Below are positions 1 through 64,000 of a DNA stretch of 64,000 nucleotides, in pieces. Source of the stretch: Fabrea salina (Eukaryota; Ciliophora; Heterotrichea; Heterotrichida; Fabreidae); contig JALIHJ010000023.1 of assembly GCA_022984795.1 (NCBI GenBank), positions 224,150 through 288,149 on the forward strand, written 5' to 3'. The translations under genes were made by a program, and so were the position numbers. The notes below the pieces were generated by a model. It did no database searches and was not told where the DNA came from. It saw nothing but the letters and a program-made list of their open reading frames with translations. Numbering within the stretch: the stretch's first letter is position 1; each line of letters starts with the position of its first letter.

Positions 1-757
1 CTACTGACCAAACATCACCGTTGTGCCCACGGAGAACTGCAGTTGTTTCTCCAGAAGCTAGACTCCACACTCTAAGTGTTTTGTCTGAGCTTCCAGACAC
101 CAAGAACTCGTCTTTGCTAGAAATAGCCAAAGAACGCACCCCGCCGCCGTGGCCTTTTAGTACCTGAGTTACTTGTCTAGAGATTAGGTCCCATACTTTG
201 ATGGTGTTGTCTTCACCACCTGAAGCAAGGAAGTCTTTGGTGTGGGACATAACCATTGACAAGACTCCACTGTTGTTCTCTAGCACTTGGGAGTGGTTAT
301 CTTTCCAGATCCTTATAGTCCTGTCCAAGCTACCAGACACAATTATTGGCTTGAAAAAGTTAATAGGTCTATCGATTCCCAGCCCTTCAATGAGGTCGTT
401 TAGTTCGTCAAGTTGTTCCTCCAAAGGTCCTACAGAATCTGCCCATTCAGTTACATGGTTAATGATAGAAGGCTTAACTTCGCATAAGTCAGTCACCTTT
501 TTCTTAAGCCTGTTAAGTCGAGTAAGCTGGTAGTAGGTTATTTTTTGGACTTCAGAAATAATGCTTTCACTCAGACTTATGATTTCTGCTTTTTTTTGAG
601 AAATTGGGGCAAGTATTTTATTGAGTCTCATTTGCTTAGAAAGAGGACAGACAGTATGTCCTGCCATAAGATGCTCAGTGATATTGTGAGTACATAAAAA
701 ACTTCCACAGTTACACTGAGAGATAGGCTGGCACTTCTGAGAACAACTAGTTTCCAT
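1..757 (-). CDS. B-box-like zinc cluster + WD40 repeat protein (partial, runs off the left edge)
   Basis: The ATG is at 757-755 and the frame is open to the window edge, so the C-terminus is missing. The N-terminus has a Cys/His cluster with spacing C-x3-C-x5-C-x-C-x4-C-x-H-x4-H-x4-H, a possible B-box-like zinc site, followed by a predicted helical linker of roughly 100 residues. WD40 blades then begin at a motif reading SGSLDRTIRIW and continue with repeated GH...V..V.....LVSGS.D.T.RVWSL units. The cluster spacing is identical to that of the broken WD40 gene at 59038, so the two are paralogues, although the blades here are more diverged. Seen: cluster and repeats. Inferred: scaffold or ubiquitin-ligase-like role. 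The start lies only 12 bp beyond the stop of the next gene on the same strand. Confidence 0.8.
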   Translation of the reverse strand, partial: METSCSQKCQPISQCNCGSFLCTHNITEHLMAGHTVCPLSKQMRLNKILAPISQKKAEIISLSESIISEVQKITYYQLTRLNRLKKKVTDLCEVKPSIINHVTEWADSVGPLEEQLDELNDLIEGLGIDRPINFFKPIIVSGSLDRTIRIWKDNHSQVLENNSGVLSMVMSHTKDFLASGGEDNTIKVWDLISRQVTQVLKGHGGGVRSLAISSKDEFLVSGSSDKTLRVWSLASGETTAVLRGHNGDVWSV

Positions 758-769
758 TTATGTTCAGAC

Positions 770-2128
770 TTAATTTAAATCAAAAAACTTCTTGTAAGAC
801 TTGAGCTTTTGAATCCTGTCTTCTTTGGGAATTCTTTTCCATTTGCAAAAAGCCTCGAACAAGTAATTCCCGGGGTAGTTTGAAAACTGCTGCCAGTGCT
901 CAAGTGCTTTTCTAATCACAACTTTTTTAGACATGGTTAACTCGAACCTCCAGTTAAAAATTAAGTTCCAGCTGTCACATACTAAAAGGTAAATTTTTTT
1001 GTTCAGAATCTGAACTAAGCAAGTGATCTTCAATACACTAGCAACTTTTAAGTTTCTGGAGTTCTTCCACCTTTCTAAAGCTTGTTTGCAAGTGGACTTT
1101 TGGATTTTACGTGCAAGTCCAACTACTGGTTTTAAGTTGTAAATAGGCGATATTGATATTATGGGTTTTTGGTTTAAGCTCCTAACACTCATAGACTTGA
1201 AGTAGCTCAGAACTTTCATGCTGAACAGTTTGCCTAAGCGCTCTAAGCCCCTTATGATCTTTTGTTTGTTGCCTTTTTGAGACTTTAAAGCTTTTATGAC
1301 TGTTGCTTTGGTGTGGCTATGGTCTTTGGTTTGGTGAACTACTTTGTCGAAGAGCAGTTTGTAGGTGTTGTTTATTTTGTACTTGAGTATAGAAGTTACT
1401 GTCCTTACAGAGGCTTTTTGCAACTTAGAGGTACTCAGGAACTCTTGTTGGTTGAAACAGGGTTCTCTAGTTACTTCGCAAAAAGGCATGTTTTCTTTAG
1501 TAATTAAGTTGTTTTTGTGTCCAAAAGTTAAGCTTTCATCCAGTGAAGGTTTCCCGTAAAGCAGTTCTTTAATGGTGTTTACTTTTTGAATAACATGTGA
1601 CCTGCTAAAAGACTTGTCCATAGAAAAGCTGATTTCGGGGCTAGTGACTATAGTTGGAGCTTGGCTTTTGTCCCTTAAAGAGTGTTTGTACTGATAGAAG
1701 CTTTGAACTAACTTAGAAGTGTCAAGGGTTTGCTTGGGAGTTATAGAGTCTAAAGCAGCTTTGATCCTTTTGATTCTGAACTGCTTAGAGTTAAAGCCTT
1801 TTAATTCTTCGAAGTAAGAACTGAGTCTTTGAAGCACTACTTTTGAAATAGTTTTTGAAAAAGAAGCACTTATCATCTTGGCCCGGCAGTTCCTTATGAG
1901 CTTCGCGAAAAACAAAATACCTACTTTATCGTAGACTTTTGAAATTACCAGCACCACCCCAAGGCACCCCTGGATCTTTTGGTTGATGGTTTCTGGCTTC
2001 AAAACTCCAAAGTACCCTTTGAGTTTTTTAGTCAAAAAGCAAGTGAGCAGTTCAGCTAGTCTGGAGTGTTTATACTTAAGTTTGAGTTCTTGGCAGTTCT
2101 TAGGGATTGCTAGTGGTCTTCTGTCCAT
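770..2128 (-). CDS. Hypothetical basic protein with Sfi1-like W repeats
   Basis: About 452 residues, Lys-rich, no transmembrane segment seen. The ATG at 2128 (protein begins MDRRPLAIPK) is chosen; the frame is open a few codons upstream but only with non-ATG codons. The C-terminal third has spaced units such as ALERWKNS, VCDSWNLIF, ALEHWQQF and FCKWKR, resembling the A-L-x-x-W-x-x-x of Sfi1/centrin-binding repeats. The protein at 25649 has the same style in greater number. If correct, it would be a centrin-scaffold protein of basal bodies or contractile fibres; this is inference from the repeat pattern only. The N-terminal half is not recognised. Confidence 0.6.
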   Translation of the reverse strand: MDRRPLAIPKNCQELKLKYKHSRLAELLTCFLTKKLKGYFGVLKPETINQKIQGCLGVVLVISKVYDKVGILFFAKLIRNCRAKMISASFSKTISKVVLQRLSSYFEELKGFNSKQFRIKRIKAALDSITPKQTLDTSKLVQSFYQYKHSLRDKSQAPTIVTSPEISFSMDKSFSRSHVIQKVNTIKELLYGKPSLDESLTFGHKNNLITKENMPFCEVTREPCFNQQEFLSTSKLQKASVRTVTSILKYKINNTYKLLFDKVVHQTKDHSHTKATVIKALKSQKGNKQKIIRGLERLGKLFSMKVLSYFKSMSVRSLNQKPIISISPIYNLKPVVGLARKIQKSTCKQALERWKNSRNLKVASVLKITCLVQILNKKIYLLVCDSWNLIFNWRFELTMSKKVVIRKALEHWQQFSNYPGNYLFEAFCKWKRIPKEDRIQKLKSYKKFFDLN

Positions 2129-2183
2129 GACCTGCAATAATTACTTATGAAATAAATGGAAAAGAAACTTAACGGAGTGAATT

Positions 2184-2726
2184 TTGCCAGAAAAAAACCA
2201 AACCAGATCTACTCCGCATCCTATAGATCAAAAACCCAAAAGTCCTAAGAAATTCAAATTAAGTGACAGTTTCAACAGCAATATAAAACGATTTTTTAAC
2301 AGAAAGAACCTTAGCTTCGATGCTAGTAATCTGAACTCTTTGAGTTTAAGTGAGTACTTAGAAGAATTAACTGACCCTAGTCTTAACAGAGAGTTTTCAA
2401 AGACACCTAACAAAGCTAACATGATCTCAGTGACACTCAAACCCAGAACACCTAAACTCACTGATAAAAAAAACAGCGTAAATCTAAGAAAGACCCTAAA
2501 GTCCGTCCTAGACAACGCCCAAACCAACACTAAACAACCTAAAAGCCCCGAACTCCAGTTAATGGGCACAACAATTTACTTATCCCCACGCTCCGGTTCT
2601 TCTAAAGCCCAGCCAAGGCTTAAACCTACCCCTAAACCCACTCCCAAGCACCAAGTCCTTTCACCTGCTGCTAACAAAGTCGTTATCAAGCGTAGGAAGT
2701 GCTTTAGAATGTCTAAGTTGCATTAG
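2184..2726 (+). CDS. Hypothetical Ser/Pro/Lys-rich protein, 5' end uncertain
   Basis: An open frame of 180 codons encoding a basic low-complexity protein with many SP/TP pairs (KSPKK, TPKPTPK). The frame has no ATG near its start; the first in-frame Met is about residue 79. A good ATG exists at 2156 in the usual AATAAATGGAA context but is one base out of frame. The two frames would join if the run of seven A at 2191-2197 were one base shorter; no GT..AG intron of 15 or 16 nt fits. A homopolymer miscall or a real frameshift is therefore possible. The 3' end overlaps the convergent gene at 2713 by 14 bp. Function unknown. Confidence 0.5.
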   Translation: MPEKNQTRSTPHPIDQKPKSPKKFKLSDSFNSNIKRFFNRKNLSFDASNLNSLSLSEYLEELTDPSLNREFSKTPNKANMISVTLKPRTPKLTDKKNSVNLRKTLKSVLDNAQTNTKQPKSPELQLMGTTIYLSPRSGSSKAQPRLKPTPKPTPKHQVLSPAANKVVIKRRKCFRMSKLH

Positions 2727-3165
2727 ATTCCTTTAACTTTTTGTTAGTTCCGTATAAGTTCTGCAAAGCTCTTTTCCTTTTGAAGAACTTGTACTCACTG
2801 TATTCTTGGTTGGCTTTTTGGACCTCAGCTTCTCTGTCAGCAACTGTGGTGGGCTTAAACTCTTCTTTGACAACTGAGGGTTCTTCTTTAAAGTGCTCTA
2901 TTTGAGTTTTAAGTTCTTTAAGAGTGGTTTGTGGGTTGCTTCCTATGTTTTGGATGGCTTCGCTTACTTGCATGTCGTATTCTAAGTCACTGAACAGGTC
3001 TTCTTCTGTGTCTGAGAGAACTTGACTGGGCTCTTTAGGTCGGTACAAGCCCCTTCTTATAGTTTCTATAGAGTCAACTTTCATGCTGTTTTTAGGGTTT
3101 TTAACAACTGGTTTCTTCTGAATAGGCAGGGTGTCTGATAAGGTCACATCTAGTAAGTAAGACAT
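2713..3165 (-). CDS. Hypothetical acidic protein
   Basis: 150 residues from the ATG at 3165 (begins MSYLLDVTLSD). The middle is acidic (DTEEDLFSDLEYD) and the C-terminus is charged and helical with a Lys/Arg-rich stretch near FKRKRALQ. No domain recognised. The start lies 7 bp beyond the stop of the PH-domain gene on the same strand, and the 3' end overlaps the convergent gene at 2184 by 14 bp. It could be a nuclear or scaffold protein; nothing visible decides. Confidence 0.6.
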   Translation of the reverse strand: MSYLLDVTLSDTLPIQKKPVVKNPKNSMKVDSIETIRRGLYRPKEPSQVLSDTEEDLFSDLEYDMQVSEAIQNIGSNPQTTLKELKTQIEHFKEEPSVVKEEFKPTTVADREAEVQKANQEYSEYKFFKRKRALQNLYGTNKKLKESNAT

Positions 3166-3172
3166 CTTTAGA

Positions 3173-4207
3173 TTATAAAGAAAAGTCAATTAAAAGCTCC
3201 TCTCCTAATGCACAATTAATCAAAGGAAGCGACTCAGAAGCAAACTTGCCCGGAAAGTAGTGACAAGAAGGCACGTCCTGGGGAAGTATTCCTAAAGCTT
3301 TGTAAGCAGAAGCTATAAGTTCTGAACAAAAGTAGCTTTTTTCTTCGCCTGGAGTCACATTTTTGGACCTCCTGAGTATTTTGTTAGGAGTGAGTCTATA
3401 GTTTTTTCCTTGGACTTTGTCTATGAAGTCTTCGAACTTAGAAATGTTTTCTTGGTTGCGCACAATGTTGAGTTTCCTCAGAACTAATTTAGAGTATAAC
3501 AAGTGCCATTGGAAACTTAAAAAGTCGTCCCACAGCACTATTGCTACTCCTGTGGCTCCTGTGGCTTCTAGGAACCCTATCTTTTCTGAGGAGTACCGCA
3601 GAATCATTGCTACGTGGTCGTACTTGCTGCCTGTTAAACCTCTTTGTAACTTAGCTGTTAAGTTTTTGCTTTGGAACAGCAAAATATCTCCAGTACTAGC
3701 TTCGTTCCTGAACTGCTTTTCTGAGATGTAACTGTACTTCCAAAAGTTTTTTTTCAGCGACAAACTACTGCGCTTCTCTAGTTTTCCGAGAGAACACTGA
3801 ATATGGGGTTTGAGTGCTTCAACCCACCTAGCAATATCTTGGGGCTTAGCCTTGACATGGAATTTCCTTTTGGAGTTCGAAAGAACAATTATCAACTCTG
3901 TTGAACTTATCCTTTCTAAGTCTGTGTCTACTTGCTCAAAGTTTATGACAGCTGCAGGCAGAGTTTTAGACAAGTCGTGGAAGTACTTCAGAACCTTGTC
4001 TTTGAGCACAAAAAATCTCCACTGCCACCGTTTGAAAACTCCGGTGGACCTTTTTTTTAGCCAGCCTGATTTTGTGGGCAAACAGTCTTCAGAACACATA
4101 GAAAGACTTGAAGCAGGCGTGTTGGCTAAAGTAGACGACCTAAAGTTTTTCCTTGTGTAACTTACACTAACAGCATTGTTTTCAGAAACGAACTCGTCTA
4201 GGTTCAT
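3173..4207 (-). CDS. PH domain fused to NlpC/P60-like (permuted papain fold) domain
   Basis: 344 residues. A PH domain spans about residues 47-137 (SGWLKKR...RWQWRFFVLKD... ending in the conserved Trp of IARWVEAL). A second domain at ~168-325 looks like the permuted NlpC/P60-type (YiiX/YaeF-like) fold: GDILLF at 173-178, a His in YDHVAMI at 198, FLEATG at 211-216 and a Cys in FCSELIASAY at 294, in the His-before-Cys order of the permuted family. Such proteins are cysteine hydrolases or acyltransferases; the PH domain would bring it to phosphoinositide membranes. Substrate unknown. The start is separated by only 11 bp from the divergent TTLL gene. Confidence 0.75.
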   Translation of the reverse strand: MNLDEFVSENNAVSVSYTRKNFRSSTLANTPASSLSMCSEDCLPTKSGWLKKRSTGVFKRWQWRFFVLKDKVLKYFHDLSKTLPAAVINFEQVDTDLERISSTELIIVLSNSKRKFHVKAKPQDIARWVEALKPHIQCSLGKLEKRSSLSLKKNFWKYSYISEKQFRNEASTGDILLFQSKNLTAKLQRGLTGSKYDHVAMILRYSSEKIGFLEATGATGVAIVLWDDFLSFQWHLLYSKLVLRKLNIVRNQENISKFEDFIDKVQGKNYRLTPNKILRRSKNVTPGEEKSYFCSELIASAYKALGILPQDVPSCHYFPGKFASESLPLINCALGEELLIDFSL

Positions 4208-4218
4208 ATTTATTTCTT
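4208..4218. promoter_or_regulatory. 11-bp divergent intergenic spacer
   Basis: The whole gap between the start codons of the PH/NlpC gene (-) and the TTLL gene (+) is 11 AT-rich bases. Any promoter elements must lie here or inside the two coding regions. Confidence 0.6.
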
Positions 4219-5961
4219 ATGTTAAACTTCAAAAGAAGAAAAGATAGAAGCCACCCTAGGGACTTAGTTGACACTGAAAGAAGAAACTTAACAAAAAGCA
4301 CCTCTTCTAAAAAACTCCTCAGGTCCTTCGCTAACTTGCCCAAAGAAGTAGCTGCTACTTATCAGTTAACTCTTGAAGTCCGACCTAGTAAAATCCACTA
4401 TATGACCCACCGTGTAAGGGACAGAGGCTTCATTAGAAAAACTGAATCGCCTAAAAGAGACAAACCCAGAAGCACCTTAAAACTCCAGAAACTCAAAAGA
4501 CTCAAAAAATACTCTAGAGAACCCAGCCACTCTAAAAGCTTCAGTCAAGAAAACAAACCCCAACTCAACCTTAAGTCTAAAATAAACTTTGCAAGTCAAC
4601 TGGGGTGCTGCATAAACTTAAGCAATGGAGTCAAAGTGCTCAAGGAATCAAGGAACTTATACACCTACTATCTCCCAAAAGGCAACAACAGTCCAGTTGT
4701 TAGGGAGTGCTTCAACAGTAGGTGGTGGTGGTCTCATGTTAAGGAAGACGAAATGCTCAGTGCTAACTTGCTTTGGACCCAAACAACTAAGAAGCCCTTT
4801 GTTGAGCTTATAGAGTGCTTGGACTACAAACCTCAAAAACTCACCAGTGAAAGCTTGGAGTTTAACTTTGCAAGTGAAAGCTTAGTAAAGTCCGACTTGG
4901 GCTTTGAGAGTATTTTAAACAACCCTAACTTTGTGAAACTAGAACTCAACAACGCAGTAATGCCCAACAAACTCAAAGTCCACAATAAGCTAGAGTTCCA
5001 TAACTGCTTATCAGACAAAAAGTACCTGTACAGAAGCATGAAGGCTTACTACGAAGCTAAAGGTTTAAAAGTGTTTAACTACTTACCTGTTACTTTCCAC
5101 ATAGTGAACGGCCAAAATGACCCTTCGTTTGAGAAGTTTGAAAGCTTCTACAACAAGCTCAGCCAAAAGAACCAAAAGAACATTTGGATCCTCAAACCTG
5201 GCGAAAACACCAACAGAGGAAACGGAATACGTCTGTGCAACAACATCTCCCAAATAACTGAAGAACTCAAAAACAATCCTTTCCCCAGAACTGGAGCTCA
5301 CAGTTTCATCATCCAAAAGTACATCCACAACCCATTCCTGATCAGCAAACGGAAATTTGACATAAGGTGCTTTGCACTAGTGACCGTAGTGAACAATGTG
5401 ACCCAAGCTTACTTTTACGAAGAAGGGTACTTAAGAACCGCTTCTAAAAAGTACAACCCTAACCGAATTAACAATAAGTTCGTTCACTTAACTAATGACG
5501 CTGTGCAAAAGAAGTCCGAAGACTACGGAAAATACGAGCCTGGCAACAAGTTGTCCTACGGCGACTTCCAAAAGTACTTGAACTCCAAAGGACTCCAAGT
5601 TGAGTTTTTAAGCGAAATTCTTCCTAAAATGCGCGAAGCTGTCAAAGACACTATTGAGGCAACTTACGACAAACTCAACAGGAGAAACAGAGGGTTTAGT
5701 TTTGAAATATTCGGCTACGACTTTATGCTGGACACCAAACTCAAACCTTGGCTTATAGAAGTTAACACAAACCCTTGCTTAGAAACTTCGTGTTCTATAC
5801 TAGCCAGAATAATTTCTTCAATGCTAGAAAACGCTTTCCAAATAGCCATTGACCCACTGTTCCCACAACCTCTTTGCACACCTAAAAACCAAAACACTCG
5901 TAAACAACAAACTCCTTATAACAAATTCACTTTGGTGTTCCATGAACTTTCTAATACTTAA
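4219..5961 (+). CDS. Tubulin-tyrosine-ligase-like (TTLL) protein
   Basis: 580 residues. The N-terminal ~200 residues are basic and unrecognised; a Trp-rich NSRWWWSHV patch is at about 165. The TTL/ATP-grasp core follows: [15 protein letters not shown] at ~321, IIQKYI..P.L...[11 protein letters not shown] at ~365-388, [13 protein letters not shown] at ~427, [11 protein letters not shown] at ~497 and [14 protein letters not shown] at ~509, which supply nucleotide and Mg2+ ligands. TTLL enzymes add Tyr, Glu or Gly to tubulin tails in axonemes and cortical microtubules; the subtype cannot be read here. The stop TAA overlaps the stop of the convergent ARL1 gene (TTAA at 5958-5961). Confidence 0.9.
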
Positions 5962-6512
5962 TTCTTTAACAGGGTGATCAGCCAGTCCAAGCCCTCAGTG
6001 AAGCCCTCGCCTGTTTTGGCAGAGGACTTAAACACACTCCACTGTCTGTTTCTGAGAGTGTGGAGTCCTAACTTTTCACTAACTTCAGCATCACTCATGG
6101 CTCCAGGCAAGTCTTGTTTGTTAGCAAGCACCAGTAAAGGGACTCCGTTTAGGTCTTCTTCTTGAAGCATACTCATCATTTCTTGCTTTGCGACGTCTAT
6201 GCGGTCCCTGTCTGCACTGTCAACTACATAGATCACAGCGTTTGTGTTGGGGTAGTAACACCGCCAGTAAGGCCTGATGGTGCCTTGTCCTCCCAAGTCC
6301 CAAACTTGGAGTTTCAAGTTGTGGTAAGTTACTGTTTCTACGTTGAATCCGATTGCTGCTTAGACCTTACTGGGCACTGTTTCAATTACTTGGTTGAGCT
6401 GGAGCCTGTACAGCAGAGTTGTTTTGCCAGCGTTGTCAAGTCCTAAAATAAGTATTCTGATCTCACCTTTCCCGAACAAAGCAGAAAAGATCCGAGAAAA
6501 AACCATCCCCAT
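5958..6512 (-). CDS. ARL1: ARF-like small GTPase ARL1 (two exons)
   Basis: Exons 6512-6371 and 6355-5958 join by removing a 15-nt intron (6356-6370), giving 179 residues. The N-terminus is MGMVFSRIF with Gly2 for myristoylation. Motifs in order: GLDNAGKTT (P-loop), PTIGFNVET (switch I, completed only after splicing), [17 protein letters not shown] (switch [10 protein letters not shown] is typical of the ARF/ARL1 group), [10 protein letters not shown] and [11 protein letters not shown]1 acts at the trans-Golgi to recruit GRIP golgins. The start is 11 bp from the divergent ATG12 gene and the stop overlaps that of the convergent TTLL gene. ARF1 is the alternative, but the sequence leans to ARL1. 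Confidence 0.9.
6356..6370 (-). other. 15-nt intron in ARL1
   Basis: Sense sequence GTAAGGTCTAAGCAG, A at position 10. Removal restores the conserved PTIGFNVET motif, so it is strongly supported. Confidence 0.92.
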
Positions 6513-6523
6513 CTTACAATAAA
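6513..6523. promoter_or_regulatory. 11-bp divergent intergenic spacer (ARL1 / ATG12)
   Basis: CTTACAATAAA separates the ARL1 start (-) from the ATG12 start (+). The same 11-bp length recurs at 4208 and 19461. Confidence 0.6.
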
Positions 6524-6838
6524 ATGGAAGATGAGTTCTACGATAGTCACTCAGGAATTAACCCAATTAAGCGAGAAGACAAAGTAATAGTTTTACTGAA
6601 GCCAGTCGCAAGTGCTCCTATTCTCAAGAAAACCAAATTCCAAGTTTCGGGCAAAGAGCTTTTTGCAACCATTATAAACTTTGTAAAGACCCAAACTCGC
6701 ATTCAAGAAAACATCTTTTTGTACTGTAACAATAGCTTTGCACCTCCTCCAGACGCGGTTGTAGCTGACTTGTTCGAGTGCTTCAAAGTGGGCAAAGAAC
6801 TAATTATAAACTACGCAGTAGTTGAAGCTTGGGGTTAA
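6524..6838 (+). CDS. ATG12: Ubiquitin-like autophagy protein ATG12
   Basis: 104 residues. After a short acidic N-terminus the ubiquitin-like fold reads [19 protein letters not shown], a middle segment [17 protein letters not shown], then [18 protein letters not shown] and a terminal AWG. The SAPIL, SFAP.PD and final ..AWG motifs are diagnostic of ATG12, whose C-terminal Gly is conjugated to ATG5 through ATG7 and ATG10 and promotes ATG8 lipidation. The Gly is already exposed, so no processing is needed. It is 7 bp upstream of the next + strand gene. Confidence 0.93.
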
Positions 6839-6845
6839 TAAATAA

Positions 6846-7355
6846 ATGACTAAATCTGAGTCAAGCGGGTTCAAACAGTTTCTACTGGTGTTTTTGGTGC
6901 TAGGAATGTGCTTGTCTGGACTTATGCTCATCAGAATCTCTGAAAACTGGATAAGTTACAAAGAACTTCACTCAGTCACTAAGTGCACTTACCTGTACTT
7001 ACTCCAAGTTTGGGTGAGTTCTTGGTACCTGTGGAGTTTGGTTTCTTCTGCAGTGTTGCTGCTGTATACTTTTTTTCCAGCTTTGGTTTTTTCCAGAGTG
7101 TTTCATGTAAGTTCGCCGGCTTTCTTTGTGTGGACTGCTTTTTGTTTAAGCAGCTTCAGTGAGTTCTTGAGTTGTTGCGAAGCAGAAGAAGACGCCTGCA
7201 CTGAGTTCCTTGCTTACCAGTCGCCCACTAACTTTTTGGTTTTGATGTTTCTGGCGCTTTCAGCTACTGGAATTAGTTCGACTTATTTGCTGTACTACTT
7301 TGTAGTAACTTTAGATAGAAGCACTTACACTAACTTAACTTATTTGTCCCCTTAG
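6846..7355 (+). CDS. Four-pass membrane protein, unrecognised
   Basis: 169 residues with about four hydrophobic segments: near 10-28 (FLLVFLVLGMCLSGLMLI), 50-72, 90-104, and 128-150 (FLVLMFLALSATGIS...). A short acidic Cys-containing loop (SCCEAEEDAC) lies between segments 3 and 4. The topology is tetraspan-like, but the CCG motif of true tetraspanins is absent. The tail after the last segment is short. Function unknown; it is the third of three closely spaced genes in this stretch. Confidence 0.65.
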   Translation: MTKSESSGFKQFLLVFLVLGMCLSGLMLIRISENWISYKELHSVTKCTYLYLLQVWVSSWYLWSLVSSAVLLLYTFFPALVFSRVFHVSSPAFFVWTAFCLSSFSEFLSCCEAEEDACTEFLAYQSPTNFLVLMFLALSATGISSTYLLYYFVVTLDRSTYTNLTYLSP

Positions 7356-7401
7356 CGGTTCAGCTAATAAATAGGCAATTGTGGTACTAGAAGCAATAAT
7401 A

Positions 7402-7962
7402 ATGGTGAAGGGAGACTCTAGCTTATCGATGAAAATCAGGCAGTATGTTATTGCTGGCCGCAAGTTGCCCACTGAAGAAGACCCCAACCCCACAATCTAC
7501 CGCATGCGAATCTTCGCCAGCGACGAAGTGAGGGCTAAGTCCAGGTTTTGGTACTTCTTGCGCAGAATGAACAAGGTCAAAAAATCAAATGGCGAAATAG
7601 TGTCAGTAAAAGAAGTCCAAGAAAAGCATACAAACCACTGCAAAACTTACGGACTCATGATTCGCTATGAGACCAGAACTATCATCACAAACATGTACAG
7701 AGAGTACAGAGACACTTCTGTGTGTGGAGCTGTTGGGCGCATGTACCAAGACATGGCTGGAAGGCACAGAGCCCGCCCCGAAACCATACACATCATAAAC
7801 GCTGCTGTGATCCCAACTTCTGAACAAGTAAGACGACCCCACACTCGGGAATTCTACAACCCCGAAATCAAGTTCCCTCTGATTCATCAGACTACAAGAC
7901 CCTCTTCTAAGAGATTCAGGTCTACTTTTGTCGCCAACAGGCCCACTACCCTTAGTCGCTAA
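7402..7962 (+). CDS. RPL18A: 60S ribosomal protein eL20 (L18a)
   Basis: 186 residues from the ATG at 7402 (MVKGDSSLSMKIRQYVIAG); the frame is open slightly upstream without an ATG. Conserved features of the eL20 family: IRQYVIAGRKLPTEEDPNP, YRMRIFASDEVRAKSRFWYF, a MYREYRDTSVCGAV segment, and RARPETIHIINAAVI. The protein is a structural component of the cytosolic large subunit near the base of the stalk. Length matches the family (~176-190). The stop is 7 bp before the next ATG on the same strand. Confidence 0.95.
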   Translation: MVKGDSSLSMKIRQYVIAGRKLPTEEDPNPTIYRMRIFASDEVRAKSRFWYFLRRMNKVKKSNGEIVSVKEVQEKHTNHCKTYGLMIRYETRTIITNMYREYRDTSVCGAVGRMYQDMAGRHRARPETIHIINAAVIPTSEQVRRPHTREFYNPEIKFPLIHQTTRPSSKRFRSTFVANRPTTLSR

Positions 7963-7969
7963 TCTAAAA

Positions 7970-9403
7970 ATGGAGTCACAGGATAAGTTGGGAGTTAGTG
8001 AAGTTGTTTTTAACTACAACAAGCTTGCTATGGAGCATGTGTGGAACTCCAATACAGAGATGGCTCAGGACTTACTTGGAAGAGCTGAGTCCATACTCAA
8101 GAAAAACCAGTTGCCTGACTCCAACAGGCTTTGGCTTATTACGCTTAACAACTTAGCCACTTTGTATAAAAGGTCCAACTTGCCTAGAGTAGCTCTCAAA
8201 TACTTAGACAAGGCCCTGAACCACGACACTGCAGGCTCGGAAAACCTGATTAAGATTGCAGAGACTCACTTAAACATCTGTGCCTTGCGTTCTGAAATAG
8301 GGGAACACAAACTGGCACTTTCGCACTCAATAAAAGCCCTTAAGATCCTAAAGGCCAATTTTGAAAAAGAGCCTTCAGCTATAAACAGTTTAGCTATAGC
8401 ATACCACAACGCAGGTCTCGAAAGTCACTACTTAAACCAAACTCCACAGGCAGTTAAGTTCTTTAAAGAAGGTAAAGAGCTTGCTGCCCAGCACCTAGGA
8501 GAAAACCACCCACTCACACTCAACCTCAAAAACTACTACCAAAAGTTCAACTTGGATTCCAACCACAGGAAAAGCATCAACAACTCCCAAAAAGCAGTTA
8601 AGGTCAAAGCTTCCCAGTCAGCTTCCCCCAAACAAGAAGTTGAGTTGCCCCCACTTTCAGACGGGCCTCGTAAGAAAAGAGCCAAACCCAAAAACCAAAA
8701 AAGCTCAGTATACTCAAGCATTTGGCCCTCAAAAACAAGGTTCTTAACGGGCGAAAGACTGCAGCCTATGTTCTCAGTGCCTGTTAACAGGTACAAGAAA
8801 AAAAGAGTCCACCCTGTTAAGAAACTCATTAAAGAACTAGACGGAGTCCACCCCCGAGACACTCCTGAGTCTAAAGTCAAGTACAAAACTTACCAGAAAC
8901 AACTAGACACCCCCTTGCACCAAGTGCGTTCAATGGACACTCCTGAGTCTAAGGTTAAGTATAAACCCAGACAAGTAGACACTCCTCTGCGCCACAAAGC
9001 TGCTTCACTAATTCAGAAGTTCTGGAAAGCTTACAGAAAAAGGACTCCTTCCAAAAACAACATAACTGTAAAAAGCATAGACAGCCAAGAAGCTAAGCTT
9101 TACTTGAACAACTCAACTGGCAAAAAAAACAAAAGATACCAAAATTCCCCTAAAAAACCCAGAAAACTCAAACCTATTGAAGAGTCTGAACTGTACCTTA
9201 GAAAAGTTATTTTGATTCAGTCGTTCATCAGAAGGTACTTAGTTAGGAAGCGCTTCTCCAAAAAATACAACGCAGCTGTGATTATCCAGAAACACGTGAG
9301 GCGCTATACAACCAGAAAACTGTATTTAATCATTCGTGAAGCAATTATCTTCATACAGTCTCAGTTCAGAGAGTACCTTCATAGAAAACTAAAAAGTAAT
9401 TAA
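7970..9403 (+). CDS. TPR protein with C-terminal IQ motifs
   Basis: 477 residues from the ATG at 7970 (begins MESQDKLGVSE). Residues ~30-190 hold TPR-like helical pairs (ALKYLDKALNHD; ALSHSIKALKIL; AVKFFKEGKELA), recalling kinesin-light-chain-type repeats. A basic linker contains two copies of DTPESKVKYK at about 297 and 322. Four IQ-type calmodulin/centrin sites follow: IQKFWKAYRKR at ~346, IQSFIRRYLVRKR at ~415, IQKHVRRYTTRK at ~438 and IQSQFREYLHRK at ~460. This suggests a calcium-sensor-binding scaffold of the cortex or cilia. The stop overlaps the stop of the convergent NHL gene (TTAA, 9400-9403). Confidence 0.8.
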   Translation: MESQDKLGVSEVVFNYNKLAMEHVWNSNTEMAQDLLGRAESILKKNQLPDSNRLWLITLNNLATLYKRSNLPRVALKYLDKALNHDTAGSENLIKIAETHLNICALRSEIGEHKLALSHSIKALKILKANFEKEPSAINSLAIAYHNAGLESHYLNQTPQAVKFFKEGKELAAQHLGENHPLTLNLKNYYQKFNLDSNHRKSINNSQKAVKVKASQSASPKQEVELPPLSDGPRKKRAKPKNQKSSVYSSIWPSKTRFLTGERLQPMFSVPVNRYKKKRVHPVKKLIKELDGVHPRDTPESKVKYKTYQKQLDTPLHQVRSMDTPESKVKYKPRQVDTPLRHKAASLIQKFWKAYRKRTPSKNNITVKSIDSQEAKLYLNNSTGKKNKRYQNSPKKPRKLKPIEESELYLRKVILIQSFIRRYLVRKRFSKKYNAAVIIQKHVRRYTTRKLYLIIREAIIFIQSQFREYLHRKLKSN

Positions 9404-10233
9404 TCACTGGCAACTAAAGGGTGTGAACGCTGCCCACACAGAATATCGTGGTCCAGGCAGTTTTCAACCTGAGTTTCTTGGTGTATGTGCTCGCTGGGTT
9501 CTCCAGAGGTTTTAACCATGCTACTTACACAAACCATTTGTATCATCTGAGTGCCTAACTGGTTTTCAGACACGTTGTAGTAAGGCAGGGGAACGTAGGT
9601 GGAGTCTATTTCTTGGGCTCTTCTGCAAGCTCCGTTGAGCAGAGTCATTACTTGTTTGTTTTGCATGTCAATTAGTCGGACGTACTTGTTTCCTTCGTCT
9701 AGAACGTACATGTATCCCTGTGCATCTAAACCGATCAAAGAAGGAGATTTAAACCTTGCAGTTTGAAGGGGGCCGTCTTTGAAGCCTTGTTGTGTGCACT
9801 CTCCAGCGTACCTCCAGACTTCTTGTTTGTCTAAGTGAACTTCTCTGATGCAGTGGTTGCCTGAGTCAGAAACGTAGATTTTGTTTTGGAAGGTGCTTTG
9901 GTTAGTGTGTTCTTTGTAGAAAAACAGGGACTTAGGACTGTTGAACAAAGCGTTTAAAGCCGACCCATCCCTGTAGCCAGAGTAGTTAGGAGTCCCTGAC
10001 ACTCTGAAGAACTTAGCTCTTTTGGCTTCAGTGAACTCAACTGAGTTTAGGGTGTGTGAGTTCTGATCTGCAGTCCAGAAGTTGCCAACTTCGTCAACAT
10101 GGTGTCCGAAACTCCAGTAAAAGCCCCTACTTGAACTTGAGTTGGCGTTGAAGTCTTTGTAAAAAGACCCGTAGTACCCTGGAATCTCGTAGTTGGACCC
10201 TTTTACAATACAAATAAGTGCTAACAAAATCAT
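9400..10233 (-). CDS. Secreted NHL-repeat protein
   Basis: 277 residues from the ATG at 10233. The N-terminus (MILLALICIVKG) is a short signal-peptide-like segment. NHL-type β-propeller units follow: KSLFFYK...KIYVSDSGNHCIREV at ~100-135 and SLIGLDAQGYMYVLDEGNKYVRLID at ~165-195, with an ALNALFNSP segment between repeats. The Cys-containing tail is unrecognised. Likely extracellular or lumenal; ligand unknown. Its start codon overlaps, on the opposite strand, the start codon of the RCC1 gene (CATG at 10231-10234), and its stop overlaps that of the TPR/IQ gene. Confidence 0.75.
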   Translation of the reverse strand: MILLALICIVKGSNYEIPGYYGSFYKDFNANSSSSRGFYWSFGHHVDEVGNFWTADQNSHTLNSVEFTEAKRAKFFRVSGTPNYSGYRDGSALNALFNSPKSLFFYKEHTNQSTFQNKIYVSDSGNHCIREVHLDKQEVWRYAGECTQQGFKDGPLQTARFKSPSLIGLDAQGYMYVLDEGNKYVRLIDMQNKQVMTLLNGACRRAQEIDSTYVPLPYYNVSENQLGTQMIQMVCVSSMVKTSGEPSEHIHQETQVENCLDHDILCGQRSHPLVASD

Positions 10234-10234
10234 G
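10231..10234. promoter_or_regulatory. Overlapping divergent start codons (CATG)
   Basis: CAT on the + strand is the ATG of the NHL gene (-) and bases 10232-10234 are the ATG of the RCC1 gene (+). There is no intergenic DNA at all if both starts are right. Confidence 0.6.
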
Positions 10235-11443
10235 GACAAATCAATTATAAAGCTCTACAATATATGCTCACGAGGAGTTAACTTTTTTGGTCAACTAGGA
10301 CTATCCAACAACTACCAGTCCACACAGAAGTTCACAGAGATTCCTTCGCTCCAAAAGTGCGAAGCCAAAAGCATCCATGCAAGTTGGACCCAGTCGCTTT
10401 GTTTGCTGGATGACAACAGGTTGCTGATTTGGGGGTGGCCTTTAGACGTGCGCTCACAAATGCAAGTTCTTTGGATGCTTAAAGACTACACAAAACTAGC
10501 TAAGTTCATACAGCGCTACTCACCCTTTCCTTGGATAAGTCTTAGAGAAGGCACTGACTTTCCACAGCAAGAAACAGAGCCTCCTGGACACTTAAGAAAG
10601 GTAAGTGTTGGAGGGGCTTTTGTTCTAGCTTGCGACACTGAAGGAAGGGCTTACGCCTGGGGCGACAACCACAGAGGCCAGTGCGGCTCTGGAGACTCCA
10701 GATACAGACTAGAACCTAACCTTGTGCACTCTTTGCTAGACGAATTAATAGTTGATGTAAAGGCAGGGTACCAGCACTCGCTTTTCTTAGGAAGTGACGG
10801 AAGTGTGCACGGGTGTGGAAGGTGCACTCACTATGCTTACTCAAGTCCGCCGATTTCTAACATATCAAGCCACGGGTTCTCTACAGCAACTATAAAAGTG
10901 CCTGTGGACGGAGTGACTAAAATAGCAGGTGGAAACAACTTTTCAGTTTTTTTGAGAGAAGACGGAAACGTTTTTGCAGTTGGGAAAAACGAATACGGGC
11001 AGTGCGGCCAGGTAAGCACTACTGAAGTGGTGGAGTTCCCTGAAATGATTTACTTCCCTGAAAAAGTAGTTGATGTGGTTTCAGGAACCAAACACACACT
11101 AGCTTTGGGACAGAGTGGGCAGTTGTATGGGTTCGGTTACAGAATGCACGGACAGATAGACGGCTACAGAAGAGGGATCTACCAAGAACAGTGCAGCCCA
11201 ATTCCCATAAAGATTCCTTCGCAACACAAGGTCAAAAAAGTGTTTGCAGGTTTCGACAGGTCAGCTGTAATTCTGGAAAACGGGGAAGTTTGGGTCTGGG
11301 GAGGAGACGACTTCAGTTACCTAGACGGAGAGTACTACGAAAAGATGACACTTATAAACAACGACCTTCCGAACCCCTTGGACCAGGTAGAAGAAGTAGC
11401 TTTAGGGTTCATGCATACACTAGTGATGACTTCTTGTTCCTAA
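10232..11443 (+). CDS. RCC1-repeat β-propeller protein
   Basis: 403 residues from the ATG at 10232. RCC1-type repeats are visible: GVNFFGQLGLSNN at ~13, YAWGDNHRGQCGSGD at ~146, VFAVGKNEYGQCGQ at ~248, LYGFGYRMHGQIDG at ~300 and VWVWGGDDFSYLDG at ~354, each preceded by a V..V..G..H/F motif (VDVKAGYQHSLFL, VDVVSGTKHTLAL). Such propellers serve as nucleotide exchange factors or E3/kinase adaptors; no extra domain is present, so a role is not assignable. The start codon overlaps that of the NHL gene. Confidence 0.85.
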   Translation: MDKSIIKLYNICSRGVNFFGQLGLSNNYQSTQKFTEIPSLQKCEAKSIHASWTQSLCLLDDNRLLIWGWPLDVRSQMQVLWMLKDYTKLAKFIQRYSPFPWISLREGTDFPQQETEPPGHLRKVSVGGAFVLACDTEGRAYAWGDNHRGQCGSGDSRYRLEPNLVHSLLDELIVDVKAGYQHSLFLGSDGSVHGCGRCTHYAYSSPPISNISSHGFSTATIKVPVDGVTKIAGGNNFSVFLREDGNVFAVGKNEYGQCGQVSTTEVVEFPEMIYFPEKVVDVVSGTKHTLALGQSGQLYGFGYRMHGQIDGYRRGIYQEQCSPIPIKIPSQHKVKKVFAGFDRSAVILENGEVWVWGGDDFSYLDGEYYEKMTLINNDLPNPLDQVEEVALGFMHTLVMTSCS

Positions 11444-11448
11444 TAATA

Positions 11449-13131
11449 ATGGGTAAATGCATCTCAAAAAAGGAGCAGACTTTTGAAATAGACTCTATTG
11501 ACTTGATTATGAGGAAGTGTGGTAGGGTGCTTAAACTCAGGAACGAAGAAGTCAAAAGACTAAGACTGAGGCAAAGAATCCACTTCCCAGAAGACTCTGC
11601 TATAGGGAGACTTGACGACGCGAGCTTAATAGTGTGTGGAGGTTCTGAAGGCAGTGAGTACACTAAGTGCGCTTACAGAGTTTACTGCACTCAGGGTGAT
11701 GTTGAGAGACTCTGTGACTTGCCTTTTGGAGTTGAGTTAGGGAACTTGTACCCAAAAGGAAACTGGGTATACTTGGTAGGTGGCCTTTCAAAGACTTACG
11801 GAGGAGTTCCTTTAACTAGGTTTAACCTTGAAGAGAACTACTGGGAAGTATTCCACGAAGACTTCAATAAAGACCAGATAAAGTGTGAGGAACTTGTTTT
11901 AAGCGACCTGGTCTGCGCAGGAACTGCCATGGTTGAAGGCAGTGTTTACTTAGTTGGGGGGAAATTTTCCAGAAAACAAACTTTCAGTAAACAGATTTTT
12001 AAAGTAGACTTAGAAAACTTCAAAATGACTCCAGTAGAAGTGGAACTGCCGTTTGAGATCTCCTCGCCAATATGCGGAGTAGTTCAAAAAAGTATTATTA
12101 TAGTTGGGGGAGTAACTGACAATATTCCTAACGGACAACCTTTGAGACTGAAGTTCCTTCCTAAGCCAAGTTTAAAGCTTCTCAAAAGAAACAGCACTGT
12201 GCTTAGTTGCAACTACCCTCCAATCACTAGTGCTTCAAGAGTTATCTTTGTTTCACTCCCAACCATAGAAGTCTTTGACGCAGAGCTCAACAAGTGGCTG
12301 CTTCCCAACCAATTCATCAGAAGGAAAATCAAAGCCTGTTCAAAAAGAGAACCCAGTATAATACAGAGATCCCCAGACTACAGAATCAACGAAGAAGCTG
12401 AACAAGAACTTCCAGACACCAAACAAATTGTTGTCGAAAGCGCTGAAGACTCCAACGATAAAGGCCACCAACAAGTTACAAGTCCTTTCAGCAACATCTC
12501 CAGCATACCTCCCAAAAATCCACAGTTAGAAGTAAACCCTGAAAGCAGCCAAGAATCCCAAGCCAGTGTCAGAAACTATTGGACTGACTACTCAAGTAGC
12601 TCTGAAAGCATCCTAGTAATGGACAGGTATACCAGTCCTTCAGAAACGAGCTGCGATCATAACCTAGCTGAGCCTAGCAACTTCACAGACAACTATTTGT
12701 TTGCAGAGAACCCTTTATACAAAGGGTCCAAAAGCACCAACAAGCTTCTAGAAAACTCTAGAGAAAACAGCTTTTGCAAAACTGAAGACCTGATAAAACT
12801 AGTAGACTTGGTGGCTGAGTCTTTTAACATCCCTCCTCTTCCAACTAGTTCAATAGACCAGTTATTCAACGACTTGGAGATCAAAGACCAAGTTAGTGCT
12901 TCGGACCTAAAAACTATCCTTGGCAGTTTACTTCAAGAAACCACTTACTCTTTAAAGGACTCAATAAACCTTTTGCACAGATTTCACGAAGCTTTAAACA
13001 AGCCAGAACTAGAAGACCAAGATTTAAACAGTATTTTGGAACCCTACAGAACTGGAACTGCACTTAAGAAGGATAAATGCATCGAACTGATTACTAAGGC
13101 AGTAGAGTTTGTAACTGCTAAGTATAATTAA
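11449..13131 (+). CDS. Kelch-type protein with myristoylation-like N-terminus
   Basis: 560 residues from the ATG at 11449, five bases after the previous stop. The N-terminus MGKCISKK fits dual lipidation (Gly2 myristoylation, Cys4 palmitoylation). Kelch-like blades with GG pairs occur at ~68 (IVCGGSEG), ~107 (YLVGGLSKTYGG), ~167 (YLVGGKFSR) and ~218 (IIVGGVTD). From ~300 the chain is Ser/Glu-rich and probably disordered; the last 120 residues are helical (ASDLKTILGSLLQET). A membrane-tethered scaffold is the likely role. The stop overlaps the stop of the giant convergent gene (TTAA at 13128-13131). Confidence 0.75.
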   Translation: MGKCISKKEQTFEIDSIDLIMRKCGRVLKLRNEEVKRLRLRQRIHFPEDSAIGRLDDASLIVCGGSEGSEYTKCAYRVYCTQGDVERLCDLPFGVELGNLYPKGNWVYLVGGLSKTYGGVPLTRFNLEENYWEVFHEDFNKDQIKCEELVLSDLVCAGTAMVEGSVYLVGGKFSRKQTFSKQIFKVDLENFKMTPVEVELPFEISSPICGVVQKSIIIVGGVTDNIPNGQPLRLKFLPKPSLKLLKRNSTVLSCNYPPITSASRVIFVSLPTIEVFDAELNKWLLPNQFIRRKIKACSKREPSIIQRSPDYRINEEAEQELPDTKQIVVESAEDSNDKGHQQVTSPFSNISSIPPKNPQLEVNPESSQESQASVRNYWTDYSSSSESILVMDRYTSPSETSCDHNLAEPSNFTDNYLFAENPLYKGSKSTNKLLENSRENSFCKTEDLIKLVDLVAESFNIPPLPTSSIDQLFNDLEIKDQVSASDLKTILGSLLQETTYSLKDSINLLHRFHEALNKPELEDQDLNSILEPYRTGTALKKDKCIELITKAVEFVTAKYN

Positions 13132-16100
13132 TCAGTATGTTTAGACGCTAGAGAAGAACTCACTCTTCCGTAAGAGCCTATTGCTGGCAGTAGGTCTGAC
13201 TCAGGTCTTTTGGCTTCGCGACTGTGGGTGGCCTTGAAGGACCTGAACTCGTCCAGTAAGTCGTAGTACCTTTGTTTCCAGAGGTGCTCCATAGAAGCAG
13301 GGTCTTGTTCGACGCCTTTAAGTTCTTCTTTAAACATGTTGAGTTGGTCAAAGGCTTCAGTTTTAAGTTTCTTTTCTTGTTTAAGTTGTTTTTTGAGTAG
13401 TTGCATTTGCTTGTTGAACTGGGTGTACTGACTCCTGTACTGTTCAGCTGCGTCTAGTTCGCAAGCTTTTAGCTGGTGGAGTTGTTTGTTTTGTTGGTAA
13501 AGTTGACCGAGGAGCCGAGTGTTGTCTATGAACTCTACTTTTTGGAACTCTTTGTTTCTTTTTTCGAGTTCAGCGAGTCGTTTGCCTTTGGTAGCTTTGT
13601 ACTGTTGGAGTCTTAGTCGTTGGTTGTTCATTTCTTCTATTTGGGACTGGAGTTTGTCTGCAAGTTTCTCAGCTGAGGCTAAGGCTTGTTGGGTGTAAGA
13701 AAGTTCTTGTTTAAGTAAGGCTTCTCTTCTCTGGGACTCGTTCAACTGCTCCCACAAGTACTGGTTGGAACTTAGCTGACTCCTAAGGTCTTTGATTTTG
13801 TTGTCAAACTTTTGCTTCATTTTGAACCGGGCCCACTGGTGCAAGGTGCGCATCTTTCTGATGGTTTCTTGGTGGAGCATAATGTCGTTATCGTACTTTT
13901 CTTGAATAGACTTGTTTTCTTCGTCAAGTAACTGAGTTATTTGTTTCCTGGCGACTTTAGAAGAAGCTCTTTGGAACTCTGATATGCCTTCAGTTTTATT
14001 GGAGTCAATGTCTGACTTCAGTTGCTGGGAAACTTCTTGTCTGAAGCTTTTAAAGTTAGCTTTGATGTTAGAGAGTTCTAGGTCTTTTTTTTCCATTTCT
14101 TCTCTGAACTCTGCGTAAACGTACTGCCTCATCTGATTTTCGAGTTGACTGATGTGGCTTTTGATTTCGTGGAGTTGGCGGTGAGCAATGTCCAGTTCAA
14201 ATATTAGTTGGTTCCCTTTTTGGGACAGTTGTGCGTTTACTAAGCTTTCAATGTTGTTCTTCATAGTATCGACTGACTTTTTAAGGTCCCTGGTTTCTTT
14301 TTCTTTGTGCTTGAGTTGGCTCTGCAGGTGCTCGATTTCAAGCTGGTAGGACTCTTCGCGGAGTCTTACCTCCGACTCTGCGTAGCGCATTATTTGTTCA
14401 GCAAACCTTTTGGTGAGTTGAGTAAGGTCTTTTATAGAAAACACCAGTGACTTCCCACTTGTAGGTGACTCCACTATTGTACAGCGGTTTCTTAAAGTGT
14501 TTAAATAGTTGTGGAGAACTCCGATTTTGCGAGTTACGTCGCTGTAGTTGTTGTCGAAGTTGCAACTAAAGTCTTCTTTAACTCCATACTGTTCTCCAGT
14601 TCTTTTGGAAGCTTCACTTAAGTTCTGGATTTCTTTAGTCAAGAACTTAACCGCACACTCACTCAGCATGTTTTGGAAGTACTCACGTGAAACCTTCAAC
14701 TCGTTGGTGAGTTTGGATATTTCTCTTTCGGCGTAGTTTCCTGAAACTGTGGTTGACTTCCACTCCAAAACGTCTCTGTACTCGTAAGAAAGTTTCTCGT
14801 ACAAAGAAGGGTCAGTCACTATATCGTCTCCAGTTTTGCACACAAACAAAGCGTACTTGAGTTTCCAACACTCCAGTTCTAGTTTTAAAAAGCTCAGCAG
14901 TGCCTCAACTGACTCGTAGGGTTGTCCTTTGAGCCTTTTGGCAGTTATGTACTGCTCGAGACGCATTTTCAAAGCAGTGTGCGAGGACATTGCGTGTCCT
15001 CTTTCAGAGTCTTCGATGTCAAAGAGTCCCCAACTCAACTCTTCTAAGTTGCTTCCTTGCACAAACGACTTTTTGCTCTCCAGAGTCCCCATTACGCTTT
15101 CGAGCAGCTCAATAGGCTGGCAAGTAGGTTTTGACTCCAGCACTGACAAAGGTTTGTCCTTCAGTGTGGTTGTTTTGCGTGAAAACCTGCACAAGTAAGT
15201 TAAGAAATTCAGGATCTTTCTGGCAACAGCTTGTTTGTCGTTCATAACTGAATTGTGCAGTAAGTGGAACAAGTAAGCAACTAAGGACTGGAAGCACTTG
15301 AAAGACTTCATAGTTAAGTAAGCAATGTGCTTGTGTTCGTGGACTTCTGCTATTTCGGATGAAAGCGAGTCAAACATGCCCAGGGCTCTTTTGATGCTTT
15401 CCATAAGGCCGTACCTTGGAGAGTTTACCTCCAGCATCTGGTCAACTACTCTGTGCGAAAACTCTTGTTGGTCGGTTGGTTCTTTTTCCCAGAAGTTGTT
15501 TCCTTCTAGCGTTTGGTCGAACAAATCCATAGCTGTGAACCTGTCCTGAGACAAAAAGCTGTTAAAGACCTTAATCTGGAAGATCCTCTGAATAGAAATA
15601 AGGCACTCAAGGGTGCTTTTTATCTGGGAGGCAAAGTTCCAAGAGTTCTTGATAAGCAGGTTGGAAGGGGTTGTAGAAGGAGGTTCTTTGGGGGCTTTAA
15701 GTTTTTTTTTGACGACTTCGGGAGTTTCTGCACTTAGGAAAGGTTCCCAGTTTTTCCACTTTTGTTTGTCTTGGTCTGAAAGAACCTGTATTTCTAGGAT
15801 ATCTTCAGTGCTGGGCAAATACTTTATGTTTTTAATGATTCCGTTTTCATCCACCAGCACCTGGTGCTCTTGGGAGTCGAAGTAGTTGCTGAACTCTTCT
15901 CGGGGAAGAATCCTCAGAGTGCTGCGGAACTCCCTGAGTACTTTGATTGTTTGGATTTTGATAGCGTAGTGGTAAGTTTCTCTAAGGATTTCTCTGCAGT
16001 ACCCGTCCACTACCCTTGCTCTTAAGTTGCGCATTATCAAAGGAAGCATTGGACTTTCCCTCAGTACGTTTTTGTACTTTCCGAGTATTCTTTTATAAGC

Positions 16101-19100
16101 TTCTTCTAAGTTTGGTCTGTGGTTCATTTTTTTGTCTTTGAGGCTGAAGTAGTGCTTTCCTGCATCCATGACTATCCTTGACTGCAGTCTTTTCTTTTCG
16201 TTGTCAGCTTTGTCAGGTTTGAGTCCGTCACCTTTGCGTCCTAGGATGTTTGACCAGACTGCAGTGCTTTTTCTAGGAACGTACTCTTTAGTTTCAGCTA
16301 ACTCGATTTCTACAAGTTGTCTGTGCCACTTGTCCATGGCGTTTTGGTTTACCTGGACTCCTATTCTTAGCAAGTGGGTGTGCATCACCTGGTACTGAGT
16401 AATGGCTTTGAGCTCAACTAACCCTGCTGGAAGTATCAGTGACCTTAAACTTCTTTCGTTAGCCAAGTGGAAGTTGGCTTTTAAATAAGGGTCGAACTCA
16501 AAAGCCTGCAGCCAGAAGTTGGACTTGAGTCCAGGTCCTTCGTCTACTTCGTACTTGTTTCTTACGTTCATGTTCCAGTTGGCGGCTTCTAAGTTTGTGA
16601 CTTGTTTCTTCATTTCTTTGGACTGGCTTCTGTAAATACTTTCTAGAAAGTTAGTTTCTTCAAGAGCTTTCTCCAAGTTTTTTCTGTAGTCCCAGGCCCT
16701 AACATAGTTACAAACTAATTGCAACTCACTAGGAGTGTCAACTTCTATTTTGCCAGCAGAGCCCTCAAACAGTTCAGGCGGAAACACTGGAATTAGTGGA
16801 TGCTCTCCAGTTTTAACTTCTCTTGACAAGTGATTAGTAGTGTTCATTCCAATCACTGGGTTGTCCAGCAACACTCCTAACTCAAACTCAGTTTCTGGAG
16901 AGCACTGAGTTGCTCTCCAGTGGTCGTTGGCTGTTTCCCAAAGTGCCTTTTCCATACAAGACAGCTCCAAAACGTTAGAAGTCTCGTGGATGTTTTTAAG
17001 TTCTTCTAGAGTTTTGTAGATGTTTTGTGGCACTTTGGAAATCAAGGGAATGCTTTGAATGAACTCAAAGGGGTTTTTTTTGACTTTGTGGTGGTTTGCA
17101 AGAACTTGTTGATCCAAAATAGCCTTTAACAAATTAGTTTGGGACTTAAGTGCCTCAACGTGGGCCCAGTAACTCTGAGTGAAGTAGGAACCTTTTAAGT
17201 AGAGTCTAGGACGCAGAGCCATTAAGTCAGTGACTTGCTGGGCTACCAGAGTTTGTTCTGACTTTTGAATAGCGTGTTCGTAAAACTCCATATAAAGCAG
17301 TACAAGTTTGAGTTTGGCTTCTTGGAAGTTAGCTTCTTCCTGAAGCAACTCAGAAGTTAGTAGGTCGCGGTCAATGGCTTGGTAGCTTTCGCCTTCGTCT
17401 TCACACCAACTTTCGTATTTTTCAATGTAGAAACTGCCTAGTTTCATAAGTTCTTCTTTGAGTTCGTTGTAGTCTTCTTCAGCACACGAGTAAAACACAA
17501 ACTGGCCTGTTTCGTCCCTGACGTAGTAAGTTCCTTCAAAAGTTTCTATTTTGTCTTGTCTTCCGTACAAAAAAGGTTTGTTGCTAGGAAGGTAGTTAGC
17601 AAGGGGCAAGTCAATATTGGGCAGCACAGGGTTTAAGTGGACTGACTCAGAGTTGTTGTGGTCTGAGTTTTCAAGGTTAAGTTCTTCTCTAGAACTCAAG
17701 TCACTTATATCAAAAGCCAGTCGTCTCTGGATGCTTCTGAAGACATTCAGGACCTCGAGTAACTTTTGTTTCATGTTTCGGTTTTTAAGTAGTTTCAGAG
17801 TGAAAAAAGCCTTGATAGACTGAGGAGCTAAGTCTACTTTTTCTTGCTCTATTTTTTCTTTAGACAAGCTTTCTTCAACTAGCAAAGCACTGAAGAACTT
17901 TTTCCGCATGTCAGTGTTCGACATTCCAATCTCAGTTTTAAGTGCTGCTTTGTGAGTGGCTTTTTCGGCGTAGGAAGTAGACAACTCTTCTAGGATCCTG
18001 TTGATCGTAGGCAAGTCTTGCACGTCTAAGAGTTCAAAGGACTTCCTTAACAAAGTGTCAGCTCTTTGCAACTCTTCACACTCAGAATACTGTTTCCTCT
18101 GCCACTCAGCAATTTCAGGTTTGAGTCTGAGCACTCCTAACCAGTCAGGCTTTTTCACACAGACAGTTTCAGGGTTTCTTCTAGGAATCTGGGGAGCTTT
18201 CTCGTTGACAGAAGTTTTGGCATTGGAGAGTTTGTGGACTCTCAGAGCTTGCAAGTTAGCAGTTCTGATGGAAGCTTTTTTCTTTTCGTCTTCTATGTCG
18301 TAGGGTTGCCAGTCAAGTTTTTGCTTTTGGAGTTCAAACTGCTCAGGAAGCATATGAGTTACTTGGTAAGTAAGTGAATGCCCGTCGTCAAGTTGCAAGT
18401 CCCCTGTTAGTCCGAAGTCTTTGGTTTCGATCTCAAGCAAGCCTTGGAGTTGCTTGGTGCTCGTGATCAACAGAGGAGGAGTGTCTATTTCGTCTTTGTA
18501 GGAGTTCAGGAGTTGTTCGTTTAGGTTCAAGTGTTCCTCTGCAAAGGTGGAGTGCACTGCTTTGGCTCTTCTCATGATTTCTTGTTGTCTTTTGATGTTG
18601 CGCAGGTTAACGTTGGTGATCACGTTTACTTCTATTTTTTGTTTGCCTATTTCTTCGTTGCCAGTAACTACTTTCATTCTTTCGATACTGAGTTGTTTGA
18701 GACCGCACAGGATTTCAAGGGCTTTTTTCCAAACGTCGAACCTTTCGGACACCCAAATCCACTTAGTTCTTAAAAGGAACTTTTTAACCAGGCGTTTGTT
18801 GTTTAGGTTCTGGACTTTGGTCTGCAGGTAGTCATGAATGTCATCTTTTGAAATGTTTGAGTAAGAAACAGCTGGTGACTCTTCGAAAAGCAAAGTGTTG
18901 TCTTTGGTAGTGGGGTGTGGCCTTTCGGCATTTCCTGGAAAGTCTTCGTCGTACCTGAGTCTTTCGATTCTAGCTAAGTGTTTGTCAAGTGTTTCGTGCA
19001 GGTTTTTTAACTGCTCGTTTAACTCAGCAACTGGCAAGCTTTTTGAAACCTGTGACAGATAAGACCACTTAAGTAGGATCTTGAACTTGCGTTGCTGCGC

Positions 19101-19460
19101 TGTGCAGGCTTGTTTGAAGTAAAAGTTAGCAAGTGCCTGTCTAACTGTTTGAGGACTGGAGTCCTGGTCAAGCTTCAAGTACTCAGAAAGCAGTTCGTCA
19201 GAGTAAAGCCGCACAGCCTCAGGAAGAGGTGCTTGGGAAATGCTAGTGATGGCTTCGTCTCTAAACTTGCGTTGGACTTCAGGGTCCTTTACATAGACAG
19301 TATCGGGTTTAGAGAAGTACACGACTTTATGTGTCCTTTCTGAAGAGTCTGGGTGCATTGACACGTAGTGTTTCATCCGGAGTTGTTTGTAAACCAAACT
19401 TAAGTCGCTTACTTTGCTTTGGACTGTTGTTAAGTCGTCTTCGAAGAACTTTTCAGTCAT
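13128..19460 (-). CDS. Giant coiled-coil protein, possible CCDC162/DUF4549-like
   Basis: 2110 residues in one uninterrupted frame. The N-terminal ~200 residues (RKFRDEAITSISQAPLPEAV, followed by a helical stretch with KFKILLKWSYLSQ) resemble the DUF4549 region of CCDC162-type ciliary proteins as I remember it; this needs a profile search. The middle is a long helical, globular-looking part. Residues ~1690-2060 form an almost continuous Gln/Lys/Glu-rich coiled coil. No ATPase or enzyme motif was seen. The many Trp are all TGG, which argues for a standard code. The start is 11 bp from the divergent WD40 gene. The existence of the gene is certain; the family name is tentative. Confidence 0.8.
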   Translation of the reverse strand: MTEKFFEDDLTTVQSKVSDLSLVYKQLRMKHYVSMHPDSSERTHKVVYFSKPDTVYVKDPEVQRKFRDEAITSISQAPLPEAVRLYSDELLSEYLKLDQDSSPQTVRQALANFYFKQACTAQQRKFKILLKWSYLSQVSKSLPVAELNEQLKNLHETLDKHLARIERLRYDEDFPGNAERPHPTTKDNTLLFEESPAVSYSNISKDDIHDYLQTKVQNLNNKRLVKKFLLRTKWIWVSERFDVWKKALEILCGLKQLSIERMKVVTGNEEIGKQKIEVNVITNVNLRNIKRQQEIMRRAKAVHSTFAEEHLNLNEQLLNSYKDEIDTPPLLITSTKQLQGLLEIETKDFGLTGDLQLDDGHSLTYQVTHMLPEQFELQKQKLDWQPYDIEDEKKKASIRTANLQALRVHKLSNAKTSVNEKAPQIPRRNPETVCVKKPDWLGVLRLKPEIAEWQRKQYSECEELQRADTLLRKSFELLDVQDLPTINRILEELSTSYAEKATHKAALKTEIGMSNTDMRKKFFSALLVEESLSKEKIEQEKVDLAPQSIKAFFTLKLLKNRNMKQKLLEVLNVFRSIQRRLAFDISDLSSREELNLENSDHNNSESVHLNPVLPNIDLPLANYLPSNKPFLYGRQDKIETFEGTYYVRDETGQFVFYSCAEEDYNELKEELMKLGSFYIEKYESWCEDEGESYQAIDRDLLTSELLQEEANFQEAKLKLVLLYMEFYEHAIQKSEQTLVAQQVTDLMALRPRLYLKGSYFTQSYWAHVEALKSQTNLLKAILDQQVLANHHKVKKNPFEFIQSIPLISKVPQNIYKTLEELKNIHETSNVLELSCMEKALWETANDHWRATQCSPETEFELGVLLDNPVIGMNTTNHLSREVKTGEHPLIPVFPPELFEGSAGKIEVDTPSELQLVCNYVRAWDYRKNLEKALEETNFLESIYRSQSKEMKKQVTNLEAANWNMNVRNKYEVDEGPGLKSNFWLQAFEFDPYLKANFHLANERSLRSLILPAGLVELKAITQYQVMHTHLLRIGVQVNQNAMDKWHRQLVEIELAETKEYVPRKSTAVWSNILGRKGDGLKPDKADNEKKRLQSRIVMDAGKHYFSLKDKKMNHRPNLEEAYKRILGKYKNVLRESPMLPLIMRNLRARVVDGYCREILRETYHYAIKIQTIKVLREFRSTLRILPREEFSNYFDSQEHQVLVDENGIIKNIKYLPSTEDILEIQVLSDQDKQKWKNWEPFLSAETPEVVKKKLKAPKEPPSTTPSNLLIKNSWNFASQIKSTLECLISIQRIFQIKVFNSFLSQDRFTAMDLFDQTLEGNNFWEKEPTDQQEFSHRVVDQMLEVNSPRYGLMESIKRALGMFDSLSSEIAEVHEHKHIAYLTMKSFKCFQSLVAYLFHLLHNSVMNDKQAVARKILNFLTYLCRFSRKTTTLKDKPLSVLESKPTCQPIELLESVMGTLESKKSFVQGSNLEELSWGLFDIEDSERGHAMSSHTALKMRLEQYITAKRLKGQPYESVEALLSFLKLELECWKLKYALFVCKTGDDIVTDPSLYEKLSYEYRDVLEWKSTTVSGNYAEREISKLTNELKVSREYFQNMLSECAVKFLTKEIQNLSEASKRTGEQYGVKEDFSCNFDNNYSDVTRKIGVLHNYLNTLRNRCTIVESPTSGKSLVFSIKDLTQLTKRFAEQIMRYAESEVRLREESYQLEIEHLQSQLKHKEKETRDLKKSVDTMKNNIESLVNAQLSQKGNQLIFELDIAHRQLHEIKSHISQLENQMRQYVYAEFREEMEKKDLELSNIKANFKSFRQEVSQQLKSDIDSNKTEGISEFQRASSKVARKQITQLLDEENKSIQEKYDNDIMLHQETIRKMRTLHQWARFKMKQKFDNKIKDLRSQLSSNQYLWEQLNESQRREALLKQELSYTQQALASAEKLADKLQSQIEEMNNQRLRLQQYKATKGKRLAELEKRNKEFQKVEFIDNTRLLGQLYQQNKQLHQLKACELDAAEQYRSQYTQFNKQMQLLKKQLKQEKKLKTEAFDQLNMFKEELKGVEQDPASMEHLWKQRYYDLLDEFRSFKATHSREAKRPESDLLPAIGSYGRVSSSLASKHTD

Positions 19461-19471
19461 TTAAAAATAAC
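19461..19471. promoter_or_regulatory. 11-bp divergent intergenic spacer
   Basis: TTAAAAATAAC is the entire gap between the start of the giant coiled-coil gene (-) and the WD40 gene (+). It is the third case of exactly 11 bp. Confidence 0.6.
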
Positions 19472-22453
19472 ATGAATCCTCAGGAGCTCGAAAAACCAAC
19501 TTTGCAAGTGCCTGAGTCTTTAGTCGAAGTAGTCAACAAACTAGACACAAAGAACAACTACATGATTTACCACTGGAACTCACTTAACATTCTAAAAGCA
19601 GTAAGTCTGAACTCTATATTTAAACTGAAACGTAACTTTAAAGCTAAACAAGAAATGACCTTAGCTGAGTTTTGCAAAGCTTTGCTTAGTGTAGTCAAAC
19701 ACAACCCAAAAGACTCAGTGTACTTAGTTGCAGGGGCAGTTTCTCTTTTTGAAGAGATTACTACTAGCGACACCATTAACTGGAAAAGCTTAAGTGACTG
19801 GGTTCTAAACCGAACAATGAACAGCCAAAACATCATAGACAAAGCCCCTACTAAACTAACTGACCACACTTCCGAACCCACTCTTATTTTCGGAGCTAAA
19901 GAAGAGTACTTCTTCAGACTGAAAGCAAGTTACAAGTTCTACGATAAACAAAGACACCCCAAAGTAATTAAAAAAGCAGTTTACTCACCCTCTACTAAAA
20001 AAATCTTTTCAGTGGACGACTCAACCGAAAAGTTGTTTATGTACAACAACAAAGCTAAGTTTGAAAAGTTCATTAAACCAAGGAGCTTGCGTAGTTACGA
20101 TGTAGTGGTGGTTGACTTTGCTTGGAGTGAAGCCCAAAAAAGACTAGGAGTGCTTTCACAGGACAGAACCCTTAAGTTCATGGACTACGAAGACGAGTTT
20201 TCCTTCCAAAAGTCTATAGACTACAGAAACCTAACCAACCACCTCCAAACCAAAATATGGCACATAGAACCTAGTATCTGGCTAACTACTGACCAAACCC
20301 ACTTGGTGCATGAGTGGAGTATCGAGAACGAAAACTTTTTTAGTTGGCCCCAGTTGCACCAAGCTTCAATAGTTGCTATAGTTCAGATACAAAGGGACTT
20401 AGTAGCTACTTCTGCATTGGACAGGTCCATAGTAGTGTTTAACTTTCTTTCAAAAGCCATTATCACCAAATTCCACTTGCAGGAAATCAGTGCTTACAAA
20501 ATAGCTTACTCTGAAGACTTGAAGTTGCTGGCGTCAGCATCCTTCAGCTCAATAATATCAGTGTGGACTCTAGACAACCTAAGTGACGTAGGGCTCTACA
20601 AAGAACTCCACGGACACACTAAGATAGTAAGTGCTTTGCATGTAGTAAAGGGCACTCCTATTTTGGTTTCTTCTGACGAGTCTGGTTTAGTTAAAACGTG
20701 GGACTTAAGGCACCCTCAGTGCCTGCAAAGCATCAAACTCCGCAAAAGCAACATAAGTCACTTCTTAAACGTTCCTTCAGTGAGTTGTTTGTGCGGAGTA
20801 GGGAGCAGACTTTACTGGCTTGAGTACACTTACGAGGTTAAGTACAACGCCAACGGAATAAACGTAAGGTCAATTTAGAACACTGAAGTTTACTCCAAAG
20901 AACTGACTTACGTCAGGTCCAGCCAAGAACTCATAGTTTCTACCCAAAAGGACATAAGGGTCTTTGATTTTCACTCAGGCAAAAGACTAAGAATTCTAAC
21001 AGACGTGCTTTCTAAAGGCACTGAAATCAGCAAACTCTCTAAGAAGTGCTACGACACCAGGTTAGTTGTAGCTGGAGTTAGTGGAGAAGTTAGTGAAGTT
21101 CAGCACATCAACGGAGTTATTACTGAAAATTACAAACTGCACACAGAAGAAGTAGTTTTTTTAAGTCACTCTGAAGAGTACGAAGTTTTACTTAGTGTAA
21201 GTATTGACGGTTGCTTTAAACTTACAAAAGGTTACCAAGAAACTCTTAAGTCAATGAGTAACTTGCAGGAAACTGCTATCTGCCATGCAAGTTGTTCGTG
21301 GAGCCAAGGAGTCTTTGTGACTGCCGGAGTGGACTCTAAAGTAGTTATTTGGAACTTCCTGAACTGCTCTCCTGAAGGATGCATACAGTTTCTTGGTGAA
21401 ATAGTTGCTTTGTGCATAGCTGAAGAGTTTCCTTTACTAGGGGTTTGTGACTCTAAAGGAAGAATTAGTGTTTTTAACACTTTAAATACCAAAAGGCCCT
21501 TGTGGTGTTTAGTTCTGCAGGAGGTTCCTTTAGTTCTGAGTTTTTATTCTTATAAAAGCACAAGTGAGCACGATACTACTGCGTTGTCAAAGCCTTTAAC
21601 TGACAACTGTGAGCTCTATGTGGGAGCTGACAACGGGTACATTTACGTTTGGGACTTGTCCAAACTTTTAGTGAACTTAAAGTCCACCAAAAACAACCTT
21701 AACTACTTTATGCACAAAAAAGCAAACGTGAACTGCAGAGTTTACAAAGAATTCATTAAACTCAACTTAGTTAAGTGCCAAACCCCACAACTAACAAACG
21801 CTGCTCCAAAAGCAAAGTGGAACTCCGAAACAGACACTGTGAAAGACTTGAAAGTCCACAAAGTCACTGAAAAACTTGTCTTTGTGCTAGGTGCACATGG
21901 AACCTTGAAGATCTGGAACTGCGAAGGCAAGTGCAGAGCCCAATTAAACCTTAGGGAAAACTTTCCAGACTACTGGGAGCTTAAAGTAAACACTTTTGAG
22001 TACAGGTACAACTTGTACAAAAAGGCAGAGTGCCTTTTAACAAAACTCAAAGCTTCTAAAGACCCATTGAGTCCCCAAAAAAGCACCGACCGACTAGTAG
22101 ACTCCTCCAGCTTACTAGACATTAGTTACTCAGTGCCCAAACAACCCAAACCCCAACTTAAAGCTTCCCAGTCAGGTTTGTCTTTAAGACAAATGGAAGC
22201 TAGGAAAAGGGACAGCCACTTCAGTAAAAAACTAGTGTTTCCTGACTTAGGCGAATTCACTTTTAAGAACTTTGTGAAACTCGAAAACATAAAAACTCCC
22301 CAGTCCACCAAAAGAAGCACCCCAGCAAACAACTTTTCTGTGCAAAAAAGGTCTTCGAGTGTACTCAACTTAAAAAGAAGCTACCAAATAAGGAACTACA
22401 CTCCCTTGAAACCACCCCAAAGGGCCTCTGTTAAATTTAAGTTCCGCAAATAA
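19472..22453 (+). CDS. Large WD40 protein, WDR49/WDR64-like (two exons)
   Basis: Exons 19472-20863 and 20879-22453 join across a 15-nt intron, giving about 988 residues. The frame has no ATG upstream close enough to be credible; ATG 19472 (MNPQELEKP) is used. The first ~110 residues end in an EF-hand-like SLFEEITTSDTINWKSLSDW, as found before the WD repeats in WDR49/WDR64 proteins. WD40 blades run to about residue 640 (GRISVFNT, YIYVWDLSKL, TLKIWNCEG); the C-terminal ~200 residues are basic and disordered. The family is known from cilia. Without splicing it would be read wrongly as two genes. Confidence 0.8.
20864..20878 (+). other. 15-nt intron in WD40 gene
   Basis: GTAAGGTCAATTTAG with A at position 10. 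Its TAG would otherwise end the frame; removal continues the WD40 repeat frame for 525 more codons. Confidence 0.9.
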
Positions 22454-22490
22454 CTTCTTAATTTCCATTTTAAAAGACTTTTCGGCAGTT

Positions 22491-23879
22491 ATGGACTTGC
22501 AACAAAAACTTGAGTACCAACAGAGTGTTGAAACTTATCTTGAAGACAACCAAGTTTACGACTTATTTGAGTACCTTCTTAAAGAAATCTTAGTTGACAA
22601 ACCTGAAGAACCTATTGACTACCTCATTTCTAAACTTGAAAAGCCTCGCCGCAGACGCCTTTTCGTAGTAGGCAGTTCTGGCAAAAAAAGAAGCGACGCC
22701 TGCAGTCAACTAGCTGCCCAGTTCAGCGTAGATCACATAAACCTCACCAACTTGCTCAAAGACGAAGTCAGCAAAGGCGGTAAATGGGCTTCAGCAATCA
22801 AGAGTTCTTGGAAAGAAGGAACTTTTATTGACGACGATGCTGTACTCGAGATCCTTATGCCTGTTTTGGAAGAGGCCGAAACCAAAGGAACTAGTTACCT
22901 ACTAGAAGGAGCTCCACGCACGCGTGTGCAAGCCCTTGCTTTCCAACGAGCTGGACTTGTACCTGACCGACTAGTTATTTTGAAGCCTAACGAAGAACAG
23001 TACAAACTAAGCTTTATGGACACTTACTCAGAAAGAGTCGAAGAAAAACCCCAAACCCAAACTGCATTCGAAAAAATAGCCCAAAAAGCACTTGAAGAGT
23101 ACCACTACCACGTCAAAGGACTCAAAGAAGTCTACGGGTCGCAGTGGCATGAAGTAGACTCTTCTGGGGACTTTGAGTCAACAGCTGACAACGCAGCTAA
23201 AGTCTTTTTGATGAAGGGCAGGTCAAACGCACCCAGAAGTCCACCAAAGATAATCATTCTAGGACCCCCAGGTTCAGGCAGGACTTACCAAGCCCAGAAG
23301 ATTGCTACTAAGTACGGGTTGGAGTTTGTGTCTACTTCCCAGTTACTCAGGGACACCGTGAACAGAAAAACAGAGGTAGGCCAAAACATTGCGTCTTTGT
23401 TGAGGGCTGGAGACAGAGTCCCTGACTTCATAATAAACGACTTAGTTCAGAAAAGACTTAACCAAACCAACTGCAAAATGAACGGGTGGGTTCTAGACGG
23501 GTTCCCGAAAACAACAGACCAAGCAAGAGCTCTTAAAGAATTCAAAATTAACCCTACTCACGTGTTTATTTTAGAGTGCCCTGACTCACTAGTTTACGAA
23601 AGATGTGAGCAAAGAAGAATAGACCCCCTGACTGGGAACTACTACAACTTGTCTAGCTTGCCTGAAGACCCCAAAGTCACTGAGAGACTTGCTAAGATGC
23701 CTGAAGACGACACTGAAGTAGTTAAAAAGAGACTTCTTCAGTACAAAGAAAACGCTACCAAACTCCACACTGACTACGCAAAACTAGCCACTACTATCAA
23801 AGCAGACCAGGACGACAGCATCATCACTGAACTGATAGGAGACACTATTGAGAACTCTATTTCCCACGAGTACGAGTAA
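22491..23879 (+). CDS. AK8: Adenylate kinase 8-like protein (two kinase modules)
   Basis: 462 residues. The N-terminal ~45 residues (VETYLEDNQVYDLFEYLLK) look like the RIIa/DPY-30-type docking helices found in axonemal proteins. Two adenylate kinase modules follow. The first, ~55-230, has a degenerate P-loop (VVGSSGKKRS). The second, ~250-450, has GPPGSGRT at ~258 (Arg in place of the usual Lys), the AMP-site motif GWVLDGFPKT and the lid RRIDPLTGNYYN. AK8 converts 2 ADP to ATP and AMP in cilia. The Lys-to-Arg change in the second P-loop may lower activity. Confidence 0.85.
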   Translation: MDLQQKLEYQQSVETYLEDNQVYDLFEYLLKEILVDKPEEPIDYLISKLEKPRRRRLFVVGSSGKKRSDACSQLAAQFSVDHINLTNLLKDEVSKGGKWASAIKSSWKEGTFIDDDAVLEILMPVLEEAETKGTSYLLEGAPRTRVQALAFQRAGLVPDRLVILKPNEEQYKLSFMDTYSERVEEKPQTQTAFEKIAQKALEEYHYHVKGLKEVYGSQWHEVDSSGDFESTADNAAKVFLMKGRSNAPRSPPKIIILGPPGSGRTYQAQKIATKYGLEFVSTSQLLRDTVNRKTEVGQNIASLLRAGDRVPDFIINDLVQKRLNQTNCKMNGWVLDGFPKTTDQARALKEFKINPTHVFILECPDSLVYERCEQRRIDPLTGNYYNLSSLPEDPKVTERLAKMPEDDTEVVKKRLLQYKENATKLHTDYAKLATTIKADQDDSIITELIGDTIENSISHEYE

Positions 23880-23891
23880 TTAAATTAATAC

Positions 23892-24044
23892 TCACTTTTT
23901 AAGCAACTTGACTTCGTTAAGCAGTTGGTCAATCTTGTTTTCAGTGGCGTGGTTTGCTCCTCTGATGTTGGGCAAGAAGTAACTTGCAGTGAGTCCTGTG
24001 CCAACAGCACACCCTACCAAAAACCTAATTGTTCCTTTTAACAT
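23892..24044 (-). CDS. 50-residue single-pass membrane microprotein
   Basis: A small open frame, ATG at 24044, stop TGA. It begins MLKGTIRFLVGCAVGTGLTA: a short basic start, one hydrophobic segment (~7-24) with small residues and Gly, then YFLPNIRG and a charged helix with heptad-like spacing (IDQLLNEVKLLKK). The layout resembles small inner-membrane mitochondrial subunits. Its start is only 2 bp after the stop of the ATPAF1-like gene on the same strand, which fits the local gene spacing. If TGA were read through, three codons and a TAA follow. Function unknown. Confidence 0.55.
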   Translation of the reverse strand: MLKGTIRFLVGCAVGTGLTASYFLPNIRGANHATENKIDQLLNEVKLLKK

Positions 24045-24046
24045 TA

Positions 24047-24619
24047 TTATCCATTTACTCCAAACCTTTCAAAGTAACTCTTCATGAACTGGTCTGTTTT
24101 GAACCTGTCAGGTTGGTTATTGAACACGTGGACCCAGTCTTCGTAGAGTTCTCCTTCGATGTAGTAAGCTAAAAAGGCTTTCATGAGGACTTCTGCTTCA
24201 GTTTTAGCTATTTTGAAGTCAATGATGTCTCCCCTCACAGGAACTACTCCTTTCTTGGGAATGAGTTCGTCAAACAGCGTGAGCACAAAGTAAGGAGTCG
24301 AGCTTTCTGGGTTGCGTTTGTAGTCTTCTAAGTATGTGAACAGGTTGCTTTTGCCCTGTGTTTGGCAAAGCAACACAAAGTGACCCCCTTTACGAGTCAA
24401 AGGAAATATGAAGAAGGGAGAGGCCTGGGACCTCCTCTGGAACACTTCGAACTGGTGGGCTGTGATGAGAGTTGACACGTTCTGTGGTCTTTTTAGGTGG
24501 TAGTCGTTCCAAATAGCTTTGATTGTAGAAGAGTTTTCTTTTTCAAACAAAGTCATTTTGACGATTTCCCTGAGCTTTCTAGGACAAGGGTAAGTAAACG
24601 CAAAACTGCGCCTCATCAT
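24047..24619 (-). CDS. ATPAF1: F1-ATPase assembly chaperone Atp11/ATPAF1-like
   Basis: 190 residues, or 189 if the second Met is used. Family features: FFIFPLTRKGGHFVLLCQTQ at ~68-87, the LEDYKRNP motif at ~95-102, then a FDELIPKKGVVPVRGDI stretch at ~115-131. Atp11 binds the free β subunit of mitochondrial F1 and prevents aggregation during assembly. The N-terminus has Arg and aromatic residues and may include a short targeting signal. The protein is shorter than yeast Atp11, lacking most of the N-terminal extension. The divergent FAM227-like gene starts 8 bp away (11 bp from the second Met). Confidence 0.82.
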   Translation of the reverse strand: MMRRSFAFTYPCPRKLREIVKMTLFEKENSSTIKAIWNDYHLKRPQNVSTLITAHQFEVFQRRSQASPFFIFPLTRKGGHFVLLCQTQGKSNLFTYLEDYKRNPESSTPYFVLTLFDELIPKKGVVPVRGDIIDFKIAKTEAEVLMKAFLAYYIEGELYEDWVHVFNNQPDRFKTDQFMKSYFERFGVNG

Positions 24620-24627
24620 TTATAAGT

Positions 24628-25641
24628 ATGTCTTTGAAAAAGTCTCTTTCGGACAAAACTTTCCTAACCAACACTACCTTGCCAAGCTCCACAAAGGCCA
24701 GCAAAGAGTTTAAAACTCAGCAGGTTTACAGAATAGAAGACGCTTTGCCTTCGCAAAGTCTAGCAGTGGAATGCGAACCCCTGCCTGAAAATGTCAACAT
24801 CAAAAGAGTCATTGACAACATAACTAAGGGCCGGAGAAACAAGCACCTTTGGTTCAAGTACTTCACTTCAACTGAAAACATCGCAATCATCAGTGACCTT
24901 TTCTGGCTAAGTATATGCAGACTGGTTAGACAGAACGAGTTCACAAGCTTTGAAGAAGTTCTTTTAGCAAGGATTTCACGTCACTACTTAAACCTGTTTA
25001 CAGGCATCGACAAAAATTACCGGGACGAGTTTTATAAAAGTTACTGCGACAACATAGCCCAGGCTGTGTTCTTTTCAATGTTTTTTGCGTTTCCAAAGTC
25101 CAGAAGTTTAGTTCTGACTGAAGACTTTTTAAAGGACTTCATTGACCTAGTAAGTGGAGAACTCACTGGGTTTCCTGTGTGCAACAACGCCTACAAACAC
25201 TGGGTGTTTGACTTAGGAGCAGGCAATATTATGGAGAAAGTAGTTAAAAGCCAGTCCAAGCCCCTCTGGAAGTCAGCTTCTGGAAAACTCAGAATTAGGT
25301 ACACTCCTGTGATGGAGAGGTACCTCTGCACTCACAAGTACCAGTCGTGCAACCAAATCAAAAGCTGGAACTTAAGAGTTTCCAAAAGAGACTTAGCAGC
25401 CGAAAAGCAAACCCACCAAAGAATGAAAAGCTACAGAAAACAAGCTAACGACAACGCAAGGGACACTCTGACCAAGTTCAAGGACTTCGAAAAATACAAC
25501 AAAACAGTTGACAAAAAACTACTAGAAAACAAAAAGTACTCCCTTAGAATATCTAAGTTCATGAAGAACCGGTCCAAAGAAATACTTACTCGCAATCCCC
25601 ATGAGTACAGCAACTACTTAGCTAGTTTGAAGAACTTATAA
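24628..25641 (+). CDS. FAM227-like protein (FWWh-type domain)
   Basis: 337 residues. The central part (~85-180) reads LFWLSICRLV, then RISRHYLNLFTGI, RDEFYKSYCDNIAQAVF and FFAFPKSR, matching the pattern of the FWWh domain of FAM227 proteins (aromatic pair, helix, YRD.F.K, AQA.F..F....P.S). The C-terminal ~100 residues are Lys-rich and helical. The family occurs in ciliated organisms; biochemical function unknown. TAA at 25641 is followed after 7 bp by the next + strand gene. Confidence 0.75.
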   Translation: MSLKKSLSDKTFLTNTTLPSSTKASKEFKTQQVYRIEDALPSQSLAVECEPLPENVNIKRVIDNITKGRRNKHLWFKYFTSTENIAIISDLFWLSICRLVRQNEFTSFEEVLLARISRHYLNLFTGIDKNYRDEFYKSYCDNIAQAVFFSMFFAFPKSRSLVLTEDFLKDFIDLVSGELTGFPVCNNAYKHWVFDLGAGNIMEKVVKSQSKPLWKSASGKLRIRYTPVMERYLCTHKYQSCNQIKSWNLRVSKRDLAAEKQTHQRMKSYRKQANDNARDTLTKFKDFEKYNKTVDKKLLENKKYSLRISKFMKNRSKEILTRNPHEYSNYLASLKNL

Positions 25642-25648
25642 TTAATAA

Positions 25649-28018
25649 ATGGAAAGGAATTTGAATTTGCCCAGACTCAGAATCATACCTTCAGCTTCAA
25701 GCCTGCAAGACTTGCCTACTGCTGACATGGTTCCTATTGCCTCTATAACTCGCCATGACAGTTGGAAAGAAGAAAATTGCTTCCAACCACGCGCTATGAT
25801 TATGAGTTTAACTCTCAACAAACTCTACAAGCGCAAGTTTGTCAAGTTGAGCAAGTTCACTTTTAACTTACTGAAGTGCCTTTACAAAGACTCTTACCGA
25901 AGCAGGTCCCAAAGCATAGGGGCTTCAAGTGCAAGGCACAGAAGCTACTTAAGCACTCCTGAAAACAGAACTTTTTTAAAAACTACGCGGAACTTTGAGT
26001 CCCCCAAACACTTGCAGATTGCTGACTACCGTTCTGTTTACAAACTTAAAAGTGTCTTCGCAAAGAGGGTTACTTCGCTGCAGTCTGAGTTTTTTGGCAA
26101 GTTAGGCAAAAAACCTAAAAGGATGCAAGACTTAGCCAACTTAGCTTTGCTCCAAAGGAACCGCAGAGTACTCAGTAAGGTTTTTTGGAAGTGGAAAACT
26201 CACGTGTTTAAAACCAACGAAAAAGACAGTGCTTTGAAATCGGGTGCTAGAGTGTTTAAGTTTTGCTTCAGCAAGCACTTTAAGAGGTTCCAAGAGTCAC
26301 TCAAAGCCAAAGCCAGAGCAAATTTACTAGTTAAGAAACTCCTAAACCGACTTTTGACCAAGAAACTCAGTTTGGGGTTTAAAAGTTGGGTGGGTTTTGT
26401 GAAGTACTTTCAAATGCCCAGAAACTTAGAAGACTTCAACAGTCACTACGGAAAAGTACTTAACTTCCACGAACTCCTGCTTAAAAAGAACCTTGGCTTT
26501 CTGTCTAGAGTTATTCAGAATTACGTTAGTAAAGAGTTAAAGCACTACTGGAGTGCACTAACTAACTTTAGAAAAATAACCCAAAGAAACCTGGACTTGC
26601 CAAGGAGTGGACCTGGCAATCTGAAAACTCAGTACAAACTTAGAAAAAAAACCAAGTCACTCAATAGAACCACCAAGAAAAAACCTGAGTGCGTCAGTCA
26701 CACTGAAAAGAAACAAGGAGAATACTACACTATAGAAGACTACTTGTCAAACAAACAAGACTTGCCTTTCAAGAAGCCTCAAACTCTTAAGCCTAAACAC
26801 CTTAGGTCTCCTAGAGCTCTAAGGTCTTTGCCTCAGAAAAAGCACAACAAACTAGTGCAGGCTTTACTTAGGATTGAAACTTCTAAGCTTGAGCAGGGCT
26901 TTGAAGCTTTGTGTGCTTGGAACTCTAGACGTGGGTACTTTGAGATCTTCAGTGAACTTTTAAGTTTGTACCTAACAAAGGCTTTTCTTAAAAAGGGGTT
27001 GCTGGCCCTAACTGGTTTGCCAAAAGACTTCTGGGAACAACACACTTTGAAACAAAGAGAAAAAAAGGCAATTAAGTGCGCTACTGTGGTTTCAATGCTT
27101 CAAAAACTAGTAGTCATGAAGTCTGACCTTTTCCACAGTTTTTCGCAGTTAAAGTTTTACTTCCAAAAACTCAAACTAGAAACAGTGGACAGAACTTACT
27201 CAAGCATTGAACAACTTATAAACGCAAAACTCACTTCTTCTGGGTTTTATAAACTCAAAGCCCACTCTTCCTACAAAGCCAAAGTTAACAGTGCCTTGAA
27301 ACTAGTTGTAGCTAAAGTTTACTGGAAAAACTTGTTTACACTAAGCAGGTGCTTGGAGCACTGGCGTTACACTACTAAAACTGACAAGAAACAGAAACTC
27401 CAGTCTTTAAGACACCTGGTAAGGAAGACTTGCGACTTGATTAAAAGAAGACAACAAGTAGCACTCCAGAACATAGCTTCAAAAGCATCCTGCAAAAAGA
27501 AAGCCCTTAGAAGCCTAGCACGTTCACTAAACAAACTGTACCAAAAGCAAACAGCAAAAGCCTTAAAAGAAATACTAGAAACCAAAGAAACTCTGGAACT
27601 CAACTCTAGGTTCGTGAAGTCCCTTGCTTTAGTTAACTTGATCAAAAAGAGACTTAACCACCAGTACACTTGTTGCCTAGCAAGTGGCTTTTCTAAGTTT
27701 TCGCGTGTGTGCTACATAGGAAAGATCAAAGACAAACTTTCGAGAAAAGCTATTTCTAAGTGCATCAATGTGTACAAACACTACAAACTCAAAAGGAGCT
27801 TTGAAGCAGTCAAAGAAGAAGCCCAACTCCAAAGAAAGTTGTGTGCTTACTTTTCTGTGAACTACTTAATAAAAAAGATTTACGTGAGAAAAATTGCAAA
27901 GGCGTTCGTGAAGTGGCAAGTGTTCCTCAAAAAGAACAAACGGTTCTCTTCCAAAAAACACTTGCCCAGGTTCAGTTCAATCCACGAGTACATCGACTTT
28001 GCACAAGCTAATTTCTAA
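25649..28018 (+). CDS. Sfi1-like W-repeat protein (putative centrin scaffold)
   Basis: 789 residues, strongly basic, ATG in AATAAATGGAA context. Units of roughly 25-40 residues end in an aromatic/Trp motif: VFWKWKTHVF, GFKSWVGFVKYF, YWSALTNFRK, GFEALCAWNSRR, CLEHWRYTTK and FVKWQVFLKK, with A-L/F-x-x-W spacing as in Sfi1 centrin-binding repeats. Sfi1-family proteins bind centrin or spasmin at basal bodies and in contractile fibres of heterotrichs. The repeats are more degenerate than in yeast Sfi1, so centrin binding is inferred. Confidence 0.7.
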   Translation: MERNLNLPRLRIIPSASSLQDLPTADMVPIASITRHDSWKEENCFQPRAMIMSLTLNKLYKRKFVKLSKFTFNLLKCLYKDSYRSRSQSIGASSARHRSYLSTPENRTFLKTTRNFESPKHLQIADYRSVYKLKSVFAKRVTSLQSEFFGKLGKKPKRMQDLANLALLQRNRRVLSKVFWKWKTHVFKTNEKDSALKSGARVFKFCFSKHFKRFQESLKAKARANLLVKKLLNRLLTKKLSLGFKSWVGFVKYFQMPRNLEDFNSHYGKVLNFHELLLKKNLGFLSRVIQNYVSKELKHYWSALTNFRKITQRNLDLPRSGPGNLKTQYKLRKKTKSLNRTTKKKPECVSHTEKKQGEYYTIEDYLSNKQDLPFKKPQTLKPKHLRSPRALRSLPQKKHNKLVQALLRIETSKLEQGFEALCAWNSRRGYFEIFSELLSLYLTKAFLKKGLLALTGLPKDFWEQHTLKQREKKAIKCATVVSMLQKLVVMKSDLFHSFSQLKFYFQKLKLETVDRTYSSIEQLINAKLTSSGFYKLKAHSSYKAKVNSALKLVVAKVYWKNLFTLSRCLEHWRYTTKTDKKQKLQSLRHLVRKTCDLIKRRQQVALQNIASKASCKKKALRSLARSLNKLYQKQTAKALKEILETKETLELNSRFVKSLALVNLIKKRLNHQYTCCLASGFSKFSRVCYIGKIKDKLSRKAISKCINVYKHYKLKRSFEAVKEEAQLQRKLCAYFSVNYLIKKIYVRKIAKAFVKWQVFLKKNKRFSSKKHLPRFSSIHEYIDFAQANF

Positions 28019-28026
28019 TTAACTAA

Positions 28027-29181
28027 CTAAGGAAGTAAAACAGCAATGTAGTGAGAAGGCAACTGCTGGATGTTCTCAAACAATGCTTTAACTGCAGAAG
28101 TAGTTTTGTCAGCTTCGATGTTTTTGCCAACTCTGTACAAAGGCAAGTTCTTCCCCCCCACACAAACGTGCGACCTAGACCCTTGGAACTTGAACTCGTG
28201 TCTTAACTCTACCCGGCAGTAGTCTGCTAGCACCTGCACTATCAGTCCTAAGTAGCCTAGAGAACTGCTGACTTGTTCGTCCTTTTGGTAAAAGTTTATG
28301 CTGTCGTTGATTTCTTTGAGTCCAGTTAAGATGCTTGAAGTTTTGAAGACTCCGTAGAGTTCGTGCCACAGTTTAATTCTGCGGGAGTGTGTGAGTCTTT
28401 CTTTGAGGCTTAGGTGTTCTCTGTCTTGCTTGGCCGTTTTGGCCCTTTCTGAGTACTTGCGTTTGTGTGCGTTTAGTAGTTGAGTAGCTACTTCTTGCTG
28501 TCCTTTGATTTCTTTGACTAGGCTTTTGGAGCCTTTGACTAGTTCAGTTTTGTTTTTGCTGGCTGAGTTGAGTCCAGCGACGTGTTCTTGGAGTTCACTG
28601 GTTTTCTTTTTCAGTGGAAAAAAGGACTTTTTGTCTTGCAAAACGTTCCACAACTGGTCTTTGAGGACTTTGATTTCAGAAAAGTTCTGGGCTAGTTGTT
28701 TCCTGACTTCCAGGATTTTTTTGTACTTGTGTTGTATTTTGGAAAAGTTGACTCTGCGGGAAGTAGCTTCTTGGGTAGCTAAGAGTTTAATTTGGAAAGA
28801 ACAGTTCCTAGCTAAGTGAGTGAAGTTGTCTGAAAACTCCTCAGTAGTGAAGAAGCCTTCTTCCGAAAATTCTATAAAGCACACAGGGAAGTCAAAAGAC
28901 TCCAGACACTGCAGACTTTCACACACAAAGTGCATCTTTTTGGAGTCAACAAATGTTTCAAGCAAGCACTCTTCGCCTGAGTAAACCTTCAAAGACACTG
29001 GAAACACGTCTTTGGGGATCTCCAAGTTGCGCCAAGTAGGGTTGCAAGTTAAAGAGTGTTCTGTTTGGTAGAAAAAAGTAGCACTTTCAAGTAAGAGTTT
29101 CACTCGGGCAGGGGGGCCTGGCAAGTTCCTAACTGCTATGCAAGTCATTTGTTTCCAAGAACAGTCTAGTTCCAGCGACAT
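28027..29181 (-). CDS. UVRAG/Vps38-like subunit of PI3-kinase complex II
   Basis: 384 residues. The first ~130 residues are β-rich and C2-like. A coiled coil spans ~145-270 (ILEVRKQLAQNFSEIKVLK...). The C-terminal domain resembles the BARA-type fold of UVRAG/Atg14: SSLGYLGLIVQVLADYCRVELRHEF at ~308-332, GSRSHVCVGG..LPLYRVGKN at ~336-357 and ALFENIQQL near the end. Vps38/UVRAG joins Vps34, Vps15 and Beclin 1 to make PI3P on endosomes. Atg14 is the alternative, but the C2-like start and GSRS motif favour UVRAG. It starts 7 bp from the divergent Kri1 gene. Confidence 0.65.
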   Translation of the reverse strand: MSLELDCSWKQMTCIAVRNLPGPPARVKLLLESATFFYQTEHSLTCNPTWRNLEIPKDVFPVSLKVYSGEECLLETFVDSKKMHFVCESLQCLESFDFPVCFIEFSEEGFFTTEEFSDNFTHLARNCSFQIKLLATQEATSRRVNFSKIQHKYKKILEVRKQLAQNFSEIKVLKDQLWNVLQDKKSFFPLKKKTSELQEHVAGLNSASKNKTELVKGSKSLVKEIKGQQEVATQLLNAHKRKYSERAKTAKQDREHLSLKERLTHSRRIKLWHELYGVFKTSSILTGLKEINDSINFYQKDEQVSSSLGYLGLIVQVLADYCRVELRHEFKFQGSRSHVCVGGKNLPLYRVGKNIEADKTTSAVKALFENIQQLPSHYIAVLLP

Positions 29182-29188
29182 TTATACT
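29182..29188. promoter_or_regulatory. 7-bp divergent intergenic spacer
   Basis: TTATACT is the whole gap between the UVRAG-like (-) and Kri1 (+) start codons. Confidence 0.55.
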
Positions 29189-30955
29189 ATGTCGCAGAAA
29201 CTAAAACTCTTCGAAGAAAAAGACACCCATTCCACTCTGAAAGTCAACAAAAAGTTCGCTGAGAAGTTTGAAGCCAGAAAAAGAAGAGAAGAAATCCAAA
29301 GAATCACCGAAACAACCCAAGAGCTTGAAGAGTCCGAGGAGTCCAGCGAAGACTCCGAAGCCGAGCTACTCACCCAAAAAGCCAACTCCAAGTTCCTAAA
29401 AGCCCTTTCAATGATCAAAAACAGAGACCCCCGACTCAAAGACCCCAACTTCCAGTTGTTTTCTGACTCAGATTTTGAGGACTCACAAGAAGCCCAAAAA
29501 CCACAAAACAAAAAAATGACTTACAAAGAAGTAGTTACTAAAAACCTACTTGGAAACCAAGTAGACAACGCACCCACCGAAGTCCAGAAGCAAGAGTCCA
29601 TGAAAAACGACTTTTTGCAAGCAGTGAACGAGTGGGAAACCCAAGACTCAAACAACCAGTTGCTAAAGCCCCGAGAAAAGACTCCAGAAGAACTCAACAA
29701 AGAAAAACAAGAACTAGAAGTTTTACTGCAACAAGAAAAAGACTCCAGTGAACTCAAGAAACTCAAAAACTACTGGGAACAAGCCGAAACCCCCAACGAA
29801 GAGTTCCTCAAAAAGTTCTTTTTGAAAAAGATGTGGAAAGACGAAGACACCTTACTTACCTACGACGAAATAGTTGACCAAGAAGACCAAATCCGAGAAG
29901 AAGAATTCGACAACTTCGAGTCAAGTTACAACTTTAGGTTTGAAGAAGAAGGCTTTGACAAAATACAAACTTACTCCAGACAAGTCGAAGGCAGTGTGAG
30001 GCAGAAGCCCGAGAAAAGGAAAGAACAAAGACAGGCCAAAAAAGAAAGAAAAGAACTCGAAAAAGTTAAAAAAGCAGAAGAAATCAAACGACTCAAAAAC
30101 CTAAAAAAACAAGAAATCATGAAACGAATGGAACTAATCAACAACTATGCTGGGAAAACCCTGAAACTCAATGAAGAAGTTTTTGAAGAAGACTTTGATC
30201 CCCACAAATACGACCAACTCATGAAGGAGAACTTTGACGAAAACTACTACCAAGAGTCCGAGTCCTGCGCTTCTGACTCCAGACCTGAACAAATCGAAGA
30301 AAACCAAGTAGACATTGAAAAAATCGAAAAGTCCGCTGAACTACCCCAAGCTGTAAGGGAAGGAGGCTCAAACGACTGGTGGCTCTGTGACGGCTGCCAA
30401 AACGGAATACCTGAGAACTCTTGGAGGTTTGACTGTAGTGAGTGCGACAACTTCACATTGTGCAACACCTGCAGAACCATTGTGTCGCACTCCCACCGAC
30501 TCAAAAAACTGAAAGTGCCAATAGGCTGCAAACCCCCAGACCAAGTAGACTTTGTGTACTGCGACGGGTGCAACAAAGACATTACCTCCAAACTAAGGTA
30601 CGACTGCAGTGAGTGCCAGGATTTCAGTGTATGCGAAGACTGCCAACTAACAATAGAACACCCTCACAAACTCAAGTCAGCACAGGACTTGTGGGAGGAG
30701 TACTACAACTTGGACTACGAGGAACTGATTGAAGACATTCCGTGCAAGTTCCGCTACAGACAAGTAGAACCTAACGACTACGGACTTGACGTTAACGAAA
30801 TCTTGGAGTGGGACGACAAAACCCTTAACTCTTACATAGGCATCAAAAAACTAGCCCCTTACCGCGAAGACCAAGGAAAGACTTCGATCAACAAACTAAA
30901 AAAGAAAAAGAAGTACCTTAAAACTTTAACTTACCAACAAAAACACACAGAGTAA
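29189..30955 (+). CDS. KRI1: Ribosome-biogenesis protein Kri1 with two inserted ZZ zinc fingers
   Basis: 588 residues from the ATG at 29189 (MSQKLKLFEEKD). The acidic/coiled N-terminal half contains the Kri1 core (NYWEQAETPNEEFLKKFFLK; a LLTYDEIVDQEDQIREEE stretch; EEVFEEDFDP). The Kri1 C-terminal domain is at ~510-575 (YYNLDYEELIEDIPCKFRYR, NDYGLDVNEIL, KKLAPYR). Between them, at ~397-505, lie two tandem ZZ-type fingers: CDGCQ...FDCSECDNFTLCNTC...H.H and CDGCN...YDCSECQDFSVCEDC...H.H. Kri1 is a nucleolar factor for 40S maturation. The ZZ insertion is not part of the yeast or human protein as I know it. The tail is Lys-rich. Confidence 0.85.
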   Translation: MSQKLKLFEEKDTHSTLKVNKKFAEKFEARKRREEIQRITETTQELEESEESSEDSEAELLTQKANSKFLKALSMIKNRDPRLKDPNFQLFSDSDFEDSQEAQKPQNKKMTYKEVVTKNLLGNQVDNAPTEVQKQESMKNDFLQAVNEWETQDSNNQLLKPREKTPEELNKEKQELEVLLQQEKDSSELKKLKNYWEQAETPNEEFLKKFFLKKMWKDEDTLLTYDEIVDQEDQIREEEFDNFESSYNFRFEEEGFDKIQTYSRQVEGSVRQKPEKRKEQRQAKKERKELEKVKKAEEIKRLKNLKKQEIMKRMELINNYAGKTLKLNEEVFEEDFDPHKYDQLMKENFDENYYQESESCASDSRPEQIEENQVDIEKIEKSAELPQAVREGGSNDWWLCDGCQNGIPENSWRFDCSECDNFTLCNTCRTIVSHSHRLKKLKVPIGCKPPDQVDFVYCDGCNKDITSKLRYDCSECQDFSVCEDCQLTIEHPHKLKSAQDLWEEYYNLDYEELIEDIPCKFRYRQVEPNDYGLDVNEILEWDDKTLNSYIGIKKLAPYREDQGKTSINKLKKKKKYLKTLTYQQKHTE

Positions 30956-30984
30956 TTTTATTAAAAAGTTAAAACTGGTCAAAA

Positions 30985-31626
30985 ATGGAAAGTTGCATGC
31001 CCCAGCAAATGACTTTTTACGCAAAGGAGCCTACAAACTCTGGCTCAACTCCTAACTCTGAAGCTACAAAGTCCAGTTTTTTCGGTAGTCTTAAACGAAG
31101 GAAGTCTTCACTTAAGCAGTTTTTCAGAGAGGAACCCTTTAGGATTCCTAAAATTCCTAAAAAACCACAAGACTCAAGCACTCCTCAGTGCTTCAAAAAC
31201 ATCAGACTCAAACGAAGAGAGTTTTCTGCTTACAAAAGGGCAGCCCAACCTAGAAACTCCCCTTTTTTCAAAAGAAATATATCTTCTTCCCCAGAAAACT
31301 CACGCAACTTAGTTGTGACTCCTAAAAACGAAGACTACAAAAGTATTTACTTCAAAAACTCTGAAAATGTATGTTATAGGTCCCAGTCCAAGCACTACCT
31401 GAAATACAACGACAGCTCCAGTAACTGCTTTACACCTGGAACTAGCCAGTCACGCTCTAACTCTATTGATGGGAAGTACCCCAACCGACTCATAAGGAGA
31501 GACCGATCTTCACAAGGCTTTGACAAACTCCCTAAAAACAGACGTTTTAAAAGTTTTATGACAAGTTCAGTTAAAGAAAGACCTTTGATTCTCAAGGGAA
31601 AGAACTTTCCCTCTAAGTTCTTTTAA
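30985..31626 (+). CDS. Hypothetical Ser/Lys/Arg-rich protein
   Basis: 213 residues, basic, low complexity, with KRRKSSLKQFF and similar possible phosphorylation clusters. No domain, membrane segment or coiled coil recognised. Codon use matches its neighbours and the frame is closed by TAA; 29 bp separate it from the Kri1 stop. Probably disordered and cytoskeletal or nuclear, but nothing decides. Confidence 0.6.
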   Translation: MESCMPQQMTFYAKEPTNSGSTPNSEATKSSFFGSLKRRKSSLKQFFREEPFRIPKIPKKPQDSSTPQCFKNIRLKRREFSAYKRAAQPRNSPFFKRNISSSPENSRNLVVTPKNEDYKSIYFKNSENVCYRSQSKHYLKYNDSSSNCFTPGTSQSRSNSIDGKYPNRLIRRDRSSQGFDKLPKNRRFKSFMTSSVKERPLILKGKNFPSKFF

Positions 31627-31642
31627 GTGGTTATATTTAATG

Positions 31643-32113
31643 CTAAACAGAGGTTTTTTTAAGAGCAAGGGCTTGCTCTTTTGTCACGAACCTGCCCTTT
31701 ATTCTGATTCTTTTATCGGCTACGCGTTTGCGACAGTCGTAGCTGATTCTTTTGACGAACTTCCTTCTGTTTCTTTTTTCCAAAAAGTTCCTGATTTTGT
31801 TGCGTCTTTCTTCGTAAGTAAGGGTCCCGATTTTCAAGGGTTTTTGCTTCGGTTGGGGTTTAGCTTGGCTTTGCGGACTTCCAGGGCTCCGGAGAGTGTC
31901 TCGGGGGTCTGCAAAGGTCAAGTCGGGCTCCGAAATAGCTATTTCGTCAAGAGGCATATGGGAATAGTCCACTTCTTGCAAGGTAGGTGTGCTGGAGTCG
32001 GTTAATAAATCAATGAAGGAATCTGATCTCTCCCTTTTGCCCGACTGCAAGTAGTTTTCTAGTTGGCTTTCTATTTCGATGTCAAGGTTGTCTCCAAGCC
32101 AAATTCTTTCCAT
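31643..32113 (-). CDS. CCT-domain protein
   Basis: 156 residues. The N-terminal ~85 residues are acidic and Ser/Pro-rich. A CCT motif occupies ~100-145: YEERRNKIRNFLEKRNRR, then FVKRISYDCRKRVADKR and RIKGRFV. CCT motifs, best known from plant CONSTANS and TOC1, carry nuclear localisation and bind DNA or NF-Y-type partners; they also occur in protists. The gene is divergent from an R2R3-MYB gene across a 166-bp gap, the largest among the closely packed genes. Confidence 0.8.
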   Translation of the reverse strand: MERIWLGDNLDIEIESQLENYLQSGKRERSDSFIDLLTDSSTPTLQEVDYSHMPLDEIAISEPDLTFADPRDTLRSPGSPQSQAKPQPKQKPLKIGTLTYEERRNKIRNFLEKRNRRKFVKRISYDCRKRVADKRIRIKGRFVTKEQALALKKTSV

Positions 32114-32279
32114 TATTATGCAGTAATAGTTTATTTAACATCTTTAAACTTAAAGTGTCTAGCATAAATGAAGTCCAGCCCCAATATGCACCTAAATTAC
32201 TCCTCCATATTTGCAAAGCATTTTGAATTAAAAATGTTGCACCCTAGCACATATTAGAATCAACTACTCCTAATAAATA
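32114..32279. promoter_or_regulatory. 166-bp divergent intergenic region between CCT and MYB genes
   Basis: Unusually long for this window and AT-rich. I see no tRNA or repeat in it. It is the likely shared promoter of two putative transcription regulators. Confidence 0.5.
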
Positions 32280-33032
32280 ATGTCTTCTTACACAAGGAAA
32301 CCCTGGACTGAAGAGGTAAAACTTAGTCAGGAAGACAACGCCATCCGGGAACTAGTTGCTGAGTTCGGCGACAGGCGTTGGACAGCCATATCCCAAGTTC
32401 TGAAGGACAGGTACAACATCAAAGGGAGGTCAGGAAAACAGTGCAGGGAGCGCTGGCACAACCACCTAGACCCCAACATCAACAAAGACAACTGGACCGA
32501 GACAGAAGAACTTAAACTGTTTGAATGCCAGAAGAATTTTGGCAACAAGTGGTCTGAAATAGCTAGATACCTTCCAGGTAGAACTGACAACTCTATTAAA
32601 AACCATTTTTATTCAACTATCCGTCGCAACATCCGGCGCTACAACAAAGGCCAGCCTAAGGACAAACAACTCTTTGGCCCCATCAAAACCCTCCTCAAAA
32701 GAGAGGACTTAGCTCCTATTTTGCTAGTCCCCTGCGGGTCGTTTTCGCCTTTTAAGAAGAAAAAGTCGGTTACTCTTGAACAGAAGTACTGTTCAGACAC
32801 CACTGACTCAGGAGAAGAAGGCTCCAGTATACTCTTTAAACTCTACGAAGAAGCTAAGGAAAGAGCCAAGTCCTTGGTATGTCCTTCGCCTTCTAAGTCG
32901 CCTTGTTTGCCCCAGAACCTTTGCTTCGACCCCTCCACTCCCACTTCGCAGCTTCTCACTTCGCCAAAGAACCAAGGAGTTTTTAAATCCCCCCTCGAAG
33001 TTCCGCACAAAAAGTTTGTATTTCCTGAGTAG
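32280..33032 (+). CDS. R2R3-MYB-type DNA-binding protein
   Basis: 250 residues. Two MYB repeats fill ~8-115: the first with W-spaced helices ending KGRSGKQCRERWHNHLDP, the second WTETEELKLFECQKNFGNKW then IARYLPGRTDNSIKNHFYST. The recognition helices match the c-MYB R2/R3 pattern (QCRERWxNHLxP; RTDNxIKNHxxS), so binding to MYB-type sites is expected. The rest is Ser/Pro-rich with SPSKSP and TPTSQL sites. Function: nuclear transcription factor; targets unknown. Confidence 0.9.
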   Translation: MSSYTRKPWTEEVKLSQEDNAIRELVAEFGDRRWTAISQVLKDRYNIKGRSGKQCRERWHNHLDPNINKDNWTETEELKLFECQKNFGNKWSEIARYLPGRTDNSIKNHFYSTIRRNIRRYNKGQPKDKQLFGPIKTLLKREDLAPILLVPCGSFSPFKKKKSVTLEQKYCSDTTDSGEEGSSILFKLYEEAKERAKSLVCPSPSKSPCLPQNLCFDPSTPTSQLLTSPKNQGVFKSPLEVPHKKFVFPE

Positions 33033-33055
33033 TTATATATAATTAAGTTGCCTTA

Positions 33056-34243
33056 ATGGAAGAACAAGAGTCAGTGACCTTAGACGAGTTAGAGGAAAAG
33101 AGATACCCAGGTATAACTTCTATGCAAATAAACGCAATAGAAAGCGTGATTTCAATTTACGTAAGGAACCCAGTTGTTAAGGAAGAAAACCTTAGAAAGC
33201 ACGTTATTTACACCGTAGAAGGAAAAGATTCAACAGGTAAGTTTGAAGCTGTTCGTCGTTACAAGGAGTTCAACATACTGCGCAAAATACTTGTTTACCG
33301 CTGGCCAGGGTGCTTCGTGCCCTACATTCCTCCCAAAAGGAAATTTGTAAGTGTTACTTAGGGCAACTTAAACGCCAACTTTATAGAGAAGAGAAGGAAG
33401 TTACTTGAGTACTTCATTATGAAAACAGCAAGTATTGAACACTTGCGCAACTCTCCAGAATTTCAGTTGTTCGTAAGGGGTCCAAGTGACTTCTTAAGAG
33501 CAGCCAACGAAGTCTCCAAACCTTCAAACAGCGAAATCCTCACAGAAATGGACAGAAACTTCCACCAGTACTCTACTCCTGAGTCCATTCCAGACTCAGC
33601 TTTTGAACAGCCTTACGAGTACTTCAAACAAGGTCTGGAAAAGCTAAAAAAGTTCGAAGGTGTCTGTGAAAACATCGTCCGCAACTACTCAACTTTTACT
33701 CAAGAGCACTCCCACCTCTTAGAAGGAATCAGCCAGATCAGTGAGTTCCAAAACAACTACTTTGGCAGTCAGAAAATAGACATTCCTACCAGAGAAATGT
33801 ACTCTAACCCCTACTGGGTTTTGCTCGACTGGGTGCGGACTGAAATCCTAGACCTGAACGCTATAATTCAAACTGTAGAAAGCAGGAACTCAGTTTCCTC
33901 AGAACTCTCTCGCTGCGAACACGCCCTAAGCAAACTAGAGTCAGACCACAAAAAAACTTCAGAGGGCAAAAAGTCTCTGAGTCAAATCCTTTCAAGCAAA
34001 ACTCCAGAAGAAAGGTCCCGAGTAATCCAAGCAAGCATTCACGACCAAGAAGAAAAAATTCAGAACTTAAAGTCCCTTCTGAACCTTATTTCCAACAAAA
34101 TGCTTACCTTCGACATTCCGAGGTTCAAGCAGCAAAAAGCCAACAAGTTCGAAGTCGTAATGAGATCTTTCAGTGGCTCTGCAACTGAAGAGTTCAACTA
34201 CTTCATAGAGCACTCCTCTGCAATCGAACAAAAACTTAGTTAA
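33056..34243 (+). CDS. PX-BAR sorting nexin (two exons)
   Basis: Exons 33056-33346 and 33362-34243 join over a 15-nt intron to give 390 residues. A PX domain covers ~25-135 (VRRYKEFNILRKIL; a proline-rich CFVPYIPPKRKF; then, after splicing, FIEKRRKLLEYFI). The C-terminal ~230 residues form long helices consistent with a BAR dimerisation domain. The layout fits SNX4- or SNX1-type nexins, which bind PI3P on endosomes and drive tubular recycling. Without the intron the PX domain would be truncated. Next gene starts 2 bp after the stop. Confidence 0.85.
33347..33361 (+). other. 15-nt intron in sorting nexin gene
   Basis: GTAAGTGTTACTTAG, A at position 10. Removal rejoins the PX domain across IPPKRKF|GNLNANFIEKR. 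Confidence 0.93.
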
Positions 34244-34245
34244 TA

Positions 34246-34614
34246 ATGAAAAGGTATAACTCTATAAAGCTCTTCAACCCTTACTTCGACCTCTCAGGCA
34301 TTCCCCAAGACCACAAAGAAACCTTCACATCGCTTGAAAAACAGTGCTACCGCGAAGGCAACTCTGAGTGCCTTGCTGAACACGACTCTTACAAGTTAGC
34401 TGTTTCTGAGTTGTCTCGCAAACAAGAACGTGAACTAGTTAACCTTGCAAGCACTTGCCAGCACTTCTTAAGTGTAGAAAGCACTGACTTGGACTTTTTC
34501 AAGTCCTACAGAGACTGCCTGAAGCCCTTCATCAAAAACTACCAAAAGTACGTTTTTGACGAAGCTGAACTAATTAAAGAAGCCAATGAACACTTAAGTA
34601 AGTTAGCAGTTTAA
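34246..34614 (+). CDS. Hypothetical small helical protein
   Basis: 122 residues, ATG two bases after the previous stop and TAA two bases before the next ATG. Predominantly helical with charged residues and several Cys (EKQCYREGNSECLAEHD). No domain recognised. The tight spacing on both sides may suggest coordinated expression with the nexin upstream, but this spacing is general here. Confidence 0.6.
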   Translation: MKRYNSIKLFNPYFDLSGIPQDHKETFTSLEKQCYREGNSECLAEHDSYKLAVSELSRKQERELVNLASTCQHFLSVESTDLDFFKSYRDCLKPFIKNYQKYVFDEAELIKEANEHLSKLAV

Positions 34615-34616
34615 AT

Positions 34617-35735
34617 ATGAGGAAAAAGTACTACAACACCAAAGAACCCAAAAGGTTTTCTAACTACGTAGAAAACTTAAAAAGCTCCGGCAACCCTGTA
34701 AACACTACTAAGTCAGGAATCTTAAGGAAAATCACTCCCAAAACTTACAAAAGCTCACACCCTTCAACTCTTATCTCGCAAGCACGCAACTTGAGTCTTC
34801 AAGTTCCCAAAGACCCTAAGTTCAAAAGAGCTGCTCAAGAAGACTCCAACCAAAGGTTGTTCAGAGGCTCCCGCAAAGAGTTCAGCGTTAACTTAGAAAA
34901 CAACCCCATTGCTAAGTACGAAAGGGTCCAGAACCCAGACAACTTCACCAAACAAGAAAACTACTTGCAAAGCACAGAAGACTGTAAGTTCAAGAACTAC
35001 CTTGAAGGCTTGAGGTTCCTCAGGAACTGCGAAGTAGAACTAGAAAAAAACTACCAACTAGTTAAAAGCAAAGACTTGCCTATCGAAGGCACTTCACTTG
35101 GCTTGGGGTTGCTTTTCGAACTCCAAAGCGAGCTAGACGCCCTAGACCAAACCAAGTACTCCCAGCTTTTAAAGCTCAAAAAGGAACAAGTAACTGAGAT
35201 GCTCAAAGGACGCACTGAAACTATGAGGGAAATCCTTAAGGTACTAAGGTCCAAAGGGTGCTTTGACGAAGCAGTAGTGCTAGAGTTGCTTTGGAGAACA
35301 GTGATTAAAACCTTTGACTCGTGTCTTAAGATCCACGACCACTGCATTAACGACGCAGTTGAAATGATCAAGTACAAACTCAGAGACAGCGTAGACTCCC
35401 ACAGAAAAGAAATAGACGAGCTGTCCTTCCAGTTCAAAGCTTACGAATCCGAGTTCCAGGAAAAGGTCAAGGCTCTGCAAACAGAAATCAAAGCACTGAC
35501 TGAACAAAACAAAGAACTCAAACAAACTGTTATTGAGAAAGACATTAAAATTGCAGAGTACTTTGAAGTTGACTCTAAAGTCGAAACTATCAAGTCAATG
35601 TCCAACATGTTGAAAGAACTCAACAAAGTAGTTGAAGAAACCACTACTGAACACCAAATCCAGTCCAACGCCATTGCTCACTTCTACGTTATGATGAAAG
35701 TAGCTAAACAACTTAACCCCAACTTAAGTAATTAA
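34617..35735 (+). CDS. Hypothetical coiled-coil protein
   Basis: 372 residues. The first ~110 residues are basic and probably disordered. From ~125 the chain is helical; ~255-330 is a clear coiled coil (ALQTEIKALTEQNKELKQTV). The region around GLLFELQSELDALDQTKYSQ is conserved-looking but not recognised. Likely a structural cytoskeletal protein. The stop is followed after one base by the next ATG. Confidence 0.65.
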   Translation: MRKKYYNTKEPKRFSNYVENLKSSGNPVNTTKSGILRKITPKTYKSSHPSTLISQARNLSLQVPKDPKFKRAAQEDSNQRLFRGSRKEFSVNLENNPIAKYERVQNPDNFTKQENYLQSTEDCKFKNYLEGLRFLRNCEVELEKNYQLVKSKDLPIEGTSLGLGLLFELQSELDALDQTKYSQLLKLKKEQVTEMLKGRTETMREILKVLRSKGCFDEAVVLELLWRTVIKTFDSCLKIHDHCINDAVEMIKYKLRDSVDSHRKEIDELSFQFKAYESEFQEKVKALQTEIKALTEQNKELKQTVIEKDIKIAEYFEVDSKVETIKSMSNMLKELNKVVEETTTEHQIQSNAIAHFYVMMKVAKQLNPNLSN

Positions 35736-35736
35736 A

Positions 35737-36447
35737 ATGCACAAAACCATCACAATAGACCTTGTTCTAAGACTCAACCTTACTTCGCAAGAACAAGAGT
35801 CCCTCAACAGGGAACAACAGTGAGTTTTACCTAGACTCCAAAAAGTCATGGAGGCCAAAACTCTCCACTTAGAAGGCGAAGACATTGAAGAGATCGACAA
35901 CTTAGAACTGTTTTCCCACATTCAAACTCTGTTTTTGCAATACAACAGAATCCAAGTCATCAGCAACTTAGACCACCTGTTCAACCTGCAGTACCTGTCT
36001 TTAGAAGGCAACCAGATCACTTTTGTGCAGAACCTGACTTCTCTGAGCAACCTTATTTATTTGAACATTTCAAATAACCAAATACTTAGTTTAGCGCCTT
36101 ACATGCTGCCTCAGAACTTAGTTATCATGAAGGCTTCTGGCAATCCCTGCAGTGCAGAGTCTGACTACAGAAGTGGCTTGGTAGCTGGACTGGAACTTCT
36201 GGAGGAACTAGACGGGATTATGGTTACTCCTCAAGAAAGAATGGGAGGCGAGCCTTTGGAGCAACCTGTGCAGCCTCATTTTCAAATAGACCGACTTCAG
36301 AATCAACTCTACATGACGGAAGACGAAGAGGTCCTTTACAGCAAACTCACTGAAGCTGCCTGGGACCTTGTGCAGAAAAGCAAAAACAGGGTTAAGGACC
36401 TAGAAAACAAAATATCCAAAACCATTTCTAAATCCCAACTTGACTAA
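35737..36447 (+). CDS. LRRC46: LRRC46-like leucine-rich-repeat protein (two exons)
   Basis: Exons 35737-35819 and 35835-36447 join over a 15-nt intron, giving 231 residues. SDS22-type LRRs occupy ~35-150: HIQTLFLQYNRIQVISNL, LQYLSLEGNQITFVQNL, LIYLNISNNQILSL and an LRR cap ending LLEELDGIMVTPQER. An N-terminal helix begins MHKTITIDLVLRLN. The arrangement matches LRRC46, a small ciliary/flagellar protein. The stop TAA abuts directly the stop of the convergent FCP1-like gene (TAACTA at 36445-36450). Confidence 0.75.
35820..35834 (+). other. 15-nt intron in LRRC46-like gene
   Basis: GTGAGTTTTACCTAG, A at position 10. It contains in-frame TGA; removal joins the ATG one base after the upstream gene to the LRR frame. 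Confidence 0.85.
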
Positions 36448-38115
36448 CTAAACATCTAGTTTACTTAAGTAGAAGTATGCAGTTTCTATCCATAAAAAGC
36501 TTTTTTCATAAGGTCCAGGGTTTCTGACAATCTGCACTCCAGTTTCTTCTTCAACAGCTCCTAGTTCTTTAGCCATCAGTCTGCAAAGTCCGAGTTTGGA
36601 TTCTCCTGCGTAGCGGTCTTCTTTTAGGATTTCTTCAAACTTGCTAAAACTAACTTTAACTCCTTCCAAAACTCTTGATTTTAAGTCCTTTAACTCCTGC
36701 ACAGCACTAAACACACCCTTATTCTTCAGAAAAGACTTGTAAGTTCTTTCTAAGGCCTTAGCTAAGCAAACTAGTTGGGAGTTCTTAGACTCGTCAAAGT
36801 AGCTTTGCGCGTACTTAAAGGGAATATCTGAGTTTTTGAGGGCTTTCATAGCAGTTAATGACTTTTTACTGGGCTCAAACATGAGTGAGGGAATTACTAA
36901 AGGGTAGTCTTGGCTCTTTTCCCAAACTCTGAGTTGGTCGTCTATGATTAAAGTCAGTCTTCTGTCTAGAGGTGTTTCTAGCTCAATTTCAAGCAGTTCT
37001 AGGTCTTTGAATCTTTCAAAGTCGTTTTCACGTGCCTTGTACCCTCTGAAGTACCTTTTTTGGGGGTCAATGGCTTGCAGTATCTTATGTGCGTATACTT
37101 TAGTTCCATGAGTGTACACATAAATATTGCAGAACTCATTGACTTTTTCCAGGAACTCATAGAGTCCGTACCGAAGATAAATTACGTACCTTTGGTTTTC
37201 GATGGTAATGAGGGTTTTATCTAGGTTGGGTCTGGTAATGTCTTGGTCGTTGCAGGACTCTACTGCTTGGACTAGAGTGTTGTCTAAGTCCAAAACTAAG
37301 TTGAACTTTACTGGCCACTCAGAGTACTTTGGAGTAATTACTCTAGGAGTCTCTAACATTGCTGGCTCAAGTGCTAGTTTCATTGCAGGGTTGTAAAGAG
37401 TAATTGACTCAAAACTTAAATGTTTGAGTTCTGGAGAGTAAGTTTCTAAATCTCTGGAGTCTAGGTATGTAGACTCTAAGTTAAAAGCTAGTTGGTTTAC
37501 TTCTTGGTCTACTTTTATGGCTTTTTGACTAGGTTTTGGGTTTGGAACACTACTTTCCCTTTTAAAAGGTAAGTTAGCGTCCTCTAAGCTAATGCGGCTC
37601 ATCTGAGAGCTAATTCTTTTAATTTGCTTCTTTTGGTTTTTCTTTCCAAACCTTGGCCTAGTTTTTTGTTTGGCTTCAAGAATCCCCTCAAGTTCAGAAA
37701 TAGCACTTTGCAGTTTCAACTCCTGCCAAACTTTCCTTAAACTAGCTGCAGAGCTTTTGTGGTTGGCAGTCCGTGCCCTGTAGTTAACTTCTCCAAATAT
37801 TTCCATTAAGATGTTTTCGGAGTTTCTGCACTCTTTTAGAACGTTTTTCAAGTTGCTTCTCAGTAGCTCCAAAACACTAAAGTAAAGCTTAAGCAAACTC
37901 CAGTCCTCAGTTATGTGCTTGTGGTGCTTGTTACAGAACTCCCTAAACTTTTTTAGCAAGCCTAAGTCAAACTCCGACTTGTTGCAGTACTCCAGAAAAG
38001 CCCATACTTGACTCTTAGTTAAGTAAGTCCCCAGCTCAAATTTGGAGGGGTCGTTCTCAACATACGTGTTTTCCTCCTCCGAGTCACTTAAATTCAACAA
38101 ACCACTACAGTCCAT
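36448..38115 (-). CDS. FCP1-like RNA polymerase II CTD phosphatase
   Basis: 555 residues. The first ~250 residues are acidic then basic and include a helical segment recalling the CID/TFIIS-N style, not assigned. The FCP1 homology domain starts at about 272 with LVLDLDNTLVQA (DxDxT, Asp276 and Asp278 catalytic), then IYVYTHGTKVYAHKIL, AIDPQKRYFRGY and LTLIIDDQLRVW. The C-terminal ~90 residues look BRCT-like (VLEGVKVSFS...LCRLMAKELGAV). FCP1 removes phosphate from the CTD of Pol II. The stop abuts that of the convergent LRRC46-like gene. Confidence 0.82.
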   Translation of the reverse strand: MDCSGLLNLSDSEEENTYVENDPSKFELGTYLTKSQVWAFLEYCNKSEFDLGLLKKFREFCNKHHKHITEDWSLLKLYFSVLELLRSNLKNVLKECRNSENILMEIFGEVNYRARTANHKSSAASLRKVWQELKLQSAISELEGILEAKQKTRPRFGKKNQKKQIKRISSQMSRISLEDANLPFKRESSVPNPKPSQKAIKVDQEVNQLAFNLESTYLDSRDLETYSPELKHLSFESITLYNPAMKLALEPAMLETPRVITPKYSEWPVKFNLVLDLDNTLVQAVESCNDQDITRPNLDKTLITIENQRYVIYLRYGLYEFLEKVNEFCNIYVYTHGTKVYAHKILQAIDPQKRYFRGYKARENDFERFKDLELLEIELETPLDRRLTLIIDDQLRVWEKSQDYPLVIPSLMFEPSKKSLTAMKALKNSDIPFKYAQSYFDESKNSQLVCLAKALERTYKSFLKNKGVFSAVQELKDLKSRVLEGVKVSFSKFEEILKEDRYAGESKLGLCRLMAKELGAVEEETGVQIVRNPGPYEKSFLWIETAYFYLSKLDV

Positions 38116-38147
38116 GTCTAATTATAAAGCATTCGAATTAATTTAAA

Positions 38148-39200
38148 ATGTCCAAACCAAGCACCAGCACTCGGCCAGAAACCACCACAAGCTTCAACAT
38201 CCCCCCTAACTTAAAATACAAATTAGAAAGAAAGTACAAAAGCCCTAATCCTTCACCTGCACCTACTTTCCGCCCTCGCCCCAGCAGTGCCACCCCAAGT
38301 GCCACTCCAAGTACTACTCCAACGAATCACTCCAAAATAAACACTTCCTACACTCGGGTGCTCAAAGGAGACACCCTTAACATTTCAGGAGTTTTGGAGT
38401 CAAGAGTTCCCTCTGACAAACACAGACCTCCCAAGCACAGGTCTAAAGAGAATTCTAGTCGGTGCAACGAGTTCAGCATTCACCGCTTTTTAGAAGAAAA
38501 AGCCAAACAGTCCGAAAAAAAGAAACAACTCTTCCAAGTTTCCAAGGAAGTAGACGAACTCAAGTCTAAACTCTACGAGTGCGAACGCAAAAAACAAGAA
38601 GAACTGTCTCCACTGATTTCAACTTACCAAAAACACTCTGAAACCCGAAAGAACTTAGAAGCCGAAATCCAGCTTTTGAAGAAAGAGTTGGAAGAGACAG
38701 AAACACCCCCTACTTCCAAACAACAACTCCAGGAAGAACAACTGGACCTCCAAGCCCAGTACTCCAACAACCAACTCAAACTAGCAGAACTCCAAAAACA
38801 CTACATTCCCCGGCCTAAAGTCCAAGAAATGCAAGAAAAACTCAACTACTTAGAAAGCACCCAGCAAAGCCTACTCAGAGAAAACCAAAACCTCAAAAGA
38901 CAGATTCTAGCTGAGCAAAACATCCAGCTGCAGCCAACTCCTAAACAAAAAAGAGAGAACTTAAGGGACCTAGCTATTATACAAAAGGAAATCTCAATCA
39001 CAAAGTCCTTGATTGACTCTATCTACAAAGGAGAAAACGTCAACCTTGGGTTCATACTGGGACCTGGACCCATCTCGGAAAACGACTCTAAAGAAGTTTT
39101 TGAAGTTGTGAGTTCAATTAAAAAGGAACTCCAGGTGCTCAGAGAAATTGTCACAGAAGTCCACGAAGAAGCTTCTGGAAAACCCTGTGCAGTGGTCTAA
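38148..39200 (+). CDS. Coiled-coil protein ending in a CaaX box
   Basis: 350 residues. The N-terminal ~110 residues are Pro/Ser/Thr-rich with a TPSATPSTTPTN run. Residues ~120-290 form a Gln/Glu/Lys coiled coil (LEAEIQLLKKELEET). The last four residues are CAVV, a possible prenylation (CaaX) signal, so the protein may be anchored to membranes. The next gene downstream also ends in a CaaX-like motif. Unrecognised family. Confidence 0.65.
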   Translation: MSKPSTSTRPETTTSFNIPPNLKYKLERKYKSPNPSPAPTFRPRPSSATPSATPSTTPTNHSKINTSYTRVLKGDTLNISGVLESRVPSDKHRPPKHRSKENSSRCNEFSIHRFLEEKAKQSEKKKQLFQVSKEVDELKSKLYECERKKQEELSPLISTYQKHSETRKNLEAEIQLLKKELEETETPPTSKQQLQEEQLDLQAQYSNNQLKLAELQKHYIPRPKVQEMQEKLNYLESTQQSLLRENQNLKRQILAEQNIQLQPTPKQKRENLRDLAIIQKEISITKSLIDSIYKGENVNLGFILGPGPISENDSKEVFEVVSSIKKELQVLREIVTEVHEEASGKPCAVV

Positions 39201-39217
39201 TTTAATATGTAAGTTAA

Positions 39218-39673
39218 ATGCTACACACCTGCAGTAAAATCCTAAACCAGTTGTACTTAGGCAACGCAGTAGCTTCCAAAGACCTTCAGTTCTTGAAAGG
39301 AAAAGGAATCACCCACGTACTAGTTTGTGCAGATGACTGCCAAGTTTGCTTTCCAGAACACTTTGAGTACAAAGTCCTTCCTCTCGAAGACACTATTGAC
39401 TTCCAGATTCTAAACTACTTCCAAGAAAGTTTTGAGTTCTTGGAAGCAAGTATTTCGGGAGGAGGCACTGTTTTTGTGCACTGCAGAATGGGTGCTTCTA
39501 GAAGTGCTTCCATTGTAGTGGCTTTTGTTATGAAAAAGTTAGGTTACTCCTTTAAAAAGGCCTTTAAGTTTGTTAAAAAGCTGCACCCTGACACACACCC
39601 TAACTTTGGGTTCCAAAAGCAACTAAGCAGCTACTCAAAGCAACTGCCTAAGAAGCACTGCTGCATAATCTAG
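39218..39673 (+). CDS. Dual-specificity protein phosphatase
   Basis: 151 residues, a minimal DUSP catalytic domain. ILNQLYLGNAVASKDLQFLK opens the fold; DTIDFQILNYF holds the general-acid Asp region; the P-loop VHCRMGASRSASIV at ~86-99 has the catalytic Cys and Arg (HCxxGxxRS). The protein ends KKHCCII, whose last four residues could be a CaaX prenylation site. It dephosphorylates Tyr and Ser/Thr in signalling proteins; substrate unknown. The stop is 4 bp before the HAD phosphatase ATG. Confidence 0.92.
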   Translation: MLHTCSKILNQLYLGNAVASKDLQFLKGKGITHVLVCADDCQVCFPEHFEYKVLPLEDTIDFQILNYFQESFEFLEASISGGGTVFVHCRMGASRSASIVVAFVMKKLGYSFKKAFKFVKKLHPDTHPNFGFQKQLSSYSKQLPKKHCCII

Positions 39674-39677
39674 ATAA

Positions 39678-40511
39678 ATGGAAAAGTACGATGCCTTTTT
39701 GTTTGACTGCGACGGAGTCATTTGGAGAGGCAACGACCCTGTTCCTGGAAGCATTGAAACACTTAACTTACTAAAAAGTCAAGGAAAAAAGATCTTCTTC
39801 ATCACAAACAACTCTAGTAAAACAAGGACTGAGTTTAGCCAAAAACTATCAGACTTGGGATTCCAAGCCAACCCCAATCAGCTCTACTCAACCAGCATGG
39901 CAGTTCCCAAGTACCTCAAAAAGCACTACCCAGAAGTTTCTAAATTGTTCTTGATTGGAATGGAAGGTTTCAAGGAAGAACTCCAAAAAGAAGGCTTCCA
40001 AGTAGTGAAGGAGTCCGACCTTCCTAAAGTCAGACTGAGTTGTTTCTCAGAACTCCAAAACATAGAAGTAGACTCTAGCATAGACGCCGTAGTTACTGGC
40101 TCAGACATGCAGTTTAACTACTTAAGTGGGTGCTACGCATGTGGACTAATCCAAATGGGCAAAAAGTTCCTAGCTGCCTGCACAGACTCCTACTTTGTGC
40201 TCAAAAACGGGAACATGCCAGGATCAGGAGCTATTTTAGCCTTCCTAGAAGCTGCTTCTGAGCAGAAAGCCGAAGTAGTAGGGAAGCCCAATAGCTTCAT
40301 GATAGACTTAGTGGTCGAAGACTGGGAACTAGACAAAAGCAGGTGCCTTATGGTGGGAGACAGAATAGACACTGACATTTTGTTTGGAACTAAAGCTGGA
40401 ATAGACACTGCCCTGGTGCTGACTGGAGCAAGCAAAGAAGAAGACCTTCAGATGTTTGACTTCAAACCCACATACATCTACGAGTCAGTGGCTAAGCTCT
40501 TCAGTAGTTAA
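39678..40511 (+). CDS. PGP: HAD phosphatase, phosphoglycolate / p-nitrophenyl phosphatase type
   Basis: 277 residues. Motif I FDCDGVIWRG has Asp10 and Asp12; motif II ITNNSSKT at ~47; a C2-type cap in the middle with AVVTGSDMQFNY and the substrate-loop VGKPNSFMI; motif III/IV GDRIDTDILFGTKAGIDTALVLTG at ~234-258. This order and the 2-phosphoglycolate/PNPP family length agree. The likely role is removal of metabolic side products such as 2-phosphoglycolate or glycerol-3-phosphate in the cytosol. Confidence 0.9.
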   Translation: MEKYDAFLFDCDGVIWRGNDPVPGSIETLNLLKSQGKKIFFITNNSSKTRTEFSQKLSDLGFQANPNQLYSTSMAVPKYLKKHYPEVSKLFLIGMEGFKEELQKEGFQVVKESDLPKVRLSCFSELQNIEVDSSIDAVVTGSDMQFNYLSGCYACGLIQMGKKFLAACTDSYFVLKNGNMPGSGAILAFLEAASEQKAEVVGKPNSFMIDLVVEDWELDKSRCLMVGDRIDTDILFGTKAGIDTALVLTGASKEEDLQMFDFKPTYIYESVAKLFSS

Positions 40512-40547
40512 GTAAATTGGTGTTAAATTGGAAGGGGGCTGTAATTT

Positions 40548-41111
40548 ATGAGAAAAGCTGCCAAGAAGCAATCCACAACCAGAGTTACTTTCAAAGTACT
40601 GCGTTTGAATGACGTGATCTATAACTTGGGAGATACTGTCCGAATTAAAGAAGAGCATGACGAAGACTCGTACGGAACAGTGCTGAAGTTTTGGAAAAAG
40701 CCTGGGGAAAGCGAAGCTTTTGTAAGAGTGAGGTGGTTTTTCAAACCCAAAGATGTACTTCGGCCCTTGGAGGACTTTATTTCCCAAGGAGAACTCTTTG
40801 ACTCAGACTTGGAACAGGACATTTGGGTGCAGTCTATTTATGGCAAGATAACAGTGAAGTCTTTGGAGGACTACCACCAACTGGACGAAATTGAGGAGGA
40901 CATCTACTTCTGCAGAGCCGTTTACAGACACAAAGAAAGAGTGCTGGACCCTCCTTACATAGAGTGGAAAAGAGTGTGTTACTGCAAAAACATACTGAAC
41001 CCCGACCACCTGTACTTTGTGTGTGAAGACTGCAATGGTTTGTTCCATGTGCACTGCGTTGGAGTCATTGACCAGCATAAACTATTTTACTGCAGTAAGT
41101 GCTTTAACTAG
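40548..41111 (+). CDS. BAH-PHD chromatin reader, copy 1
   Basis: 187 residues. A BAH domain (~15-135) begins VIYNLGDTVRIKEE and includes VRVRWFFKPKDVLRPL and a Y-H-Q-L core (LEDYHQLDEI...YFCRAVY). A PHD finger follows with CYC...CEDC...HVHC...YCSKC, giving C-x-C / C-x2-C / H-x2-C / C-x2-C. This compact BAH-PHD layout resembles plant EBS/SHL readers of histone H3 methyl-lysine. The next gene is a clear paralogue. Confidence 0.85.
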   Translation: MRKAAKKQSTTRVTFKVLRLNDVIYNLGDTVRIKEEHDEDSYGTVLKFWKKPGESEAFVRVRWFFKPKDVLRPLEDFISQGELFDSDLEQDIWVQSIYGKITVKSLEDYHQLDEIEEDIYFCRAVYRHKERVLDPPYIEWKRVCYCKNILNPDHLYFVCEDCNGLFHVHCVGVIDQHKLFYCSKCFN

Positions 41112-41139
41112 TCGCTTAAATGGTATTATTATAAGTATT

Positions 41140-41694
41140 ATGAAAGCCCAAAAAAGAGCTCGGAACGGAGTCCAGAAGGAGTACTCCAAACTCAAAATAG
41201 ACCAAGAAACTTACGAAATCGGAGACACTGTTGAAGTCAAAATATCAGAAAGGATGCTTAGCTTCGGAACCATCCTAAAGATATGGTCAGACAACCTAAA
41301 TAACCCCAAAATCAGAGTGAGGTGGCTAGTCAAGCCCACAGAAATCTTCGAGCCTAAGCCTTTTTTCAGCCAGGGAGAACTTTTTGACACCGAGTCTTAC
41401 GATGTTATAGCTGCTCAGGACGTTTGCGGGAAGATAAAACTGATGGAGTTTGACGAGTACCACAACCGGGAAATCGCTGACGACAACTCCTACTTCACAC
41501 GTGCAACTGTCACCAAAAACAAGAAAATCAGACCTCCTTTTAGTGAGTGGAAAAAAATTTGTATATGCAAGTCAATTTTTAATCCAGACGACATCCACGT
41601 GGTGTGTGAGGGGTGTGAAGAAATATTCCACCCAGACTGTGTGGTGATACTTGACGAAGCAGAACCTTGGTACTGCAGTGCTTGTCTACATTAA
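41140..41694 (+). CDS. BAH-PHD chromatin reader, copy 2
   Basis: 184 residues from the ATG at 41140 (MKAQKRARNGVQ); the frame is open further upstream, overlapping the previous gene, but that stretch is its shadow. Same architecture as copy 1: YEIGDTVEVKISE, IRVRWLVKPTEIFEPKP, FFSQGELFDTES and a PHD finger CICKS...CEGCEEIFHPDC...WYCSAC. The shared SQGELFD segment marks a tandem duplication, although the two copies have diverged to well under complete identity. Confidence 0.85.
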   Translation: MKAQKRARNGVQKEYSKLKIDQETYEIGDTVEVKISERMLSFGTILKIWSDNLNNPKIRVRWLVKPTEIFEPKPFFSQGELFDTESYDVIAAQDVCGKIKLMEFDEYHNREIADDNSYFTRATVTKNKKIRPPFSEWKKICICKSIFNPDDIHVVCEGCEEIFHPDCVVILDEAEPWYCSACLH

Positions 41695-41700
41695 AATAAG

Positions 41701-42561
41701 TTAATGCCTGGACTGTCTGAGTTGCTGGATAGCTTCTTTTCTCTGGAGGTCTATAGACTCTTCTACCTGCCTGATTTCTTTTTCCATGTTCTTTTGCATT
41801 TCTCGCTGCATGTACTTGAACTCCTCTTCGCCAAAACTTTCTTTGAGGGTGTTGATTTCTTCTTGGTACTTGCGCTTTACACCGTTCCTGGCTTCTAGTT
41901 TTTCCAGTACGTACTTTTCCATGACTTGTTCTAGTTCTCTTTCGTAGTCAGTGGACTTCCTGCCTCCTGCTGAGACGTCACTTTCTTCTGTTTCGTTTGA
42001 AATCGAGAAGTTGAAACTCTTCCGCGAGTGTCCGAAGGACTTAGAGAGTTGGCTCTTGGAGTTCAAACTGCTGTTGCGTTCTTTTCTTTTTTCAAGTCTT
42101 TTTCCAATAGTTTCGTTTTGACTTGCCAAGTTCATTTGAATCTTGCGGGAGTTTTGGCTTGCACGCATGTATTGGTTCCTCAGAATGTGGTCGGCTTTTC
42201 TTTCTTGGTTAAGAGTGTTTTTTTCGAAGTTGGAGGACTGCGACCTTTTGTTTGTCTTTTTCGAAGGAGTGCTAGCGGCAAGCAGGCTGTCTTCCTTTTG
42301 TAGAAGTTTTATTGTGCGGTCTCGGTAGTAGGCATACTTAGAGTCCCCTATGGACTCGTAGTACTCTATGGCTTGCTAAGTGGCACTTACTGAGTACAGT
42401 TCTAGCAGTTGTTTGAGAGTTTCAATGTTTTTGTGGAGGTCCAGTTCCATCTCCAAATTTATCACTTGTTCTGCAAAGTCGCTGGGAATAGTGGGTCGTC
42501 TTTTAGTGTAAGTCTCAGATCTTTTTAGTTTAGAATCCATTTTAGGGCTCTTTTTGGACAT
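41701..42561 (-). CDS. Hypothetical coiled-coil protein (two exons)
   Basis: Exons 42561-42391 and 42375-41701 join over a 15-nt intron, giving 281 residues. The N-terminal ~95 residues include two helices that look MIT/TPR-like (NIETLKQLLELYSQAIEYYE, completed by splicing). The middle is basic; the C-terminal ~90 residues form a coiled coil (MQREMQKNMEKEIRQVEESI). No family recognised. Six bases separate its stop from the convergent BAH-PHD gene, and it starts 70 bp from the divergent gene at 42632. Confidence 0.65.
42376..42390 (-). other. 15-nt intron in coiled-coil gene
   Basis: Sense sequence GTAAGTGCCACTTAG, A at position 10. Its TAG ends the first ORF; removal continues the helix ..LELYS|QAIEYY. 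Confidence 0.9.
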
Positions 42562-42631
42562 TTAATTTTATTACACTGAACACCCTGGCAACTAAGCTGG
42601 ATTTAAATATTTCGTTAATTGTTTCTCATAA

Positions 42632-43564
42632 ATGGAAACAAACCAAGACCCAATTCTCAGGTCCTTCATTGCTTTATTTAAACAATCTTTCATTAAAAAC
42701 TGCCAACTCGAAAAAGAAGAAGCAACTTTAGAAGAACTCCAAACCCTAGAAGAACTCGACCCAGAAGAAGTCTACGAAAACATGCGGGACCTACTAACAG
42801 ACTTACTTAAGTTCAAACAAGGAGTCAAAAACACTGAAAAGCAAGAACTAGTTGAAAGGGCAGAAAAACTAGAAACCTACTTGCAAAAACTCGAAGGAGA
42901 AGTCAGAACCCACATTAGGTTCGAACAAGAACTCAAAATCTACATCGAGGGGTTCCAGGAAAAACTCGACAGGGCTGAAAAAACAGCTAAAAGCTACGAA
43001 GCCGAAATAAAAAAACTGGAAACCCAACTTACTGAAAAAGAAAACCAAATCTCGCAACTCACCAAAAAGAAAAGCCCCTCCAAAAGAGTGACCTCCAGAC
43101 TCAAGAGTTGTGGAGACTTCAACCAAGAAGACTACCGAATCAACACAAACAGAGAGTCCCCGGGCACCAAACAAAAACCAAAACTTAAGTCTAAGCGGAC
43201 TGAAGACTACTCTAAGTTAAAAACTATGCTTGAAGAAAAGAACAAGGAATGCGACTCCCTGCGCAAAGTCTTCAACAGAGTCAACAAACAGTTACTCAAT
43301 CTAAGACACGAAAAGTCCAACTTAAAAGCCAGTTCAAGGTCCAAACTTGAAATCAAACGAGCACAGTACAAAGCTACTAACAAACGCCACGTGGGAAGCC
43401 TCCAAGACTTTTCCGCCAAAAAAAACCTTGAATCAGCCCTCACCAACCTAAAGCGAACCAACTCCTCAATCAAACCCAAAAAGTCTCAGGAAGATTCCAA
43501 AAGACCCAGTTCACAGTATAAGCCCATGAATCATTTAAGAAGTTTTTCAGACAATTTCAATTAA
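42632..43564 (+). CDS. Hypothetical coiled-coil protein
   Basis: 310 residues, ATG in CATAAATGGAAAC context. The N-terminal ~60 residues are helical and acidic; ~65-150 is a strong coiled coil (VERAEKLETYLQKLEGEVRT); a second coil covers ~190-235; the tail is basic and Ser-rich. No family recognised. Likely cytoskeletal. Confidence 0.65.
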   Translation: METNQDPILRSFIALFKQSFIKNCQLEKEEATLEELQTLEELDPEEVYENMRDLLTDLLKFKQGVKNTEKQELVERAEKLETYLQKLEGEVRTHIRFEQELKIYIEGFQEKLDRAEKTAKSYEAEIKKLETQLTEKENQISQLTKKKSPSKRVTSRLKSCGDFNQEDYRINTNRESPGTKQKPKLKSKRTEDYSKLKTMLEEKNKECDSLRKVFNRVNKQLLNLRHEKSNLKASSRSKLEIKRAQYKATNKRHVGSLQDFSAKKNLESALTNLKRTNSSIKPKKSQEDSKRPSSQYKPMNHLRSFSDNFN

Positions 43565-43577
43565 ATGCTGACTTAAG

Positions 43578-44051
43578 TTAACTAAGTAGTTGCTTGAACT
43601 CGTCGTACTCAATTGAATGAGAGTTATCTTCGTCAATCTCTTCAATGAGTCTTTCAATGTCTATAGTCATTTCGAACTGGTTCCTGATGACATTGATTAG
43701 TTTCTCAGTGTCGATGCTTCCACTTTTATCAGCATTTCCCCCCATAGCCACGAAGGCGTCAACTAGCTATGCATTACTCATGTCTTGTTCGTCGCTTTTT
43801 CCAGTTTTGTTTTGGTGTTGTTCGTAGACCCTCAAAAACTCATAAAACTCGATTTTACCTGTGTTTTGTTCATCTACTTCGTTAATCATCGAAAACAGTT
43901 CTTCTTCAGACGGCTGTTGCCCCAGTTCTACATAATTCTTACGCTCCAAAACCACTCTTAGTTCGAACCTGTCTATTCTCCCAGTGCCGTCTTTGTCAAA
44001 CTGGGTGAAAATCGTTTTTGCGTTTGTAATTTGCTCTTCGGATAATTTCAT
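43578..44051 (-). CDS. EF-hand protein, calmodulin/dynein-light-chain-4-like (two exons)
   Basis: Exons 44051-43778 and 43762-43578 join over a 15-nt intron, giving 152 residues. Four EF-hands: FDKDGTGRIDRFEL (canonical), VDEQNTGKIEFYEF, NADKSGSIDTEKL and IDEDNSHSIEYDEF. The SDEQDMIDAFVAMGGNADKSG linker region is reminiscent of axonemal calmodulin-like light chains (outer-arm LC4) rather than calmodulin; that assignment is from memory. It binds Ca2+. The gene ends 29 bp before calcineurin A on the same strand, but length and sequence do not suggest calcineurin B. Confidence 0.8.
43763..43777 (-). other. 15-nt intron in EF-hand gene
   Basis: Sense sequence GTAATGCATAGCTAG, A at position 10. 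Removal adds EF-hands 3 and 4 to the first two. Confidence 0.92.
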
Positions 44052-44080
44052 TTAAATTATTACTTCTGAATATTCTAACA

Positions 44081-45490
44081 CTAAAAGGACATTTCAGGGC
44101 GCTTTTCGTTGACAATATCCCACTCCTTAGCTTTGTTGAAAGCTTCTAGTTTGGTAGTGATTGCTTTCCTGCCTTCTTGCAACAGACCTCTTGGAATTTT
44201 GTTGTCAGGGCAGAGTCCCTTGAGTTCAAGTATCATTTGTTCTTCTTCTCTGAGTAGTCTGAACATCTTAATCATTTTCGACACTGCAATCACTTTGTTC
44301 CTGAGTTTTTCCATTTTGGCGCTTCTCACTGTTTTTTCCAGTTCTTCTTTTCTGCTTGAAAAAGTACTGTCTAGTTTAATTTTTTCGTTCTTCGAAGGCT
44401 TGATTAGTCTGTACACCATTTCAAGTACTTTTTCTATCACAAAAGGAATGCTCCAGGAAAAGATGTCCATGAAGTTAGGCAGTATGTAGGGGTGTTGGGT
44501 GTAGTTGTACTGGTGGATGTTCATTTTGTTGTTTTCTAGTTTGATTATGGCTCCTTTGTTATTGTACACGTCACAGTAGTTCGGTGCCGAAAACAGAGTT
44601 ATCACTGTGGGAAACTCAGAAGCCCCGTTCCAGCTATGCATTTTGTAACCTTCTAACTGGGCTTCGTGAGCTCTGAGAATACAAAGCATGTTGTTTTCTT
44701 CCAGAAAATTGCTAGTTTCCTCCACTCCGTAGTTGCAACTGCAACCCCGAACTTTATTAACTCGGAAGCGTTTTTCTGCAAGGCCTCTTTCGTGGTCCAC
44801 TGGGTCCGACCACAGCAAGTCGCAAAACAAACCATTCCGAGGAGGCTCTTTGTGTCTGCCTATGCTGTTTATGTCTTGGAGACTTTTCAAGTGGGGAGAA
44901 ATCCCTCCGTGAATTGCCAGGAACTTTCCGTTTACTACACATGCTAAAGGAAGCCAGTCAAAGCTTTCCATCAAAAGGTCGTACACTTCGATGTCCTGCT
45001 TGTTCAAACACTCAGCCCTGAAGTTAAAGAAAGAAGTTAGTTGCCTGCACTCGTGGTTGCCCCTAATCATAACCACTTTTTTAGGGTAGTTAATCTTTAT
45101 AGCGTACAGCAGCAAAATACACTCTAAAGAAAAAGAGCCCCTATCTACGTAGTCTCCTAAAAACAAGTACTTTCTGTTTGAAACATCACCTCCAATCTCC
45201 AAAAGGTTCACTAAGTCGTAGTACTGTCCGTGTATATCCCCCACTATAGTCACCGGTTCAGTTAAGTGAACTAGGTTTTGTTCTGACCTAAAGATCCTTG
45301 TTGCTTTCTCAATTATTTTCAAGGCATCAGTTTTGCTGACTCTGCCTTCAGAGTGAAAGTGGTGCTTCAGAACTTCTATGTTGGGGAGGTCCTTAGAGTC
45401 AAACAAAAGTTCGCTACTTAAAGGAAGATGTGGAGGGGGTTTAAGTTCAACTACCGTTCTGTCGCAAAGTGGGTCTTTAAGCGGTTCCAT
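44081..45490 (-). CDS. PPP3C: Calcineurin A (PPP3 catalytic subunit)
   Basis: 469 residues. PPP-family motifs: GDIHG at 84-88, GDYVDRG at 112-118, RGNHE at 143-147, then SAPNYCDVYNNKGAI. After the catalytic core a helix with FSWSIPFVIEKVLEMVYRLI is the calcineurin-B-binding helix pattern, and the following ~100 residues would hold the calmodulin-binding and autoinhibitory parts (RAKMEKLRNKVI-like basic helix; LCPDNKIPRGLL). This marks it as PPP3 rather than PP1/PP2A. Ca2+-calmodulin-activated Ser/Thr phosphatase. Confidence 0.92.
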   Translation of the reverse strand: MEPLKDPLCDRTVVELKPPPHLPLSSELLFDSKDLPNIEVLKHHFHSEGRVSKTDALKIIEKATRIFRSEQNLVHLTEPVTIVGDIHGQYYDLVNLLEIGGDVSNRKYLFLGDYVDRGSFSLECILLLYAIKINYPKKVVMIRGNHECRQLTSFFNFRAECLNKQDIEVYDLLMESFDWLPLACVVNGKFLAIHGGISPHLKSLQDINSIGRHKEPPRNGLFCDLLWSDPVDHERGLAEKRFRVNKVRGCSCNYGVEETSNFLEENNMLCILRAHEAQLEGYKMHSWNGASEFPTVITLFSAPNYCDVYNNKGAIIKLENNKMNIHQYNYTQHPYILPNFMDIFSWSIPFVIEKVLEMVYRLIKPSKNEKIKLDSTFSSRKEELEKTVRSAKMEKLRNKVIAVSKMIKMFRLLREEEQMILELKGLCPDNKIPRGLLQEGRKAITTKLEAFNKAKEWDIVNEKRPEMSF

Positions 45491-45502
45491 TATTAAGCTT
45501 AC

Positions 45503-48034
45503 TTAGTTATTAGTGACTACAGAGTTCTCAGTTCCCTTTACAAACAGTACTCTTGAGAGTCCCTTTGTCATGTTTTCGCAAAACGCCAAGTAGTCGTCAG
45601 GGCTTTGGTCTTTCCAGTTCCCAGGCAACCCAGTAATAATTAAGTCAGCATACTCGGAATGCTCCATGATTTTTTTGTTGAGGTGCATTCCTTGGTCGTC
45701 GCAACTAACTGACCCTTCTCTGTGAATTGCATCCTTTGCAATCCTCAACTGGGTTTCTTCGATTTCGTTCAGAATCATCATAGGGGTTCTTTCTTTGTAG
45801 CTCCGCACTATTGAGTTCCTGGACTCCTGCTCCTTTAACTGGCTCTTAGTGACCATGATGGCTTCTGGAGGAATCACTACCACTTGACTTTCAACCTTGG
45901 AAAACATTCTGTTGTTCACTACCCAGTCTTGAATTTTCTGGTAAATGCTGTTGTGGAGGTCAGGGTCCTCACTGGTGGTAATGTAGAAAATCCTAACTTT
46001 GCAGTTCCTCCAAACTCTGTGCTTGCCCAATAAGTAAGCTAGCAAGCACATAAGCCCTCCATCGTAAAAGAACCACCAAATGTCAATGCTTCCTCCTAAG
46101 GGTTCTGAGAGTTCAAAGTTGTCCACAGGCTTCAAGCACAAAACTGCCAGTTCAGAGTTAGTGGAGTACTCAATTAACTTGCAAAACCTTTTGGCTTGCA
46201 AGGGTTCTGACCTCCAGTTGCTGGGCCAAGACACCATACAGGTGTTGGGTTCAAGACCCCCCAGCCCTGCAGTTTGAATTAAGTTCTTCATTCCCCTTCT
46301 TATGGTTTTTGAGAGAACAACTTTGCAGAATATTTCTTTCCGCTTGCTTTTGAAGTAGTTGTGCAGGTTGTTTCTACACTCCTTTGCACTTCTGAAGTTC
46401 TCCTTGGTTTCCTCCCCTACTTTGCAGACTCCAAAAATAGTAAGTCCGTTGCCTTTTTTAAGCTGTTCTACCATCGCCACTAGTCCAGGGTCTTTTGGAG
46501 TGTCATTTTCGTCCAAAAACCCTAAAACGAGCAACTGGGGTTTCCAGTTCATTACATGGTCTACTTTCCGAGGGTCAACTCCTAACAAAGCTTTTTTGGC
46601 TCTTTCTTGTTTCAAGCCTGTGAGTCCGTCTCCCCAGTTTTTAGCCTGGGCTTTCATGTCTATGTAGCAGTAAAGCACTCCTGCCATGATAAAGGACACA
46701 CTGGCTGCCCACCAACTTATGTAAAGCATTATGGTAAAGCACAAAACACTCCCAACAAGTGCAGTGCTCCAGTGGAAGTAAGGCCAGGTAGGTCTCCAAC
46801 TAGGGTTCCCAAGTATCGACAGCAAACAACAAGCTACGTTCACAAAGCCATAAAACAGCAAGAAGAACATAGTGATCACTGGGGCCACTGAGTCCAAACT
46901 CCCCATAACCACTGTCAAAATACTAAAAGCCGTTGTTACGTGCAGTGCAAATTGCATGTCTGCGCAGCTCCTTATAGGAAGTAAGTCGTCGTTAGCTATA
47001 GCAACTAGAATTCTAGGTGCACTTGCAAGTGACTGCAAAGCAGCTCCGAGAGTGCTGAAAATTATGCCTAAAGTTACCAAAGCTGGAACTGGCCAGGAAA
47101 CTCTTGAAACAAACGTAACGTTTTCTATAAGTTCTTCACGGTCTGCCACAGCTCCAAACAAGAATATGCAAGTAATGTATATGATAATAGTTGTAAACAC
47201 TGCTGCCAAAGTGCCTCTCGGAATGGACATAGAAGGGTTCTTGAGTTCTCCTGAACGGTTCGACCCTGACATGATTCCTGTGCAGGCAGGGTAAAAGATT
47301 GCCAAAAGCACATGGAACCCCACTTCTGATGAAAACTCGCTGCTGAAGTTTTCGCTTAAGTTCGAAGAGTCCAAACCAGGTATGGCACTTGGAAGGGACC
47401 TGGACTTTGCTGTGAAGATTCCTAAGTATATGCTCAAGATCGAAAAAAGCATTGCTACCAAAAACACCACTCCCAGTCTGTTTACTTGCTTAAGACCCAC
47501 TAAGTTGATTACCCACAGAAAGACTATCATCACTAAACTCAGGATCCTCACATCTGCTCCAAACCCCACAGCTTCATAGTCAGTGGCACTGATGAAAACC
47601 TCAACTGCTCCCAGCACGTACATGCCCACTGCAAAAGTCAGTCCCAAGTAGTAAAGAATTCCGACCGACCCCCCAAAACTAGGACCTAAGGCCCTAGCAA
47701 TCATGAAATAAGGTCCTCCAGCTGGAATTTTGCCATTAGTTGCAATTGCACTCATGCTGAGTGCTGTCAAAATAGTTGTGAGTTTGCAAACTGCCAGAAT
47801 TGCAAGTGCGTACCCCACTCCTGCAAGACCAGTTATCCAGGGAAGTCTCACAAATAGTATAATTCCAATGATGTTTTGAAGACAGGGCAAAAACACTCCC
47901 CACACCCAGCCCTGATTTCTACTAGAAGCATAGTCAACTGAGTCTTCTAGTTTGTGGAGTTGGTTTTCGGGGTAAAACAAGTTGTTTGTGATGTTAGACC
48001 TAGCGTCCTTTTCCGGCCTGCCTTCACTACTCAT
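45503..48034 (-). CDS. SLC12-family cation-chloride cotransporter
   Basis: 843 residues from the ATG at 48034 (MSSEGRPEKD); an upstream open stretch without a good ATG is ignored. The APC-fold core starts at ~50 with GVFLPCLQNIIGIILFVRLPW, the SLC12 signature, with about 12 membrane segments to ~490; ARALGPSFGGSVG and FYPACTGIMSGSNRSGEL are typical. The C-terminal cytosolic domain reads NTCMVSWPSNWR and VVVIPPEAI, ending with the conserved LFVKGTENSVVTNN-like tail. K-Cl (KCC) type is more likely than NKCC. It moves K+ and Cl- and regulates cell volume. It is 8 bp from the OSCA gene. Confidence 0.92.
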   Translation of the reverse strand: MSSEGRPEKDARSNITNNLFYPENQLHKLEDSVDYASSRNQGWVWGVFLPCLQNIIGIILFVRLPWITGLAGVGYALAILAVCKLTTILTALSMSAIATNGKIPAGGPYFMIARALGPSFGGSVGILYYLGLTFAVGMYVLGAVEVFISATDYEAVGFGADVRILSLVMIVFLWVINLVGLKQVNRLGVVFLVAMLFSILSIYLGIFTAKSRSLPSAIPGLDSSNLSENFSSEFSSEVGFHVLLAIFYPACTGIMSGSNRSGELKNPSMSIPRGTLAAVFTTIIIYITCIFLFGAVADREELIENVTFVSRVSWPVPALVTLGIIFSTLGAALQSLASAPRILVAIANDDLLPIRSCADMQFALHVTTAFSILTVVMGSLDSVAPVITMFFLLFYGFVNVACCLLSILGNPSWRPTWPYFHWSTALVGSVLCFTIMLYISWWAASVSFIMAGVLYCYIDMKAQAKNWGDGLTGLKQERAKKALLGVDPRKVDHVMNWKPQLLVLGFLDENDTPKDPGLVAMVEQLKKGNGLTIFGVCKVGEETKENFRSAKECRNNLHNYFKSKRKEIFCKVVLSKTIRRGMKNLIQTAGLGGLEPNTCMVSWPSNWRSEPLQAKRFCKLIEYSTNSELAVLCLKPVDNFELSEPLGGSIDIWWFFYDGGLMCLLAYLLGKHRVWRNCKVRIFYITTSEDPDLHNSIYQKIQDWVVNNRMFSKVESQVVVIPPEAIMVTKSQLKEQESRNSIVRSYKERTPMMILNEIEETQLRIAKDAIHREGSVSCDDQGMHLNKKIMEHSEYADLIITGLPGNWKDQSPDDYLAFCENMTKGLSRVLFVKGTENSVVTNN

Positions 48035-48042
48035 CTTTATTA

Positions 48043-50181
48043 TCAATGAACATTTAAAGCTAAAGCTAAGGGGTGAGTGTACCTTTTGCGCCACTGTGTA
48101 AGAGTTTCTTGGGACATTTCGTTGAGTGAAGCAAAGTAGTCTTCGTCGGAACTTTTTAAGTCGTACACGTGCCAAGAGTTGTTCAAACAATAAAAAATAC
48201 TTCCTAAAAACAACACAAACACCAAAAAGGCCTGGAACCTCATGTTAGCTATTGCAAAGCAGCCTATAATTGACACTTGGTAAAACAAAACAAAAATGTA
48301 TACATAGTTGCAAGCTATCCTAAGCAGTCTTCCGTCACTCTCAAGTTCGCAGCCGTGGGCAGTCAAAATGTTCACAGAGTCCACCCACCACTTGGCCACA
48401 AAGAAAACCAGCCCTGCTGGAATCACAAGGGGTATAGTTGTGCAGAAGGTCATTATTATTCCAAAACTAGTCAGCATCAAAGCATAGAAGTAGCCGTACT
48501 GGAAAATCTGGTTTTCTTTCCTGCGCCACTTGTCGTGTGAATTCAGGTCCTTTCTAAAGTGGTATGCCAGCCACACCGAGCAGTAGTTAGAAACGATGTC
48601 AGGTCCCCTCAACAAGTAAAACATAGACGAAAAACACGCCTTCTGCAACAGCAAGTTCACAAAAAAAGCCCCCGAGTCTGCTAAGTGTATTTCCCCTAAA
48701 ATGTCGGCAAGCAAAAACTCCCTTTCGCGGAGAATCTTCACTAGTGACTCACTTGCAGCCAAAGTAATGCCAGGAATTATAAGCATGTTGAGACTGAGGT
48801 AAATAACTGCTTTGTGGAGAATCGAAGACTGGCAGTCGCTGTGGCTGAAGTGTTTTTCCATGTAAGCCGAAATGTCGATTAACACCAGCAAAATTTGGTT
48901 GAGAAGCACTATGAAAAAAGAAGGCAAGTAAGCCTGAATGAACTTGTATATGGGCTGGGGCAAGTTTTCCACCCAGTTTATTTCCAAAACTCCCACAGCA
49001 GACTTGATTTGGGCCAAAAGAGAAGCAGGCGTAGACAAGAAAAGAATCACCAAAGTAGCCAAAGTAAGAACTCCTAGTCTGCGGAAGTAGTAAAACCCCC
49101 GAGTGCCTCCTAAGTTCGCCCAAACAATGTCAATGGGGTCCTTAGACTGCGAAACGACAATGTTGGTGTGAGCAGCTTCCCTGTTGTCTTCAAACCTTTC
49201 AAAGGTTGTGCTGATTGCCCGCGACCTGAACTGAGTCCACTTTACAGCAATGTTAGTTATTCCCAGTTTGAATGACTTTAGAATGCTAGGCCGGTAGTGG
49301 TAAATAACTTTGTCCAGAGACTCCAAAGAGTTAAGTACTACTACTGCGTGGCCTGAGTTCCAGTTAGGTGCAAGGGTAACTTGGTCAGTTTCCTGTTCAA
49401 TTTCCCTAAGTCTCCTTTCGTAGTAGTCTTGAGTCAGCATAGAACGAGGAGCACACTTTATTGAAGGGGGTGGGTTTTCAAGCAACTTGTACATAAGAAT
49501 TGCTTCGTCGCGTTCTACTTCTAGTTGAATCAACTTTTGGTAGTCAGGGAAAAGCAAAGCTTCTACCACATGGCCTCCTCTTTCGCGCAAAAACTGGTCA
49601 AACTGCATTGCTAGGGCTTCTCCACTGAGATCTGAAAAGTCCAGTCCTTGGACGTGCACAGTACGCTGCATAAGCCACTCGTGTTCTTTTTCCTGACTCC
49701 TCTTTCTCGCCCTAAAACTCAGCACTTGGTTCGCGCGCCCCCTCAAAAGATATATAGCAGTAAATACTCCAACTGAAAACAAGTAGGTTATCCCAGTTTG
49801 GTACCAACTGTAAAACAAAGGCATGTTGGAGTGAAGTGTGGAGCGGGTTAAAAAGTTATCTTCTTGGGGAGATATGAGGTTCATGGGAACTGAAGCAGTT
49901 ACTGTGAGAACTGAGTAAACCAAAAGAAGCACTACCATGTACTTCTGGAACAGAATGTACAAGTACCCGTCTATTCCAGAGTGCCCAATCCAGTACTCAG
50001 GGTCCATGTGCCATAGCTTCTTCGCAAGTATTTGAAAAACCTCTTTGACTGTGTAGAGTTGTTCTGGACTTTCAGGAACACTTATTCCGAACCTCTGCAC
50101 CCACACTTTCTTCCAAAAGAACACACCTGCACTGAATATTGCTGTGTTGATCCCAATCAGCCATAAAGTGCCTGCTATCAT
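48043..50181 (-). CDS. OSCA/TMEM63 (DUF221) mechanosensitive cation channel
   Basis: 712 residues. The N-terminus is a membrane segment; further segments lie at ~80-100 and ~128-148. A cytosolic RNA-binding-like domain (~165-310) includes RTVHVQGLDFSDLSGEAL and AVVVLNSLESLDKVI. DPIDIVWANLGGTRGF at ~340 is the OSCA motif before the 7-TM pore part (FFIVLLNQILLVLIDISAYMEKH and more, to ~690). Family members are osmo/stretch-gated Ca2+-permeable channels at the plasma membrane or contractile vacuole. The stop is TGA followed at once by TAA. It lies directly upstream of the SLC12 gene on the same strand. Confidence 0.85.
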   Translation of the reverse strand: MIAGTLWLIGINTAIFSAGVFFWKKVWVQRFGISVPESPEQLYTVKEVFQILAKKLWHMDPEYWIGHSGIDGYLYILFQKYMVVLLLVYSVLTVTASVPMNLISPQEDNFLTRSTLHSNMPLFYSWYQTGITYLFSVGVFTAIYLLRGRANQVLSFRARKRSQEKEHEWLMQRTVHVQGLDFSDLSGEALAMQFDQFLRERGGHVVEALLFPDYQKLIQLEVERDEAILMYKLLENPPPSIKCAPRSMLTQDYYERRLREIEQETDQVTLAPNWNSGHAVVVLNSLESLDKVIYHYRPSILKSFKLGITNIAVKWTQFRSRAISTTFERFEDNREAAHTNIVVSQSKDPIDIVWANLGGTRGFYYFRRLGVLTLATLVILFLSTPASLLAQIKSAVGVLEINWVENLPQPIYKFIQAYLPSFFIVLLNQILLVLIDISAYMEKHFSHSDCQSSILHKAVIYLSLNMLIIPGITLAASESLVKILREREFLLADILGEIHLADSGAFFVNLLLQKACFSSMFYLLRGPDIVSNYCSVWLAYHFRKDLNSHDKWRRKENQIFQYGYFYALMLTSFGIIMTFCTTIPLVIPAGLVFFVAKWWVDSVNILTAHGCELESDGRLLRIACNYVYIFVLFYQVSIIGCFAIANMRFQAFLVFVLFLGSIFYCLNNSWHVYDLKSSDEDYFASLNEMSQETLTQWRKRYTHPLALALNVH

Positions 50182-50209
50182 TTAAACTTAATAACTCTTG
50201 TTTACAAAC

Positions 50210-50881
50210 ATGGGAAATGACGGAGGTTCTATTGCTAAAAGAAGCGAAGTAGTTTTGCAAAAGAAACCCAAAAAGAAAACCCACAGGTCCGCAATGAGGT
50301 CCTCTGCTGGAAAACTGTGTTTTTTAACCCAGGAACCGCTTAAGTCTCCTGTAGTGTGCAAACTTGGGAACTTGTACAACAAAGAAGCCCTAGTTGAAGC
50401 TTTGTTCAACAAAACACTTCCCAAGGCGTTCAGGCACATTGCTTCTCCTAAAGATTTCAAACAAATCAACTCCAAACAAAACGAAGAGGGCAGACTGGTG
50501 TGTCCTGTAAGTAACATAGAGATGAACGGAGTGCACAAGTTCTTTGTAATGTGGGACTGTGGCTGTTTGGTGTCGGAAAAGGCTCGCAACCAAATGCCCT
50601 CTGAAAGGTGTTTGGTGTGTGACTCAGAAATCACTCAAGTAGTTAGCTTAGACATGACTGCTTCTGAAAAAAAACAACTCAAAAAAACTCTTTTAAAGAA
50701 CAGAAAAGCCAAGAAAAACAGTTCTTCTGTTCCCCAAAAAAAACCCAAACTAATCGACACTCTGAGCATTGAGCAAAAGCACCAAGACAACTTATCAGAC
50801 AAAGTCTACAAGTCCTTGTTTGAAGGCGAAACTACAGAAGAAACATTTTTGTGCAGGAACTTAAGGTATGGTTTAAGGTAA
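50210..50881 (+). CDS. RTF2: Replication termination factor 2 (Rtf2)
   Basis: 223 residues from the ATG at 50210 (MGNDGGSI). Rtf2 begins with MGNDGGSI in most eukaryotes and that motif is intact. Two variant RING-like parts follow: CFLTQEPLKSPVVCKLGNLY at ~35-54 and VCPVSNIEMNGVHKFFVMWDCGCLVS at ~97-122, then CLVCDSEI. The C-terminal ~70 residues are Lys-rich. Rtf2 acts at stalled forks and in splicing. The stop abuts that of the convergent TRP-type gene (TAACTA, 50879-50884). Confidence 0.93.
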   Translation: MGNDGGSIAKRSEVVLQKKPKKKTHRSAMRSSAGKLCFLTQEPLKSPVVCKLGNLYNKEALVEALFNKTLPKAFRHIASPKDFKQINSKQNEEGRLVCPVSNIEMNGVHKFFVMWDCGCLVSEKARNQMPSERCLVCDSEITQVVSLDMTASEKKQLKKTLLKNRKAKKNSSSVPQKKPKLIDTLSIEQKHQDNLSDKVYKSLFEGETTEETFLCRNLRYGLR

Positions 50882-53800
50882 CTAAGGCTTCAAAGAACTT
50901 GCGAGTGAACTTCGGGAAAGGATGTTTTGGATTTGGTTTTCCATTTGCTGTTTGATGAGTTGAGTTTCTTCAAGCAAAGAAGAGTACTTTGAGTCTAGGT
51001 CTTTAAATTCTGCTTCGATTTCTTCAATTTCCTGAATGTCGAAGGTCTGGGGAGTTTCTTCTTGGGGTTTGTTTTCTACTGCGTAGGAAGAAGAACCTAT
51101 TTGTTGTCTGAACTTTTTAAGTGCTTTGAGCACCCAAGGAACGTTTATGTGCCTAATTCTTTTTTTGGACTCTTTAGCTCCTTCGGACTTCTTCAAACAC
51201 AGTTTCTTGGCTCTTTCTGTCTGCACAACTAAGTTGTTTGTTGAGTTCGCAAGGTTGTTCAAGAACTCCTTAGCTGACTCTATGTTTGCGTCTTTTTTGG
51301 ACTTGTAAAACATTTCGAAGGTGTCAAACAACTGCTGCACACTTAACTCTTCTGCTTCAATGGCTTTAAGTGTCCGCTTTAAAGTTTCAACAAAGTAGTC
51401 GTCTACTATCTCACTCATGTAGGACTTCTCAGTCTTTCCAGAGGAGGCACTTATGTAGGCAATCACCCAGAAGTCGTAAGAGTCTCTGAAAAGTGCAAAC
51501 AGTATCCAAAAAACCCCTAAGAACCCCCACAAAACAGCTTTTGGCCAGCTGAACCCCCCTTGTAAGGTTTCTTGGTTGGCTTCTTCTTCTTTCACGTCGA
51601 AGATCTTTACTTCTTTGCGTAGTTTTTGGTTTTTGCCTGACTTGGAGTAGATTTTGAACCCTTTGAAGTAAAGAACTGGAAAGTACAGCAAGGAGTAAAC
51701 CAAAAACACACAAAACTGTGGAATTGCATAGAACACGTAAAAGCACTTGGTCAACAAAACGTTCCACTTCTGAGGGTTCTTGGCAAAAAGAACCACTGGA
51801 GAAAACAACAACCCCAAGTACGAAAGAGGAGTTGGTAAAAACAACAGAAACCCAAAGTTCTGGTCCCAGTAAAACTTATTGTAGTAGGACACTGTCACTG
51901 CTCTGTGCTGACTGTCCACTTTAGAATTCAACTCAGCGTAAACGTTGCTGAGCAAAGCAATCAGTAAGTTCAAAAACATCACATTAGCTACCAGCATGTA
52001 AAACCCAAACATTGACCAGCCCAAGTACTTGTTTTTGTCAAACACCTCAAAACTAAAGCCCCCCAAAGCACCTGAGTACAGGTTTGCAAGTGACAAGTTG
52101 TAGTTCGTGTAATTTCCAGAGGAGTCCCTTAGAATTGCAGTGAAGATTCCACTTGAACCAACCACTAAAAACAAAAAGATCACTATAAAGTACCTTATTT
52201 CAATAATCATCAAGTAAATCATCCTCAAAAGCGTCCCTAAACTCTTTGTAATTATCAGAACTGAGCAAAACCTCAGCCAAATCAAAGTAACTATGATTGA
52301 GTGCAGAACTGATTTTACAAAGTCAGTGTCACTAGAGAGACTTTCAGTGAGTCCCAGAAACACCTCTGTTATTCCCAGAAAGATAAGCAAATCAACAACC
52401 ACCCACCTGTCAACCTGGAACTCTCCTTTAGTTCTCCAACAAAACAAAACCTGCAGCAAACGTTCCACAGCCACTCCACCTATAAGCACCACCGAAGTCA
52501 AAAGGTACCCAAAAGTTGTTTGGTCTGAAGTTAAGTCGTTGAAAGCATTAGCTGAAATAGCTGCATAAATAAGCATTTGGTAAAACACCACCAAAAGAAC
52601 ACAAGCAAAGCTGTAAGGCAAAAACCTCAAACTGCAGGACTGCTTCCATTGGCTATACTGGAACACGTAGGACTTAGTTCTATCAGTGCGTTTTGCAAAC
52701 TGCATAGCTTCCTCAGAACCGGAGGGAGAAGAATACGACTTGTAAATGCTAGAGGCTTCTTTGATCGGGTAATTTTTTTCAGAACCTGCCCACATCTTGC
52801 TCACAATAGTTCCTATTTCGTCGTTTTCTAGCATTTCGAAAAAGTTGTTTTCCGCCAGAATAGTTAGAACAGAACGACCCCGAGAGTCTTTCTGCAGCAA
52901 AAAGTACTTAAGTTCCAATTCTTCCTGGATGTAGTTTTCTATGCTGGCTCCTAGTTGCTTGAATAACCCAGCTGTATTCAAGCACTTGTTTTGATGCTCC
53001 AGTGAGACTTCTGAAAGCTTCTCTAAGAACTCAGCTGCCAAAGCACAGTACAGTAAGGGAGCTGGACACACAACTATTTCCTGGGTTTTCTTAACAAACT
53101 TCGAAAAAATAGAGCACAGTTCACTTGTAAGTTCAGTGCACCAAAACTTCATTTCCAGCGCGTTCAGCATTTCCAAAGCTTGGAGGCATGTTTCTCCCTT
53201 TTTCAGTAAGCCAATCAGTTGCTCCTGGACTTGAGGACTCTTCAAGCACAAAACGGGCTCTTCAAAAGCAAGCATTTCTACGCACAAGCTGTAGAGCTTA
53301 CTTGAAAAAGCAAGTGTAAATTCTTCCTCAGACACAGACTCAGTCCTCTCCAAAAAAGCAATTGCTAAGTCTTCTTGTTGGAGTTCAATTAAAGTAGAAA
53401 CAACTCCTTCTTGGTTCACTTCAGGCCACTTCAACACTTTCTCTGCTTCAGCTTTATGCTTTTTAGTTAAGAGTTCTTTGATGTAGTCCACAACACTTAT
53501 AGCCTCGAAAATGGGACTCGGTTCATCACATCCAAGTTCTTCGCATAGAACTTTCCAGATCTTGGAGTTTTTACGCTTTTTTGTTACTTGATCTGAGCGG
53601 TAGTCTCCTGTCCAAATCCTCTCTAAAAACTCAATGCATAGGTTGTCCTTGGCTATGTGTACCATTTCCATGGTCAAAGCAAGCGGGTTAACTCTAACCA
53701 AAACTGAAGCAACAAAGTCTTCTCCAATCCCCAAAGCCTCCTTCATTGAAACTCTTACAATTTCTGTATTTTTCAACAAGTTTGCTCTTTCACTTTCGTT

Positions 53801-54379
53801 TTCAGACTCCAAAACTCCTCTGTAAGCGTCTAAATCAGGATTTTCGGCAAACAACTTATGGGCTTCAGAGTAGTAACCCATGTGCAGCAGGTACCAAATG
53901 CTGACGTTAATGCATTCCAAAGAGTGTATTTTGAATTGAACAACGTTAGTGACTAAAGAATGATTGAACTGAGAAATTCCTTCAAATAACATTTTAGGCG
54001 AACTATAATACCCGTTCTGGATCAGCTCATTCACTAGAGTTTCCAAACCTTGGGAAGTTGCAGCTTTCACAGGCACTCCGGACTTAACAAACTTTGGGTT
54101 CTCTTGGATAAAAGCAGAGCTTAAAGCAAGTTTTCTAGCTTTATCTTCCTGGCTGCTTTCGATGTACCTTAAAAGTCTTAAAGCTTTGTCCGATGTTTTG
54201 GAAGACTCAAGTTTATCCAAGGTTTTTTGGGATATTATACCTGCATTAACTAGAACCTTGCCCTCCAGGTTTTGGTTGCCAGGCAAAGCCGAAGAGGTTT
54301 TATCTGGACTGTTTAAAATTTTTTCGGGACTAAGGGCTCTATCGCTTTCACTTGAAACACCCAGTACTTTTTCCAACAT
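50882..54379 (-). CDS. TRP-type ion channel
   Basis: 1165 residues. The first ~560 residues are helical repeats (ankyrin- or TPR-like; not sharply defined). The membrane domain begins at ~580 (LRFLPYSFACVLLVVFYQML) with six segments; the pore region contains LANLYSGALGGFSFEVFD at ~765-782, followed by S6 FLNLLIALLSNVYAELN at ~805-821, a strong TRP/polycystin signature. Two more hydrophobic segments lie at ~885-905 and ~950-970, unusual for TRP channels. The C-terminus ends in a coiled coil (~1110-1150). Likely Ca2+-permeable. Confidence 0.82.
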   Translation of the reverse strand: MLEKVLGVSSESDRALSPEKILNSPDKTSSALPGNQNLEGKVLVNAGIISQKTLDKLESSKTSDKALRLLRYIESSQEDKARKLALSSAFIQENPKFVKSGVPVKAATSQGLETLVNELIQNGYYSSPKMLFEGISQFNHSLVTNVVQFKIHSLECINVSIWYLLHMGYYSEAHKLFAENPDLDAYRGVLESENESERANLLKNTEIVRVSMKEALGIGEDFVASVLVRVNPLALTMEMVHIAKDNLCIEFLERIWTGDYRSDQVTKKRKNSKIWKVLCEELGCDEPSPIFEAISVVDYIKELLTKKHKAEAEKVLKWPEVNQEGVVSTLIELQQEDLAIAFLERTESVSEEEFTLAFSSKLYSLCVEMLAFEEPVLCLKSPQVQEQLIGLLKKGETCLQALEMLNALEMKFWCTELTSELCSIFSKFVKKTQEIVVCPAPLLYCALAAEFLEKLSEVSLEHQNKCLNTAGLFKQLGASIENYIQEELELKYFLLQKDSRGRSVLTILAENNFFEMLENDEIGTIVSKMWAGSEKNYPIKEASSIYKSYSSPSGSEEAMQFAKRTDRTKSYVFQYSQWKQSCSLRFLPYSFACVLLVVFYQMLIYAAISANAFNDLTSDQTTFGYLLTSVVLIGGVAVERLLQVLFCWRTKGEFQVDRWVVVDLLIFLGITEVFLGLTESLSSDTDFVKSVLHSIIVTLIWLRFCSVLIITKSLGTLLRMIYLMIIEIRYFIVIFLFLVVGSSGIFTAILRDSSGNYTNYNLSLANLYSGALGGFSFEVFDKNKYLGWSMFGFYMLVANVMFLNLLIALLSNVYAELNSKVDSQHRAVTVSYYNKFYWDQNFGFLLFLPTPLSYLGLLFSPVVLFAKNPQKWNVLLTKCFYVFYAIPQFCVFLVYSLLYFPVLYFKGFKIYSKSGKNQKLRKEVKIFDVKEEEANQETLQGGFSWPKAVLWGFLGVFWILFALFRDSYDFWVIAYISASSGKTEKSYMSEIVDDYFVETLKRTLKAIEAEELSVQQLFDTFEMFYKSKKDANIESAKEFLNNLANSTNNLVVQTERAKKLCLKKSEGAKESKKRIRHINVPWVLKALKKFRQQIGSSSYAVENKPQEETPQTFDIQEIEEIEAEFKDLDSKYSSLLEETQLIKQQMENQIQNILSRSSLASSLKP

Positions 54380-54404
54380 TTATTAAACTGGCTTTTCAGA
54401 GAAT

Positions 54405-55478
54405 ATGGAATCATCAGCACACGGAAAAGTGCTTTTACTAGGAGGGTATTTAGTTTTGTTTCCTGAGTACTTTGGAGTAGTAGTAGAGTGTTCTCCTAAG
54501 ATTACAACTCTGGCCTCACACAGCCAGTTCATTGTAGTAGACTCTCCAAGATTCAAGTTAAGTGCCTGCTACAACAACTCAGGAACTCTTATTTCAGGCA
54601 ACTCTAATTCTTTCGTAGAAGAGTCCTTAAAAGCAGCTATTCAGTGCTTAGGAGCTTTTGGAATTACTCTAGAAGGACTCCGCCTTGAGATCCAAGCTGA
54701 CGAAGAATTTTACACTTGTGGAAAAACAGGTCTGGGAAGTTCAGCAGCCTTAGTAGTGTCCTTAACTTCTGCAATTTTGAAGCACTGCAACTACTGGAGT
54801 CCCGAACTCCTTCACTTTTGCGCTCTGCTTGCAAACGCCAAAGCCCAAAAGAAAATAGGCAGTGGTTTTGACATTTCCTGTGCTATATTTGGTTCACAGG
54901 TGTTTCAGAGGTCACAAAGCAAGTACTTTGCAGATGTCCTTGAAGGAAAAAAGCAACTAGAACCCCAAGAACTTCTGCAAGAACTCCAAACAAACAACTG
55001 GGACAAAGTGACTCCTTACAATCTGCACCATACCTACCAGTTGGTGCTTTGTGTAGGTGGAGAAGGTTCTGACACCCGAAACATGGTAAGAGGAGTGCTT
55101 TCCTGGAAAACTCAGAATCCACAAGAGTCACAGCTCTTATTCAATCAAGTGTTTGAAATCATCAAGGTAGCCAAAGAACTCCTTGAAACTGCAAGTAACA
55201 AAGCACAACTCAAGCAGGAGTCCTTTGCTTTGAAGAGGAAACTAAAAGAAATATCCAACTTAAGTGGCCAAGAAGTACTCCCTTCCGCAGTTTTTGAAGA
55301 GTTAAAAGCTCTAGACGAACTAGAAGACGTTGTTTTTAGTAGTGTTCCTGGTGCAGGAGGCTACGACGCTTTTTACTGTGTAGTTGAAAAACCAAACTGG
55401 GAAGAAGCAAGGAACTACTTACTTACACACTGTCCTCGTCTACACATTTTAAATGTAACTCAAAACAAAATTACTTAG
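54405..55478 (+). CDS. Phosphomevalonate kinase (GHMP family)
   Basis: 357 residues. The GHMP start SAHGKVLLLGGYLVL at ~4-18, the ATP-binding GLGSSAALVVSL at ~111-122, KKIGSGFDISCAIFGSQVF at ~147-165 and the C-terminal motif VPGAGGYDAFYCVV at ~318-331 agree with Erg8-type phosphomevalonate kinase. It makes mevalonate diphosphate from mevalonate phosphate and ATP, so a mevalonate route to isoprenoids is expected. The stop TAG overlaps the stop TAA of the convergent coiled-coil gene (TTAG at 55475-55478). Confidence 0.88.
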   Translation: MESSAHGKVLLLGGYLVLFPEYFGVVVECSPKITTLASHSQFIVVDSPRFKLSACYNNSGTLISGNSNSFVEESLKAAIQCLGAFGITLEGLRLEIQADEEFYTCGKTGLGSSAALVVSLTSAILKHCNYWSPELLHFCALLANAKAQKKIGSGFDISCAIFGSQVFQRSQSKYFADVLEGKKQLEPQELLQELQTNNWDKVTPYNLHHTYQLVLCVGGEGSDTRNMVRGVLSWKTQNPQESQLLFNQVFEIIKVAKELLETASNKAQLKQESFALKRKLKEISNLSGQEVLPSAVFEELKALDELEDVVFSSVPGAGGYDAFYCVVEKPNWEEARNYLLTHCPRLHILNVTQNKIT

Positions 55479-56122
55479 TTCTCGCCAAACTGGCCACTCT
55501 CACTGTAAAGAGCTCCCATCCCTTTCATCATGGCGTTTTTGTACTCGTACTTTAACTTGCTCCTAGCCTGCGACTCAGTTTTTAAATCCTCCGCAAGTTC
55601 ACTAACCATACTCCTCAAAGACTCCAGTTCTTGGTTGGCGTCATAAAGTTTCTGGTCAACAGCTTCTTTGATTTTCTGTTCAGTAAGCACTTGTCTCTTT
55701 TCCCTTCGGGTCTGCAGCATTTCGTTTTTCCAGTTCCTATAAACCCTCCTCATAGCACTCCGTTTGTAGTGGTTGATCACGTAGTAGTTCATTTTGGCCT
55801 TCCTTTTCTCTTGAGTTGCTATTTCTTTGAACGAGTTGAACACTTTGAACTTGCAGTCTGAGTTCATAAGACTTTCAACTCCTAGTTCTGCCCAGTAGTT
55901 GTTTCTGAGTTCCTTAGTTCTCAACTGTTCTATTTGGGTCTCTAGTTCTTCAATCTCTCTGTCTTGTTGTGCTAACCGTCCCTCCAAATTCACTTTTTCA
56001 GAGTCAAATTCACTTTGCAACTGTGCTTTCCGTGACTCTGATACACCTTTTAAATCTTCAAAGACTTCTTTTCGAAAGGTTTCAAATTGCTTGAATAGAT
56101 GCTCCGCTAAAACTGATTCCAT
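55475..56122 (-). CDS. Coiled-coil protein, possibly POC5/centrosomal type
   Basis: 215 residues. A coiled coil covers ~20-75 (RLAQQDREIEELETQIEQLR); a basic segment with RSAMRRVYRNWKNEM at ~120-134 resembles a centrin-binding helix with Trp; a second coil ends in LKYEYKNAMMKGMGALYSES. The final ..MKG..AL.. pattern is reminiscent of POC5, but weakly. It is the last intact single-copy-looking gene before the subtelomere. Confidence 0.65.
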   Translation of the reverse strand: MESVLAEHLFKQFETFRKEVFEDLKGVSESRKAQLQSEFDSEKVNLEGRLAQQDREIEELETQIEQLRTKELRNNYWAELGVESLMNSDCKFKVFNSFKEIATQEKRKAKMNYYVINHYKRSAMRRVYRNWKNEMLQTRREKRQVLTEQKIKEAVDQKLYDANQELESLRSMVSELAEDLKTESQARSKLKYEYKNAMMKGMGALYSESGQFGEN

Positions 56123-56429
56123 TTAAATACCTTAAGAAATTCTTAATCTTGCTTCAACCACAATCTAAAAGTTGGTAAATAAGATTACATGCTAGGATCA
56201 ATCACATAAATATCGGTTTACCTTTACTTAGCTTCTGTAGCTTTTTGTCTTTCAGAAATCTTTCCACTGTTAGAGTGTTTGATATGATTCTAATTTGTTC
56301 TAAGTTCATCCTTTGTATGAGCCAACGCTTTTCTTCCACAAGTTTCAGGTATTCCATCACTATCTTCTCTTTAATTTCAGTTGTATGCTTTACTTCATTT
56401 GGATAGCGAATCCTATATTTCAGATTGAA

Positions 56430-56810
56430 ATTTTTATTTACCTACCTTAATAATGTCCCTACAACTGCCACAAGTCATAGCTATGATAGTGTGTTTTTGT
56501 TTAGCACCACTTTCTATCCTGGCTTCGGAAGTACTTATTTGGAGCCATCTGCAATTAGAAACTAAGGAAGTACCCAGGAGAACTAGTGCTTATGCAGTGT
56601 TTACTGCAGTTCATTATTGATTGGATCTGGTTTTCGACTTTTTACGCAGTAGAAGACTCAGATGCTTTTTAGTACACTGTTTATGGATTGTTCCCTTGGG
56701 CTTTTTCTCCAGTTGTAACTACGCTTCAATACTTTCCTTTGAAATCCACTCTAAGGTCAAAAGACCATTTAAGTCTACCAGCAAACTCCGAAGGGCCCTT
56801 TATCACTTAT
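56430..56810 (+). repeat. Subtelomeric module A, copy 1
   Basis: Shares an ordered set of short blocks with 61835-62105: ATTTACCTACC, ACCACTTTCTATCCT, AAGTACTT.TTTGGAGC, AATTAGAAA, CCTTTGAAAT.CACTCTAAG and CATTTA. .TCTACC. Differences and small indels between blocks show an old duplication. Confidence 0.7.
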
Positions 56811-56917
56811 TAAGCTTGGTAACTATCAAAAGGATTGACTCTAAACTCCAGGAAGATTACTTTACTACCAATGCAAAGCTTGTTTCTAGGACTAACAGAA
56901 AAGTTGGTCCTTTATAA
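56453..56917 (+). pseudogene. Decayed membrane-protein-like ORF with one in-frame TGA
   Basis: ATG at 56453 opens 55 codons beginning MSLQLPQVIAMIVCFCLAPL, a signal/membrane-like start, then TGA at 56618-56620, then 98 more codons in the same frame to a TAA at 56915-56917. The 155-codon frame with one TGA suggests a pseudogene, or a gene with UGA readthrough. The related module at 61835 has single-base deletions that destroy the frame, favouring decay. No family recognised. Confidence 0.35.
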
Positions 56918-57170
56918 ATCACTTTCAACTTGAGTGTCCAAGAATCACTTTAAAACCCTCAGTTCCTAGAGTCAATTAACCAACTTCTAGGTGTATTAAG
57001 CACTAGTTCCCAGATGTAATGCTTGATTGCTTCTTGTGTTTGATTGTCTATGTCCGATTAATTCACAAACAATTCTTTGATAACTGGTAACCAAAGCAAG
57101 ACTGGACTCCCAATAAACTAGTTAAAGTTTGGTAGAACTCATTCTAGTCTTTTCTAGTACTGCCTGATAA

Positions 57171-58208
57171 ATGGAACCTAGGCTGATTGTTAGTGGAAGT
57201 CAGGATAAGACTGTCAGGATTTGGAGAGGGCCAAGGAAACTATTCACATTCGAAAGAGTAGGTAATCTAAGACCTATTCTTGAGGTGTTTAAGTTCTTGA
57301 GTCCTGAGGAGCTGATTGGAATTGCGAGAGTGAATAAGCAATTCTATGAAGCCTCTTTCCAATCCGAAGTATGGAAACCTAGCTTTAGACAGACCAAGGT
57401 TCTTGAAGGCCATACTGGAAGTGTCAATTCAGTTGCTGTGTCTCTGAAGAAAGGGATACTAGTCTCTGCTAGTAATGATTCTACCATTCGAGTGTGGAGT
57501 CTAGCTACTGAGCAAGTAACCCAAGTACTCAAGGGGCATAGTAGTGGGGTATGGTCTGTAGCCATTTCTAGTGATGGCGAGTGGGTTGTGTCGGGGAGTG
57601 TAGACGAAACACTTAGAGTGTGGAGTCTGGCTTCTGGAAAAACCACTCAGCTACTCACTGGCCATAGTGATACTGTTAGGTCAGTGGCCATTTCTAGCAA
57701 TGACCAATACATTGTCTCTGCTAGTTTTAACACTACATTCAGAGTGTGGAGCCTAATTACTGGAGAAGTGATTAGAGTCCTTGAAGGTCATAGTAGTTGT
57801 GTCAATTCAGTGGCCATTTCAAAGACTGACCAATACATTGTCTCCGGGGGCAATGACTCCACTGTTACAGTGTGGAGTCTTACTTCTGGAGATCTGATTA
57901 GAGTTCTTCAAGGACATGGTGGTAGAGTCTGGTCAATTGCTATTTCAAGTGACGAGCAGTTCGTAGTCTCAGGAAGTGATGATAAAACCATCAGAGTGTG
58001 GAGTCTGGCTTCTGGAGAAACTACTCAAGTGCTAGAAGGACACACTGGACGAGTACTTTCAGTCAGTCTACTAAGTGACGACAAGTACTTAGTGTCTGGA
58101 GGTGGCTATCCGGACTACTCAGTGAGAGTTTGGGATCTCTCTACAGGTGAACAAACTCAAGAACTAAAAGGCCATACTGATAATTTATGGTCAGTTAACT
58201 TAATCTAG
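57171..58208 (+). CDS. F-box-like WD40 protein (subtelomeric)
   Basis: 345 residues, ATG in GATAAATGGAACC context. It opens with a fragment of a WD blade (IVSGSQDKTVRIWR), then an F-box-like helix set at ~32-68 (ILEVFKFLSPEELIGIARVN, then FYEASFQSEVW), then seven highly regular WD40 repeats of 40-42 residues (VLEGHTGSVNSVAVS...STIRVWSLAT). Repeats are nearly identical to each other and to those at 59550-60000, which indicates recent duplication. F-box/WD40 proteins are substrate receptors of SCF ubiquitin ligases; that role is inferred. Codon use is more AT-ending than in the gene-dense part. Confidence 0.75.
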   Translation: MEPRLIVSGSQDKTVRIWRGPRKLFTFERVGNLRPILEVFKFLSPEELIGIARVNKQFYEASFQSEVWKPSFRQTKVLEGHTGSVNSVAVSLKKGILVSASNDSTIRVWSLATEQVTQVLKGHSSGVWSVAISSDGEWVVSGSVDETLRVWSLASGKTTQLLTGHSDTVRSVAISSNDQYIVSASFNTTFRVWSLITGEVIRVLEGHSSCVNSVAISKTDQYIVSGGNDSTVTVWSLTSGDLIRVLQGHGGRVWSIAISSDEQFVVSGSDDKTIRVWSLASGETTQVLEGHTGRVLSVSLLSDDKYLVSGGGYPDYSVRVWDLSTGEQTQELKGHTDNLWSVNLI

Positions 58209-59037
58209 GTTATTAATCTACTTGTTTAAAGATTGACTAATAATGATTTGTAAGTTTATTGCTAGACTTAATTCTAGTTGCAGAGTTCTGTTGACTTCTT
58301 CCAATTGTTTCTAACTCCAAGTTTGTATTGCTTACACTTTTTCTGTTCTGGTAATGGTTTTTTAGCCAATCACCCAATTAACTACTTAAGTTTCTAAAGT
58401 CTTTAATGTTCTTGTCACTTCTTATCATGTATTTTAACCTTTGGACTTCCACCTAATATTCGATTGCTGTTATCTTAGTGCTTGCTTTTTGGACTTCCCG
58501 AATATTGTATTAGGTACCCTGTTTAGTTACTCCAAAGCACTCAATCCAATTTCCTTTAAGCATCCCTTAAAGCCATCACTGTGAAACCAAAGGCCAGGTT
58601 GTTAGAGTTTAGACTTAGTCACTACTTCAATTAAACACTCAATCATCAATTATTCTTGAGTAACACCCTTGGTCTAATTCAGAACTCACCATCTAATAGA
58701 CACTGCTTATTTGAATCTTAGTGATCTGTAAGTAACTACTTAAGACTCAGTGCTTGTTTACCAACATACCAATACTTCTTAGTTAGTAACCAATGTTATT
58801 CTAACAACCTTTTACCTACTCTCTTACTACTTAAGCTAGTCTTGTAGACATTCTAGACTTTACTCACCAATTATTGAATGCTCTAAGTCATCATCATTTC
58901 GTGTACACACTCATTGCTTCTGTTGTTCATTAACATGTTACTTACCTAACTTCCAAGTACTCAGCCATTACTTCATACTTTGTTCCCTAAAACTACTTCC
59001 TAAAACTCAAGTTTCCATTTTCCACCTCCCATTTATA
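58209..59037. other. Gene-free spacer with subtelomeric module C
   Basis: About 830 bp between the two WD40 genes, AT-rich, no credible ORF or RNA gene. Its right half is module C, repeated at 62815-63285. Confidence 0.6.
58600..58990 (+). repeat. Subtelomeric module C, copy 1
   Basis: Matches 62815-63285 in order: TTGTTAG.GTTTAGACTT, CTTCAATTAAACACTCAATC, CAATTATTCTTGA, AGAACTCACCATCTAATAGA, ACATACCAATACT, AGTCTTGTAGAC, ACATTCTAG, TATTGAATGCT.TAAGTCAT and GTTGTTCAT. Indels between blocks are frequent. Confidence 0.8.
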
Positions 59038-60021
59038 ATGCAAGCCAACTGTCCTTCGAAGTGCCAAGCTATCTCCAAGTGTAGCTGTGGAGAGCTTTTA
59101 TGTGAGCATATAGTTGCCAGTCATCTTACTCAAGGTCACCCTATTAACCCTCTGGCTCAAAGTGACCAAGTGAATGAAGTGCTGAGGATGATTTCCCGCC
59201 AGAAAAAAGAAGTCATCCAACTAAGGACTCTCATTGTCCCAGAAGTTGAGAGAGTGACTTCTGAGCAACTTGCTCTACTCAAACAACTCAAGAATGACCT
59301 ACTTTACTCCCAATCCAACATTGCTTCAACCATCGAACAAGTCAATCAGATCAGATCCAAATGCACTTTCGGGCAACTAATCAACCAACTCCAAGCCCTA
59401 GAAAACCAAGTTGCTGAGTCCCAAGAAACAACTCTCCACCAACAACTTGAGACTAGAGACCAACCACTCCAAGCACTCTCTAGAAGACACCCTATGGCTA
59501 TATCGGGTAGTCAAGATAGTACCATAAGGATTTGGGAAGATGGCCAAGCTAGAGTGCTTGAAGGCCATACTGGATGGGTCAAATCAGTTGCTGTGTGTCT
59601 GGAGAAAGGGATACTAGTGTCTGCTAGTTCTGATTCCACCATTAGGGTGTGGAGTCTAGCTACCAGACAAGTAACCCAAGTACTCAAGGGGCATAGTGAT
59701 TGGGTATACTCTGTGGCCATTTCTAGTGATGGCGAGTGGGTTGTGTCTGGGAGTTATGACAAAACACTTAGAGTGTGGAGTCTAGCTTCTGGACTAACCA
59801 CTCAGGTACTCAAAGGCCATAGTAATTATGTTAGTTCAGTGGCCATTTCTACCAAGGACCAATTCATTGTCTCTTGTGGTTATGACAAAACACTTAGGGT
59901 GTGGAGTCTAACTACTGGAGAAGTGATTAGGGTCCTTGAAGGTCATAGTAATTGTGTCGAATCAGTGGCCATTTCCAAGACTGACCAATTATATGGCGGG
60001 TGGGTGGGCCTTTTTTTTTAA
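59038..60021 (+). pseudogene. B-box-like + WD40 gene, broken by an insertion
   Basis: Reading starts MQANCPSKCQ and shows the same Cys/His cluster spacing as the gene at 1-757, then a coiled-coil-like region (~50-145), then WD40 blades from ~160 nearly identical to those of the gene at 57171. At 59990 the blade sequence ...SKTDQ is interrupted by a palindrome; the frame runs into it and ends at TAA 60019-60021. The missing C-terminal end of the propeller reappears at 60775-60894. As it stands the product has 327 residues and an incomplete propeller. It may still be expressed as a truncated protein. Confidence 0.7.
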
Positions 60022-60037
60022 GGCCCACCGCCATATA
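59990..60037. mobile_element. TA-bounded 48-bp palindrome inserted in WD40 gene
   Basis: The arms 59990-60012 and 60020-60037 are inverted repeats beginning TATATGGCGG and ending CCGCCATATA; the left arm carries five extra bases (GTGGG). The centre is a T run. Both ends are TA. The sister gene at 57171 continues its WD40 sequence here, so this is an insertion. It could be a tiny MITE, a fold-back remnant or a retained internal eliminated sequence. Confidence 0.6.
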
Positions 60038-60058
60038 GGGGGTTGGGGTGTTAGGGAG
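60038..60058 (+). repeat. Short telomere-like patch
   Basis: Immediately after the palindrome the sequence contains GGGGTTGGGG and GGTGTTAGGG, resembling degenerate telomere repeats of the local type. Confidence 0.4.
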
Positions 60059-60279
60059 TCCAAAATTCCCTAATGAAAATTAGTGGACTTTTATAGGGAG
60101 AAAGTGGGGGAATTAATAGACAAGGGGTTAATAAAATGTCAGGGATGCTACCAGCTAAGAGATCAAGGAGAGAAAGAAGAAAAGAAGGGAAAAAAGGAGT
60201 GTATTGAAATATCGGAAAGGAATCTACTGGAGAGATTAGAAACTTACTGCCTTGCGAGATTCCTGACTTTGAAAGAGCT

Positions 60280-60727
60280 ATGGACAGGTTCCCTGAATCA
60301 GACATTCTACCGGAAGTTGGATCAATGAGCAGTAAAGAGCAGAAGAGGCACAAGTTTTTGAGTTCGGAGAAAGTGCTGAATCCAGATTTCAAGGAAGTGA
60401 GGAGCATGATGATGCACTTTGTCAACGTCTTTGCCTACCGCAGACTATTGAAGTGGAAAGGACCAGGGAGAGCAAAGTTTACGGACGAGGTGACGAAGAA
60501 GATCATGGAGGAAGAGGAGCAAATCAAGTTATCTTTTGAAGAAACGCACCTCAAGTGGAAGGCTAAGATGGGTCGAGCGAGTCTACTGGAAGAAGGCTAC
60601 AAGAAGATTTGGTTGGTTCTAAGTAAGTATAACATTTTCTAGTAAGTGTTTGTTAACTAACACCCCAGGAATTGGCAAAAAGGTGTCTGTGAATTTCCTG
60701 GAGAGCCTGGGAGCCATTTTAATGTGA
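60280..60727 (+). pseudogene. Fragment with degenerate Walker A motif (RHS/Crinkler-like P-loop NTPase?)
   Basis: From ATG 60280 (the frame is open from ~60205) about 120 codons encode a Lys/Glu-rich protein ending ..YKKIWLVL. Removing a possible 16-nt intron (60627-60642) joins it to LTNTPGIGKKVSVNFLESLG and a TGA at 60725-60727. The NTPGIGKK motif resembles the GTPGIGKS Walker A of RHS/Crinkler-type NTPases, with the first Gly and the last Ser altered. The rest of the NTPase is missing. It sits inside the insertion that breaks the WD40 gene. Likely a decayed fragment; the family is tentative. Confidence 0.35.
60627..60642 (+). other. Possible 16-nt intron in the NTPase-like fragment
   Basis: GTATAACATTTTCTAG. 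It restores a frame through a Walker A-like motif but lacks the A at position 10 seen in the six 15-nt introns, so support is moderate. Confidence 0.4.
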
Positions 60728-60774
60728 AATTAAAGTGGGGGCTTTTGAGTTCAGTGAAATTCTTAACTGACTTT

Positions 60775-60894
60775 TCTGACGAGTGGAAAACTTGGTACTT
60801 GGTGTCTGGAGGTGGCACTAGAGACTACTCAGTGAGAGTTTGGGACCTATCTACAGGCCATACTCATAATGTATGGTCAGTTAACTTAATTTAA
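60775..60894 (+). pseudogene. Displaced 3' end of the broken WD40 gene
   Basis: In-frame sequence reading YLVSGGGTRDYSVRVWDLST then WSVNLI and TAA. It matches the last ~40 codons of the gene at 57171 except for a 24-base deletion after the ACAGG of the final blade. It must be the original end of the gene that begins at 59038. Confidence 0.75.
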
Positions 60895-60928
60895 TTCTTG
60901 ATTAACTTGTTTATTGCTAGTTTTAGTT

Positions 60929-61377
60929 GGTGTTAGGGTGTTAGGGTGTTAGGGTGTTAGGGTGTTAGGGTGTTAGGGGTGTTGTGTAGGGTGTTAGGGT
61001 GTTAGGGGTGGGTTAGGGTGTTAGGGTGTTAGGGTGTTAGGGTGGGTGTTAGGGTGTTAGGGTGTTAGGGTGTTAGGGTGTTAGGGTGTTAGGGTGTTAG
61101 GGTGTTAGGTGTTAGGGTGTTAGGGGTGTTAGGGTGTTAGGGTGTTAGGGTGTTAGGGTGTTAGGGTGTTAGGGTGTTAGGGTGTTAGGGTGTTAGGGTG
61201 TTAGGGTGTTAGGGTGTTAGGGTGTTAGGGTGTTAGGGGTGTTAGGGGTGTTAGGGTGTTAGGGTGTTAGGGTGTTAGGGTGTTAGGGTGTTAGGGTTGG
61301 GTGTTAGGGTGTTAGGGTGTTAGGGTGTTAGTGGTGTTAGGGTGTTAGGGTGTTAGGGTGTTAGGGTGTTAGGGTGT
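60929..61377 (+). repeat. Interstitial telomere-repeat array (~450 bp)
   Basis: About 55 copies of TGTTAGGG with variants (extra G, missing G, TTGG), G-rich strand running towards the right end, same orientation as the terminal array. It begins within ~35 bp of the 3' end of the WD40 remnant, where similarity to the flank of the sister gene stops. Confidence 0.95.
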
Positions 61378-61834
61378 CTATAACATTCAACTCAAGAATC
61401 TCTGAATCAGCTATGAGGGTTTACTTTTGGAGAGTATGGTGACTGAGTTCTTAAAAGAATTATTAAATCAACCAAGATAACTAATCTTATTAATTATCCA
61501 ATTATTGATTAACTTGTTTGGTTGCTGGGTCTTGATGCATAATGATTTAGGGATATTCAGCAACAACTACTTGGGTCAATTTAATCAACACTAAAACTAG
61601 CATTACTATAACAAGTGTTTGATTCTGCAGTCTTTAAGTAGCATATCACAACTTGAGTTCTTTAAGCTAACCGCTAAGTTGTATTGAGTGTTCTTTTTCA
61701 GTTACTTCTGAGTCCTTCTTTGTTAAGCTCAACAACTTCTTTGTCATGCTTTGATTTTGAGTTCTCTACTTTATGGATGCTACACCCAGTTCATCTCTAC
61801 AGAGTTCAGATTATCCAAAACTGAATTGCATTTA

Positions 61835-62105
61835 AAGTCTTCATTTACCTACCCTCAATAATACACCAGAAGTCTGTGATGGTGTGCTTTGTTCAGTACC
61901 ACTTTCTATCCTAGCTTCAGAAGTACTTGTTTGGAGCATCTAAAATTAGAAAACCTGTTAAGTACTTATGGAGTCTATTATTGACTGTACCTGGGTTTGT
62001 CTTTTAGGTTGCACTGTTACTTAATACTTCCTTTGAAATTCACTCTAAGATCAAGGGCCATTTAGATCTACCAAACTTCTCTAACTTGGAATTCCTTTAG
62101 TGTGT
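61835..62105 (+). repeat. Subtelomeric module A, copy 2
   Basis: Diverged copy of 56430-56810 (shared blocks listed there). Single-base deletions destroy the reading frame present in copy 1. Confidence 0.7.
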
Positions 62106-62814
62106 GTTCTGTTTCTAGTTACCAATTAGACATTACACACTATTTAGTTTTTGTTCTTGTCTACCTATAAGTCTAGTAGCAATGCATTCATTACACAACT
62201 CAAAGGACAGAATGCAGATAACTAGATGCTTTACTACTTGTTTATGGTAGTTACTTCTTCAGTCTCTTTGATTTTGAGTGAGTTCTTCTTCAGGATCATG
62301 ATCTTTGTTGCCAGAGTTTCTGAGCCTAAAAGTACTAAGATCTATAGTGTGCAGAAAATATGTTAGTTTAAACTTTAACTGAATACTTTCATTTTTGAAG
62401 GTGCATAACGTTTAAAGGTACTCACAGTCTTAACTTTTGTTCTCTAGAAAACCCTTGAAGAGTACTTAATCAAACAACCCAATGCAGTCTTTTGAAGTGT
62501 TTTGAATACTTTCTTTCAATACTCAGAACAACTGAAGAGACTTTGAATTAACTTCATTGAACATTGATGACAACTAAAGACTTAGACCAAAGAACACTAA
62601 TCCTGGTGAAGTACTTGACTGCTGAAAGAAGTGCATTGTCAAAGCAATCAACCAACAAGACTCTAAAGAACTCTTTGGAGGTATTTAATAGAGTCAAGTT
62701 TGAAGTGAGTGCTTTGAAGGTTACTACTTAGTAGTCATTGACTAATTGATTCCTTTTGTAAGTCTCTAAACTGCTTATATTCATGAGAAGGAACTATGTT
62801 GAGTGACTAAGTAT

Positions 62815-63285
62815 TCAAGGTTGTTAGGGTTTAGACTTCCCATGTCACTACTCAATTTAATCCTACTTCAATTAAACACTCAATCACCAATTATTCTTGA
62901 TGACTAGAGTGTCTTCTACTGAGTAACATTCAGAACTCACCATCTAATAGACACTGCCTTAGTTATCTCTTAGTGATCTACTAAGTAACTACTTAACAAC
63001 TCATTACTTAAGACTCCAGTGCTTGCTTTAGTTCACAGACATACCAATACTCTTATTTAGTGACCAGTTTATTCTGAGTGATGAGCAACCTTGTATCTAC
63101 CTTTCTGTTACTTGTGCATTCTACTTAGTCTTGTAGACTGTATTCAGACATTCTAGTTTACTCACAGACTATTGAATGCTTTAAGTCATTCATATTCCAT
63201 GTACTTATTCATTGCTTAGTTCCAACACTGTTGTTCATATGTTACTTACCCTAAGTACTCAGAAATTACTTCATTTACTTTACTG
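62815..63285 (+). repeat. Subtelomeric module C, copy 2
   Basis: Diverged copy of 58600-58990, slightly longer through several short insertions, one beginning GATGACTAGAGTG. Confidence 0.8.
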
Positions 63286-63749
63286 ATTTAAACTATGTCT
63301 CATACTTGATCTATAAACTAACTTACAATACTCCATTACTATTTTAGTTAACTTATTCACTGTATGTATTAGCACCTTCTTCTCACTAAGTACTTACTAA
63401 CCCGTGTGATTAACTCCTAGTTGTTCTTTATCTTCTATAACTAACTCTTTTAGATACTTATTACTTACTCTTTTAGCACTTTATATTACTGTTTACTTCT
63501 ATCTATATTGCATACTCTTTATTATTAACTAGTTTCTTCTTTAGTGTTACTTCCTTTTAGGGTTTATACACTCGATTAACCCTAGCCGTTGTTGTTCAGT
63601 TTTTCTTACTATATCTACTACCTTCTACTACTAAAGGTGAGTGATATAATGATGATTTAAGGTTCTGTAACACTACTTGCTTCTTTCGCATTCTTAAATC
63701 ATTGTTATACTGTTCATTTATTACTGGTGAGTATTACTAACTTTAAGTA

Positions 63750-64000
63750 TTAGGGGGTTAGGTGTTAGGGTGTTAGGGGGTGTTAGGGTGTTAGGGTGTT
63801 AGGGTGTTAGGGTGTTAGGGGTGTTAGGGTGTTAGGGTGTTAGGGTGTTAGGGTGTTAGGGTGTTAGGGTGTTAGGGTGTTAGGGTGTTAGGGTGTTAGG
63901 GTGTTAGGTGTGTTAGGGTGTTAGGGTGTTAGGGTGTTAGGGTGTTAGGGTGTTAGGGTGTTAGGGTGTTAGGGTGTTAGGGGTGTTAGGGGTGTTAGGG
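63750..64000 (+). repeat. Terminal telomere-repeat array
   Basis: TGTTAGGG repeats with occasional extra G, reaching the last base of the window with the G-rich strand 3' outward, as expected of a right-hand chromosome end. The 8-base unit is the heterotrich type. The full length is unknown because the window stops here. Confidence 0.93.

Follow-up and report, generated by a model that had tools for sequence, protein, structure and literature searches.

The close packing of divergent genes in the window, a 64-kb stretch of DNA that was read whole, probably reflects the extreme compaction of a heterotrich macronuclear chromosome on which A/T leaders have been kept at the start codons, rather than a rule that sets divergent starts 11 bp apart. 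The gene-dense part of the window (~56 kb) holds 12 divergent gaps, of -2, 7, 8, 11, 11, 11, 25, 27, 28, 32, 70 and 166 bp, and a thirteenth of 1048 bp lies beside the subtelomere. The 11-bp gap is found in 3 of the 12 pairs, or in 3 of 13 when the subtelomeric pair is counted. The four bases directly upstream of the ATG are all A or T at 32 of 47 starts, compared with 9 of 277 internal in-frame Met codons and 61 of the 923 other ATGs (positions 1-56000). Such an A/T leader touching the ATG is clearly a non-random feature.

Gene models and compaction of the window

ORFs were listed under the standard code and 48 gene models were built from them by hand, 6 of which contain inferred 15-nt introns. 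The Pfam scan covered 30 of the 48 models, and the WD40-repeat gene g16 entered it with its first exon alone. One model, g03 (ATG at 2156), has a discontinuous frame and is the only retained model with an internal stop. It was excluded from the leader counts and retained in the gap lists, where it contributes the 27-bp divergent gap, whose plus-gene start is uncertain, and a convergent overlap of -14. Model g25 was assigned to the minus strand on the basis of a CCT motif, the start of g36 was set at 41140 from its by-eye likeness to g35, and two ORFs that conflicted with the chosen models (31640-32005, plus strand, and 50188-50517, minus strand) were set aside. Stop codon use was TAA 32, TAG 12 and TGA 2 (n=46). 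A search of the window with Rfam at gathering thresholds returned no RNA families, rRNA included, and a tRNA search of the window under bacterial tRNA settings was negative. IMG/VR protein scans with the TTLL protein, the 2110-aa protein and a protein phosphatase gave nothing usable, with one distant phosphatase relative (36% identical).

Coding DNA makes up ~97.5% of positions 1-56122 (g03 excluded, overlaps counted twice). Gaps of at most 12 bp separate 6/12 divergent and 10/12 convergent pairs, and some codirectional neighbours lie 1-2 bp apart (TA, TA, AT and A). In 4 of the 12 convergent pairs the stop codons overlap by 4 bp, as between the TTLL and ARL1 genes (TTAA, 5958-5961), g14 and g15 (TTAA, 13128-13131) and g45 and g46 (TTAG, 55475-55478). 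The initial annotation had argued that the divergent pairs leave no room for a core promoter, so that transcription must start almost at the ATG or inside the opposite gene. This stands as a reading of the layout, because no conventional core promoter would fit between such genes and RNA should begin near the ATG or within the neighbour. It fails as a trait of divergent pairs, because 13 of the 21 codirectional gaps are also no longer than 12 bp.

All six inferred introns are 15 nt long (6356-6370, 20864-20878, 33347-33361, 35820-35834, 42376-42390 and 43763-43777). That of ARL1 alone is backed by homology, with an ungapped yeast ARL1 alignment across the junction, and the others by frame restoration. 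Introns of almost exclusively this length are a trait of heterotrich macronuclear genomes, as is a CCCTAACA-type telomere repeat, which is represented here by arrays of GGTGTTAG (60929-61377, plus strand) and TTAGGGTG (63750-64000, plus strand, reaching the window end), both rotations of TGTTAGGG. The 15-nt introns, the standard code and the TGTTAGGG arrays point to a stretch of heterotrich ciliate macronuclear chromosome.

Divergent gaps and the A/T leader

Sequence and gene table agree with the initial annotation on three start-to-start gaps of exactly 11 bp. The first spacer, ATTTATTTCTT (4208-4218, A/T 10/11), lies between an ORF on the minus strand with PH and C92 peptidase-like domains (g05, 3173-4207; Pfam PH 6.5e-08, Peptidase_C92 1.7e-08) and the TTLL gene on the plus strand (4219-5961; Pfam TTL 1.7e-61). 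The second, CTTACAATAAA (6513-6523, A/T 9/11), separates the ARL1 gene on the minus strand (5958-6512, interrupted by the intron at 6356-6370; Pfam Arf 9.1e-76) from the ATG12 gene on the plus strand (6524-6838; Pfam APG12 4.3e-26). The third, TTAAAAATAAC (19461-19471, A/T 10/11), is flanked by g15 on the minus strand (13128-19460), which encodes 2110 aa without a Pfam match and owes its coiled-coil label to the initial annotation, and by the WD40-repeat gene g16 on the plus strand (19472-22453, with the inferred intron at 20864-20878), whose first exon gave WD40-type matches. The same check verified a 7-bp gap, TTATACT (29182-29188), which lies between g22, an ORF on the minus strand without a Pfam match (28027-29181), and the KRI1 gene g23 on the plus strand (29189-30955; Pfam Kri1_C 9e-28, Kri1 1.2e-17). 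An alternative in-frame ATG for g23 at 29138 would give a 44-bp overlap with g22.

A fourth 11-bp gap had been proposed between the ATP11/ATPAF1-like gene g19 on the minus strand (24047-24619; Pfam ATP11 7.3e-25) and the FWWh-domain gene g20 on the plus strand (24628-25641; Pfam FWWh 5.8e-25), which we take to be FAM227-like. It was not upheld. The ATPAF1-like gene opens with ATG ATG, and 11 bp is obtained only with the second Met. The first Met (24619) is preceded at -4..-1 by ATAA, the most frequent tetramer at this position (9/47 starts), and because of this context the gap was taken as the 8-bp spacer TTATAAGT (24620-24627). A further pair was absent from the initial annotation. It consists of an NHL-like gene on the minus strand (g12, 9400-10233; weak NHL match, 2.2e-04) and an RCC1-like gene on the plus strand (g13, 10232-11443; Pfam RCC1-like domain 2.9e-58), whose first Mets, at 10233 and 10232, overlap in CATG (10231-10234) to give a gap of -2 under the first-Met rule. 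The next Met is at codon 175 in the NHL-like gene and at codon 77 in the RCC1-like gene. We grade this overlap of start codons as likely, short of proof, because homology alignments reach neither N-terminus and the NHL-like start sits in a poor context (GTCC, A/T in 1/4). Spacers of 32 bp (38116-38147), 28 bp (50182-50209) and 25 bp (54380-54404) are counter-examples to an 11-bp rule.

The leader is also seen in the bases that touch the ATG and in upstream oligomers. TAA stands directly 5′ of the ATG at 15/47 starts, where 6.8 would be expected from column composition (P 5e-05), and at 14 of the 923 other ATGs. Among 1195 upstream hexamers the strongest two were TAATAA, present in 11/47 regions with 0.42 expected, and TTATAA, in 9 with 0.54 expected. 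Close to the ATG (-15..-1) TAATAA is oriented, with 14 sense and 2 antisense occurrences, whereas TATAA (8 and 8) and TTATAA (7 and 7) show no orientation. Where the upstream gap is at most 12 bp (25 genes), the A/T fraction of -10..-1 is 0.85, and between -60 and -11, divided into five bins of 10 nt, it lies at 0.57-0.65.

A TATA box displaced into the coding sequence of the neighbour was considered and rejected. TATAA was found 0 times in -60..-46 and once in -45..-31 (0.51 expected per bin), followed by 3 occurrences in -30..-16 and 8 in -15..-1; the counts rise only near the ATG and therefore give no sign of a fixed distant TATA box. A/T motifs such as TTAAAT are nevertheless raised in -30..-16 too (6 versus 0.23 expected), longer gaps contributing in part.

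Taken with the gaps, this suggests how the layout may have arisen. Noncoding DNA is pared almost to nothing at all junction types, and most starts keep an A/T-rich leader of ~4-10 nt that touches the ATG and often ends in TAA or ATA. With short leaders kept at the starts, divergent neighbours would therefore settle ~7-12 bp apart, and 11 bp would be a likely value within that range. The A/T spacer of a close divergent pair would then serve both starts. RNA synthesis would begin separately for each gene, within its A/T leader or a little 5′ of it and commonly inside the coding sequence of the neighbour, leaving very short 5′ UTRs. The leader may be recognised by the initiating ribosome, and perhaps by the polymerase. 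Gaps, leader and compaction are shown by the sequence, whereas the positions of the RNA starts and any selective reason are inferred.

Alternative explanations of the tight pairs

Compaction with retained leaders, as set out above, does not fit every detail of the tight pairs. Two intact leaders placed back to back would give long A/T runs on both sides of a spacer, yet the runs in the six tight pairs are 8+2, 0+6, 0+0, 10+0, 6+1 and 5+1. In five of the six, one start has a run of 5-10 and its partner one of 0-2, and the CATG pair has 0 on both. Moreover, an intact 4/4 A/T leader is found at 5/12 starts in tight pairs and at 27/35 elsewhere (Fisher P 0.034). Given these unequal runs and the rarer tetrad, the tight spacer may be a single A/T block that is unequally shared between the two starts. 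Carried further, one A/T spacer could initiate both ways as a single element, with a bias towards one side and no fixed length, one gene having an intact leader and its partner a leader weakened by G/C within 0-2 nt of the ATG. The Giardia AT-rich consensus is described as somewhat symmetrical and in some cases as firing both ways (PMC3792122), although the same authors also arrive at adjacent one-way initiators as a possible explanation of the pairs. Here the numbers are small and the pattern was spotted post hoc. Moreover, TAATAA is oriented, even though TTATAA and TATAA are equal on both strands. We regard a bidirectional initiator as unlikely.

A related explanation treats the A/T leader as polymerase initiator and ribosome context at once, with near-leaderless mRNAs genome-wide in this ciliate and one A/T spacer, preferably ~11 bp long, shared by divergent partners. 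On this explanation the overlapping starts in CATG would require each promoter to lie inside the coding sequence of the other gene. We consider it distinctly unlikely.

The initial annotation proposed a spacing rule, such as a short shared initiator. We extend this to any fixed 11-bp spacing, whether set by such an initiator or by the distance at which two divergent start complexes dock. Three exact 11-bp gaps among 12, between unrelated gene pairs, are the observation in its favour, and 11 bp is about one turn of the DNA helix. The chance of such a repeat was assessed by smoothed resampling of the gaps with a jitter of 2-10 bp. The probability that 11 itself occurs at least three times was 0.0015-0.020, which would be mildly unusual for a value specified beforehand, but 11 was chosen after the data had been seen. 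The probability that some gap value occurs at least three times was 0.064-0.27 with all 13 divergent pairs; without the uncertain and subtelomeric pairs, which leaves 11, it was 0.058-0.16. Repeats of this kind are also found at other junctions. A gap of 7 bp recurs in 4/21 codirectional pairs, where a shared initiator is impossible (P 0.11-0.22 for any fourfold value). A gap of -4 recurs in 4/12 convergent pairs (P 0.012-0.059), a stronger repeat than the divergent or codirectional ones; its cause is simple, since TTAA (3 pairs) and TTAG (1 pair) provide a stop on both strands.

To these counts we added a model of two leaders, in which the A/T runs of the 35 starts outside tight pairs were summed in pairs. 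The commonest sum was 11 (9.2%), followed by 12 (8.6%) and 10 (7.9%), and 11 bp is therefore a natural value. Three equal sums among six arose with P 0.068, or with P 0.012 for 11 specified beforehand. A threefold repeat among the six tight gaps thus remains somewhat unlikely under compaction with retained leaders, and with 11 named in advance P would fall below 0.02. Even so, the packing of A/T leaders and a special spacing rule account for the three 11-bp gaps roughly equally well.

The spacers themselves do not favour a rule. Beyond A/T richness no shared sequence was found in the three 11-bp spacers, which resemble one another no more than their shuffled versions do (P 0.55), and their self-complementarity is 4, 6 and 4 of 11. 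A short shared initiator therefore finds no common or palindromic motif here, and the near-ATG motif TAATAA is oriented rather than symmetric. The remaining tight gaps are -2, 7 and 8 bp and the divergent gaps as a whole span -2 to 166 bp. With neither a fixed spacing nor a common or symmetric spacer sequence found, and with a triple at some value arising by chance at P 0.058-0.27, we consider an 11-bp rule very improbable.

In our view it is similarly improbable that the first-Met rule has created the small gaps artificially, some true ATGs lying downstream or upstream of those chosen, even though few genes have a first residue fixed by homology. Of the genes flanking the three 11-bp spacers, six in all, ARL1 is the only one whose alignment begins at residue 1, opposite residue 1 of yeast ARL1; elsewhere Rtf2, the plus-strand gene at the 28-bp spacer, matches its profile from residue 1. 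In ATG12 the Pfam domain begins at residue 20 and there is no second Met. The other four genes at the 11-bp gaps start by the first-Met rule, and their next Met is at codon 29-62. The CATG pair, with its poor NHL-like context and uncovered N-termini, also speaks for wrong starts. Against them stands the A/T tetrad, which marks first Mets and is rare at internal ones; in addition, the following Met often comes tens of codons into the coding sequence, and an in-frame ATG 5′ of the selected one is present in only 2 of the 48 models (g23 and g36). Trans-splicing as a way out was judged unlikely, since an acceptor would not fit between genes that are 1-2 bp apart.

Comparison with other compact genomes

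The closest known systems are the compact macronuclear genomes of heterotrichs (Blepharisma stoltei, Stentor coeruleus and Fabrea salina). About 95% of heterotrich introns are described as 15 bp long (PMC11441545), and Blepharisma as gene-dense, with short intergenic and untranslated regions, tiny introns of 15-16 bp and a telomere repeat that is a permutation of CCCTAACA (PMC9942806). The window resembles these accounts in its 15-nt introns, short intergenic DNA and type of telomere repeat. Blepharisma stoltei itself is an unlikely source, because it is reported to read UGA as tryptophan and to have 66% A/T (PMC9942806), whereas the window fits the standard code and has ~58% A/T. For Loxodes, 5′ UTRs were assumed to be short and to vary little in length, like those of other ciliates (PMC11441545), and in Paramecium the DNA between genes is said to be extremely small and at times missing (PMC12716044).

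Outside the ciliates, most 5′ UTRs of Giardia are described as very short, and an AT-rich initiation consensus lies at the RNA start, with close neighbours firing in opposite directions (PMC3792122). The A/T block adjoining the ATG in the window resembles this element. Giardia belongs to an unrelated lineage, however, and its element is defined relative to a mapped start, whereas ours is defined relative to the ATG. Transcripts of Encephalitozoon cuniculi are reported often to initiate in the upstream gene (PMC3629993), and nucleomorph genes to have little space between them and sometimes to overlap (PMC8887012). Microsporidia and nucleomorphs thus offer overlapping transcription in compact genomes for comparison with the tight junctions seen here, but these are reduced parasites and endosymbiont remnants, whereas the window looks like a ciliate somatic chromosome. 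According to these reports, tight arrangements are already known in other compact genomes, namely those of Giardia, microsporidia and Paramecium.

With RNA starts mapped, the window would cleanly test where a eukaryotic core promoter goes when intergenic space cannot hold it. The window shows how little intergenic DNA a eukaryotic chromosome can apparently keep, the apparent minimum being a few A/T bases per start, shared convergent stops and perhaps overlapping start codons.

Sequence context of start codons

Among the six tight divergent pairs (neighbouring genes that point apart, with their starts 12 bp apart or less) within 4207-29189, five have an intact A/T run, the uninterrupted A/T bases that touch the ATG, at one start only. 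In these same five pairs the run of the other partner is interrupted 0-2 nt from its ATG. The NHL-like and RCC1-like genes, a divergent pair, overlap at their first Mets in a CATG at 10231-10234. Across 1-60000, 15 of 47 starts have an in-frame TAA immediately before the ATG, compared with 6.8 expected from column composition (P = 5e-05).

A frame mismatch and a small ORF

The ATG (2156) of gene model g03 (2156-2726, forward strand) is out of frame with a long open frame beginning at 2181. We searched between the two for a 15-16-nt GT-AG intron and found none; the mismatch may reflect either faulty assembly or an unusual start. On the reverse strand, a 50-aa ORF (23892-24044) begins 2 bp after the ATPAF1-like stop codon. 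A Pfam scan of this ORF gave no match. Its hydrophobic N-terminus suggests that it encodes a real small protein.

Subtelomere-like end and convergent stops

The stretch 56123-64000 is gene-poor and subtelomere-like. It contains two WD40-repeat genes (57171-58208 and 59038-60021); near 59990 the second of them continues into unrelated sequence. The same stretch also holds an internal array of the telomere type (60929-61377).

Stop codons overlap by 4 bp in 4 of the 12 convergent pairs (5958-5961, 9400-9403, 13128-13131 and 55475-55478), the shared sequence being TTAA in three and TTAG in one. The 3′ UTRs of these genes must extend into the opposite gene.
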